Assembly (NCBI RefSeq): GCF_964204865.1
Contig: NC_135255.1
Location: 20,303,135 to 20,367,134 of the forward strand
DNA: 64,000 nucleotides
Origin: Styela clava
Taxonomy: Eukaryota; Chordata; Ascidiacea; Stolidobranchia; Styelidae
Reading direction: 5' to 3'
Positions 1 through 64,000 of this stretch are shown piece after piece. Under the pieces are notes generated by a model, which was not told where the DNA came from, did no database searches, and saw only the letters and a program-made list of their open reading frames with translations. The number at the start of each line of letters is the position of its first letter. The stretch's first letter is position 1. The position numbers and the translations under genes were made by a program.

Positions 1-238
1 TCATAATGAAATAAAGTTTTGTTTACAAATCCATAGATGTTGCATACATGCTTATGGAGTAAGACTTGAAGCCATAGCTATATTTACAATTTCTGATCTT
101 CCGACATTTGAAATTGAATTGTTGGAATCGAAATTTTTAACTGAAACTGTAATAGTAGGCTTGCAAACTGGGTTTTAGCTTCTGCATTCCTGGGTTGAAG
201 CATGCTTCGTGTTAGTTTGTGTAAAACATGAAATTTTC

Positions 239-537
239 GACGCTCCAGAAATATGTGTACCAATATGGAGGTAATTAATTTTGTTGGCACTCCCGTAGTA
301 TGTGAACCAAGATGACGCACAACCTGATAACCCTAACCTGATACACATACTATGTTAAGGTTATGCGTCATCTTGGATCCATATACTACGGGAGCACCAT
401 TTTTCCCCCTACTTCACATCAAGTTGTGTAAAAGGGCTGAAACCTATGGGCAGCGGGTATATTCACTTGGCTAACACAGACAGTGTAATAGAACTAATAT
501 AAGAAAAATCGGAATAAAATTACTGTCTAACCTGGTA
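239..537. mobile_element. MITE of the GCTCCCGTAGTATGTG family (truncated outer copy)
   Basis: The left end reads GACGCTCCAGAAATATGTG. The interior (TATTCACTTGGCTAACACAG and onward) matches the reverse complement of the copy at 10038-10248, also the copies at 34923-35082 and, more weakly, 43438-43665. The right arm is missing after CCTGGTAC. It is interrupted by the inner copy at 286-398. Confidence 0.6.
286..398. mobile_element. MITE of the same family, nested palindrome
   Basis: The two arms GGCACTCCCGTAGTATGTG and its near reverse complement TATACTACGGGAGCACC flank two inward copies of the GATGACGCACAACCT / GGTTATGCGTCATC motif, giving a near-perfect hairpin. The flanks ATTTTGTT and ATTTTTCC could be a decayed 8-bp target duplication. 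Confidence 0.65.
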
Positions 538-822
538 CTAAATACTGCAACAAATTTTCTTTTCAATCCGAAGCCGATTTATGTTAGATTGACTACCATT
601 TGTTCCAGTAGTATAGGGGAAAAAAGCGAACATTGCAATTGCTGAAGGTTATCAGTCCTAATCTGCATTATTATCTTAAATAACTACGAACCAATTACGC
701 AAGGATAATTTATCAAAAATATGTAACTTAATAGGAATTTGAAAATGGAAATGGGCAAATCGAAGTTTAAATCCAAGATGTCTAATATTCCTATATAAAA
801 CATACAAATTACTTTCTTACAG

Positions 823-3800
823 TGCCAACAATAAGAAATGAAGTAGGAAATGTGTCTACAATCATCAATAATTTGACATGGACAAAGCCAACGTTCGATA
901 CAACCCAGACAGAGTCGTCAAAAGGTAAGAAGATATGATATGTTTACTCTAACAATTTTCATATTTATTTTTGTATTTATTCTAACCCAGAACATACCTT
1001 GAATTTCACTTCATACTATTACTCTAATCATTTGCCTAGCCCTAAAGTTTTATATCTATGCTAACCAAGAACATACCGTGAATCCCACTTCATATGCTCA
1101 CTCTAACTACTTGCCCCAAAGTTTCATATCTATTCCAACCCAGAATTACCCATAAAATTCCACTTCATATGCTTTTTCTAACAATTAGCTTTATGTTCTA
1201 TATTTATCCCAGTCCAGAACATAGAATGAATCCCACACCATATGCTTATTCTAACCATTTGCTTGAAGTTTTATATCTATCCTAACCCAGAACATACCAT
1301 GAATTCCCGTACATATGCTTACTATAAGTATTTGCGTATAGTTTTATATCTATCCTAACCAGGAACAAACCATGAATCCCACTCCTTATGCTCACTTTTA
1401 CCATTCGCATAAAATGTTACAACTGTCCTAGCCTGAACATGCCATAATACCCCCCTGATATACTGACCTCGATGCTCTTCACTTTAAGATTTATATCTAT
1501 TCTGAATCGGATACAATGGATTTCAATTAGTAGGCTAACTATTTGCTTAACGTATTGTCCATATTCTTATTTATATCCATGGTCTGTCCCAAAACATTCG
1601 ATTAGTCACTCTTGACAACCATTGTATAAATAAAATTTCCTGTTTAGGTGGTGGAGAAGTTGGGCGGTCTCAATACTCTGTTTTATTTGGTAGTTCTAAT
1701 ACGATACGTAAAACATGCATAAAATTTGCTTAGTTTTGAAAACTCAGAAACAAAATACTTAAAACTTAACCTCAGTGCACACAATTTTGTTTACACTTGC
1801 TTATAGCATCTGTCACACCCCGCCAGTCCACCTCTTAAATAAATGGGCGTTGAGAGAGAAAGTTGTTATCAAAAACTAATTCTGTTGTTGGGGATATTAA
1901 CTAACATTGTATTTCTTTAATACTTAATTATGAGCGATGTATCAATTGATCACCAGTAATGGTGATTGTTTCGGTAGTAAGATATAATAGCACGCAACCT
2001 GCATGTTGTTATTTGCTGCTGTAGACTCTCGTTCCATTATAATCATTAATATAGATGTTTATATCAACAGAAACAGTCAACACTAACACTGAAAGAATTT
2101 TGAGCACAAGCGGAATGAGTCAATCAACTCTGATAATTCTCCTCTCCATACCAGAATTTATCCTCGTTTCAATCATGGTCGTGGCTGGGATTGTATTCTA
2201 CAGAGAAAGACGGTGAGTATTAGGCAAACTAGAATACTAAATCCTAATCGTAAATCTCCATGGTCATATATTTATTCCATCGCCAACCGACAATAACAAA
2301 AAATATGAAACGATATGTGAATTCATAAATTTCATTAGAAACCAAAACTGGTTATCGAACCGGATAAGATATATCATACATTTTGCAATAATAATAGATC
2401 TTGTAGCCAGGTTGTGTGTTACGTTATCATTTTATCCGTGAATATTCTATTCTAATCATGTAAAGAGATCTCAGAAAAGTCACGTGTCATTCTCTATGAA
2501 ACATTGTTACGCAAAGAGGTGACTGTGTAGCCGAGTTATGTCTAAAATCAATCTTACACGTATTAGACGAGATACTACACCCATGAACAAAATTTACATA
2601 CTATATATTTTTACAGATCCCGACTCTCCGCTCAAACCAATACAGCACAGGGAACTGTTTCTAATTCGACTGAAATGAGGAACATCGATTCTGCGAGACA
2701 AAACGGAGGTTCAGGTAATATGATAGTGCGGTTCCATTACATTTGAATCCACGATAATTGCACCTGCATACTATTGCACTTATGGAAGTTTTTTTTTTTA
2801 CGGATATTTGAACCCATACTAACCCTAGCCCATGGGTTTTAGCACCCGCACATGGATTGAACCCGCGGATATACACATGGGTTCAAATGTACGTGGATTC
2901 AAATGTACGGTCACCTGATAATGCGTTCAAACACAAGTCTCCGATAATTACTAATATGCTTAAAAACTGTAGGTAAATATTCATTCGACTTCGACTGCAG
3001 ATTGAGGTCGGTCTCCGACTCCCTAAGTATAAACACTTGTTACCCTGACTCTGCTTTGTAAAAGAGTTCTACTTAGATTCTAAATTAAAACACTGGGGAA
3101 TTCTGATAACAAAAACTTTTGTGCACGCAATCCTCCTTTAATAGAATGATAAGAATGACTAGTAAACGCACTACTATTTGAGTTTTTAAAGAAAATTTTG
3201 TCTTATATTGTCAACATTAAAAGTATGATATCTGACTCCGACCTTGTCAGTTTGAAAATACGATTCCAGTGGAAACATGCCGAACTTCGACTCCATATCC
3301 ATTTAAAAAAAAAACTTCTCACCTCAAAAAGTTTTAAAAACTTATTGCGTGTTTATGATTACTTCCGTTTGAACATGGTTCGTGCTGTTTTTGACTTTTT
3401 CTTACTCAGACATCGATGAAACGACACATATCAGTGCTCAGTTCAGTAGTCACATATCAGATATTTTTAGTTTTACCAATGTCCAGCGTTTTCTAATTAA
3501 CCTAAGACTATTTGTCCTCAGAAACCAATCAAGCCATGTACAATACATGTAACTAGATGTTTGTGACGTAAATCACATCGAGTCTTCTGATTACGTACCA
3601 AGACAAACATTGTCTTGCAGGTGATAAATGATTTAATATTGAATAACGTTTCTGACACATTATGGTACTAAGTTAATACAGTAATATCCCAATACAAAGA
3701 CTAAGATTAACTATATATTCAGGTATTGATGGCTATGAAACATTTCAACCTGTGCCATCTGGTGGATATGAAGAGGTGCAACCAGCAACTGACGGCTACG

Positions 3801-3874
3801 AGAAAGTGCAAATAAGGGCAACAGCTCAGGAACAAGAGAGCGGATATAAAGCCACGTATGCGAATATTGCATAA
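823..3874 (+). CDS. Receptor A, 3' part: stalk, membrane span and class 1 (ITAM-like) tail
   Basis: Exons: 823-924 (stalk), 2071-2212 (transmembrane), 2617-2714 (juxtamembrane), 3723-3874 (tail and stop). Phases run 1, 1, 2, 1 as in the sister genes. The stalk exon has two N-glycosylation sequons (NVS, NLT) and is Thr-rich. The membrane exon reads LIILLSIPEFILVSIMVVAG, with an acidic Glu near its outer end, then YRERR as a stop-transfer signal. The tail has YETF (degenerate against YEEV elsewhere), YEEV, YEKV and a final YANI, which fits the Y-x-N Grb2-SH2 preference. The CUB and signal exons must lie upstream of the window; nothing like them is seen in 1-822. No defect is visible in the part present. 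The intron at 925-2070 carries a tandem repeat. Membrane receptor with tyrosine signalling is inferred from motifs. Confidence 0.72.
945..1455. repeat. Degenerate tandem repeat, ~72-75 bp unit, in an intron of receptor A
   Basis: About six to seven diverged copies of a unit containing TTTTATATCTATCCTAACCC, then AGAACATACCATGAATCCCAC and TCATATGCTCACTCTAACC. Single copies of a similar motif lie in intron 1 of E (about 37080-37180), F (about 42670-42730), G (about 48045-48110) and H (about 54830-54890), so the array looks like an expansion of a family-wide intron element. Confidence 0.65.
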
Positions 3875-5461
3875 TAGCCAGAAGACAAGCATTTGTGCAA
3901 CAATACCGTGAACGATTTTTCCGTATCGACCGACTTTCTACTACAAAGTTTATCTGTTACTCACTTATTTGTGGAATTCGCAACGACTTCATACGTATTA
4001 ATTTGTCGCCGTCAAAATATTTCCACTTTGAAATGTTTCAAGTTTCGTCTTTTAATGTCGTTTAAATGATTTCCCAGATTAATGCTTCCCTTTCCGGGGG
4101 CACGTGATCCTCCAAAGGGGCCGCAGGGCTGTTGCAGAGGACCATCATGCCAGGCGCAAAACTATTTTTACTTTTCCTTTTACAATAAAACCTCCCCGTT
4201 CTTCCTAGTTTCATTGCTTAAAATGACATTCAATTATTTGAATAATGTGTTCGAAGAAAAGTTCCATTGGTGTTGAAATGAAAAAACTATTCAAGTCTGT
4301 TCTATATTCTATCTATTTTACGCTCTAATTCAGTTGCTATTAAAGTTGCACGTGCTGATAGATTACGTGATAAGTGGAAATGAAAAACATTTTTTTCCCA
4401 TATTTTATCTATTTAATTATTATTACTGTTCACATTTATGCAATTTTATGGCAGCGTACTACGTAGCACGAGGTAGGTTCTTTCGAAAAGTTTTAAAGAA
4501 TCAAACTTTTTTTGTTAGAGTTTTCACTTCAGTCTTCATTGAAACTGAATTTTAAGTTGTTCCAAAGTCCAAATCCAGCTTATTACTGTTATCCTGTGCA
4601 AGGTTCCCTCTAAGCTGAGCAATTGCGCAGTGCCAACAGAACATTTGCGCAGTAAAATCTCATTCTCGCGCAGTTGCAACATTTACTTTTCAAAGCGTGG
4701 CTCATATTTCATATGTCATATATATTTATTAACGCTTAACTAGAATGCTCGTTCTATGTTTCACGCGTATTTTTGTGACCACTGGTCATTGTGATGTCGC
4801 ACACGTGTCTGTCACGCTCAAGTACGTTGCTTTTTGTATGCCGGTGGGCCAGTGCCGCATTTTGAAATTTTCATCCATCATACAGATGGAGATATGGAAG
4901 AGTTAGAATTATGATAGATTTCAAATGTTGCACAGCTGGTGCCCACTTTTTGTTACAGGAAATTTGTTAGTTGCGCGCTCGTAGCCGTACGGCTGGGCTA
5001 AACTAGTTGGAATTTGGAGGAAGGGCTGAGTTTGTTTAAGCGAGTGCTAGCGCCGTCGGCTCTTGAATCTCCCGATTGGAACACGAGAGACCATGAGGTT
5101 ATACTGAATGATACCGATGTTATATAATAAATATGTTTCGCCTGAAATTACTAGAAAGGTAAAATGTATTTTTCAGGAAGCATGACTAAAAAAAAAAAAT
5201 TGATTTTAAAAGTAGAATGGCTAATTGCAACAGTGGAGCGTTTGACACTAATTTGCAATCGTGATATCGGTATGCATAAGTTAAAAAAACTTCTAAACTT
5301 TCCGAAATTTATCGCTATTCCGCTTCAATGAATGTGATATTCTGCAAAGTTTGTCGGGAAGTGGCACCTAATAGTGATTTGGAAAAGGCATGGGTGGGAA
5401 TGGGAAGTTGACTATCTAAACCGCCATTAAAATCAGAAAAAAGCATATTGACGTACTAGAT

Positions 5462-6489
5462 CAGTGGTTCCCAACCGCCGGTGCCGATCCACGAAGCTTT
5501 TTTGCCGTTTAGCGAGAAATTTCGTTTTGTTGATTTTCTGCCGTCCCAATCGAAGCCGAAAATACGGATTTTCGTTGGTTTATTACGCATTTCTCTTCCG
5601 CCGTCATATTACTGTTTGGTGAGGGCGGTATTAGTCGCACGGCAACGTCTTGGCGCCGTGTAATCACACTTTTCGATTTTTCATTTATGATTCATCGCGA
5701 ATTCGATCCGTCAAATCTCGTAAGATTCGTAACCTGGAAATCAGTCTGCGTGCTTTTTCTGTTTTGCATGCTTTTCTTCATTAATATTACCATCCAAATA
5801 AAAGGTTTTGAATATTCCTTTTTTTAAACCAGAAAACAGTCAAGAACTGTATAATATTACAGAGTATGCCTTTGCATCCAGCAAAATATAGACTTGTTGC
5901 GACCCTGCAGGTGGTCATGAGACGCGCAATAAAAACATTGAGATATTTTCTAGATGAGCACAGCAGGATTTTGACCCCCTGGTGCCACGTTGATATGATG
6001 GCACACAACCTGAACATAGCATGTGTACCAGGTTCAGGGTTCAGGTTGTGCGCCATCTTGGTGCACATACTTCGGGAGCGTCGTTAAATGTGTGTATTTT
6101 TGGCATTCCGATAATAGGCTACTATTGTAACATAAAATTAGTCCAAAAAATCTTTCGTTATATTGCCATCACTAATGTCACAGAATAGTTTTATGGCTAG
6201 CTGGGGAAACTAGCGAAGTTGACTGATGTGCTTGGCAGTCTAAATTGTTATCTGGCTTTCTAACTTTTCGGTCGGAAATATATACTAACAATATTGGCAT
6301 TATAGAAAACTAAAAATCAAATGCGGATTTTTTTAGCCTAGAATGGCTATGCCTGATAACTATGTGATTGCACAATAAAAGTGTTTGTTTTGTATTGCAC
6401 TGTTTACCTATTCTTGGCACTATTGTGGCCCGCGAACAATGCAAAAACAATTTTGTGGCCAGCGAAGCCGACAACCTTGGACCACCCTG
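5462..6489. mobile_element. Possible non-autonomous hAT-like element
   Basis: The left end CAGTGGTTCCCAACCGCCGG is a typical hAT-type terminus. The right end, reverse complemented, starts CAGGGTGGTCCAAGGTTGTC, related but not identical. Flanking 8-mers (TACTAGAT / CTATAGGT) do not match well, so these ends may belong to different insertions. Confidence 0.35.
5980..6083. mobile_element. MITE of the GCTCCCGTAGTATGTG family, short palindromic copy
   Basis: GATGGCACACAACCTGAACA and its inverted partner TTCAGGTTGTGCGCCATCTT flank a short loop. The right end is ACATACTTCGGGAGCGTC. It is close to the copy at 54640-54748. Confidence 0.6.
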
Positions 6490-6725
6490 CTATAGGTCAT
6501 TGAAACCATAAGCAACGACTCATCTAGTTTGCGTTTAGAATGTGCGTTACTTATTAAAATACGAAGCCAACACATACGGGTTGCAGTAAGAAGTCTTTTT
6601 ACGAGGTCGATAGTTGAAATAGTGTGAATTCGTATATGGGGTCCTTGGTTAAGCTATTTGTATCTTCAAACACAAGGATCTGACAATCACCAGTGATATA
6701 TATATTATTACAGCGTGTGGAAAAG

Positions 6726-7905
6726 GAATGGTATTTTGGCAGAAAAAAGGCGACCTTTATGGTTTGCGAGTGAGTAAGTGAATGATATTTTGGCAAAACA
6801 TAGCCGACCTTTATGGGTTGCGAGTGAGTAAGTGAAGAATATTTTGGCAAAACATAGCCGACCTTTATGGGTTGCGAGTGAGTAAGTGAATAATATTTTG
6901 GCAAAACATAGCCGACCTTTATGGGTTGCGAGTGAGTAAGTGAAGGATATTTTGGCAAAACATAGCCGACCTTTATGGGTTGCGAGTGAGTAAGTGAATA
7001 ATATTTTGGCAAAACATAGCCGACCTTTATGGGTTGCGAGTGAGTAAGTGAAGGATATTTTAGCAAAACATAGCCGACCTTCATGGGTTGCGAGTGAGTA
7101 AGTGAAGGATATTTTGGCAAAATATAGCCGACCTTCATGGGTTGCGAGTGAGTAAGTGAAGGATATTTTGGCAAAATATAGCCGACCTTCATGGGTTGCG
7201 AGTGAGTAAGTGAAGGATATTTTGGCAAAATATAGCCGACCTTCATGGGTTGCGAGTGAGTAAGTGAAGGATATTTTGGCAAAATATAGCCGACCTTCAT
7301 GGGTTGCGAGTGAGTAAGTGAAGGATATTTTGGCAAAACATAGTCGACCTTCATGGGTTGCGAGTGAGTAAGTGAAGGATATTTTGGCAAAACATAGTCG
7401 ACCTTTATGGGTTGCGAGTGAGTAAGTGAAGGATATTTTGGCAAAACATAGCCGACCTTCATGGGTTGCGAGTGAGTAAGTGAAGGATATTTTGGCAAAA
7501 CATAGTCGACCTTCATGGGTTGCGAGTGAGTAAGTGAAGGATATTTTGGCAAAACATAGTCGACCTTCATGGGTTGCGAGTGAGTAAGTGAAGGATATTT
7601 TGGCAAAACATAGTCGACCTTTATGGGTTGCGAGTGAGTAAGTGAAGGATATTTTGGCAAAACATAGCCGACATTTATGGGTTGCGAGTGAGTGAGTGAA
7701 GGATATTTTGGCAAAACATAGCCGACCTTCATGGGTTGCGAGTGAGTAAGTGAAGGATATTTTGGCAAAACATAGCCGACATTTATTGGTTGCGAGTGAG
7801 TAAGTGAAGGATATTTTGGCAAAACATAGCCGACCTTCATGGGTTGCGAGTGAGTAAGTGAAGGATATTTTGGCAAAACATATTCGACCTTCATGAGTTG
7901 CGAGC
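6726..7905. repeat. Minisatellite, 22 copies of a 54-bp unit
   Basis: The unit runs GGATATTTTGGCAAAACATA, then GCCGACCTTCATGGGTTGCG and AGTGAGTAAGTGAA. Copies differ by few bases, mainly CATAGCC/TATAGCC/CATAGTC and CTTTATGG/CTTCATGG. Because 54 is a multiple of three, the minus strand stays open through the array (6599-7894, 431 codons, 18-residue repeats ending SLTHSQP). I see no signal peptide, domain or flanking gene structure, so I treat that frame as a by-product. The flanks and unit resemble block R (see 22490-23000), a single-copy intergenic segment that also contains GATATTTTGACAGAACATAG. Confidence 0.85.
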
Positions 7906-8464
7906 GGGTAAACGACGTCTATAGATCACGCGAGGTACTGATATAATACTTATATATGAGTAATCCCCGCTATTGCGTTCATGTTTGTTCTGTCACATCT
8001 ATAGGTTGCAATATATATATAACACTAAAGAGTCTAATGACTTTGTACTATTTATCTGTCAATATTTCAGAATGATCCACAGCGCGACTACAGTTGTGAT
8101 GTGATTCAGGGCGTTATTGAAATCTTGCGATAAGAAGGGAATTAGGTCTTCTTTATGTTATCATCAGTGTTTGTTTCATACGTTGGAGTTAGACGACCGC
8201 ATTAAATAGATAACGTGCACTGCAGCTGACGCCTAACCTTTTATTTGGCGTTTATAAAGTTATTCGTTATTTTCATGTACAGTTTGTCATGTTAGAGAAG
8301 CTAACGAGTGACGTCTCTTAATAAATATGGCGTTTAAGTTGTTCTTATCGTTGCTACATTCTTGTGTTGTTGTTGGGATATAAGCTCGGCGTATTTGACG
8401 AGACAAATAATTTAAAGCCGATAGGTATACAACTGGAGTAAAAAGTTTAATTAGGTCTCTATAT

Positions 8465-9708
8465 CGGGGCTTCCTAAACTTTTAAGCTCGCGACCTCTTC
8501 CAATATTGAAATTTCTGTGACCCCCGTCTAATCGGAATTGGTAAGCAGGCGCGCCACTTCTCTGATCCCATGTATTCTCTCGGAAACGTGGAATTTATGT
8601 TTTGCAGCAGTTTTTATAATAGCGTTTCGAATCAAAAGTCTAAAAACGTATATTAGATATAGTAGCGGAAGGTGGGGCACGTTGGGACATGGGGCACAGT
8701 GGAAAATCAGCTCTGACACTCATACTATATCCGCAATCCTGTCCGCGGTTCGATGTTTCAATCCGCCCTTCGGTGAGTTACAACGTCCCCGCGAACGGAC
8801 AACGGACGGGTAGAGCGGCGCAAGCTATGAGGTGAAATTGGTTTTGGAAGGTTGAAACTAAAATTTCACCAATCCATTTTTTTCTACTTTAGCATTTCCA
8901 ACATGCTAACCACCGTCTGATATTTTTCAGCTTTACTCCACTGTAAAATATTCATAACGTTGGCGAGTGGATGTGCCTTCCGAATTTCGCCGTGGGATGG
9001 TCTGAAAATATTTGTTTCCTATAGGAAACAATGGACCGGGTTTCAGTGGGACATGCCCCACAGGGCACAATTCGAGAGGGTTTGATACAATAAGTGCTTA
9101 GAGACCTAGAGATGCGTTGTATTTTGTGTAATAATATGGTTTCTTTCGACCCATGACCTAATATGGAATATATTCGAGAATCAATAATATTTCCAGATTT
9201 AGATTCGGGGAAGGAAATAATCAAATTTGTTTGCGAAATTTTTTGTCGAAATATCTATCTATATCAAAACTATTTCAGTTGAACATTGATTCTAAGAATA
9301 TTAAATCTTCAAAGTCTCCCTGTTCTTTAGACGATTATGCTGATTGATTGCTTATTTTTAAGGGCATACTTCGTTGAATTTTGACAGACTGACCCACTGT
9401 GGCCCAGGGTCTGTCCAAATGTGCCCCACAAGTGGGGTACAGTGGGACACTTGACAGACGTTTTTCAAAGCATTTTGGTAGTAATATGTGTGTCGCAAGG
9501 AGATTTCCTAATCGTTGAATAAAAGCTACATCTACCCCTCTATGCATTAGTCCCGCCAACTTAAGTGAATATGCAGAATCAACGGCTCAAAATATGCAAA
9601 AGAAAAAAAGTGTCCCAACCTTGCCCACTTTCCCCTACTGGTGTACACTTTGCGACCCTTCGTTGCGAGCCCACCTGCGGGGGCGAGACCCCAGTTTAAT
9701 GAGCCCTG
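8465..9708. mobile_element. hAT-type non-autonomous element, carrier of a nested element
   Basis: The left end is CGGGGCTTCCTAAACTTTTA. The right end, reverse complemented, is CAGGGCTCATTAAACTGGGG. The 8-bp flanks CTCTATAT (8457-8464) and CTCTATAC (9709-9716) match at 7 of 8 bases, as expected for a hAT target duplication. Most of the interior is the second element at 8660-9640; no transposase frame is present. Confidence 0.68.
8660..9640. mobile_element. Nested DNA-transposon-like element with ~30-bp inverted termini
   Basis: The left terminus TAGCGGAAGGTGGGGCACGT and the reverse-complemented right terminus TAGGGGAAAGTGGGCAAGGT, both followed by TGGGACA, form an imperfect inverted repeat. 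Internal GTGGGGTACAGTGGGACA-like motifs repeat the theme. It splits the element 8465-9708, so it is the younger insertion. No coding region is recognisable and no clear target duplication was identified. Confidence 0.6.
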
Positions 9709-10037
9709 CTCTATACAACGGCAGTATAGTTTTATATATTGTATTATAAAATTTTGAATTACGGTCATTCGCTGACAAAAATGTCGAGAACTAGCAAATG
9801 AGAACATATTGGTCTTTATTCCAAACATTTATGTCAACACATGAAAAAGAAAAAAAAATTCAATGTGGAAGTTTCTACCAGAACACGATTATTTTTACTT
9901 CTCTCAAGTTTTTTTTCTTGCTTTTTGTTTTATTTTCCTATTCTGTTGACATGAACAAAGTGACTCTCACTTTTGTGTTTATTTATTTTATTATTGCTCT
10001 CTCATTTAGTTATAATTGGACACTAAAAAAAAAAATT

Positions 10038-10248
10038 GGTACTCACGTATGGTGTGTACCAGGTTGGGGTTAGGGCATAATTTTATTCCGATTTTCCTTA
10101 TTTTAGTTCTATTACGAGTTCGGGGACTGTCTGTGTTAGCCAAGTTAGTGTACCCCCTTTCAGGTTTCAGTCCCTTTACACAAATTAATATGAGGTAGGC
10201 TCACAAAATCAGTTATCTCCATATTAGCACACATACTTATGGAGCGAC
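10038..10248. mobile_element. MITE of the GCTCCCGTAGTATGTG family
   Basis: The ends are GGTACTCACGTATGGTGTGT and ACACATACTTATGGAGCGAC. The interior is shared in reverse orientation with 239-537 and 34923-35082. Flanks AAAAAATT / AAAAATTT suggest a decayed 8-bp duplication. Confidence 0.6.
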
Positions 10249-12254
10249 AAAAATTTGGAATCCAAAATGGGAAATATTCAAAACAGTGTTCCCAGTGATA
10301 CAATTCAAATCAATATTGCCCGGGAACATTATTGTTTCTTCGTATAAATATAAATGTATGTTATATCAAACTATGCTTTGTTTTGAAATATGCCCATGCG
10401 TCCCAATGTGTGGGACACCTGAAAATGTGTGGGTCGCTTTTTTTCGAAAATAGTATAAAATTTATTGACTATATTCCTATTTTATATTGAACAGTTGCAT
10501 AAAATAATTTGTCGATCGATGTAAGAAATGTCATAGCGTGAAAACTGGCACTATTTATACTGCTATGCTCAAGTGAAGACACGGCACCATTTTAAAAAGC
10601 CATTAATTGCAAACAAGCGTAGTTTTCTCATTTGCGCAACTTTGAAAGAGTTCTTATGTTGAAATGATTGCATTGGATCAATAATTAATTTAGCGGCAAT
10701 AAAAGCACTACATTTCCTTTAGTATTTGAGCATGTTCTTGGGTCTGGAGTCTTATTTGAATCAAAACGAGTAAAAATCACGCAAAATATGTGCGTATGCA
10801 AATTTCATTTCACATAAGCCTGTCCCTGAAAAGCTTTCTCGATAGTTGACCTATATTTATCGAGCCCACCCACCTACCGGGTAGATGACAAAGCAAGACG
10901 CATGAATGTAATTAACATATAAATTCAAGCGTTTCGAATAATTTTTCAGTTTTACCGGCATCACAATATCTAGTAATCGTAATTCAATCTTGGTTGATTC
11001 TTTGGCGTACAAATGGCCGCAGTGAGATGTATTCTGATGGTGTTATTGGCAGGTAGGTGAATTGGTTATTCCAATGATGAATATATGTAGAAATATGTAA
11101 AATAAAATTATTCGAAAACTTCAGGCTCGATTGAGATTTCACACCGGATTTAAAGAAACGTATTAGCTTCAGATTCATACTTTGGATCTACAAAAATGGT
11201 CAGATAAGGACATACATTCCTGTGTAGAGCAGTGGTCGCGCCAAGGTTGTCAATGCAAGGGCAATCTAAGAGGAGGGGCAGAATCAGCTGTTCTTATGTA
11301 GCATTTGTTAAGCCATTAAAGCATAAATAGGGCTTGATTAGTTTGCGTCAAAATTTGTTACAAAATATAATATGAAGAGCACAACCACAGGGTTGTAGTA
11401 CCAAATCCATGTATATGAGGCCCAACACAAGGATGTCAGACAATGTTGAGGACATAGCGGACCTCAGCATGTCTCAGTTGTGCAAAAAGTCGCAGAACCG
11501 GGATCAATGGCGTCGATTTATGAAGAGTGTCACGGCTGGTCAGTAATGACTATGCTGTTTAAGAGAGTGATAAGGCCAATAGTTAATGTACTGTAGATTG
11601 GCATATGCGATTATCATCACATAAGAATCTTCTTGCAAATTACTAATGACGTCGAATGACAGAGCTTCGTGTTTCCTTGTTTATTGTAAAAACAGTGTGG
11701 AAAGCAAATGATATTTTGACAGAACATAGTCGACATTTTTAGCTTTGAGTTTGTCATAAGTTGCAATTGTGGGAAGCGTGTGGTGCACTTTGCGAACTCG
11801 AATCGGCATTCAGAGGCTAGTGTCTATGAGAGGCGTCGATGGTGAAATAAAGTTATTAAAGTAGTTGTAAACGTTACAGAATATTTACTTCATTAGGAGC
11901 TGAATATCAAATCGAGCTTGGGTAACAGTTTGAAGCTAGAAGCCTATATTCATTTTGGGCAGTGGTTTGATTCATTATTTTTTAGAACGAGTTCTGTTTT
12001 GTATAATAAAATATGACGTCATAAATCACATTTTTACATAAATACAAAATTGCGCTAAATACAAAATTGCGGTTGTATGCAAGCCTATTTGGAAATGAGT
12101 TGAATTAAAAAACAAGATCAAAGATGTAGCTGAACATCATAGTGCCTGAAGAGTGACGTGAGGGAGGCATCCGAACCTCCTGTACATCACGTCTAGTATA
12201 TAATATCGAATCCAATAAACCAAAGCAAATGATAATTTCACGCTTTTTCCTACA
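10249..12254. other. 5' flank of pseudogene B, including a copy of intergenic block R
   Basis: Mostly AT-rich sequence without a gene. From about 11340 to 11990 it carries a copy of block R: the markers CAGAGCTTCGTGTTTCCTTG and AGCAAATGATATTTTGACAG recur at 22490-23000, 51480-51960 and, partly, 59270-59700. The lone splice acceptor of B closes this stretch. Confidence 0.55.
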
Positions 12255-13742
12255 GTTTGGCAAATATTCAATAAAACATTGTAAAGAATGCAGAAGTTTG
12301 AATTTGCTTTGATATTACTCCTAGGTGAGTATTTACATTGTTATCGACTCTATTGAGGCGCAGCGCCATAAAACTTTTTCGAAATTCGTCGCATTGCTAA
12401 TTTCTGGTATGGCTCAGAGACTTGTTGGACTACTTTCTGTCTCTGGGTAGTTCAAGTACCACTAACCCATCATTTCTCATCATATATTCTCGTTTTCCTG
12501 AACCGTAGGCATACTGGTTGAAGGTAAATTACTCAAAATCAATTTTATAGAAAATTTTCGTTTGACTTTCATGCTGCCAATTTTGTTTGGTGAGATCTTG
12601 ATGATTGACCATCGTCATGTCTATCCTGATAATATTTAAGGTTGAGCGCTGTGTCCGAACATACGCCAACATTGCTATGAATCATTCCTCTTCCCACTCC
12701 TGTCAATTGATCAATAAATCTTCTTGATATTAATTTTGATATTATTCTCAGCTAATTACTACACTCCAGGAATACAACAGAGGACATTTTAATAAGCTCT
12801 TGTACCAAATACTTAATTTGATTTATGGTGTTTTGGGTTTAGTGTGTTGTTTGAGTCAGAGTTATTGACTTCATCTTGGTACAATATTTGCAATAGAATA
12901 TCATATTAATATTATTAACTGTTTTTAGCATTTGTGAATACCAGTGTCGGTCAGTGTGATGGAAAGGAAATGAACACAACATCGGGAAATGGAACTATTA
13001 ATTCCCCAAATATTCCCAACGAATACGGAAAATCAGCAAACTGTTCATGGAAATTTACACCTTTGGGGAGTTACGCTCTCGTTTTGACATTCGTATATCA
13101 AAGGCTCTATATAGTCATGAATTCAAACAAAATAGCCTCACTATAAACAACGGTTAGTACAATATTATAGCTTTGAAATAATTTACACTGCTCACTTACT
13201 CGGAACAAAAAATGGCAATCCTTATTTGGTAAACCCGAACTTTGTTAAGATAATGCCTTCCAACACACAATGGAAAGTCGGCCAGGCTGGGCGTTGCATT
13301 GAAAAAACCCACATTCATCCAATATTACAACGGGACGATTTTTATTCTTTCACCAAAAAAATTATAAGATGGTAAAAAAAACTAAAACACTTGCACTTGT
13401 TGATCGCAAATATGTAATTCATTCACCCGCTAGAGGGGATAGCTTTGCAATTGCCAGGTCAAGTTTATTTTAGCCACAGTTCGTCACTGGTGAGGCAGCA
13501 TCTCTGTCGTAAAGAAAGACTCTTTTCAGCTTTATAAATCGCAGTTGCTGATAACGATATTTATATCACTAACATTTTTAGTCTGGCGTTCTTGGGCAAA
13601 CTTGTATAAAGCATCAACACAAATTATTTTATAAACAAAAAGTCTATAGCTAAGAATATTGTCAACTTCATTGTCAAAGAAAATCTATATCCATATTATC
13701 AATGAAACTGTTTAGAATATTTAAGGTAATAAGTGCTAGCAC

Positions 13743-16700
13743 CAGTGGCGGCGCGTGGTCATTTTGACAACCGGGGCAAGCTACTGCGGGACCAAGTCAC
13801 CCCCATCTACGGGGACAGGATGAGCGCTGTAAGTTCTCCCATCATTTTATGAGTATAAAAACCATTCCGTCGGTAACAACCAATCGGCAAAAGCGACAAT
13901 TTTTAACGATAAGAAAGTGTCTTTAAAACCGGTCCAAGTCAAGGGATTAATGAAAATAGACATAGTTTATTTTGAAACCTCTTTCAAAAGGAAAGGCAAT
14001 ATTTACCCAGATAAATACAATGACATATTAACAGAAACTTCGGGAAAGCAGACAAAACCTAAAATAAGGTTTAAAACGTTACTATGAATAAAGAAAAGAT
14101 AATGCAAAGATAAGGACATGCGTCGCTCACTCATAGATATATATGCTGCTAGACTTCTACTGCTTGAACATATCTGCAACACGCCGCGGTTTCTTGGAAG
14201 CAAAATGCTCAATAACGCGCTGATTAAAGTCATGCATCCCAGAAACAACGTCTCTGTGAATGGATAAAACAGCCAAGGAATTTAATCTATCTTGCTTCAT
14301 TGTGTTTCTGAGATACGTTTTAATACGCTTCAGCGTGCTGAATGTTCGCTCTGCGTCGGCGGAAGAAATAGGCGTCGTCAAAATGATGTCCAGAAATTTT
14401 GCAGACGCCGCATAGGTAGTTACTGGAGTGTTATCTATGAGGAACCCATAGAGCGCGCAAGTTGATGTGATGTTCAAAAAAGTTTGATTGGTGTATATAC
14501 ATCGCAATTCATTTTCCAATTTACCCACGTTTATCATGGGGTAAAATTTGGAGACAGTAGCCAACAAATGGATGGGAAATTGACGTGCAAATTTTGAAAA
14601 ATTTTTGGGGTTCATCAAAGGCAACGCGGCAAGGTGTTCAGTGCGCAGACGATCGCCTATTTGATTCACCAGAATGTCACAGCATTCCTTTGCAGACAGA
14701 ATCAAACGCTGCGTTGTTTGCCCGCGGCGTAAAGAAGCACTCCATGTTTCCCGGATACGAGATACAGCATCACAGAAGTCTGAAATACACGACTGCACAG
14801 ACGCTCCATCCATTAGCCTTGACTGCAATGCGCCGTATAATACATCCACGTGATAGAATATTGTGAAGAAAAAAGCGAGAAAAAATGAAAACTCACCATC
14901 TTCTAGCAGACGCTTTAGACCTGCCGCCTCCCTCACAGAGCGTTCGTCCCAAACCGGAGAGCTTTGAATGCCATTGAAACACTCAATGAGCTCAGACCTA
15001 ATTTCGGACACGCCCTGCACCACGCGTGATTGGAAGTTCCAACGTGTTGGTGCACAAGCTGGGAGACGGCGGCTACATATCTGGCGGAGGAGGTCAGAGC
15101 GCTTCGGCGAAACGGAAAAAAATGAAGAAAACCCCGAAACATTTGCAAAAAATATATGGACGAGAGGGGTATCAAGACACATATTTTTAATAACGAGGTT
15201 AAATTGGTGTGCATAACAATGTAAAAAATGCGCATGAGGAAAATCTTCTTTTATATAAACTTGAACACCATGTTTCGACCCACTCATGACTGCCGCGCCG
15301 TCATAACTTTGAGCTATCAATTTTGACTTCGCGTTGTAAGGCTGTAACACTTCTTTCAGTACAGCCGATATCCCGCAAGCCGTGCGATCAACGATAGGTA
15401 CAAAGCTGTGAAATCTCTGGGTAGGTTTACCATCTTTCACAAACCGAAAAATCATAGCCAGTTGGGAAACGCACGTGATGTCAGTTGTCTCGTCAGACTG
15501 AATCGAAAGGAACTGGCAAATTTCAATTTCCATAGCCAAATGTTGTAAATAAATTTTATACATTGAGTCGAGCAAATCGTTTTGGATATCCTTAGATGTC
15601 CCTTTCGAAACAGTTACGGCATCAAGATGATCTCTCAATACTGTATCTAGGGATGCGGTGTATTCCACCATATCCAAAAATACCCCTCTATTAGAAGAGC
15701 CAGCCCGTTCATCGTGCCCACGGAGGGACAGCTCGTGACAACCAATGAACTTCAAAACATCTATCAATCGACCGAGAACATGGCGGTTTTTCTCGACGTT
15801 TTGGTTGTGCCGACGAATAGAAACCGCGCGTCCTTCATCCAACTGTGCTGCAATATTAACATTTCCGAATGTTCGGTATTTTACTGCATTGTCCAGATGC
15901 TCCATAGAAGATTGATGATCCCTGGCACGCTCGGAAAGATGTTTAAGATCTCTAAAACCAAATTTACACCAACGTGAGTCACGGGCGGTAGCAAAAAGTA
16001 GGCAATAAAAACAAAAAAATGCATTTTTGTCCTCGCTGTAATACAACCATTCGTGTTTTTTATACCAAGTTTCTGCGCAGAATGTACGCCGACGCTTTCC
16101 GTCATGGGATTGTTTCAGTGAACAATTTTTTGGTTGATAAGGCCCAAGACGTTGTACCTCTAATTTTTGTTCCAGCGGCAGCTGCGAAAACGGAGTGCGA
16201 AGTAGTGCATCAACCTTATTCATTATGAGATCTAAGGCTAGGAAATGCGAAGCCGGAAAGAAGTGAGGAGCTCAAAAGGAATGTGGAAAATCGAAAGCAA
16301 ATGGACTAAAGGTCTCTAACTGATTCAAATAGCGAAACAAGCGACAAAAACGAAGGCGAGGAAACTATCAACTCTTCAAGCAACCAACGAACGAAAAGGA
16401 ATGCGTGAATATGTCAACACGTTGTTGTAAGAAACGTCGGCATTGTGTCGTCATAATTTCGGGGCTAGCCCCGATGATTTAGTAAAAGAAACAGAAAACA
16501 AACGAGACAAACGCGGCGAGTGGAAGATAAAAGAGAGAATACGATATACAATGAGCAACCGGGGCAAAATCGGCGTCGCCCCGTCGACGTTCGGCGAAGG
16601 CTTTGCGAGCGAAAAATGAACCATGTCGGGAGAATATGGCTAGTGTAGACAGTCTGTGCAACCGATATTGAGGTATTTTTCGAATATTTTTTATTATACC

Positions 16701-16753
16701 GAAAAAACAACCGGGGCATTGCCCCGGTTGGCCCTATTGACGCGCCGCCACTG
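13743..16753 (-). mobile_element. Complete hAT-superfamily DNA transposon (3,011 bp)
   Basis: The terminal inverted repeats CAGTGGCGGCGCG and CGCGCCGCCACTG are perfect over 13 bp. The target duplication GCTAGCAC occurs at 13735-13742 and 16754-16761 without mismatch. Subterminal CAACCGGGGCA motifs occur at both ends, and at 16709-16731 form a palindrome (AACCGGGGCATTGCCCCGGT). One long minus-strand frame encodes the transposase. Perfect ends and duplication plus an open transposase indicate a recent, perhaps still mobile, insertion into intron 2 of pseudogene B. Confidence 0.93.
14157..16223 (-). CDS. hAT transposase, 688 aa (ZMYM/DUF4371-like)
   Basis: Nuclear enzyme that would excise and insert the surrounding element. 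Residues 48-77 resemble a TTF-type zinc finger (WYKKHEWLYYSEDKNAFFC, then FYCLLF). The catalytic layout of hAT enzymes is visible: first Asp in SIQSDETTDIT (about 244), second Asp in QSYDGAAVMSG (about 308), the HCYAHQ Cys/His motif (about 335-340), TRW at about 393-395, and the C-terminal dimerisation block starting SSADAERTFSTLKRIKTYLR, whose Glu (about 625) fits the third acidic residue. The frame is open for the full length, and 688 aa is usual for this group. The start chosen is the first Met, 16223, inside the element. Family assignment rests on these motifs from memory, not on a search. Confidence 0.92.
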   Translation of the reverse strand: MNKVDALLRTPFSQLPLEQKLEVQRLGPYQPKNCSLKQSHDGKRRRTFCAETWYKKHEWLYYSEDKNAFFCFYCLLFATARDSRWCKFGFRDLKHLSERARDHQSSMEHLDNAVKYRTFGNVNIAAQLDEGRAVSIRRHNQNVEKNRHVLGRLIDVLKFIGCHELSLRGHDERAGSSNRGVFLDMVEYTASLDTVLRDHLDAVTVSKGTSKDIQNDLLDSMYKIYLQHLAMEIEICQFLSIQSDETTDITCVSQLAMIFRFVKDGKPTQRFHSFVPIVDRTACGISAVLKEVLQPYNAKSKLIAQSYDGAAVMSGSKHGVQVYIKEDFPHAHFLHCYAHQFNLVIKNMCLDTPLVHIFFANVSGFSSFFSVSPKRSDLLRQICSRRLPACAPTRWNFQSRVVQGVSEIRSELIECFNGIQSSPVWDERSVREAAGLKRLLEDGEFSFFLAFFFTIFYHVDVLYGALQSRLMDGASVQSCISDFCDAVSRIRETWSASLRRGQTTQRLILSAKECCDILVNQIGDRLRTEHLAALPLMNPKNFSKFARQFPIHLLATVSKFYPMINVGKLENELRCIYTNQTFLNITSTCALYGFLIDNTPVTTYAASAKFLDIILTTPISSADAERTFSTLKRIKTYLRNTMKQDRLNSLAVLSIHRDVVSGMHDFNQRVIEHFASKKPRRVADMFKQ

Positions 16754-19700
16754 GCTAGCACTATATTAAGATACACAAGATTGTTCAAGATTCATTGAAG
16801 ACAAATTTCCGGTTACATTGATTGAGTATTTCGACTCTATGTGCGGTGGCGTCAAAGAGAATAAACCAAGCGTTCACGTTCAGTATATATCAGACGGACG
16901 AGCATATACCGGTTATGAAGTGTTAGGATTAGCAAGGGGTTTCACAATCCAGTACAAGTTTTTACAATGTCCAGAAGATACAGGTGAGACCTATTTAGAA
17001 TTTGAAGAAAATAAAAATGTGCGAAGGTCTGGAGTTATAATTTCGGTATTATTGTCGGTAGTCACAACACCCCAACGCGATGCTACAACTTGCACAAGTA
17101 ACGACATTTTGTCGTTATTAAATTGTTCTCGAATAAATATCAAATTTTCGTTGCAAATAATGCTATACCAGCGCAGTATTGTGTTTTTGGTCGGGGCATA
17201 TATAAAGTTTTATATAATGTAAACTGAATGTGAGACAAGATAGCAATGCTCAAGTATATGGACATGAAAGTCAAAACGAATTTTTTTACCTCTTCGCTCA
17301 TATCCTAAGCAAAGCTGAGAACTGTTGAACAGGTACCCACGATACCGGTATCTGGATTGTCTTAGCTTCCACAGGTCCTGTGACGATGATGATTCATACG
17401 TCCAGCCTGAATAAATACCAAAATGAATTTAGTCACAACTTTAGCATCAAATCTTTTACAGTGTCGGTATGATACCTCACATTCGAATTTGGAAAGTGCC
17501 AGATCGATGAGTGCGATTGCCGAACAGCCACACAGTGGGCAATTTTGGTGACGGCATCGCAAAAATTCAAACTACGTTGCTCATACAGTCCTCATATATT
17601 ATTGATTTTTTTGGTAAATAAAAGTAATAGCCCTCTAGCGACAACAACAAATTTTATCCATTAAAATTTTTAAAGAAATTAGTCTAGTAGCTAAAGAGAA
17701 AAGGGATTATTTTACAATAATAACAACAAGAAAAAAATACGGACAATAACATATTAACAAAACGATCCATATGTCCACTTCGTGTCCCCTAAAAAAAGCT
17801 TTCTTAATGATGCAAACGGCTTATTTGTACTCACTCGACTAAAATGGCGTGACGTGCATTTTATTGCGGAAACGCTAAATTTGAATCAGAAATTTTAGCT
17901 TAGTTTTTCCTTAGAATCAATTCATAATTACGAGTGATGTGTAGAAACAAGAAAGCAAAGACAAATCTTCTACATTCCCTGCTTGTAAATACACAACCCA
18001 CATCGGCTTATATTTTTGTTGCAGCAGCCAGTACGTATCCGGATACAACTAATGCTCCTTCCACTACTGCAAAGTCGGATCCGGTCACTCATACTATCGT
18101 TGGGGCAACTGGAATCAAAATGAGTACTGAAATAGTCACAGCTTCGGACCACTCAATGATCATCCCCTCGAATACTATACTATGAGTAACTGTTTGATTT
18201 TATCATTGTTAATTTGACCTGTGGTTTGAAGATAAGTTCGTTTTCCACGACTATTCATGGGCCCGGTAAATACCCTATTTATTACTCGCCAATGTAAGTT
18301 GGTTGACGTTTATCAATATTGTGTTTTCACAAGTTGGCGTAAACAATATATTTTTCACACTTATTCTTTTTTTCTAATTCGTATATTTTTTGTGTTTGAT
18401 TAAGTGCGCATTGAGCGTTTTTATTCCCTACGTAACTTTTTATCCCCGCGAGATAGCGGCGTGTCTTCCGAGTGAAAGCCGTGGAAATTTAAAAGCATTC
18501 GGAATTTCCTTATCTTACTAAATGAAACATTCGATGTTATGAACAATTCAATGTTTAGAAAGGTTAATGAATGAAGTTTACAAGAAAACCAAATGTCAAA
18601 TATCATGTATTTTCAACAGAAACAGTCAACACAAACACTGACAGAAGTACAAGTGGAATGAGTCGAACAACTCTAATACTCCTCCTCTCTATACCATAAT
18701 TCATTTTCGTTTTACTCATGGTCGTGGCTGGGATTGTATTGTAAGAAAAAACGGTGAGTATTGCATGATTAGAAATATAACCATTTACCTCATTGAAATA
18801 ATTACGTTTACTGTTCCTTCATGACCTGACGATGCGTGTTTGCAATCGGGTTCGGATTGTCGATGTTTTGATTTGGTTGATTGCCACTATCTATTTGTGC
18901 TACTGGAATCCATGTGATAAACGGAATTTTAGAAAATTTATGCTACGTAATATGAGACAACATGAATCATGCTACGTAATGTGGGAAAAATGTAATTTGT
19001 GTCCCAGTTCTGTCACTCCTATAATTTTAAGAACGAAAAGATCTTTATTTACTATTACATTCATAAATTTACCTAAGTTCAGTTGGAATGTACATGGTTT
19101 GGGTTGCTATTACAAATAACTACTTTCTCTCGACGCGTCACTGTAATTTCTAGCGCTTAATAATCTTCGACTTTAACATTGATGACATTTGCATCTTACG
19201 GAAATATTCTGAATATTACCTTTATAAATTGAGCCGATGTAAGATGATATACTTGATATTTTCAAAGATCTCAACGCTCAGACCATGTCAAGACAGCACA
19301 GGGGACTGTTCCTAATTCTACTGAGATGGAAAACATCAGTTCTTCGGGACGAAACGGAATGCCAGGTAATTTGTTAGTAATTGGCATTGAGATATGCTAG
19401 AAAGCTGTACTTTTTGTAGCAAACCGTTTCAAAATCTTGAGGTGTTTTTGTTATTTTCGTTCCTCAACGCTCGGTATTTTTTGTTTATCACTCGGATGTC
19501 ATAGAAACAACTCTCATGTTAGTGCTTTGTTTTCCTTCCGATATTAGATATTTCCGAATTACGATTTCAGCAACGTCCGGCTCATTTTGAACTATCAATA
19601 TTTCTCGATAGAACTAATTCGAACTAGATCAGTTCTTATCTAATATTCCTGACAAAGTAAAACTAACCGTTGGGTGCTTAAGTTAAAATACCACTATCCT

Positions 19701-20098
19701 ACAACAAAAACAATAAAGTATATGAAATACAGAATTAGATTTAAAATGTATTCAGGTACTGATGGCTACGAAGAAGTTCAAACTGGGCCATCTGGTGGAT
19801 ATGAAGAGATACAACAAGCGACTGATGAATACGAGAAAGTGAAAATACAGGCAACAACTGAGGAACAAGCAAGCGGATATAAAACCACTAATGCGAACGT
19901 TGCATAAAAGCCTATAGACAGACATTGTCAACAATAATGTAAAAAAAATTACTTTTCGACGGATTCCCCACCCACTTTTCTACCACCCACTTCTTTTCAA
20001 AGACTTCATACGCATTCATTCGTCGCCGTCAAATTATTTCCCGTTTCAGCTGAACAAAAATGTTTCGTGTTTCATCTCGTTCGAATGATTACTAAGAG

Positions 20099-20405
20099 CA
20101 GGCATGACAAAGTACGACCCGCGGGCCAAATCTTGCCCGCTAGGTAATTCAATCTGGCCCGCCTGATGCTGCCCCCAGCCAAACTAAACCAAATTTTGAT
20201 GTTTTAGTCAAAAATAGCTCAAGAAATTAGTTAAGATTGCGGTTAAATTTAGTTTTGGCACCAAGTTTGATGTTTTCACGGTTTCTTTTGTAACACTGTA
20301 AACATTGCTCATAAAATGTATCTCTTTACGTCATACTTACGTGGCCCACCAGTCTTGGTGGGTGTGAATTTTTGGCCCATGAACCAAAAAACGTGCCCAT
20401 CCCTG
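20099..20405. mobile_element. hAT-type MITE with a GCGGGCC interior
   Basis: The left end CAGGCATGACAAAGTACGAC is followed by CCGCGGGCCAAA. The right end, reverse complemented, starts CAGGGATGGGCACG. Flanks ACTAAGAG and ACTTAGAG match 7 of 8 bases, consistent with a hAT target duplication. No coding capacity. Confidence 0.7.
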
Positions 20406-22489
20406 ACTTAGAGTCTTGGATACTGAAAAAACTTAGTATCACATTCAAATATTAAAATAATTTGATCAAATAAAATTTTCATTGAAACGAAAAGCTATCC
20501 AAATCTGCTTTATTTTTATCCATTTTCAAGATTTGTCCTATCATTTGTTTATTATAAAATTGTATTGTTCTTTCCAGTCTTTCTAATATTTCATGGGTAT
20601 AAGAGTTTCTGTTATCATCTCGGTGGTGGTTTGTAATTCTCCGCGTAGGATTTTTTTTAATGAATAATGGAAACAACGCTTTGCCTAGCCTGTATTAAAT
20701 GGACTTTGTTAGACTTGAACTTGAGAAATGCAAAAACACCTTTTTCATGTTTTATCTATTTTACTTATAATTATCCATTATACAGTTTTTTGCCAGTTTT
20801 AAAACATGTACTTAATATTGTACCGACTAGTAGCGTACTGAACACTTTAACTTTAATTTACTCATTATTATTTTTGATATGATTTTCCGTAAGTTCTTCA
20901 AATATGTCTCGACGATTGTTCGATCTGATAGCGTACTATATTGTGCGAATTCATCCCATATTTAAAAAATGTGTTTTTTCAATTGAATAATTCATTCTAA
21001 TTCCCATAAAACTGGAATTCTAGAATATTCCAAAAGCAGTGAGATTCGACTTAATTCGACTCATTTTAAATACGTGACTGTCGTCATTTTAAATATAATT
21101 CTTTATATTCCGAATCTAGTTCATCATTTTTACCACTTTCATATGACATGTCTTTCTAATATGACACACTTTTCCTGGTCATGTCGATAATCAAATATTC
21201 CTTCCCTTCAAGGCGCAACCAAAATTAGGCTTCATTTTAGAACAACGAAATTAAAAAAAATAATAAAGGGAAGCCAATGATTTTAGAATGAATAGCTTGT
21301 CTGTCTCAAACTAACTCAATCTCAACCAAGTCAGTCAAAAACACGTAAAAGCAATTTTCCAATCAGTCACCAACGATGCGTTCTTTCTTAACACGACCAT
21401 GGCTTTGAACTCTGGGCTCTATGTTGGCACTTCACATATATGGGTTTACATAAACCATACCCGGCTGTTGATATTCAAGAGCCGGTTCAACGGTTCGAAA
21501 TTCTAGAATTCCAATTTTTTTTTTAGATTAGATATTTTGGTGGCGCTGTTCGAAAACCAGTTTTGGTTCCCCGCGACTTCCCTTCCCCATTGACACTGTG
21601 TAATTATCATTTTCTCGTAATTTGTGAATGTGTTATACTATTTTTTACTGATTGAAAAAAATAAACTCGACTTGACTTCCCTGTTCGGAGTAGTGTGACT
21701 AATATGTGTGGCCAGACCGAGGGTCCATAGGTTTAATCTGTGACATTCATTGAGTAACTAGAATATTGGTCAGAGACCGAAGACTTATCGATCGAAAGTT
21801 AGGGGATCCCCAAAACAGCGCTCTTACTCCATATTGACACCTTGTGTCACATTGCTAATTAATTAATAACTCGCTAATTATACGACATAATCCGCCCAAA
21901 ATCAATAGGCTTCTGGTCCAAGATATAATGAATGCACATGCAAAATTTGGAGCAGATTCAATCTCGCTTTCGTGAGATACCGCGTGCATCTAACAGACAG
22001 ACAGACATACAGACGACAAATACCTATCAACAAACTTACCAATTAAAATCGATAAGCGATAAGTAATAAATACTCATCGTTTAAACTTGGAAGGATGAAT
22101 TTGGTGGCGACGTCTGGGCTCGGGAAACAGACCAGGTGATTGAATACGCATTGCTATGACGCCACTTTGTACATTTTAAATATAAGGTTGTTACATGATC
22201 TTTGCTCCGAACAAGTCCGTGTATAAGCCGTAATTTGATATGTAAGATACTATATTTTGAAGGACCTGGACCTCGGCATTGTTTACTTTTTCTTTGCACC
22301 CACTATTCTGAACGAGGTCATAGCCATGGAGTGGCAATGTGTTTACAAAACCGTTGGTGGGTCAAGGCGTCCTTCACGCTTTGACCGAACTTTCCACATA
22401 GTCGGCTTGGTAACCGAACAAGAGACCGTTTGTAGTAATATAAATACGTTGCAAAGACAGTATCAAGTTTCGTTAATAAGAACTTGTTG

Positions 22490-23000
22490 CATAATATGAC
22501 ATGAAGCACACGTACACGGGTGGCGATATTATACTAAATCTTTACATAAGGCCAATAGTTGAACTAGTGTAGATACAAATACAACTAATCTGTCCTTAGT
22601 TGAGTGTTTGTTATCTCTCTTATTTGCACACAAGGATCTTCTTGCAAATCTACCAATGACGGCAGAAGGACAGATCTTTTGCTTCCTTGTTTAATATAAA
22701 AACAGTGTGGGAAGCAAATGATATTTTGAAGAACATAGATGACCTTTAATGGCTGGAAGTTTGTCATCAGTTACAAGTGGGAAGAAAGTAATGTTTTGAG
22801 CAACAACGAAACTGCCATAAAGACTAATATTAATTACAAGAAGCGAGTGTCGATGGTTGAAGATATTGAGTTCTCAAAGTAGTAGGAAAATCAGTTGTGA
22901 ACATTACAAAATAGTCAGTATAGGATAAAACCCGGAACAATGTTAAGCTTGGGTAAAAATCTGATGCAAGATTAGCTATATCCGTTTCGAGTATTAGGGA
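22490..23000. repeat. Block R: duplicated intergenic segment, source motif of the 54-bp minisatellite
   Basis: Related copies lie at about 6600-8000 (holding the minisatellite), 11340-11990, 51480-51960 and 59270-59700. Shared markers are ACACAAGGATCTTCTTGCAA, GTGTGGGAAGCAAATGATAT and TTTGTCATCAGTTACAAGT-like sequence. The copies sit upstream of receptor genes, so they probably travelled with gene duplication. Confidence 0.55.
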
Positions 23001-23687
23001 AATCCCTTCGGAACAAGCTACAGCTAGCTTCGTTGAAGTAGTGACGAGTAAACATTCAAAACAGAACGATTATGGTTTAATAATGTATGATTGCTATACC
23101 TATGTGCATAAATACTACTTGGAATTCCGAGTTATCTACAAATATTTCAATGCGACGCATTATAGATCAAAATCCAATCAGTTGTCAAAAGAGTTTAGCC
23201 AGCACAAATATATAAATTAAATTTAGGAAACAGTTCTGGGCACAAAGCGGCCTGAAATATGTTTGGTACTAGCACTTACTGTATATAGGCATATTACATT
23301 GAATTGTAAAAGAAAAGTGACGACATAACACATACCACTATGTCTCAAGAGGGTACGGTGTACAAAGGATGCATATTTATATTTTGGAGTGACATCGTAT
23401 AGATATTGTTTTGTAAATTTTATAATCTTGAAGACGTGTCGCAGTAATTGCTCCTTTCCTCCTTAATATAATTATTTCAATTTTTTCACTCGAATCTATT
23501 TAATATTAGACGGCTGGTCATCATAAACCATCAACCGAAAACGCGCCTTGCAAGAATTGTTTATTAAAACAGGACTCAGCTAATCAATAGTCCAATCTGT
23601 TTATTACGGACTGAAATAAGTACCTCAACACGCCATAATTTTTCTATTTTAGAACTTTCTATTCTATGATAAATACGAGAATTGATA

Positions 23688-26600
23688 ATGGCTCCAAATA
23701 AAAAATATTGGTTACTCAATTTGCTCTTTGTTGGCGTTGGTGAGTCTAATTTTTATTTATTCTGTATCTATATGGTGACTATTGGTGAGAACTGTAGCAC
23801 GAGCATTTAGTAATGTATCGAACAACGTCGAAGATGTTGAATAAATTTTCGTTGATTGAAGACACTATGTATCAGTGGTTTCATAGTAAAAGTGAAGTGA
23901 AACGCCTTAGGAAAAAAAAAACATGGCGCGAAGCAGCGATTAAATCGATGCCCTGCATCTTTCGAGAGCGCCCAATCGTGGTGCCATAGCGAACATATTT
24001 CTGTTACCATTCAGTTAAAAGCATACCGATCAAAGAAGTCTTAGTAGGTTCGTAATCGCATTTGATACGGACGTTCGAAAACGTCCCATCTGTTTCTCTC
24101 CGGTTGCGCATTTTTATTCTCATTTTTGAAAATATTTGAAAACGAAACAAAATATAATCATTTTTCAGACTTTTTTCACTACGCTAGCGGCCAGTGTATT
24201 GGAACTGTAGAAATTATCAGAACAGGTAGAGGCGCGATCCAATCTCCAAATTATTTAGATGAGCAAGGAAAGGAAGCTGAATGTTCATGGAAGTTTGTGT
24301 TACCTGAGAAGAATTACATGTTGAATTTGACTATTGTCTATCAGAGACTCTACTTCGTTAAAGATTCAAATCCACATTGCATTGGATCTTACAATTTAAC
24401 AATAAACAACGGTATGTTTATGTACGTTTTTTTCGAGTATTGGATCATTTTGTTGTAGGAGAGTGTATGCATTTTCTGCAGGGTTTCACCATTCCCATGA
24501 TCTATTTACAAGAGAGAGAAATCGCTTGGAAATATTTTTTATTGTTATCAATTTATTGATTTAAAATATTATGATCACACTCTCAATTAAACGAATAGCA
24601 CATAACTGAAACAATGAAACATTTCATAAATTCAATGCCAACAACCCCATGGGAGCTGTATTGTAATTGAGCGAATTGATTCATTCTTAGTGACAAGACG
24701 ATGCGACAAATATATTAACTGGCCGACTTACACTGTAGCGGAATCCATTTTATTCTACAACTCGGATATCTGTGATGATGCTACTAATCCGCCACAAGAA
24801 GGCGTGGCGGTTTGCTATGTATCTGACGGTGGAACAACAGCCGGGTATATAGGGTCATCGATAGGTTTTCGAATTGAATACAGATTCACCGAGTGTGCTG
24901 AAGGTATGTGTATACAAAAGAATGTGGTATTTTTATACAGCGACTCCATATTTCAAATGCAAAATTCGTATGAACAGACTCTTTGAACTCTTAGTTCAAA
25001 GAACGACGCTACTTTCTCCCCCTGAACTCCCACGGTGTCGCATGAATTTGACGTTCTAAAAATTCGTAATATTCATTATTTGAAACCAATGTAACATCTA
25101 AATTCTAAACCATTATATATATACCGGGTTGTCTGTGATATCTCACGTGAAAGCTCATTTAGGCTTCTACTTATAACTGGCATCATTTATACGAGGAATT
25201 TTAATAAGACCTGTAAGCTTATTTTGACTCCATCTACTAATTTTTTTTGCATTCGAGTAAGTTTTAAGAGTTTATTTATGGATTTTTCATCTAAATTTGC
25301 TGTATGTTGTATGATTTTGAAATGGATACAAAATTACATTCCAGGTGATTTCCTAGCCTACGTGAACATCATTCTATTGCATAATATGTATTCTCGATTT
25401 CAACGGTTTATGAACAAAATTGGGGAACAATTTGGATACCAAGTTTCCGTAACGATGTAACGTCCAGTTAGGCATTGACGTTATTACGCGCGACGTCGTT
25501 TCGCGTATCGTTTCCCCTAAGTTAGATTGCGCAGTCGATTATTTAGTCGTTCACAACTAAGTTCCGATTGTGCCAGTATCATAGCGTTGGCCGCGGTTAA
25601 TACAAACCCAGAGGTAAAAGATGGTGGTTATACTAATTAACATTGCTTAATAACAAACATCTTGACAAATCTTTATTTCTTTAGAAACAACGACTAAATA
25701 CGACCAACAAGCGAGTACCGATCCAAAACACAACCATCCTGTTCCTACCACAAAAGTAGGCCCGCCCTCGACCGTTGCTACAATAACTACAACTGAGGAT
25801 ACACAGGCAGGCGCGACGACAGAGTGTGACATTGAAGGTACAATTGGTTAGCCTACTTATCACTTTATGCAAATAGTCAATAAATATCGAATAATACAAA
25901 ATATACAAAATGGCAGAGACAATTTTTTGGGATTCCGATCAATTGACGTAGAAATAGATACTTCGCTTTAACTTTATTGTCAAAATAAATTAAACTTTGG
26001 GCACACTGTATTGCAAAATAAATTTCACAGTGAATGCTGAAACTGAAATTATGAAAAATTGTCAAAAATTACACTTTTTATCAGGGCCGACTACAAGAGC
26101 AAATCCTGTTAAAACCGGGAGCACTCGGGAATATTTCACAAGTGATTCAAGTCCAAGTAAGTCTATATTGACGTTTCACATTACTGATTAAAATACCGAA
26201 TACGTACTTTGAATTATGCTAAAATAAGCAACCGAAATTCTCATACAAAATAGTGCATCGACATCGAAACCAGATGATACCAGGCAAGTTTTACAAATAA
26301 GTCTGTTAAAAGAACATTCATGCAGCAGCAAATTAACCATTCATAACTATTGCTAATTATAACAGTTACAGACAACGACGCTACAATATCCATAGATACT
26401 GATGGCACCAATTCAGATGGAATAAGCGACACTGCCAAGCTTTTCCTCGTTTCTATCCCAGGATTTGTTGGCATTATAACACTTGTGGCGACTGCAATTG
26501 TATTCTGCAGGAAGAAAGGGTAACTCTTACTAAGTACTTGCTTCAAATTCAATATTTGTACACAGTACAAGTTCACAGACACCCACAGGTCAATAATTAG

Positions 26601-28113
26601 CATGAACGGTAATTAATTAAACATATTAATGCTTGGGACAAAGGCCCAGTCTTTATAGCGTCGCAGATCTCAGAATTTGACCTTTTCCCTTTTAAGTATG
26701 AGTACTGCTCATCTAGAGCCTTGTCCCCAAAACAAACTTCACCACCAAAATCAATCCTTATCTATAAGATAAAATTTTATGAAAGCGTTGCATAAGCCAG
26801 TACTGGAATTCAATATAATTACAATCCGATACAAAAATAATATGAAAACCGTGAATATCAAAATAATAATACGACACCATTTACTAACAGAGACAAATCT
26901 CAAGATGGGAACAAAGTTGAACAAGAGAATGTTGGCAGCAATCAGATGGAAAACGTTGAATCTCCAATTCAAGAACCGGGACAAGAGGCTGCTGAAGGTG
27001 ATGGTTCATTAACAAATCCTAATCGTGATACGTGAAATGCTGAGCATTGAGCATGTATCGGATGACTAATATCATATATCTGAAAAGTTTTCCATTATAA
27101 TCTCTATCGATTCAAATCTACGAAGGGGATGGCGGAAACCAGGGGTGTGCAGTGCAACCAGCGCCCGCGGGCCAAATGCGCTTCCCAAGGAAAAATTGTG
27201 CGGGCTGCAGAGAAGTGCCACTTTTTAATAATGCGCGGCCCGCGAAACGAGTTTTTAATTTAATTTTGGTACGTGGGAGTAATTCTAATCTTCTTGCGTT
27301 GTGAAAGCTATACCTGAGTCCAATATATTATCTATGATTTGACAGTGCCCTAACAGCTAGCTTGTCCAAACAACGCATGTCACAAGATCAACAACCAAAA
27401 TTTTTGTGCCTACAACTTCTAGATAGCCTATGTTAAATAGAGGTGCGGCCCGCGGTTTCACTCAGTTATTTGTACCTGGCTCTGCTGCATTGAAGGTTCC
27501 CCCCCCCTGGCGTAAGCAACTCGAATAGTTAAAAGTGCCATATACTTTCCTATTACATACACACAAACATTTTGAATTTTATCAGAAACAATGCACATTT
27601 ACAAATTAAAAAATAATTACAACTCGCAATGTCTTCAAATTTGCTTTTAACCGAGACTGTAAAAATTAAATATCAATATTTATTTCAGCGGCGGAACTTG
27701 ATGAGGCGACAACTTCAACAATTCAAGAGGAAGAATCTCCGTATACAATCATGTATTCTGCTATTGCCCGGAAAGACGAAGAGGAAGATAAAAAAAAATC
27801 CTCATGCGGTAGACTAAATATTCTGATTTTGAAACTTTATACCAGCGACAAAGATTACAACTGATTAATTTGAGTAGTGTAAATTGGACGACCTTACATA
27901 TTATGAAATATTTCAAATATTGTACAACCATTTCGCTAAATTCCAGAAAAATGGCAAATTTGCAAAAAAGTAATTTTATAGTAAAAGGAAAGTAAAATTT
28001 AAATTTTAGATGAAAAAAAACCTTCGGCGATTGAAGACGAGCAGAAACACGAAATGTATTCTGCGGTTATACGGAAGACTGAAGGAGGTGACAAAGAGAC
28101 GATTCATGTGTGA
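23688..28113 (+). CDS. Receptor C, intact class 2 (ITIM-like) CUB receptor with a divergent CUB, 405 aa
   Basis: Exons: 23688-23739 (signal, WLLNLLFVGVG), 24169-24411 and 24691-24903 (CUB), 25685-25837 and 26085-26156 (Thr-rich stalk), 26366-26519 (membrane), 26891-26997 (juxtamembrane), 27689-27808 and 28010-28113 (tail). The total is 1,218 coding bases, one open frame. The CUB keeps IQSPNY, ECSWKF, CIGSYNLTINNG, YVSDGGT and GFRIEY but otherwise differs strongly from its neighbours. The membrane span is LFLVSIPGFVGIITLVATAI, then FCRKKG. Tail motifs are PYTIMYSAI (ITIM consensus I-x-Y-x-x-I), HEMYSAVI, and a C-terminal IHV resembling a class II PDZ ligand. The ITIM exon uses a donor 31 bases beyond the site used in H, still in phase. 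A splice acceptor (AG at 23651-23652) lies 35 bases before the ATG. Inhibitory signalling is inferred. Confidence 0.83.
27140..27509. mobile_element. hAT-type MITE in an intron of receptor C
   Basis: The left end CAGGGGTGTGCAGTGCAACC is followed by AGCGCCCGCGGGCC. The right end reads AAGGTTCCCCCCCCCTG. Flanks GCGGAAAC / GCGTAAGC match 6 of 8 bases. The right half resembles the shorter element at 38464-38645. Confidence 0.6.
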
Positions 28114-30593
28114 TCACCCGATAGTTGTCCTGCTGCTACCTACGATGACGGACTGCTTATGTTTTAGATATCTGCCTTGCTAGTCAGATTTCGATTTTCA
28201 AAATATAGCCCAAACTCATAGTGAAAGCGAGAAGGGGTACAGGGAATTAATTAACAGACACGCCGTTTTCTTGTTGTTTGTCTTCGACAGACGTGGTCAT
28301 TTTGTAATTGGGGTTGTTTTCTTTGTAATTAATTACTGGGCCAATCGCATTCAAATCTTATATCCTACAAGCTAAAAAGGTAATAATAACATATCTTTTA
28401 TTGACTCTCTGAAACACTTTGCTTCACCCCACATTTTTCTCGATTTTCCATCTAACACTATCTGCCAGATTTCATCCATCGAAATAAGCCAGTTCACGGT
28501 GCTCGGCACCAGTACCCCCTCCGGTTTTGTTCATTTATTTCAATGTTTTATATTAGTATTAGACTCTTAATATCAACAATTTTTCAAGAATTTAATCGAC
28601 TTCCTACGTTTTGTATAAGTGTCTCTCAACTATTTCTGGGTTCCTTTTAATTGAATTGACTGAGCAAGGCAGATAAAGATTCATGAATATTTTTATTATT
28701 TTCTATCATTCAACAGCGTATTATCGAAACTATAATCTTATTATTTTAACTTTCTCTGCTTGGGCTGAAACTTTTCTCACATTGTAATAATATTTGTCTT
28801 GCTGCATTCAAACAAGACTTTGTATTTTTAAGCTTAGAAATTTCCCACACAGTTGTAAGGTGAGCAGGAAAATGTTAGATGTAAATTAAAATTTTGCCGT
28901 TTGCATAACAAAATAAGTAGTTACTTTGGGCGGTATGAAAAAATAAACTAAGTCGTTAATGGTGGCGAAATATAGTGACATGATGCTTCTCAGATGCTCA
29001 AAAGATTTTTTTTTTAAATTTTAGCAAAAACCATAATCGAGATTTCAAATGCGAGTCGGCGACCAAATTTGGTCTCCAAAATACCTGTCTTGTTGTGCTT
29101 ATAGGGAAAAAAATTTTAACAATTACTGTGATTAGATTCAATTCCAAAACACAATACAAACTTCATAACACTCACAACTTTTTGAAGAAAAATGCAACCA
29201 TTACCGTTCTGTTGTATTGACCAGTATTTTTCACCGCAAGCAATTCATTATAAGGATGGTTCATAACCCTCACGATTGTACTTCCGTTGCCCATTCCAAG
29301 ATGTTTCAATATTCAATAACGATACGCGCTGTGATCTTTCGAAACCTGTAGGTGAAATTGTGGTGTCGGAGTCGAATTTTTGGCTACCCTACTTCGAGAT
29401 TCAAAGTCAAAATTTTCTTTACCCGGAATCGATTGTAAATTTTCTTCGACTTCACGTACCCGATCTGAGGACAAGGTAGTTAGTTCACTATTTCGCCAAA
29501 CAATTATGCAAATCGTATCCAATGATATATAAAGCAATTTTGTTGCGGATCGAGTGATGACGATACAAAGCGTAGACAGTAATATGCTTTCCATCAATCA
29601 CCTTAATTACTAATCACCCTAACATCAAACTTTATCTTTTTGAACACGGAAACATTAGTGCTGTATTACTTGAACTTATGTATTTTGTCGAACATATAGT
29701 CCATTATTACTGATTCACGTAATATACCTAAATATAGGTATTAGAGGCGATGGGCACCGAAAACAGATATTCGGACATGATAAAGAGGAACGGGCAAAAA
29801 AGAGCATTATATTATTTCTGAAATTTAAATGAAAAATAACTTAACGCTGAAAAATAGTTTCGACGCATGGCGACGTTGTTGCGTTGTTACGATGCTTAGG
29901 ATAAATAGGACATTGATTTGAGAATTATTGGTAATAATAGTTCATTCTACTTGTGAAATGAGACAAAAACAGAAACTTTCAGTTAACAACTATTTGTTTG
30001 GGTTGTTATACACAGATCAACCATAAAGACATTAAATTTGCCGTTGTGCCTGATACGCCACTAGAAACGTTTATTCAGTTTAATAATAAAAACAAGACTT
30101 CGTTAATTTTGTTTTAACTGTGCAGTGCAGTAATGAAGAATAGGTAGTGAAAGCCCACGGAATCCGGTCATGGATTTGTTCATCTTTTATGTTTGGCTCA
30201 TGACTGATCTGTCTCTACGCGCCAAATTTGAAATTATCATTGACGTCAATATCTATACAGGTCGTGTTTTCTTACTCTTCATAAAATGATGATTTGAAAG
30301 CACAGTCTACCCGGCTTAAAATAAGTGACAAGTTTGTGAGTTTTTTCAGCAAAATGAACATAGAATAAAGCAGTTGGTAGAAATAGTCAAAAACATTGCC
30401 GAGACACCAGTGTAGACATATTGCATGTTTTATCACAGATTAATTATGAGGTTCTAAGGTTACGAACGGTGTTCTCAAATAATCAGGAATTCGAGGGCTG
30501 TGCTTATATCCGCATAACCTGGGATATTAAAATCTTATCTTGTCATTTACTTGGAAAAAAAATTTTAATATTATGTTTACTTTGCTACTTTAG
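28114..30593. other. Class 2 3' block and 5' module of D
   Basis: Bases 28114-28850 are the 3' flank shared by all class 2 genes (after E 40612-41350, H 57916-58700, I 62778-63500). The similarity to the I flank extends on to about 29370, matching 62778-64000 almost without a break. From about 30130 begins the 5' module shared with H, I and the orphan copy at 52620. No gene seen. Confidence 0.55.
30130..30593 (+). promoter_or_regulatory. Conserved 5' module of receptor D ending in a lone splice acceptor
   Basis: Sequence shared with the 5' flanks of H (about 53930-54422), I (about 60655-60966), F (about 42110-42397) and an orphan copy (about 52620-52960). Markers are GGCTCATGACTGATCTGTCT, AGCAAAATGAACATAGAAT and GCAGTTGGTAGAAATAGTC. 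It ends with a pyrimidine tract and AG (30592-30593), 37 bases before the ATG. Probably promoter plus 5' leader; conservation is what I see, function is inferred. Confidence 0.45.
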
Positions 30594-30630
30594 CTTCCCA
30601 TTTAGATCGAAATAAATTAATCTAGTGAAC

Positions 30631-33600
30631 ATGGTTTCGGCGCTGACCGCCATTTTACTTCTAGGTAAGTAGAGCAATCAAATAAAATTACTTCTTTTAA
30701 TCATGCAATAAACCAACAAATGACTTGGCCAGAAAATGTTTCTACGCTTGTCCCAATTCTAATTAGAAAGTTAGCGTATATCACATTCACACATCGCTTT
30801 CATAGATAGGTGTGATGTAATTTTTAAGATAATTTCATAAAAAACAGGCCATTGAAATTTCCACATCATATCATTTTTTATTTACTCTACCCAAAAGCAT
30901 GTCGTCAAATCCTACTTATCTACGGGGATGATACTTCACAGTAGTTCCAGTGTTCCGGTAACAAAGATTTAATCTTTGTAATTTTCTGCTTCTAGGAACC
31001 GTGGCTGGAGGTAAAGTACAGTGTGATGGAAAGGAGATGAACATAACATCAGGAAACGGCAAAATAAGTTCTCCGAATTACCCCAAAGAATATGGAAGAG
31101 CCGCAAACTGTTCATAGAAATTCACTCCTCCGGAAGGTTACGTTCTCGTGTTGACAATCACGTATCAGAGGCTTTATATTATTGAAACAACAAGCAGGCT
31201 ATGCTTGGGATCTTACAGGCTTACTATATATAACGGTATGGGTATAAAAATTTATTGTTTTTATTCAACTGATCTTGAACTGTCAATTAGTAAGGGGCTT
31301 TAAGATATTCAACAATAAAATGTTGAATTACACAATCCCATTGTGCAATCTTTACTATCACATCAAGGAGAAGATTGATATCCTGATTTATAGCGTTCCA
31401 TGCCAGACGTTATAGAAAACTAGTCCGTTAATCGACTTGGAAGCAATCCTGAGAAACAATGACTATGCCTGCCTAAATACTACTTTATTCAGATATACAA
31501 GAATATACGAGATACGTTGATGCAGCATATCCAGGTTCATTGATTAAACCTTTTGAATATTTCGACACTATGTGTGGTGGAAACAAAGAGGTGAAACCAA
31601 GCGTTGATGTTCAGTATATATCGAACGGACGAACCTATACTGGCTCGGAGACAGTGTTCACCACATCAATGGGTTTCAGAATCCAGTACAAGTCTTTACA
31701 ATGCTCCGTAACTACAGGTAAACATTCTAAATATTGTTTATTTATGAAATATATACTTTTTTTTGAACATAGCAGAGGAAAAATGCACACTTATGATGTT
31801 TTTATACTCGAAATAATGGTTAAATCCAAATCACCTCGAGATATTTTTTACTGATTTTGGTTCTCAAAAAGTTGTGAGCAGTGCTAGATGTCACATGATA
31901 GAAATAACCCTAAATTAAGATTTCTGTAAAATCATTTACGATTGGGAACAATGTGTAAAGGAAGGTAGAGTAGCATTATTTATTTTCATTGTAGCAATCA
32001 CCTACCCGGATACAACTAATGCACCGTCTACTACAAATATCCGGTTTATCCAATTACTTACTCACAACCACGGGTGAAACCTTACGCAATACTGCAAAGT
32101 GGGATGCGGGCAATCATACAAGCGATGAGACAACCGGGATCGAAATCGGGCATGAATTAATTAATCACAACGTCTGACAAGTCCACATTGAAAACTGTCA
32201 TGAGTAAATGTTCGAGTTTTATCATTTCATCATTGATTCGTAAGATAAGAAGGCCAGTACATGTATATAATTTATGCATTAAAAGCAATTAAATTATCAT
32301 GCATATACCGTACCTAGCGGAACTTGGATATTGTGTATTGAACTGCAGGTCCTTTCTCCTTGATTACTTTCTACTTCGGATCCGTATGTGGCACTCACCA
32401 CAAGGATGCTTAAACGAGATAGTATTAAAGTGAAAAGTAAAAATAACATGATCTTTTTCAACGAAATAGTAAGTATATTTGATCATAGTCTAACTTCTTC
32501 AAACAATACAAGATATAACTTAATCAAAACAGCAATAATATACTTAATATACTTACTATTTCGTTGAAAAAGACCATGTTATTTTTACATATACCTAGCA
32601 TTGCAGATTTTTTATCTCCGCGAGATGGCGTGCAATCTATTACGTGAATGATTTTGAATTGATACACATCATACATTATACAACATTATGCATTTTAAAC
32701 AGGAACATTCAAAACAAACACTGATAGAGGTTCAAGCGGAATGGATCAAACAACTCGGATAATTCTCCTCTCCATACCGGAATTTATCCTCGTTTCAATC
32801 ATGGTCGTGGCTGGGATTGTATTCTACAAGACGGTTTAGTTAAAATTCGTTTGCTTAGGATAGCCTATCACAATTATTTGCATTCTCTATTCGCCGCACT
32901 GTAATTTCAGGCGCATAGTAATCTTCGACTCCCACATTGACGACATTTGTATCTAATCGCAATATCCCAAGGACTACCGTGATAGATGAAGCTGATGTAA
33001 TGTTATATACTTATTATTTTAGATCACAACGCTCAGACCATGCCAACACAGCACACGTGACTGATCTTGATTCTACTGAAATGGGAAACATAAGATATAC
33101 AGGACAAAACGGAACGTTAGGTAATATGTTAGTAATTTCAAAGACAGCGCTGGGATATGCTAGAAAGTTGCACTTTTCGTGTCCATCCGTTTTTAAATCT
33201 TGGGGTGTTTTTGTTATTTTTGTTCAACGCGCGTTATTGTCGTTTTTTATTAATCGGACATCAGAAACAACTCTCATGTTGGTGCTCGGTTACCCGATCC
33301 AGATTAGATATTTCCGAATTCTAATTCCAACAATGTCTCAATGTCTCATTTTGAACTTTCAATATTTGTTTACAAAGCTCATTCGAACCCACAGGCATTC
33401 AACTAGATCGGTTATTAAATAAATAAATATTGACTCAATATTAACTAATGTTTCTGACAAAGTAGGGGGCTTAAGGTAAACACTAATACCCTACAACAAG
33501 GACAATAAATTCCAGTATTAGATTTAAAATGTATTCAGGTACCGATGGATACGAAGAAGTTGAAGCTGGGCCATCTGGCGGATATGAAGAGATACGACAA

Positions 33601-33690
33601 GCAACTGATGGATACGAGAAAGTGCAAATAAGGGCAACAACTCAGGAACAAGAAAACGGATATAAAGACACGTATGCTAACATCGCATGA
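30631..33690 (+). pseudogene. Receptor D, class 1 CUB receptor pseudogene
   Basis: Exons: 30631-30664 (signal MVSALTAILLLG), 30996-31235 and 31493-31717 (CUB), 31995 to about 32209 (stalk), 32703-32833 (membrane), 33023-33120, 33539-33690 (tail). Defects: TGG of NCSWKF is TAG (Trp to stop), the first Cys of exon 3 is Tyr (QEYTRY instead of QECTRY), the stalk has a 1-bp deletion leading to TGA, and the membrane exon lost five bases and has a poor GTTTAG donor. Tail motifs are undamaged: YEEV, YEEI, YEKV, and YANI at the end. The intact tail suggests recent inactivation. Confidence 0.85.
32433..32590. repeat. Inverted repeat in an intron of D (MITE-like)
   Basis: The arms at 32433-32478 and 32548-32590 are near-perfect reverse complements (AACATGATCTTTTTCAACGA against its inverse), about 43 bp each around a 70-bp loop. 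It resembles a small terminal-inverted-repeat element; no target duplication was determined. Confidence 0.6.
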
Positions 33691-34922
33691 AAGTCGGAAA
33701 GCAAATATTGTGCAACAACACAGTGAAAACTTTTCTCTTATCAACCGACTCTCTTCTACAGAGCATTGATATTAATCACTTCTTTGTAGAATTTGCAATG
33801 ACTTCATACGAAATAATTAGTTGCCGTCAAATTATTTCCTGTTTTATCTGAACAGAAATGTTTGGTGTTTCATGCCGTTCGAATGATTGCTTGGATATTA
33901 AAGAACTTCAAACAATTTGACCAAATAAAACTTACATGGGAATGAAAAAACGTCTTTTTTATAATTTATCTATTTTACCTATTTTTATCAACTATACAAT
34001 TTTCTTCAAATGTTAGTATATTATTGTCGATTTGTAGCGAACTAAACTATCTATTTTACTTAATATTATTATATGTATTCCCGACAGTTCTTCATATATG
34101 TCCCGAAGATAGTTTGATCTGATAGCGTACAACACTGTGGGAGCTCATCCCATATTTTCAAAAATATGTTTTTTTATTAAATTTTCACACTATTTCATAT
34201 AAAACTAGAATTCTGCAGTAATCTAAAAGCAGCGATATTCCATTGAGTTCGACACATTTTTAAATGCGTGGCTGTCGGCATCCTATTATAATAATGTTCC
34301 GAATCTGGTTCATTATTTTTCATCCTAAATACGACATTATCCTAACCATGTCATTAATTAAATATATATCCCTGTCAAGGCCCGAACCAAAATTAGGCTT
34401 CATTTTAGAAAAACCAAATCGAAGAAATAATGAAATAAAGCCAATGATCTTAGAATGAATAGCTTGTCTGCGCAAAACTATCTCAACCAAGACAGTTCAA
34501 AGCAAGTAAGAGCTATTCTCCGATTAGTCACCAATGATGCGTTCAATCTAAGCAAGACTATGGCTTTGAACTCTGGTCTTTAAATTGGCACTTTACATAT
34601 GTTTTCAAGTAAACCCCTTACACAATTGTTGTTGTTCAAGAGCCGTTGCTACGAACCCCGCGGTCAGTATCAGTAGTTTCTAAGTTCTAGAATTTTGAAA
34701 CATTTTCCATCATATATTAAAACCTTTGGTGTCGCTGCTCGATCACGAGACTTTGTATGTGTAATATAATAATAAATACTTGTCATTTAAACTTGAAGGA
34801 TGAATCATTTGGCGACGCCTGGTTTTGAGACAACACACAAAGGGTATGAATACGCTATGGCGCAGCTTCGCATCTTTTTTAGTTTGACGTTTTTACACAC
34901 TTTTCACTCCTAACAAGGCCGG

Positions 34923-35082
34923 GCGCCCCAGAAGTGTGTGAACTACTCGCCTACCGTGTAAAATGACTGATACCTATGGGCAGGGGGTATATTCACTTGG
35001 CTAACACAAACAGTCCCCAAGCTCGTTATAGAACTTAAATAAGGTAAATCGGCCTAACCTGGTTCATATACTACGCGAGTAC
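34923..35082. mobile_element. MITE of the GCTCCCGTAGTATGTG family, diverged
   Basis: The ends GCGCCCCAGAAGTGTGTGAA and CATATACTACGCGAGTACC, with the family interior GGGTATATTCACTTGGCTAA, are shared with 239-537. Confidence 0.55.
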
Positions 35083-35577
35083 CCGAAGTCATGCATGAGT
35101 AGTCATTGATATATAAGATATCTTGAATAACCGGGAGCGTAGCAGTCGGCATTGTTTAATTCATTGTACCCTGAGCGAGGTGACAGGCATGGATTACAAT
35201 GGTTCTTACGAAACTGTTTGTGGGCCACGGTCTCCGCCCCTACTATTAATACGAGCTCAAACGCATACCCTGGTATAACCGAACAAGAGGCCGTTGGTCG
35301 CGATATCAATACGTTGGATTTGATTCGGCTGTGCTCTCAAGAGATATAAACGAATTTTTATTCTATTTTAAACATGGAAACATCCGATGTACGTCTGATA
35401 AGCGTTTGTTGAGTTATCGAAAGCATAAGCAAAGACATGATTAAGTTGCGTTAATGAGAATTTGTTGCGTAATATGACACGAAGGTGAAATGAAAAGCAA
35501 AAACATGGATTGGGTATATATATAGGTTGTATATAAATAGGCCTACCTGTTTTTTGTACGACTTGTCCTATCTTGTT

Positions 35578-35983
35578 CAGTCAGACTTCTTTCAAGCCAG
35601 ATAGATTGTGTTTTCAAAGAATAAATTTACAATGAAAACAAAAAAGTCCTGACTACTTTGTTGTGATAGTGCATAATTTTTAATGCATGCCTACGGGATC
35701 CAATCCTAGATTTGCTCATTTTTTATATATGACCCATGCCAAATTATAATTCGCATAGCTAAGATAAGTCACGGGCCATATATAAATGTTGAGCAAATCT
35801 ATGAACGGAACTCGTAGGCATGCACACTAAAAATTATGCACTATCACAACAAACTTGTCAAGACTTTTTTGCTTTCATTTTAAAAGACAAACATCTGACT
35901 GATTCAGACAGGATAAGACGTCGGTCGTCAAATATAAATTTATTTTTCGAAACACAATCAATCTGGCTTGAAGGAAATCACAG
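35578..35983. repeat. Long inverted repeat in the 5' flank of receptor E
   Basis: The left arm contains CTTTCAAGCCAGATAGATTG and GTTGTGATAGTGCATAATTT. The right arm contains their inverses (AAATTATGCACTATCACAAC, CAATCTGGCTTGAAGGAAAT). The arms are about 180-200 bp and meet near 35760. The material is related to the 5' module of the other genes (TGCATGCCTACGGGATCC, also seen before H at about 53938), so this looks like a head-to-head duplication of upstream DNA. Confidence 0.65.
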
Positions 35984-37670
35984 ATTTGTGAGTTTTCGTA
36001 GCAGGAATATAGCAGATAGCAGGTACAGTCAAGACACCACCAATAAAAAAATATCGATATATTTTGTATTACTCTGTGTTTCTAAGCGCACAGGCTCCAG
36101 ACGGAGTTTCGAGTGTTATATGTAATCGGAGTCGATATTCGAACCAGTTTAATAATTTCCTGATTAATTCTGGTCAAATATATTATTTTCGATGTAATTT
36201 TCCTTTTTATCTAGTACCAAAGATCTTGGTTTATTGAACATGATTTGGTCGTGGATCGCCATCTTTCTTATAGGTGAGTAAACAAGAAGACAGGGAAAAG
36301 CAATTAATTGTATTCTAACTGGGCTGGGAATTTCAGTGAAACTGCTTCAACCGCTAACCGGGTAACCGCAGCGTCAGGTTATGTCACAATGGTCCTAGAT
36401 CAATTTCGCAGTTCTGGCCCATTGGAGATTGGAGTGGTTAAAAGTTGATAAATCCGGATTTAAACACGTAGCGGTAATAGCGCAAAATAGATGGCATCTT
36501 CTGTAGAAAGCCCGAGCCACTAATGTAAAAATGTGATACTTGAGAAAACCACGTTTTAAAATTAAAAATGGTAATTATCCATCTAGAGTTGGGAATGATT
36601 TGGAAGTTTAATTTGAAACATTATATTGTGACCGGAAACTGATTCTGAACTTATCATTGTCAAGTTTTATATTCAGCAATACTCCGATTATTTCCTTACA
36701 TTTCCTTGATGCTAACGAATAAAATGAGTGATATCTTTTTGAATTCAAGGCCAAAATAGATAAATTGTGATAAACTATTCATTTGAAGAAATTGTGCAGT
36801 ACCAAGGTGATTATTACCTGAGATGTCAGTTAACGGTAAAAAAACGTAACTGTTAACAATTTAATATTGGTTAACCATTCCCAGCCCTAATTCTAACTAA
36901 GTAGTGAACCAGCAAATAATTTTGACATAAAATGCTGCCATGCTTATCATGTTCCTGATAAAAAAAAAAATTGCATTACTTATTTTTCACTAATAGCATT
37001 CGTCGGCAAATTCTAATCTTGCTAGCTGTGGTTGCTAAGTTTGCTGAAAAAGCAGTCGCTAAAAATACCAATTTTACTATTTTTAATTTCTTCTTCATAT
37101 GCCTACTCTAACCATTTGTTCAATGTGTTAAATCTATCTATATTGTTTAACACATCAAATCCTAGGTACTTCAAACGATTATAGAAAATTAAAACACTTG
37201 GTCGGACAAAAAAACCACTCTGCCCAAACACTACGAAAATCTCATAAAAGTATAAACGATTTTTTCAATGTAATTTTGTATTTTAGGCTCCTTAGCAGGT
37301 AGTAATGGTCAGTGTGGTGGAAAAGAAATTAACATAACAGGAGGAAATGGTGTAATAAGTTCTCCAAATAATTCCAAAGAATATGGAAGAAGTGCAAACT
37401 GTTCATGGAATTTCACTCCTTCGGAAGATTACGCCCTCGTGTTAACAATCACGTATCAGAGGCTTTATATAGTCACGCTAGGAAACATAAAGCTATGCTT
37501 GGGATCGTACAGTCTTACAATAAATAACGGTATGGGATATGAAAATACTTGGATTTACTGTTGAAAATATAACTTGCTCTACAAAAAACAACGGTTAGAA
37601 TGTAGATGACCTTGTTAACCTAACTCATGCTCTATTTCATTCATTAAGGAGTGGTTAGCTATTTAACGAT

Positions 37671-37753
37671 GATGTGATAAAAAATAATCATCAACACATA
37701 CTCTGTAACGATCAGGCTTCCCATATGTATTGATGATTATTTTTTATCACGTC
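37671..37753. repeat. Short inverted repeat in an intron of E
   Basis: The 30-base arm starting GATGTGATAAAAAATAATCA and its near-perfect inverse ending at 37753 flank a 23-bp loop. MITE-like hairpin. Confidence 0.6.
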
Positions 37754-38463
37754 ATACCCTAATAGTAGTGCTCTATGTCAGACTATATTGTAAATCGGGG
37801 AGCATTCCTGACTGCGAATTCTATTGCTCAATCGTGTGAAATACCATTTATTCAATTCAGATACACAAGAATGTACGCGATACGTTGATGCTACATATTC
37901 AGGTTAGCTGATTGAACCCTTTGAATACTTCGACTCTATGTGCGGCAGCGATGCAGAGAATAATGTTCGCGTTCAGTATGTATCGGACGGACGCACATAT
38001 AATGGTTCGGGAGCAGTGACAGGCACAATGGGTTTTAAAATTCAGTACAAGTTTCTACAATGTTCCACAGTTATAGGTAAGTTTTGGATTTATTTCTGAA
38101 CAATAAATATGAAATTTTTCTGTGGAAATGAAACTTCAAGTTTCAGTCATTATTAATTTGGCCTTTTGATTTTGAAGTATTCACTGACACAAGTCAGGAA
38201 TCACAAAATAAGGCAGTTATATCAAATATAACGTTTGAAATTGGATAATTCCTTGTTTTCTAAGAAACAACGACTGAATACGACCAACAAGCGAGTACCA
38301 ATCCAGACAACAACCATTCCGTTTCTACCTCAAATGTAGCCCCGCACTCGACCGTTGCTACGATAAGTGCAACCGAGATTACACAGACCGATACAACAAC
38401 GAAGTCCGCTATCACGGGTAAGCGTACAGATTAATTTCTCCTGACAGTTATTATATTCTATAA

Positions 38464-38645
38464 CAGGGGAGTGCAACTAGCTATACCTGAGCTTGTGCGA
38501 AGCTAGCAAGGTATGTCATAACATCAATTACCAACGTTTTTGTACCTGCAACTATTAGAAATCATATATTGAATAAAGGTGCAGGTCGCGGTTTTGCCCA
38601 GATGTTTGTATTTGTCCCTCCTGTATTAAAGGTTGCACACCCCTG
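38464..38645. mobile_element. hAT-type MITE in an intron of receptor E
   Basis: The termini CAGGGGAGTGCAACTAG and GGTTGCACACCCCTG are inverted copies. Flanks TTCTATAA / TTCTAAAA match 7 of 8 bases. The interior matches the right part of 27140-27509, so it is a shortened member of that family. Confidence 0.75.
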
Positions 38646-41517
38646 TTCTAAAACATAAAAAACAAAACATCTTTGAAATTTTTATTGGGTAAATACTAAA
38701 TGAACGTTTCAAGATTTTCAGTCTAAATAGGCCTGCAGTACATATAGCTTAGCTTAAGAATTTTTTCACCGTGACTGAAGCTGTGGTATTCGTGTTTAAT
38801 ATAGGTCCAAGATTTACTCTCAATAGTTTGGTGACAAAGAAAATTTTAAGCATCATATGAAATAGATCCCACAGTGTATTCTGAAACTCAGTAAATACTG
38901 TAATTGTCGAGTAACGTATGTTTAGTGAGACAAATCAAGAAGTCAAATCCAATTGAAACCGGAAGCCCTCAAAATTATTTTACAAGCTAATCAAATCCAC
39001 AAAAGTTCATACTAAATTATACGTCTTTTGCATTATGCTGAAACGAGCAAACGCAAATAATGAGTTAAATTTCTCATCTAACTAAAAAGATAATATTTAA
39101 ATTTCCCATTGAATGTAGTGCATAAACTCTAATAAACCCGATGTAAACAAATACATCTTACAATTAGGTCTGTTGTTATGTGAACTATCATGCAGCAGAA
39201 AATTAATCATTCAGAACTATTTCCTATTATAACAGATACAGAAAACGATGATGCAGCATCCAAAGAAACTGATGGGAATTCAGATGGGATAAGCGACACC
39301 GCAAAGCTTTTCCTCGTTTCTATCCCAGGATTCATTGGCATTATCATACTCGTGGTGACTGCAATCGTATTTTGCAGGAAAAGAGGGTAATCAACTAAAA
39401 TACTTCCTTGATAAGGCAATTCAATATTTGTCTTGGTTATACACGTACAGAGATAAGTATATAATTAGCATAAGCCGAACGGATATCTTGCATAGGCGCA
39501 ATGTATAGTTACTGCGTTGAACCAAACCATATAATCGTTGCTTATAAGATATTTCATATTCAACCCCAGTGACTTGAGTAGGCAATTCCGAACGAAAAAG
39601 CTTTCAGTTCCAATAATTTTAGCTTTCCAATCTAAGTATCGCGGCCTTGCCCAGAGCCTTGTTCGCAGTGAAAGTCTGAAAACGCCTTCAGCTTCTGAAT
39701 CCACCCAAGGTAACATTTCATGAGCGTTGTATAAGTCAAAGTTAAAGTTGAATATAATTGAAAAAATATGATAAAAAATATAAGTAATGAATATCATTGC
39801 GATAATACGAGGATATATTTTAACAGGGACAAATCTCAAAAATATAAAAATTTTGAAAAAGACAATGTTGGTGAAAATAAGATGGGAAATGCTGAATCTC
39901 CAATCCAAGAACCTGACCACGACACTGCTACAGGTACAAACTTAATAAATAGATCGTGATACGGGAACACATCCCAAGTTGACTAAAATCTTATATCTAA
40001 AACCTCCTCTTCAATTTTAAAAACGTTTCGCTCTCGAAAGGAAGCGCTGAGTACAAAAAAATGAACATGATGAACTCTTGAGAAAATAATAGTGTACGAT
40101 CGTTTTAATTGAAAAAAGTTTTTGCCAAGTTGCAAAGTCATATAAACTTGTCTAAAAGCAGTATCGATTTAAATTAAAAGCGAAATTATATCAGTATATA
40201 TTTCAGCCGAAAATAATGAGCCGACAACCTCAACAGTTCAAGACGAGGAAACTCCGTATGCAATCATGTATTCTGCTCTTGCTCGGAAAGACAAAGAGGG
40301 GGATGCAAATGAATTATTATGGGGTAAACTAAATATTCCGATTACAAAAACATTTGTAGTGAGAAAGATCACAAATGAATGAGCAACGTTCACATATCAT
40401 AACGTATCTCAGGGTCTCTACAACTATTCTGCATTGATCCAAGAACACATCAAATCGCATAAAAAATCATTTCATGGAATCAAATGCAATATGTTTTTTT
40501 TTAGATGAAAAGAAAACATCGGCAATTGAAGAAGACGAGCATAAATACGACATGTATTCTGCCGTTGTACGAAAGACTGAAGGAGGTGACAAAGAGACGA
40601 TTCATGTGTGATCGCCCGATAGTTTTCCTACTTTTTCATACGATGACGGCTTGCTTATGTTTTAGAAGTCTGACTTGCTCTTCACACCTTGATTTTCAAA
40701 TTATAACCCAAGCTTATAGTGAAAGTGAGAAGGGGGACTGGGAATTATTAGACACGTTTGCTTAATTTTTGTTTGTTTTTGGCAGTCGTGTTAATTTTGT
40801 AATTGGGATTGTTTACTTTGTGATTAATTACTGGGCCAATCGCGTTCAAATATTATATCATGAGCTGATAATAACATCACTTCTATACATTCTCTGGAAC
40901 CCCAACTTTTTAGATTTTTCATCTAACGCTATCTGCGAGCTTACGTCCATCGAAATAAGTCAGTTCATGGTGCTCAGCGCCAGTACCCTTTCGTTTTCGT
41001 TCATTTAACTTAATGTATATTATTAGTATTGGACTCTTTATTATTAACAACTATCCATGGATTTAATCGACTCCCTACGCTTGTATCTGTCTCTCTCAAC
41101 TGTTTCTGGGTTCTTTTTAATTGAATTAACTGAGCAATGCAGATAACGATTCATGAGCATTTTTATTATTTTATTATCTTTAAAACAGCATATTATCGTA
41201 GCTGTAATCTTATTATTTTACTTTTCTCTGCTTGGACTGGAAAATTCTCACATTTAATAATATTATTTGTCTTGCTGCATTCAAACAAGTCTTTTGTTTT
41301 TTAAGCCTTAAAACTGTCAAGCAGGAAAACGTAAGATTTAAATTGACACAGACATTTTGCATACCTATACACCTATTAGCAACAATCACTTATATAACGC
41401 CATTGATTTAGCTGGAGCAATTGCATCACGCCAAATACCTTTTTGAAAATCACCAATGAGATCGCGTGTTTCTTAGTTTTAAAATCTCGATTTGTTAGTG
41501 TTTAGACCAGGGGTGGG

Positions 41518-41757
41518 CACGGTTTTTGAACCACGGACAAACATTTTGCCCACCTAGACAGCGCAGAGGTAGAAGAGGAGAACAATAAGCCTCGTGCTAA
41601 AACTAAATTTAATCGCAATCTCAACAAATTCCTTGAGCTACCTTTTAGCTGAAACATCAAAACTTGGTTTTACCTTGGTTGTGGCAACATCGGACGGGTC
41701 TGATTGGATTACCAAACGGGCCGGATTTAGCCCGCGGCCATAGCTTGCCCCTGTCAG
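41518..41757. mobile_element. hAT-type MITE with perfect target duplication
   Basis: It starts CAGGGGTGGGCACGGTTTTT; near the right end are AGCCCGCGGCC and TTGCCCCTG. GTTTAGAC occurs directly on both sides (41510-41517 and 41758-41765), a perfect 8-bp duplication. The last four bases (TCAG) extend beyond the usual CCCCTG end. Confidence 0.75.
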
Positions 41758-42109
41758 GTTTAGACGTTGCTGCATAATATGTTTACACAAACCCACGTGA
41801 TGCGATGACAAATCGTAATGTTTGGCCCCTAGTTGAGCTAGTGCTATCGTGCAAATTACACCAGTGACTTGTTTTCCTTATCTCTCATATTTCGCGTGGG
41901 AAATGAATGATGTTTTCAAAACATTAACTGTTTCCATAGCCTGAAGTCTGAGTGGTAGTTGCACGCCAACGTCACAGTTATTTTGCTTAGTTTGCGTAAG
42001 CAAAGCAGTAGTTGAAGATATGAATTAAGAAAAGTTGCAGTATTGCCGGTATGGACATGGCCACTAACATATCACGAGTTGAACGCCCAATTAGAACTTT
42101 AGCAAAATG

Positions 42110-42397
42110 ATATACATGTTTGTAGTTTTCGAGCGAAATTAACATTCAATATAGCAGTTGACAGAAATAATTGAAAAACTACTGAGACACCATTGTTGGG
42201 AGTAATAGAGTTATGTATTACTGAATAGTTAATAGGCTTACACAATACAAATGTCGCCATTGAGTGACAATTAGAGATGTGCAATCGGACTACAAGGATT
42301 TTTATATCCGATATTGTTTGGCATGCTACAATATTATGTATCAATTGATTTTAATTGAATATTTTCGATATTATGGTCACTTTGTTATTACTTCTAG
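42110..42397 (+). promoter_or_regulatory. Conserved 5' module of receptor F ending in a lone splice acceptor
   Basis: It contains AACATTCAATATAGCAGTTG, ACAGAAATAATTG and ACTGAGACACCATTG, matching the modules of D, H and I. It ends with TTGTTATTACTTCTAG. Confidence 0.4.
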
Positions 42398-42428
42398 ACT
42401 AAGACGAAATAGATTAGTTTGATAAAAC

Positions 42429-45400
42429 ATGGTTTCTTCGTTGATCGCCATCTTGATTTTAGGTAAGTAAAGCAAGTAACAATAATCAACTGTATTTTAT
42501 ATATACCGTATACGATAACAAACTACGACAGAAATTATTCTCAGATTTCTGATCAAAAATCTCGCATTTCCCATATTTTATCGATAAATCTTAGTCCCGC
42601 TCAGCTCAAAAGAAAGTTACAAAAAAACTATTTGCGCGAAATATCAATTTAACAATGTTTTTATTTTTCTGCCATTTCAAGTGTTGAATCTATCCCAACC
42701 AAGGACACATTAAATCCCAGATACTTCGATTTGAAGTATTACTTTTCCAACTGCTGCCTACTCTTTCTCATATTATCGCATTTCCGTTACTGTCAAGAAA
42801 AATCATTTAATAGCACAACCTTATACAATAACCTCATTTTCCGTACTCTAGGCGCTGTATCCGGTGACAACAGTCAATGTGATGGAGAAGAGATGAACAT
42901 AACATCAGGAAACGGTGCAATAAGTTCTCCAAATTATCCCAAAGAATACGGAAGAAGTGCAAATTGCTCATGGAAATTCACTCCTTCGGAAGGTTACGCT
43001 CTCGTTTTGACAATCACATATCAGAGGCTTTATATTCTTGAAACTTCGGGAAAGCTATGCTTGGGATCTTATGTTCTCTCCATAAACAATGGTTAGTATT
43101 ACGCCAATATTAGTTGAGAATTTACAGAAGTTCTCTCGTATGAGTTGGGGTTGAACAATTTAGGAAAACCAAACAAGCTATGCTTGGGATTTTGTGTGCC
43201 TTTCCATAACCAATAGTAGTTAGTGAATATAGCGATATTTGAATTGAATGTAGAAAATTCACTAGCTTGGATTTGAATAAAATCTCACAATAAAGTGGTT
43301 TCCAATTTATTCTCAATACATTTGATTGATTGATTTTTTACCCTCGATTTATCAACTCTGAAAATGCTACGTAGTCTTATTCCTAAACATGTGCATGGCA
43401 AGGCCAGATTAGGCTTGCCACGATGGAGTGATAAAACGACGCTCCCGTAGTATGTGCACCAAGATGACGAACATAGTTCGTGTACCAGGTTAGGATGAGG
43501 TCATAATTTTATTCCAATTTTCCTTATTTTAGTTCTATCACGAGTTCGGAGACTAGCCAAGTGACTCCCGTAGTATTTGTATCTGAAATTATGGCCTAAT
43601 CCTAACCTGGTATACACACTTCGTTCCGGTATCCGCCATCTTGGTTCACATACTACGGGAGTACCGATAAAACTATATTTGATGCACAGGAAGATACATG
43701 GATGGTATACGTGCCGCTACATTGATTGAAGTTTCCCATGTGAATCGGAAAACGAACCGATGATAGGAATCTGTTGGAATTGTCGATAAAACAGTAATCG
43801 ACATCATAAAGGAATCGGCGGATATTTGCCAATGTTTCTGAATGTCATAAAAGTACTCATTCGAAATAGCCTCTTTGCTTACTAGTATCGCGCAAAGGCA
43901 AAATAGTGTGTTCATTTTACAATGAATGTCAAAACGATAAAATTAAATTCAGATGCACAAGATTGCTCGAGATATTTAGATGCCAGATATTCATATACAC
44001 TGACTAAACCTTTCGAATACTTCTGCGCTGGAGACGCAGGGAATAAATCGAGTGTTCATGTTCAGTATATATCGGACGGGCGAACATATACTGGTTCGGA
44101 GAATGTGATTACAGCAGCAATGGGTTTCAGCATCCAATACAAGTTTTCACAATGTTCCACAGTTACAGGTAAGTCTTGAACAATAAATATGAAATATTTC
44201 AATCAAAGTCACTAAACTTATTTATAATAAGTCTTCTTCAAACAAAGACGAGTAATCATGCACACGCATAAAGATTTTTGTGCATGGAATTATTTGAAAG
44301 AACGAATCTTCTCCATTCGGTGTTTCCAACTGATTTACATATTGATTTACACACGCGAACATTGAGTGTGCTAGATGTGGCAAGTGTTTGAAAGCGTAAG
44401 ACAAAAAAATGACCCTTGATTCTAGTGAAAACCATTGGCTATTAGGAACGAAGTGTATAAGTGGAAAAATAAAACATAAATTATTCATTTTAATGCAGCA
44501 CGCGCTCACCTGGATACAACTAATGCTCCTACTACCACACACTATCCGTCTTATCCCACTACTGACGTAGTCAACACGGTTGAAATATTACCCAATACTG
44601 CAAATTTGGAAGTGGTTACTCGTATTAACGCTAAGACAACAGGTTTTAAAATCAGACCAGAAATAGGCATCACGTCGGATCGTTCAACAATCACCCCATC
44701 GCAAAATACTATGGGTAACTATGAATTTTGTATGTAATATTTAACCATCGGATGATGAAACCCATCCTGGGTAAAATTACCCCATTTTAGTACATGGTGT
44801 CGTTGCTTTTCTAAGTTTGTCCGAATATTCTTTTGCGTTCTATATTTAATCTGCTAATTGTTAGATGACGTGCTGTGTACTGAGTGATCAGTTATGGACA
44901 TTCAGTCTTTTTTTTCATCCCACTGCATAAAACTGCATTCGAAATTGATTGAGCGATTCAAAGGTTACTATATACAGTACTTGTAACAGGAACAGTCAGC
45001 ATATGCGCTGATAGACATTCGAGCACAAGTGGGATGAGTCAAACAACTCTAATTCTCCTCCTCTCCATACCGGAATTTATCTTTGTTTTACTCATGATCG
45101 TGGCTGGGATTGCATTCTACAGAAAAAGACGGTCCGTATTATTTATGATTGGAATTATAAATCCTAATCTTTATCCTAAAGCTTAATGATCCGATATTCA
45201 TTTCATCGCCAACCGACACTAACAAAATATGAAACGATATGTGAATTCCTAAATTTTCTTAGAAACCAAAACTGGTTACTGGGCAATGGCACACGGGATC
45301 AAAAAGTACTCAGGACAATTTATTTCATAAATTTGCAACAATGATGAATCTTCTCGTAGCCAGAGTGTGTGTTAGTTACGTTATAATTTTTTCATGAACG

Positions 45401-46423
45401 TACTAATTAATCATAAAGTATGATCTTAAAAAAGGCGTGGGTCACGCTTTATGAATCGTAGGTACGTGACGCACGACTAATAAAATTAGTAGTCGAGTTG
45501 CGTTTTCAATCCAATCACTTTTTCACTTACACTTTTCAGAACAACAATATTAGTACTACATACATGGATTAACCTAGTTAGAATGTTTTTGATGAGGGTT
45601 GGTATTACAATTATTTACATCCTCTGTACGCGGTGCTGTAATCTCTGTCCAAAATTAAACAAATCATCCTAAACTTCGAGCGCTTGTAAACTTGCTACTC
45701 CTCCCACATTGTCGATATTTGTATCTTATGGAAATATTTTAAGGACCCCCCTAAAGACGAATCTGATGTGATTTAATATACCCAATATTTTCAAAGATCA
45801 CAGCGCTCAGACCATGTCAACACTGCACAAGGGACTGTTCCTAATTCTACTGAGATGGGAAACATCAGTTCTATGAGACAAAAAGGAACGTCAGGTAATC
45901 TGTTAGTAATTTCAAATACAGCATTGGGATATACTAAAAAGTTGCACTTTTCGTATTGAACCGATTTAAAATCTCAAGGTGTTTTTGTTATTTTCGTTCA
46001 ACGCTGTTATTGTCGTGTTTATGTATGTCAGTGGAACAACTCTCATGTTAGTGGTTGGTTTTCCGTCCCAGATTAGATATTTTCGGATTCCAGCAATATC
46101 CGGCTCATTTTGAACTATCAATATTTGTTAATAGAACTCATTCGAACCCACAGGCATGTAACTAGATCAGTTACTAACTTTTCTGACAAGGTAGGGTACT
46201 AAGGTTGATACAGTACTATCCTACTACAACAAAGAATAGGAATTTCAAAATAACATATAGAATATATTCAGGTACCGATGGCTACGAAGAAGTTCAAGTC
46301 GGGCCATCTGGTGGATATGAAGAGATACGACAAGCAACTGATGGATACGAGAAAGTGCAAATCGGGGCAACATCTCAGGAACAAGAAAGTGGATATAAAG
46401 CCACGTATGTGAACGTTGCATAA
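42429..46423 (+). CDS. Receptor F, intact class 1 (ITAM-like) CUB receptor, 365 aa
   Basis: Exons: 42429-42462 (signal MVSSLIAILILG), 42852-43091 and 43953-44168 (CUB), 44499-44714 (stalk), 44990-45131 (membrane), 45797-45894, 46272-46423 (tail). The sum is 1,098 bases, one open frame. CUB landmarks: SSPNYPKEYG, NCSWKF, CLGSYVLSINNG, SVHVQYISDGRTYTG and GFSIQY. Exon 3 lacks three residues (DSM) before the Cys, in frame. The stalk is Thr-rich. The membrane span LILLLSIPEFIFVLLMIVAG holds the class 1 Glu, followed by YRKRR. The tail has YEEV-x7-YEEI-x6-YEKV and a final YVNV: ITAM-like spacing, YEEI as the classic Src-family SH2 ligand, and Y-x-N as for Grb2. The donor after the membrane exon is GTCCGT, unusually weak. 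A splice acceptor lies 31 bases before the ATG. A cell-surface activating role is inferred. Confidence 0.88.
43438..43665. mobile_element. MITE of the GCTCCCGTAGTATGTG family, full length, in an intron of F
   Basis: The ends are GACGCTCCCGTAGTATGTGC and ACATACTACGGGAGTACC. It is flanked on both sides by GATAAAAC (43430-43437 and 43666-43673), a perfect 8-bp duplication. This copy defines the family ends and suggests an 8-bp-duplicating (hAT-like) mobiliser. Confidence 0.78.
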
Positions 46424-47824
46424 AAATCGAAAGACAAACATTGTGCAACAATACAGTAAAAGATTTTTTTCATCGACCGACTTCCTAACTACAAAGCTTT
46501 TCTATTACTCACTCCAGTGTGGAATTTTAAACGACTTCACAGGGTTGGGTGGTAACTGACTCCAATGACCGCATGGTCGTATCGTTGCCACCCAGTATGT
46601 ACCGAGAACTTTTATATTTCAATCTAATTTCATTTTGTTGTGTATATGTTTCTGGTGGACGAACAAAATAAACTTTCGCATACGTATGAATTTGTCGTCG
46701 TAAAATTATTTCATACTTGAACCGAAATGTTTTAAAATTTGTTTGAAAAATTAGTATCACATTCAAAAATTTAAATAATTTTGACCAAAGAAAACTTTCA
46801 TTGAAATGAAAAGCTATTCAAATTTGCTTTATGTTTGATCCATTTACGTATTAGTTCTATTAATATTTGCTAATTATAAAGTTTTATACGTTTTTGACAG
46901 TCTTTCAAATATTTCACGGGTATAAGTAAGTTGCTGTTACCATCTCGGTGGTCGTTTGTAAATATCCGCTTGATGCATTTTAATTGATAATAGAAACAAT
47001 GCTTTGCTTAACCTGTATTAAATGAACTTTGTTGGACTTAAATGAACTTTGGGAATGGGAAAACTTCTTTTTCATACTTTATCTATTTTACTTATTATTA
47101 TCAACTATACAAAATCAAGCTTCATTTTAGAAAGACCAAATCAAAGAAATAATGAAATGAAGCCAATGTCCTTAGAATGAACTAAGTCAATCTCAATCGA
47201 GACAGTCCAAAGCAAGTAAGAGAAATTTCCAAGTAGTCACCAACGATTCGTTCACTCTTAGCAAGACTATGGCTTCGAACTCTGGTCTCCAAATTGGATT
47301 GGCACTTCACGTATATGGATTCAACTAAACCCCTTGCTTACACAGTTATTGATGTTCAAGAGCCGGTTTCCGGTTCGGAGTAGCCTGACAAATAGGCCAA
47401 GTCCGACCGAAAGTCAATAGGTGTCATTCTATGACATTTATTTATCAATTAAACATAAGTTTCTGCAACTTACTTGTGAGAATTTGCATGTGTATTATAT
47501 ATTAATAAAAACTTATCGATTGAACTTCAAGGGTGAATAATTTGGCGACGTCGTGGTTCCGGATATCAGACCAGGGATATGAATACGCATTGCTATGGCG
47601 CCACATTATACATTTTCAATATGTGTTGTTTAGACTATTTTCGCTCCGAACAAGTCCGTGTATAAGCAGTAATTTGATATGCATGGTACTATATTTCAGA
47701 GGACCACAAGCTTCCCATCTAGCAGTGTTCACTAATTTATTGTACTTTGAGCGAGATCAAAAAATGGGTGGCAATGTTTTGCACAAGACCTTTGGTGGGT
47801 CACGGCGTCAACCCTTACGGGTTG
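46424..47824. other. 3' flank of F and class 1 downstream block
   Basis: AT-rich flank similar to 19908-21000 and 33691-34300, then the class 1 block (about 47110-47300), then a segment at 47520-47820 (GCGCCACATTATACATTTTC) related to 22130-22400 and 51060-51300. It runs directly into the truncated first exon of G. No gene seen. Confidence 0.5.
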
Positions 47825-50550
47825 ACGGGTCGTTGATCACCATCTTAATTTTAGGTGAGTAAACTTACCAAATATCAATAATTAATTGTATTTTAACTAA
47901 GCAATAATCTAATAAACAACGTTGACATAAATTTCCTCCATACTTCTGATTAATAAACTTGTATTTCTCATATTTCATCAATAGCTTTCATCTCACTTTA
48001 GTAAAATTCGTCAGAAAACTAGTCGTAGGAAATAAAATACTGCAATATGATGTCAATACTAACCAATCGTTCAAAGTTTTATGCCTATACTAATCGAAAA
48101 GACATATATTCTTATTTAAATCGAAAACCAAAGGATTCTGCCAAACCGAAACTATTACTATTCTTTCTACTATCGCATTCCCGTTACTGCTTAGAAAAAC
48201 AGAATATAAAATTTTTTATTGTCATTTTTTGTCATCCAGGAACTGCAGTCGGTAGCCATGGTTAATGTGATAGAAGTGATATGAACATAACATTAGGAAA
48301 AGGGCGAATTAAGTTCTCCAAATATTCTCAGAAATACGGAAAATCAGCAAATTGCTCATGGAAATTTATTCCTTCGGAAGGTTACGCTGTTGTGTTAACA
48401 ATCACGTATAAGAGGCTTTATAATATTGCAAACTGGAACAAACTATGCTTGGGATCTTACAGGCTTATGATAAAAAAACGGTAGGATGAATGAAAATTGT
48501 TTTGATCTCCTTCATCTGATCTTGGTCAATTATTTTAAGAGTTGAAAGATATTTACCCCCAAACAAATATTTAAATTACATAACTTCAATATGCAATCTT
48601 TGTCATCACATCAAGGAGAAGTTAAGTAATATCTTAATTTGTACCTCTCCATGCCCGACGCTCTAGAAAACTAGAGCAAAATGACTGCGATACGCAAGAA
48701 TGTACGAGATACAAACATCTTACTGCATTGATCGAACCTTTTGAATACTTCGACTCTATGTGTGGTGAAGACGCCGGAAATAAGCAAAGCGTTCATGTTC
48801 AGTATATATCGGACGGACGAACATATACCGGTTCGGGGACAGTGGCGACTTCTGTAAGGGGTTTCAGTATCCAGTATATACAAGTTTTCACAATGCCCCA
48901 CAGTTACAGGTAAACATGCTAAATATTGTTCATTTATGAATTATATACATTTAAACAAAGAAAAGTAATAATGCACACTTATGATGATTTCCATGACCAA
49001 TATAATAGATAGATTCAAATCATCTCCAGATTTTTTTTACTGATTTTGATTCCCAACAAGTGATGAGAAGTGCTTCATGTCACGTGATAGGAATAACTCT
49101 AAATCGAGTTTAACCTCGATTTTCTTGTGTGTGTGTTTCTTGTAACAATGTGTACAGGAAAGTAAAGCAGCATTTCATTTATTTTCATCATCATGCAGCA
49201 ATCCCCTGCCCGAATACAACTAATGCTCCTATTACCACACAATATCCGGGTTATCCTACAACTGACGAAGCCACCACGGGTGAAACTTTACGCTGTAAGG
49301 TGGGATCCGGACACTCATACATCCGATGAGACAACTGGGATCGAAAAAGGGAATGAATTAATCACAACGTCTGACAAGTTAACATTGAAAACTACCATGG
49401 GTAGTACCAGCGGTAGAAATTTTTGAATGGGTGTGTGTAGTTGTTTGCATACTCAGTACGTTTTGTGTATGGCGTTTACTGTATTACTGATTAGTCGATC
49501 GCTAGATATTTTGAAGATTTTGGGCGATTGCAGCCAAAAGCAGGTTGGCCACCCCTGTTATACAACGTTATGTATTTTCAACAGAAACAATCAATACAAA
49601 CACTGATAGAATCTCAAGCACAAGCGGAATGAGTCAAACAACTCTAATTCTCCTCCTCTCCATACCCGAATTCATCTTCGTTTTACCCATGGTCGTGGGT
49701 GGGATTGTATTTTACATGAAAATACGGTGAGTATACTTCATGCTTAGAAATACAGCCGTATACCCATTGAAATAACCGATAAATATTGTATTTTATATTC
49801 AGGTATTGTGCCCACTATTAATTAAACAAATCATCCTAAACTTCAAGCTAAATATTATAGATTTACTCAACTGCCACATTGACGACATTCGTGTCCTATG
49901 AAAATATTCTAAGGACTACCTTTATAGATGAAGCTGATGTGATATTATATATTATTATTATTTTAGATCACAACGTTCAGACCATGCCAGCACAGCACAA
50001 GGGACTGTTTTACTAATTCTACTGAGATCGGAAACATCAGTTCTACGGGACAAAACGAAACGTCATCTGGTGATGTGAGATATGCTAGGAAGCTGAACTT
50101 TCTTCGCTATAACGTTTTAAAAACTGGGGTTTTATTGATGTTTTAGATTTTCAACGCTTGTTATTGTCGTCATTTAGGCGTCATTGGAACAAATCTCGTA
50201 ATATTAGTTTGTTTTCCGTTCTAGTGTACATGTTTCTGATTTCAGCAATGTCCGCGTATATTTCGCATTTTGAACTCATTCTAACCGACGTAAATAACTG
50301 ATGTAATATTAATTGATGTTTCCGAAAAAGTAAGGTACTAAGCAAAAACATTCCTATCTTAATACAGAGGTAATAGGATTCATGATATATATTCAGATAC
50401 CGATGGCTACGGAGAAGTTCAAGCTGGGCCCTCTGGTGGATATGAAGAGATACAACCAGCAACTAATGAATACGAGAAAGTGCAAATAAGGGCAAATAAC
50501 TCACAAACAAGACGCCGGATATAAAGCCACGTATATGAACGTTGCATAAA
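47825..50550 (+). pseudogene. Receptor G, class 1 CUB receptor pseudogene without a start
   Basis: Exon remnants: about 47825-47854 (signal exon lacking its ATG), 48240-48480 and about 48691-48909 (CUB), 49199-49400 (stalk), 49585-49726 (membrane, open), 49967 to about 50064, 50397 to about 50550 (tail). Defects: the start codon and 5' module are replaced by repeat sequence (CGTCAACCCTTACGGGTTGA, also near 51270-51297); CAG of the first CUB Cys motif is TAA; the exon 3 acceptor AG is CG; a 4-bp insertion in exon 3; a deletion in the stalk; a frameshift in the juxtamembrane exon; and a frameshift after YEKV. The first tail tyrosine reads YGEV. Clearly dead. Confidence 0.85.
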
Positions 50551-52619
50551 AGTGCAGTGTACTGTAAAAGATTTGTCCTTATCGACATAGTTTTCTATTA
50601 CTCAATTGTGGAACTGTGGATCGACTTCAAACGTATTCAAACGAACCAACATTGAGCCTCATTTAAGAACAACTAAATCAAAAAAGTAATTGATTGAAGT
50701 CAATGATCTCAGAATGAACAAGCTTGTCTGCCTAAACCTAACTCAATCTCAACCAAGACACTTCATATCAAGTAAGAGCATTTCCCGATTAGTCACCAAC
50801 GATGCGTTCACTCTTAGCAAGAGTCTGGCTTTGAACTTGGGTCTCTATGTTGGCACTTTACATCTACGTGTTTACCTATGCCACATACACGGTTGTTGTA
50901 GTTCAAAAGTCGGATCTACGGTACCCATCGTCAATATCAGGAGGTTAAAAATTCTAGAATTTTAGATTAGATATTAGAACCTTGTGTGTCACTGCTCGAT
51001 AACCAGCTTTGGTACCCAGCGACGTCCCTTACCCAGTATAACTGTGTGAGGGATATAAATACGCATTGCTATAGCGCAACGTTGTACATTTTCGATATGA
51101 GGTTTTTACACGATTTTCGATCCTAACAATTCCGTGTATAAGTAGTCATTTAATATGTAAGATACTATATTTTAAAGGACCAGAAGTCGGCATTGTTTAA
51201 TTTATTGTACCATGTGCGAGAGCGAGATCATACACATGAGGTGGCAATATGTCTCACAAAACCTTTGGTGGGTCACGGCGTCATCCCTTACGGGTTGAAC
51301 GGACCTAAGCACATGGCCAGGTTGATAAACGGACACGACGTCGTTTTTAGTTATATCTAAATGTTGGATTGGTTTCTGCTGTCCTCTCAAAGAATATGAG
51401 TGAAATTGCATTTTATACATAGATACATTTGAAGGGTTCAAAATGTGTTTATTGAGTTAATGGAAGCAGGATCAATGGCTTGATTTGTTTGCGTATTGCA
51501 TAATATAATATACGAAGTACACGTACACGGGTGGTGATTAAATCAAATCCTTCTATGAAAATAATAGTTGAACTGGCGTAAATTTGAATATGCTGCCCAT
51601 TGTTATCTTCACACACAAGTACTTGTTGCAAATCTACCAATGATGTCAAATGACAGAGCTTCGTGTTTCCTTGTTCATTTCGGAAACAGTGTGGGAAGCG
51701 AACAAACGTTTTGACATACATAGTCAACCATTAAAGCTTGAAGTTTATCATCAGTTGCTAGTGTGGGAAGCAAATAATGTTTTGAGCAACATGAGGTTGT
51801 CATAATGTTAATGTTAGTTAGAAGTTGCCAGTGTCGATGGCTGGGAATATTCAGCTAGTTGTGAACGTTGCAGAAGAGTCAGTATCGTCACAATGGTTGC
51901 TGATGTGAGCTTAACTCTATTCGTTTTGGAATTGTACAAATGTCATCGAAACTAGAAACAGTTTCAGATCTTTTTATATCAAGAAACTATAAAGTGAATT
52001 AAAACGATGGGTTCAATATCATATTACCTAAAAACGCAGGGAGGTGGAGTAGGAGTCGTCCTTCAAAACGGCATCGCTGATTCCCTTAACAAATTGGGGG
52101 ACAGCAATAGAAGGAAAAATAATTGGAGACGATGGGTTTCCAAATCAAAGTTAGATTCAGCTATGAATGTATAAAGAACTAACTTGCGCCGAAATTTTTA
52201 TGAATAGTCGCAAACGTTATTTTCCTGAAATATACAAAAGTATGCCACTAGGAAGTATTATTTTGTTGAGGTGCTGATTCAGACTGTTGATTTCGTGTAG
52301 AGTAGACAGTTTTAATTGGTGATTGCACCAGACATGCTCATAGTATAGATTTCACGGGTGCGCAACTTATATCTCGTGCAATAACAAATCACGACGGGTG
52401 CCAAATATGGTATGCTTGCTTGGGGTTGCTGACTTCTAGGCTCGTCGTATTCTATAACTGCGTTGCGCAAATAAAGTGAAGAGCACATTTGCGTGAATGT
52501 ATTTGAGAATTCTTGCATATATCTTACTATTGTCTTGCTACAGATCGACAATGAAAACATTGCATTAAGTATCTCTGGTTGAATCAGTCGGACGTTGGGT
52601 TTGTAGAATGAAAATATAA

Positions 52620-52960
52620 ACGATTCGATTAGTTTGTTGTGACTGTGCATGATATGTAGTGAAAGCCTTATCCGTTAATAGATATGGCACCTATCATGTA
52701 TGTCTCATGACTGATCTGTCTCTACGAGCTAGATTTGCGAATTAACAATGACGTCAAATACAAACAAGTCATGTTTTCTTAATCTTTGTAAATGATTCCG
52801 GAACATTCGGTCTACTTGTCCGACCTAAAGCAGTTTGTGAGCTTTTATAGCAAAATGAACACTAAATACCAGTTGACAAAAACAGTCGCAACATTTCCGA
52901 GACGCCAGTTTAGGCATACAGTATTTTATAACACTGAACAGTTAACCGAGTAACAACCAG
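52620..52960 (+). promoter_or_regulatory. Orphan copy of the receptor 5' module
   Basis: GTAGTGAAAGCC, CTCATGACTGATCTGTCTCT, AGCAAAATGAACACTAAATA and GAGACGCCAGTTTAGGCATA match the module preceding D and I in order. No signal-peptide or CUB exon follows; the next receptor exon belongs to H and has its own module. A relic of a lost gene is the likely reading. Confidence 0.5.
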
Positions 52961-53353
52961 AGACGTGTAATCCGAGTCTATCGATGCTTATTTACGAATA
53001 AAAACATCTTAACATCGAACTTTTTGCGATTCAACCTCGAAACATCAGTATTACTCAATACATATGTGCTATGAAGGAGGTATATAATCCATAAATGAAT
53101 GATTCGCGCTACATAAAGGCAGGTAGCGATGGACAGAAATAACAGCGGATGACGGGTTTCGAATACAAATAACGTGCAAATAGAAAGGAGCATTACTTAT
53201 TTGGTATGTTCCTGGCCCGCTTCGATTTTATTTTTTCCGTCTAACACCCGTCGCCTATTTTGAGCCAATAGTAAACCTCCCCATCTCTGGCTTTACTTTG
53301 ATATGTGTTTTCAGGCCGTTCTATAATTTCTGTACTCCCGCAGACCCCCAATG

Positions 53354-53685
53354 CAGGAGTGTGCAACAGGCGACGCACAGCCCACAACCCAGCCCCCAAG
53401 CCAGTTGGTGTGGCTCTGGTCAAAACTCAGATTTTTAGAAGTCCGCTGACTGATGAACATTTAACTAGTCCGTTAAGGGTTGCTACAACTTTTATCAAAG
53501 CTGATGTAAACAAACTATGCAATAACTCGAAATTTCAAGTGTCTTTGTCTCTTTCAAGTCTTCAACTTTGCATTCTAAGATGTTTTAAATTCGTTGTGTA
53601 CATAAATAATCTAATGTTTTTGTGGCCCAGCGAGATGTTTGACGTGTGGTATATGGCCCGCCGACAATAATGTTGCATACCCCTG
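53354..53685. mobile_element. hAT-type MITE upstream of H
   Basis: The termini CAGGAGTGTGCAACAGGCG and AATGTTGCATACCCCTG are inverted copies of the family at 27140-27509 and 38464-38645. Flanks CCCCAATG / CCCTAATA match 6 of 8 bases. Confidence 0.6.
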
Positions 53686-53929
53686 CCCTAATAGATATAA
53701 CTTCTCAATCTGATTAGCTTCCGAAGCAAAACGATGTGATTTGTTATGATGCTAACTAATTCTCTCTAGCATTCAATTAAATATTTACACAAAGTTACGT
53801 CGTAATCGTAATATCCATCACGTTTAAGGAAGAAGGTCTGTATGTTCTTTTCTCTGGATAGGCTGATGTTCATGTTAATAGAGGATCATTCTAACCGTGC
53901 TCAAATACTTTTTGTGACAGTATGTTTTA

Positions 53930-54422
53930 GGAAGCGCATGCCTACGGGATTCGGTCAACGGGTATGGGCACCTTTTATACAATCATGACCAGTCAATATC
54001 TACCCGCCAGGTTAGTTATTGCAAATTACTATTGATGTCGAACATAAACAAACCTTGTTTTCTTAATCTTTGTAAAATCATTCTATGAAAAACACATTCT
54101 ATCTGACTCAGTAAGATAAAGGTTTGTGAGGAGTTTACTTGGCATGAAGGAAGGTAATAGAGAAATGAACATTGAATATAGCAGTTGGCAGAAATAGTCA
54201 AAACAATGCTGAGAGACCAGTGCACCCATATCGAATTTTGTATTACAGATTCGTTGCAAAGCGCTCGGGTTACGAACGGTGCTCTTGAATAATCAAGAAT
54301 ATGTATCGAAGTTAGGGCATGTTCATCTCAGCAACATCGGCATAATAAAATCTTGCCTTACAATTAATTTTGACAAAAAGCGATTCTTTTGATATTAAGT
54401 TTTTTTTTGCTTTCTTACTTAG
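53930..54422 (+). promoter_or_regulatory. Conserved 5' module of receptor H ending in a lone splice acceptor
   Basis: It contains GAAATGAACATTGAATATAG, CAGTTGGCAGAAATAGTC, TGCTGAGAGACCAGTGCACC and GTTACGAACGGTGCTCTTGA, all shared with the module of D. It ends in TTTTTTTTTGCTTTCTTACTTAG. Confidence 0.42.
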
Positions 54423-54447
54423 AACTAAAAAGATTAATCGAATTAAA

Positions 54448-57400
54448 ATGATTTGGTCGTTGATCGCCATCTTGATTCTAGGTAAAGTTATATAAGTGTT
54501 ACTAATTAATTATATTCTAACTTAGCAATAAACAAACAAACAACTTTGACAGAAATTTATTCTATATCTCGGATAGATAAACTTTTATTTCTTATTAATA
54601 GTCAACCAGTAATCATTTTTCCTCTCATTCTTATTTCGGAGCTCCAAAAGTATGTGCACCAAGATGGCGCACAACCTGAACATAGTATGTGTGTACCGGT
54701 TTGGATTCAGGTTGTGTGACATCTTGATGCACATACTTCTGGAGAACCATCATTTCATTTATAGCTTTCGTCGAAATTTGGAAAAATCTGTCAGAAAACA
54801 ATTCGTACGAAATAAAATAATGTACTATGATGCTAATCATTTGTTCAAAGTGTTATGCCTATACTAATCCAGAACACATCAAATCTTATTAAAATAGAAA
54901 ACTGAAGGCTTACTCCTGACCATTCTACTATCGCATTCCCGTTACTGCCATGAAAAATTTCCTGATAGCATATACAATTATCTCATTGTCATTTTCTGAA
55001 TCCTAGGCGCTGTAGCCCGTGGCAATGGTCAATGTCATGGAGAGGCGATGAGCATAACATCAGAAAACGGCGAAATAGATTCTCCGGATTATGATAACGA
55101 ATACGGAAAATCAGCAAATTGCTCATGGAAATTCACTCCTGCGGAAGGTTACGCTCTTGTGTTAACAATCACGTATCAGAGGCTTTATATTCTTGACATA
55201 ACGAGCAACAATAATCCAAAAAAATATTGTTTGGGATCGTACAACCTCACTATAAACAACGGTTGGTATCATATTATTAGAAAATAGTTTTAAAAGATCG
55301 ATTCCCTGTACGACATATGCCAATTCCGATTTTTCTTGGGGGCGTTTAGGTCACTCGAGATTTCGAATTTACTAATATCGATGTGGTGAAGCGTCCACCT
55401 TGCTTTAGGCATTGGTGAATATAATTGAATTAAAAGAACGTCTTGGGGTAATTGGTTTGATCGCATAGAAGTATTTCGCAAAGTGATTTGCTATTTTACC
55501 TTGCGCATGACAAAACTGAAAGAATTTTATTCAGATACTCAGGAATGTAGGAGATACATTGATACCAGATATTCTACTACAATGCCCTTTCAATATTTCG
55601 ACACGATGTGCGGTGAAGACAAAGAAAATAAATCAAGTGTTCATGTTCAGTATATATCTGATGGACGAACATATAACGGTACTGAAAAAGTGCAAACCGT
55701 ATCAATGGGTTTCAGAATTCATTACAAGTTTTTAGAATGTCCCACGACTGCTGGTAAATATTGATGAAAACATAGACAAACCGTAAATTAAGCTTTTATC
55801 CTTTTAACTATACATAAAATTTCTTCGACTTTGATGAGTACCTCGCTTTGCGTAAGAATTGTAATTTCGAAACTAATATGAAAATGCATACATTTTTTTA
55901 TTCGAATGAAGACGAATCCGCAATTATACAAAAATAGCAGTTTCAAGCAATTACCTTAAAAAATATACTTCACCTTGATATAATCCTTTTCTTAGAAACA
56001 ACAACTGATCATGTCCTAACAAGTATTTTGGAAGGAAGCTCCTACATAGAACAAACAGGTACCACCTTTGAGGACAACCGTACTCTTTCTACTAAAGGTA
56101 AGTAGGTACCCCATGGACGTTTGCTGCAATGCGTACAATCAAGACTACACAGGCTCTGGCAACAATAAAAACTTCCATTTTTATTGTAATGATTTTGTTA
56201 ATTACATCAGGTAAATTAAATATCGCGAAAATCAAAACCTTGGTAAGTCAGGATTGGAAAAGCCATTATTTTTTAACAATGTTTGTCAGGCTATGGTTCA
56301 CAATTTAGGACAGAATTCGACTGCAATGAAAATCGTAAAAGATCCCAATAGATTTATCACATTACGGGTCAGTTGGCGCATGATATCGTAATTCAAAAAT
56401 TTATTATCAATATTTAATTGCGTTGGTAAATTGTTTTCTTAAGTTTTATTAAAAATGGAACCAACCATAAACCATACAATGATGGTGTCGGGTTTCAAAA
56501 CCAATACAAGCCACTTTATTAATGTTATTATAACAGACACAGAAAACAATGACGTTGGAACTTTCAGCGAAACTGACGGCGCCAACTCACATGGAATAAG
56601 TGATACTGCAAAGCTTTTCCTCGTTTCTATCCCAGGATTCATTGGCATTATATTACTTGCGGTGACTGCAATCGTATTCTGCAGAAAGAGAATGTAATTA
56701 ACTCTTATTGAGTACTTCCTTGATTAGCCAATAAATATTTGTCTTGGTTATATACGTAAAGAAATACCAACTGGTCAAATGAAGCGTAAGCTAAACGGAT
56801 ATATTGCATGGGTGCAATGACCTAGTGGGGATGGCGTCGGACTGTAAGAGTCGTTGATATTATATTTCATATACAACCGTACACCAGCCATCTAGTAACT
56901 TATACATTCGCAATCGCGAATCATTATTATTATCGTGACTGCCTGTCGGGAACCTTGTTCATAGGAAAGTCTAAAAACGCCTATAGCGGCAGAATTCATC
57001 CAAGATAGGATTATATGAAATCGTTGTATACGGTCAAGTCGAATATGATTAAAACAACAAAATATAGGTCCCGAATATCATCGTAATAATATAAGAATAT
57101 TTGTTAACAGGGACAAATATCAAGAAAACAAAAATGTCGAACAAGACAATGTAGGCGGAAATAAGATGGAAAATGCTGAATCTCCAATCAAAGAATCGGA
57201 CCAAGACACTGCTGCAGGTAAGAACTTATTTAATGGATCTTAATACGAGAACACATTCCAGGTTGACTAAAATCTTATATCTAAAACTTGCTCTTTTATT
57301 TTAAAAACGTTTCACTCTCGAAAGGAAGCATAGAGTACAAAAAACTAAGCTTTATAAGCCTTGAACATCATGAATTCTTACGGAAACGACAGTGTACGGT

Positions 57401-57915
57401 TGTTTTGATTGAAAAATAATTGTCAAGTTGCAAAGTCATAAAAATTTGCCTAAAAACAGGAACAGTTTAAATCAAAGCGAAATTAAATATCAATGCTTAA
57501 TTCAGCTGAAAATGATGAACCGGCAAATTCAACAATTCAAGATGAGGAAGGTCCATATACTATCATGTATTCTGCACTTTCACGACAAGACGAAGAAGGT
57601 AATAAAAAGAGAACCATATGTGGTAGACTGAATATTTTGACGACAAAAACATACCAGTGATAAAGATTACAAATTAATAATTTAATGCGTTTACATAACG
57701 TGACATATATTAATGTTTTTAGAAGCATTTTGCATTGGCCTAAGCATCCTTGAAATCGCAGGTAGAAATATTTCGATACATCAATTACCATATATACTTT
57801 TATTTCAGATGTGAAGGAAAACTCAGAAATTAAAGAAGACGGGCACAAATACGACATGTATTCAGCCGTTGTAAGAAAGATAGAAAGAGGTGACAAAGAG
57901 ACGATTCATGTGTGA
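54448..57915 (+). CDS. Receptor H, intact class 2 (ITIM-like) CUB receptor, 357 aa
   Basis: Exons: 54448-54481 (signal MIWSLIAILILG), 55007-55261 and 55535-55753 (CUB), 55996-56097 (short stalk), 56537-56693 (membrane), 57111-57217, 57506-57598, 57809-57915 (tail). The total is 1,074 bases in one open frame. The CUB holds NCSWKF, CLGSYNLTINNG, SSVHVQYISDGRTYNGT and GFRIHY. The loop before CLGSY is the longest in the cluster (LDITSNNNPKKY). The stalk has one sequon (NRT). The membrane span is LFLVSIPGFIGIILLAVTAI, then FCRKRM. The tail has PYTIMYSAL (ITIM consensus) and, about 24 residues later, KYDMYSAVV, spacing typical of tandem SHP-recruiting motifs; it ends IHV. A splice acceptor (AG at 54421-54422) lies 25 bases before the ATG. 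Inhibitory function is inferred. Confidence 0.88.
54640..54748. mobile_element. MITE of the GCTCCCGTAGTATGTG family in intron 1 of H
   Basis: AGTATGTGCACCAAGATGGC and its inverse form a hairpin of about 109 bp, closest to the copy at 5980-6083. Confidence 0.6.
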
Positions 57916-60900
57916 TCACCCGACAACCACCCCCACCCGCCTCCTTTTCCATACGATGACGGATTGTTTATGGTTTAGACATCTGCCTTGCTGTACAGAC
58001 CCTGATTTTCAAACCCACAGTGAAAGTGGGTTTACTGGTAATTATTAGACACGTTCTCTTAATTGCTGTTTGTCTTTGGAAGTCGTTATCATTTTGTAAT
58101 TAGAATTGTATTCTGTGTAATTAACTACTGGTCAATTCGGATTCAAATCTAATATCCGAAGCTAAAAATTTATTTTTTCCGATTTTCCATCTAGTGCTAT
58201 TTGCAAGGTTTCATACAACGAAATTAGTCAGGTAACGGTGCTCGGCACCAGACACCCTTCGTTTTTGTTCATTTATTCTAATGTTTCATATCAATATTGA
58301 ACTAATGTTAATATTTAAATTAATATTAACAATTTTGCAACAATTTTATCGATTATTATTATATACGTTTCGTACATGTGTCCCCAACTATTCTGGGTTC
58401 CTCTCTACTCATCCCCTTTCAATTGAATTAACTCAGCAAGGCAGATAATGATCAATGAATATTTTTATTATTTTCTATCATTCAACAGCATATTATCAAA
58501 ACTGTAATCTTATTATTTTAACTTTCACTGCTCGGACTGGAAATTTTCTCACATTTTGACATTATATCTATCTTGCTGCATTCAAATAGGTTTTTGTTTT
58601 TTTTAAGATTCGAAACTTTCCCGCAGAGCAGTAAAGTAAGCAGAAAACGTTTGATGTAATTTGACATGGGAGTTTTGCATATCTTAACAGCTGTTAGCAT
58701 TACAAAATAAGTTTTGTCAAGTCAGTGTCAACTTAGACACGGTGAAAAAATTAATTAAGTCGATAATGATGGCGAAATATAGTGATATTTAACGTTGCGC
58801 CAATTACAATTATTAAAATCCATGTGGATTTTTTGATGCTGGAAAACAACATTTTAAATTTAAACAAAATCTATGATCAAGATTTTTAAATGTGGACCGG
58901 CGACGGAATCCGGCTCCTAAAATACCGGGCACGTTATGAAGAATCTGCAAAAATTCGGTCCGCCAAACCATATAGTTGCGGTGTGGGAGTTAAGTTTCTG
59001 TTTATCAGTTTTGATTATGGAATGAGTAAAATATAATAACGTTGGATATACATATATTACAATACATATAGAAATATAATTACACTACTGGCGTCTTGTC
59101 CGAATATATTATATAAATAAAGACTATTCCAAAATCTGTCCTAAGTTTGTGCGCATATGAAGTTTTACGCTGTATGTCCAGTTATTAAAAGATAAATGAG
59201 TGCCGTCACCTACCTACAATAATATTGAGTACTATATGCTGGATAACATAGTTACATAATACAAGGTACTCCACTGAAATGACCAAACATGTTTGAAATG
59301 TAAAACACGAACATATTTCCTTGTATATTGGAAAAACCGAGTGAGTGGGAAGCAAATGATAGATGACATTTAAAGCTTCGAGTTTGTCATAAGTTGCGAA
59401 TGTGGGAGGTGAATGATGCTTGGACAGAACACGATTGTGCCATAAAAACTGATGTTTATTAGGAGTTGCGAGTGTCGTTGGTTGAAGACATTGGGTATTC
59501 GAAGCAGTATAGAAATGCAGTAGACGCAGTAGAAAAATTAAATGCGAACGTTACAGAATATTCAACTGAGGCTTATAAGTTGGACATGAGATTCTCAAGT
59601 GAGAGTCGATGAAAGGTTATTTATATCCGTTTGGAAATTGCGCAGATTCGGTTAAAATAAGCAAAAGCTCCAGAACTATTAAGTCAACAAAACGATGAGT
59701 TTGATAACATGTAGAATTACATAAATATATCTCCATCGCGAGGATGAACCTGTCTGCTATTGCATTATCAGATTCAGAGTTATGGAGTCGAAGTTTGGCA
59801 AGGTTTAGCTAGAATTGGTGTCGTCTTTTAAAGCAGACCGGAGTTGGAATTTTGAATTATCCGAAGTCGAGATTTGGCATTTCATATTACCAATGGCGAT
59901 AAACTGACATAGAAGTCAGAAAATTTTTTGTATAGAAGCCCCGGAAGCATCGAGTTTACTGATCGTTAACAGTCTGTTAGAGGAGACCTGCACACGCCAA
60001 TGTCACACGTTTTGTTATCAAAATCCAAATTTTTCTAGAGTTTGAAGCTGGAGCTGGAGGCGACAGTTTTGAGTCGACGTCGATTGTAAGTTTTCTCCGG
60101 TCCCTAATCTGATGACACGAGGTAGTTTACAATTCCGGCAAACAGAAATGCAAAAGCATATATATTCACCAACGAATAAAGCAAAATGCCGTTTGGTTGT
60201 AGACTGGAAGGTGACGATAAGAAGCGTAGACGGCAATTTAAAATTCAATATTCACATTTATTACTAATCACCCCAACAACAAACTGTATCCTTTCGGACC
60301 CTGAAACCTTCGTATTACACAGTAGATGAAGTATATTGTATGGGGCAGGGCATATAAGCCGTAAAGACTGAGTCACATAACATACTGGAATAGAAGTTGA
60401 AATAGTTACAGGCAATGGGTTTTGGACATGTAACAATGTATCTAAAATGTAAAAAATAGTTTCAACACATGATGACGTTCTTGGTCACGTTGCAAAAAAA
60501 AGGATAAAGATGACATGGAATTGGGAATTTATGGTTATTCCACAACCCCAAACTTTTGTTTTGCACGGGGATTGGGTTGTTACGTCTCCAAAAAAGTTCA
60601 TTCCGTTTTAGAATATATACAAGAGATGGTTAGTTTTGACTTTGCAGTGCATTGATATATATGTAGTGAAAGCCTACAAGATCTTGTCATGGATTTGTTC
60701 GGACTTTTATATGTGGCTCATGACTAATCTGCCTCTACGCACAATATTTGCAAATCACCATCGACGTCAAAAAAGAACGAGTTATGTTTTTCTTATCTTT
60801 GTGAAATGAAAAACGGTCTATTGGCCTCGAATGGTGTTTTTGAATGGCAATCAGAAATGCGGAATCGGAGATGTTTATATCTGAATCATCCGGTTTTTTA

Positions 60901-60966
60901 AAATCTAATCTCTCAAATTAATGCGGGCCATTATGATACTGTTGGGTTTTCTTGTTTCTTTACCAG
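57916..60966. other. Class 2 3' block of H, block R, and 5' module of I
   Basis: 57916-58800 matches the flanks after C, E and I. A partial block R lies at about 59270-59700. Bases 60030-60450 resemble 29400-29700 upstream of D. The conserved 5' module starts at about 60655 and ends at the acceptor AG 60965-60966. No gene seen. Confidence 0.5.
60655..60966 (+). promoter_or_regulatory. Conserved 5' module of receptor I ending in a lone splice acceptor
   Basis: ATGTAGTGAAAGCCTACAAG, GTCATGGATTTGTTCGGAC and TGTGGCTCATGACTAATCTG match the module of D. It ends GTTTTCTTGTTTCTTTACCAG, 25 bases before the ATG. It is shorter than in D, lacking part of the central segment. Confidence 0.42.
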
Positions 60967-60991
60967 GAAGAAAATGATTAGTCTAGTTAAC

Positions 60992-62777
60992 ATGGTTTGG
61001 TCGTTGATCGCCATTTTACTGCTTGGTAAGTAAAGTAGGGAAATACTGTATAAATAATCAATTGTATTCCCAATTAAAGAATGAACTAACAAACGACGTA
61101 AACAGAAATTCCTTCCAGTCTTATCGTGTCTATGGTTTGGGTCGGATGTTTGCATTTACCACATTTCATAGATAAAATCTTGTCTTTCCCGAGAAGACGT
61201 AACGTTTAACAGGCTTTGACGCGAAGCGTAGCAATTTCCATGATTTCTTTTAACTAAGAACATATCATTAAATTCTATTTACCTACGAGCCGTATGCTTC
61301 AAAGCAGTTTTTCGAGGTGGTGTGGGATTTTAGCCTTGCAATTTTCTGCTTTCTAGGAATGGTGATCGGTATCAATGGTCAGTGTGATGAAAAGCAGATG
61401 TACATAACATCAGGAAATGGCGAAATAAGTACTCCGAATTATCCCGAGAAATACGCTTCAAAATATCCTGATGAATATGGAAGATCGGCAAATTGCTCAT
61501 GGAAATTCACTGCTACGGAAGGTTACGCTCTTGTGTTAACATTCACATATCAAAGACTTTATATCGTAGAAAACAAGGAAAAGAGATGTTTGGGATCGTA
61601 CATGCTAACAATAAATAGCGGTAAGAGACATATGAATTGCATTTTTCCAATTTACTTATTCATGTTCCGTGTCAGATGAGATTTTCAACAAAAAATAAAA
61701 TTTCAAAACTACTCACATTTCTCTACGACAAGGCTTTCTTAATATGAATGGGTAAAATTTATCAACACACCTAAGAAAAAGTAAAGAGCAAAATGACGGT
61801 GACTAGATTGGTAGCTCATGCGAAATATGTACTATTTAATACAGACATACAAGAATGTATGCGATACGTCGATACAGCATATCCACTCACAGTGATTAAA
61901 CCGATTGGATATTTCGACTCTATGTGCAGGGGAACACGGAATAAATCAAGTGTTCATGTTCAGTATGTATCTGACGGACGAACATATACCGGTTCGGGAG
62001 CGACGACTACAGGAATGGGTTTTAAAATTCAGTACAAGTTTTCAAAATGCCCGACATTTGAAGGTAAACATATCGAATATTAGTTTATATAACGTATAAA
62101 ATTTTTCAAAAATATTGTCTGTAGGAACTAAATATGGAAATAAATACTCTATGGCCCAAGCTTCGTTAATTAATATTTCGAGCTCTTGTATTCGAAGCTT
62201 GAAAGGTTTTCATTAAGTCAAGCATGGTAGTAAGAAGAAGATAATTGTATCAAATTTCATTGTTGGACACAAAGTAGACTCAATGGATTTTGTTAAATTC
62301 TTATCGTTGTTGTTGGGATGATTTTTATTGTTTGGAGAAATCGCGACTAATCGATTTCTAATTTTCTGTGCTTAGAGAAGAAATAAATCACTGGTCAATC
62401 TAAATGAGGAAGCTCCGTATACAATCATGTATTCCGCTCTTGCACGAAAAGAAGAAGAAGGTAATGAAAGAAAACCATATGTGATAGACTAAATATTTTG
62501 AGGACAAAAACATACTATTGATAAAGATTGTAAATGAATAATTTAAAAAGTGTGAATTGAATGCGGTTACATACAAGGACATATCGTTCAAAGTTTTGGT
62601 CTGAGCTCCCTTGAAATTGCAGAAATAAATATATTTAAGAAATCAATTAACATAAATACTTCTATTTCAGATATAAAGGAAAATGCAGCAATTGAGGAAG
62701 ACGAGCATAAATACGACATGTATTCAGCCGTTGTACGAAAGACTGAGGGAGGTGACAAAGAGACGATTCATATGTGA
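60992..62777 (+). CDS. Receptor I, class 2 relative lacking a membrane exon; predicted secreted CUB protein
   Basis: Exons: 60992-61025 (signal MVWSLIAILLLG; an in-frame ATG at 60974 would add MISLVN), 61357-61620 and 61845-62063 (CUB), then an acceptor at 62374-62375. Splicing there gives three codons and TAA (62384-62386), so the predicted protein is about 175 aa with no membrane span. The CUB is intact (NCSWKF, CLGSYMLTINSG, SSVHVQYVSDGRTYTG, GFKIQY), with an extra YPEKYASKYPDEYG duplication. The 62376 exon fuses the start of a stalk exon (compare CTTAGAAACAACAACTGAT in H) to the middle of the ITIM exon (PYTIMYSAL still readable, 62401-62460); stalk, membrane and juxtamembrane exons are deleted. 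The last tail exon (62671-62777, KYDMYSAVV, ending IHM) survives but is beyond the stop. Either a soluble form or a decaying gene. Confidence 0.72.
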
Positions 62778-64000
62778 TCACCCGACAGTTGTCCTGCTTT
62801 TTCATACGATTACTGCCTGCTTATGTTTTAGAAATCTGCCTTGCTGTTAAGACCTTGATCCTCAAAATATAACCCAAGCTTATAGTTAAAGTGAGAAGGG
62901 GTACTGGGAAATATTAGACACGTTTGCTTAATTGTTGTTTGTCTTTGGCACTCGTGTTACTTTTGTAATTGGGGTTGTTTTTTTGTGATTAATTACAGGG
63001 CCAATCGCATTCAAATCTTTTATCATAAGCTAAAAAGATAATGATGACAAACTTCTATAGGATCTCTGAAACCTTTTGTTTCACCCACATTTTTTCCGAT
63101 TTTCCATCTTACACTATCCGTGAGCTTTCGTCCATCGAAATAAGGCAGTTCACGGACTCGGCAGCAGTCCCCCCTCCGGTTTTGTTCATTTATTTCAATG
63201 TTTTATATTAGTATTGGACTCATTAATATTAACAATTTTTCAAGAATTTTATCGACTTACTACGTTTCGTATATGGGTTTCCCAACTATTTCTGGGTTCC
63301 TTTCTACTCATCCCCCTTTAATTGAATTAACTGAGCAAGGCAGATCACGATTCGTGAATATTTTCATAATTATCTAATCATTCAACGTAATATGCTCGCA
63401 ACTATAATCCTATTATTTTAACTTTCTCCGCTTGGGCTGAAACTTTTCTCACATTGTAATAATATTTGTCCTGCTGCATTCAAACTAGTCTTTGTATTTT
63501 CAACCTTCGAAATATTCCACACAGTTGTAAGGTGAACAGGAAAATGTTAGATGTAAATTAAAATGTAAATTTTGCCGTTAGCAAAACAAAATAAGTAGTC
63601 AAATTTGGCGGCGTGGAATAATAAACTAAGTCGTTAATGGTGGCGAAATATAGTGACATCTAAAAATGCGCACAATCAGAATAGAATCCATGTGAATTCT
63701 CAGATGCTCGAATGAATTTTTTTTAAATTTAAGCAAAAATCATAATCGAGATTTCAAATGCGAGCCGGCGATCAAATTCGGTCTCCAAAATAAATTCGGT
63801 CTCATAACACTCACAACTTTTTGAAAAAAATGTGACCATTACCGTTCTGTTGCATTGACCAGTACTTTTCATCGCAAGCAATTCATTATAAGGATGGTTC
63901 ATAACCCTCACGATTGTACTTCCGTTGCTTATTCCAAGATGTTTCAATATTTGATAACGATACGCGATGTGATCGTTCGAAACCTGTAGAATGATATTGT
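62778..64000. other. Class 2 3' block after I, segmental duplicate of 28114-29370
   Basis: The whole stretch is collinear with the flank of C, down to TTCATAACCCTCACGATTGT and TTCGAAACCTGTAG at its end. No gene is seen. The similarity looks higher and longer than to the flanks of E or H, suggesting the C and I flanks share a recent duplication. Confidence 0.6.

Follow-up and report, generated by a model that had tools for sequence, protein, structure and literature searches.

A tandem cluster of CUB-domain receptor genes with two kinds of tyrosine-bearing tails in Styela clava, a candidate paired-receptor family

Introduction

Among the vertebrate paired receptors, of which SIRP is counted as one, the KIR, LILR/PIR, FcR-like, and SIRP families have Ig domains, whereas the family described here in the ascidian Styela clava has a CUB domain; the activating forms of KIR and FcR, moreover, borrow an ITAM subunit, whereas the class 1 receptors of S. 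clava have a tyrosine tail of their own. The Alr proteins of Hydractinia also differ from the S. clava family, in their Ig-like ectodomains and cnidarian host. The cited passages of the review PMC12065747 give Alr as candidate genes for allorecognition that have ITAM and ITIM domains, and in their invertebrate host and tyrosine-motif tails they resemble the S. clava family. Likewise, the cited part of the description of CgIgIT2 from the oyster Crassostrea gigas (PMC11999971) presents a membrane receptor that carries its own ITAM and has a role in immunity; it differs in having five Ig domains, and that part mentions no inhibitory partner class.

A counterpart built on Ig and sushi domains is already published, namely, the FcoR of Botryllus schlosseri, which in the cited passages (PMC12065747) is a multigene, clustered, type I family with ITIM, hemITAM, or core Y-x-x-I/L/V motifs in its tails. 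The S. clava copies likewise form a clustered type I family with tyrosine-motif tails in a Styelidae host; however, the FcoR ectodomain is described there as Ig plus sushi, whereas that of S. clava is a single CUB. FcoR is also described as pairing with a fester gene, and in S. clava a fester partner was considered within the open reading frames and repeats of the window, that is, the whole stretch of DNA analyzed (64,000 nt of NC_135255.1, positions 20,303,135 to 20,367,134, forward strand). B. schlosseri belongs to Styelidae, the same family as S. clava; the former is colonial and the latter solitary. No CUB family of this kind was described in the titles and abstracts found by literature search.

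Results and Discussion

A receptor gene repeated nine times in tandem

As shown in Table 1, a single receptor gene is repeated within the window as nine tandem copies (A to I), all on the plus strand. Sequence comparison confirmed the class order 1,1,2,1,2,1,1,2,2 that the first-pass annotation had proposed, with A, B, D, F, and G in class 1 and C, E, H, and I in class 2. The intact copies follow the exon plan claimed there, namely, a signal peptide, then a single CUB domain divided between two exons, a stalk, a membrane helix, and a tail, and the tails are of two kinds, unrelated to each other and both tyrosine bearing. The claim that all nine copies have a membrane exon falls, however, because copy I lacks it. 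Nor does the count of nine genes hold: three or four appear open in the window, namely, C, F, and H, together with A over its part inside the window, whereas the other five of the nine carry lesions.

Table 1. Positions, strand, and state of the receptor copies and the inserted transposon in the window
Feature	Position	Strand	Remark
Copy A, class 1, 3′ part only	823-3874	+	ectodomain beyond window start
Copy A exons	stalk 823-924, membrane 2071-2212, tail exon 1 2617-2714, tail exon 2 3723-3874	+	
Copy B, class 1, pseudogene	12288-19907	+	
Copy B 5′ exons	signal from 12288, CUB exon 1 ~12929-13152, CUB exon 2 ~16771-16983	+	
Copy B 3′ exons	stalk from ~18025, membrane ~18620-18753, last tail exon 19756-19907	+	
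hAT transposon within copy B	13743-16753	-	DUF4371 and Dimer_Tnp_hAT matches (Pfam)
hAT transposase ORF in copy B	14157-16271	-	
Copy C, class 2, open, 405 aa	23688-28113	+	divergent (alpha) CUB
Copy C exons 1-5	23688-23739, 24169-24411, 24691-24903, 25685-25837, 26085-26156	+	
Copy C exons 6-9	26366-26519, 26891-26997, 27689-27808, 28010-28113	+	
Copy D, class 1, pseudogene	30631-33690	+	
Copy E, class 2	36240-40611	+	single stop codon in CUB exon 2, otherwise open
Copy E exons 1-4	36240-36273, 37287-37529, 37861-38076, 38265-38417	+	
Copy E exons 5-8	39236-39386, 39827-39933, 40207-40323, 40505-40611	+	end 40323 taken from P0008 plus genomic sequence
Copy F, class 1, open, 365 aa	42429-46423	+	
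Copy F 5′ exons	signal 42429-42462, CUB 42852-43091 and 43953-44168	+	
Copy F 3′ exons	stalk 44499-44714, membrane 44990-45131, tail 45797-45894 and 46272-46423	+	
Copy G, class 1, pseudogene	47824-50549	+	ends approximate
Copy H, class 2, open, 357 aa	54448-57915	+	
Copy H exons 1-4	54448-54481, 55007-55261, 55535-55753, 55996-56097	+	
Copy H exons 5-8	56537-56693, 57111-57217, 57506-57598, 57809-57915	+	
Copy I, class 2 remnant	60992-62777	+	last tail exon 62670-62777

The splice models of F and H are open end to end with GT-AG introns throughout, and five of six introns in F and six of seven in H are in phase 1. Every residue of the F model is identical to the NCBI protein P0009 (LOC120332060), and the H model equals the NCBI protein P0001 (LOC144424639 isoform X2) except that P0001 lacks 25 residues from the end of CUB exon 2. 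The C model shares 396 of its 405 residues with P0007 (LOC120332059), and the stalk of copy A is 56-68% identical to two stretches of P0011. Further full-length members of both classes (P0002, P0003, P0005, and P0010) are annotated elsewhere in the genome. These four are placed on a 24.3 Mb contig, and the record of F is likewise on one of 24.3 Mb.

The lesions vary in kind. In copy B, CUB exon 1 is frameshifted, the membrane exon holds two in-frame stops, and a hAT transposon flanked on either side by the 8-bp target duplication GCTAGCAC lies between the CUB exons. In copy D, CUB exon 1 is interrupted by a stop, the reading frame shifts where the membrane exon ends, and the stalk is broken. 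Copy G lacks the start ATG and carries a stop and a frameshift in CUB exon 1 and further frameshifts in CUB exon 2 and both tail exons. Copy I keeps an open signal exon and two open CUB exons; its stalk and membrane exon have been deleted, together with tail exon 1 and the first part of tail exon 2. Copy E matches P0008 (LOC144424570 isoform X2, 257 aa), which starts past the stop codon of E, and this stop may be an error of sequencing or assembly. An origin of the nine copies by allelic or haplotype duplication was ruled out by the DNA identity of approximately 69-89% between gene stretches. Near copy A, two stretches of 32 and 45 bases, both inside dispersed repeats, reach 91-94% identity. 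The tRNA and Rfam scans gave no matches.

Two exchangeable cassettes

Comparison of the copies indicates that the gene is made of two exchangeable cassettes, which the first-pass annotation had not described. A 5′ DNA block, from the upstream region to the CUB, was common to all 21 pairs among B, D, E, F, G, H, and I, including all 12 cross-class pairs, whereas a 3′ block, from the stalk to the 3′ flank, was common to all 12 same-class pairs and to none of 16 cross-class pairs. The homology of F and H ends 11 bases past the CUB exon 2 donor, that of C and E begins 21 bases ahead of the stalk exon, and in copy C a very different CUB is joined to a normal class 2 tail. The membrane and juxtamembrane tree split the classes at 100/100, and the ectodomain tree, in which C and P0011 were flagged as long branches, ordered the class labels no better than shuffled labels; class 1 as a single ectodomain clade was not rejected by the AU test at 0.05 (p = 0.065). 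These sequence data show that the two halves of the gene have discordant histories, and the switch falls at the intron that separates the CUB exons from the stalk exon. This intron is in phase 1, and thus a swap there keeps the reading frame.

The ectodomain matches the CUB profile

The CUB domain (PF00431; Pfam gathering score, 21.4 bits) was matched above the gathering score by F (35.5 bits) and I (31.3 bits), and likewise by P0001, P0002, P0003, P0009, and P0010, whereas the alpha CUB members fell below it (C, 16.2; P0007, 15.4; P0005, 19.1; P0011, 20.0; P0012, 20.8). In fold searches with a low-confidence predicted model, the 50 matches listed per search were all CUB-containing proteins, as judged by title or by what is generally known of them, and the alignments from this model covered residues 17-159, thus both CUB exons. 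An Ig/sushi ectodomain as in FcoR was ruled out, since neither domain gave a Pfam match at E up to 0.1 in the ten proteins scanned; TMEM154 and other weak Pfam matches fell below the cut-off and were set aside. CUB exon 1 of F is just 55-82% identical in protein sequence to that of other copies, and therefore a common ligand is only putative. The matches listed in the profile search were S. clava proteins and only two others, both cubilin named, and among those listed in three protein searches the cubilin-named pair appeared at E = 2.7e-8 and 1.6. Because the protein search relies on shared five-residue words, the absence of relatives in other species is weak evidence.

Tyrosine motifs of the two tails

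The class 2 motifs proposed earlier were read, as I-M-Y-S-A-L/I plus M-Y-S-A-V, in all four tails of C, E, H, and I. The ITIM pattern [ILV]xYxx[LIV] occurred in six of seven class 2 tails scanned, the exception being P0005 with F at Y-2, and in one of seven class 1 tails, P0011, which matches it four times; the classes are therefore not separable by motif alone. Because approximately 10% of shuffled H tails contained at least one ITIM match, the case for ITIMs rests on conservation across copies and not on the match itself. The pattern was also seen in the tail exon of copy I, outside the seven class 2 tails scanned.

For class 1, the described YEEV/YEEI/YEKV motifs plus YxN held in general, as the repeats DGYEEV, GGYEEI, and DGYEKV, and failed in the details of A (YETF first, YEEV second), G (YGEV first), and B (YxN tyrosine lost). 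Tyrosines 1 to 3 were conserved in all six class 1 tails compared, and four Y-x-x-[ILV] sites as in the F tail had p = 0.0005 in 100,000 shuffles. Neither the strict ITAM (YxxL/I-x6-12-YxxL/I) nor the canonical hemITAM DGYxxL was found in any of the 15 tails scanned, and both were thus ruled out for class 1. The ITAM-like label survives only with V permitted at Y+3, in which case seven of seven class 1 and zero of seven class 2 tails matched (the frameshifted G tail left out). Matches to D/E-G/E-Y were DGYEEV, DGYEKV, DEYEKV, and DEYEVV, with V at +3 in every one. In CLEC-2 and Dectin-1, the cited section of PMC3819593 describes the hemITAM as a single tyrosine module after an acid and a glycine (DGYxx). 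Class 1 tails share the DGYxx module. Unlike those receptors, class 1 has V or I at Y+3 and more than one module in each tail, the tail is C-terminal, and a CUB takes the place of the C-type lectin domain. By sequence, hemITAM-like or core Y-x-x-I/L/V motifs in repeated form describe these tails better.

A mid-membrane glutamate is present in six of eight class 1 rows, the position being a stop codon in copy B and the glutamate absent from P0011, and in none of seven class 2 rows, where glycine stands instead. Given this glutamate, class 1 might signal via a membrane partner.

A probable paired-receptor family

One cluster thus holds similar ectodomains on two distinct signaling tails, and the copies probably constitute a paired activating/inhibitory receptor family with a CUB ectodomain and tandem birth and death, for which immune or self/non-self surveillance would be the likeliest use. 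The first-pass annotation had proposed an invertebrate paired-receptor system with a CUB fold; this fits the two tails and the cassette exchange between classes, which gives firmer support than was then available, and does not extend to nine genes. The products would be single-pass type I receptors, each encoded by a CUB recognition cassette, which runs from the upstream region through the signal peptide to the second CUB exon, and by one of two signaling cassettes (stalk, membrane helix, tail, 3′ flank). From what is known of such motifs, phosphorylation of the class 2 ITIM tyrosine would recruit SH2 phosphatases and inhibit the cell, and the class 1 tail, which ends in Y-x-N and has two or three acidic Y-E-x-I/V sites before it (P0011 has more), would recruit Src/Syk-type kinases and Grb2 and activate it. 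Similar CUB domains would bind ligands, and the cell would weigh the two opposing signals, as with mammalian paired receptors. The cited passages of PMC12065747 report that Botryllus ampullae express homologues of nearly the whole ITAM/ITIM signaling set.

Against paired signaling, the same Y-x-x-hydrophobic sites could act as endocytic signals. Y-x-x-hydrophobic is a sorting signal, which YEEV, YEKV, YSAL, and YSAV all fit, and endocytic or scavenger receptors, with a CUB binding cargo as in cubilin-type uptake and AP2-type signals in the two tails setting different trafficking routes, would agree with the cubilin names of the only two non-Styela matches listed in the profile search. We consider this unlikely, since the repeated acidic DGYEE, the Y-x-N end, and I-x-Y-x-x-L exceed what sorting needs, and paired alternative conserved tails on common ectodomains are atypical of uptake receptors. 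Y-x-N, present in six of seven class 1 tails, and Y-x-x-M, which overlaps the region of the ITIM tyrosine in all seven class 2 tails scanned, would also suit adhesion or growth-signaling receptors of development, tunic, or gamete contact, both tails recruiting Grb2 or PI3K-type proteins and neither being inhibitory. Tandem turnover, pseudogenes, and cassette exchange, however, typify recognition families, as far as is generally known, whereas developmental receptors are mostly stable, which makes this explanation very doubtful.

Within the paired-receptor reading, we advance tentatively, as somewhat less than an even prospect, a non-Ig system in which two or more CUB lineages, alpha and beta among them, have moved between opposite signaling cassettes via one phase-1 intron. 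Such a system would have arrived independently, on the CUB fold, at the scheme of vertebrate NK receptors and of Botryllus FcoR allorecognition. If so, the sign of a ligand response could flip through a single recombination, and the inhibitory/activating tail pair would be the conserved part, with the recognition fold replaceable. The cassette intron would offer a concrete mechanism turning an inhibitory into an activating receptor with ligand specificity kept, bearing directly on the origin of NK-type and allorecognition receptors.

Selection among the copies

A largely decayed cluster without present pairing, in which open genes act singly and interleaving is a by-product of tandem duplication, would accord with the five disabled copies but is improbable, given that C, F, and H are open, that the full-length members elsewhere span both classes, and that dN/dS between copies (Nei-Gojobori, short segments, without significance test) was below 1 in 41 of 42 defined comparisons, 33 of them at 0.2-0.5, with six more undefined. 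Among E, F, H, and I, the ectodomain dN/dS was 0.21-0.47, with no sign of gene-wide positive selection there. The sole value above 1 was that of the A-D membrane exon (1.42).

Gene Plan and Copy Order of the CUB Receptors

The + strand of the window carries nine copies of the receptor gene (A to I), and their class order proved to be that given in the first-pass annotation, 1,1,2,1,2,1,1,2,2. Intact copies run from a signal exon through two CUB exons, over which a single CUB domain is split, at least one Thr/Ser-rich stalk exon, and a membrane exon to the tail exons. Introns in the models of F and H were of the GT-AG type, with phase 1 in 5 of 6 and 6 of 7, respectively. Copy F was identical to NCBI LOC120332060 at 365 of 365 residues, and named Styela clava proteins also matched C, E, and H; all NCBI proteins used for comparison are predictions. 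The Pfam CUB cut-off was exceeded by F and I, with C scoring under it, and a low-confidence fold model (mean pLDDT 43) gave matches to CUB-bearing proteins that spanned both CUB exons. Protein searches with the spliced models returned 10 and 7 rows, all from Styela clava, and a profile search returned nine Styela clava proteins plus two cubilin-named matches. The ITIM-exon donor of C and E lies further downstream than that of H, giving eight extra residues after the ITIM, and is the one used in P0007 and P0008, the NCBI proteins matching these two copies.

Discordant 5′ and 3′ Halves

The two halves of these genes have discordant relationships. For each of the 28 possible pairs of copies from B to I, two blocks were compared. 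The 5′ block started 400 bases ahead of the signal exon and ran through CUB exon 2; the 3′ block reached from the stalk to approximately 600 bases beyond the stop, its start in copy I being the first tail exon that remains. Within class, all 12 pairs showed similarity over the 3′ block, and none of the 16 pairs that mixed the classes did. With C left aside, every one of the 21 possible pairs (B, D to I) was similar over the 5′ block, 12 of these pairs being cross-class, and by bit score the H 5′ block came nearest to those of three class 1 copies, D, G, and F. Cross-class homology stopped within some tens of bases past CUB exon 2. The 5′ block of C was similar in one of seven pairs, over 39 bases with E; homology of copy C to E began at the stalk, and that to H only from the membrane exon because the stalks of C and H differ. 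A similar block also occurs approximately 220 to 315 bases 5′ of the start codon in F, D, and H; it is common to both classes and might be a shared promoter element, which would imply co-expression.

An ectodomain tree of 15 proteins separated, at 97/97, an alpha CUB lineage (C and the NCBI relatives P0005, P0011, and P0012) from a beta lineage (the 11 others), the alpha grouping being defined post hoc with the sequences already seen. Class labels on this tree were ordered no better than shuffled ones (281 and 457 shuffles out of 500 reached values as low); only 2 of its 12 inner branches were starred, and C and P0011 carried long-branch flags. Class 1 as a single ectodomain clade gave p = 0.065, above the 0.05 rejection level. 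The membrane tree split class 1 from class 2 at 100/100; a grouping of C with P0005 and P0011 was rejected there (AU p = 3e-10). Alpha CUBs are thus found with both classes (class 2 in C and P0005, class 1 in P0011), as are beta CUBs; P0005 and P0011 lie outside the window, and their CUB-tail joins are taken here from predicted proteins. Copy A, whose stalk resembles that of P0011, may likewise combine an alpha CUB with class 1.

For C, silent changes between its CUB exons and those of beta copies were saturated or undefined in eight of eight comparisons (dN 0.45-0.62), and its membrane exon was close to those of E (dN 0.06) and H (dN 0.09). dN/dS was obtained in 42 of 48 exon-segment comparisons, as raw values without significance test on short segments with pseudogenes included; it was below 1 in 41 (0.2-0.5 in 33), the only other value being 1.42 for the A-D membrane exon.

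Tail Motifs and Membrane Residues

The tail of F (class 1) reads DGYEEV...GGYEEI...DGYEKV...GYKATYVNV and that of H (class 2) PYTIMYSAL...KYDMYSAV. Fifteen tails were scanned (seven class 1, seven class 2, and P0012). Class 1 tails had been called ITAM-like, which holds for a relaxed form allowing V (class 1, 7/7; class 2, 0/7) but not for the strict ITAM (0/15). An ITIM was found in six of seven class 2 tails, as the ITIM-like label suggested, but is not exclusive to them, since class 1 P0011, with a long tail of about ten tyrosine sites, matches too (1/7). Four core sites in one tail, as in F, were improbable by chance (p = 0.0005, shuffling); the single ITIM in the H tail was not, arising in 10% of shuffles. 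A comparison of six class 1 tails showed the first three tyrosines in every tail and tyrosines 4 and 5 in five each. The hemITAM consensus in PMC3819593 is DGYxxL, whereas the Styela clava class 1 tails have DGYxxV.

Vertebrate ITAM adaptors typically have acidic membrane residues. A mid-membrane glutamate (SIPEFI) occurred in six of eight class 1 rows, the others being B (a stop codon at that place) and P0011, and glycine occupied the place in all seven class 2 rows. The glutamate might pair with a membrane partner. The gene plan, both classes, and the discordance of the halves are read from the sequence itself. Judged from the motifs and the behaviour of similar families, class 2 would inhibit and class 1 activate, presumably in an immune setting. 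P0012 (LOC144411712), distantly related and with a CUB of the alpha type, lies on a 24.9-Mb contig, other than the 24.3-Mb one carrying the record of F; its short tail has YEEI and YENL just four residues apart and may show the older form of class 1.

Botryllus belongs to the same family, Styelidae, as Styela clava. In a review of Botryllus histocompatibility (PMC12065747), the Fester co-receptor genes of Botryllus are described with Ig and sushi domains and tails bearing ITIM, hemITAM, or core Y-x-x-I/L/V motifs, Botryllus ampullae express homologues of nearly every ITAM/ITIM pathway protein except LAT and slp-76, and all four occurrences of "CUB" are journal DOIs. No title or abstract describing the Styela clava family was found in literature that excluded preprints and most subscription journals. 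We rate the family as a new paired-receptor variant on the CUB fold.

State of the Copies and Repeats

Reading frames are open in C, F, and H, and in A over its in-window part; the remaining copies, B, D, E, G, and I, have lesions. The window is therefore a birth-and-death cluster, and the nine genes first annotated are all present as copies but are not nine working genes. Copy E has a single stop codon, which may be a sequence error; the NCBI isoform X2 begins downstream of it. Copy I has lost its membrane exon with the signal and CUB region still open and, were the intron that follows CUB exon 2 retained, could yield a CUB protein in soluble form. A hAT element, carrying terminal inverted repeats CAGTGGCGGCGCG and flanked by an 8-bp target duplication, GCTAGCAC, interrupts copy B. 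The - strand of the 54-bp repeat region is open for 439 aa because 54 is divisible by 3, and this frame is probably no gene. Short repeats with GTAGTATGTGCACCAAGATGGCGCACAACCTGA-like ends are perhaps a miniature transposon.

Positions of repeats and other features in the window
Feature	Position	Details
Short dispersed repeats, GTAGTATGTGCACCAAGATGGCGCACAACCTGA-like ends	near 295-390, 6000-6070, 43440-43670, 54650-54735	both orientations
54-bp tandem repeat	6732-7911	~22 copies, 96% matches
hAT transposon, in pseudogene B	13743-16753	ORF 14157-16271 (-), open 704-aa transposase reading frame
~146-base repeat	22121, 47560, 51036	three copies in window
ITIM exon, copy C	27689-27808	
Upstream block, copy D	30328-30413	
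ITIM exon, copy E	40207-40323	
Upstream block, copy F	42114-42196	
Upstream block, copy H	54159-54222	
Copy I	61844-62090	stop eight codons into intron after CUB exon 2
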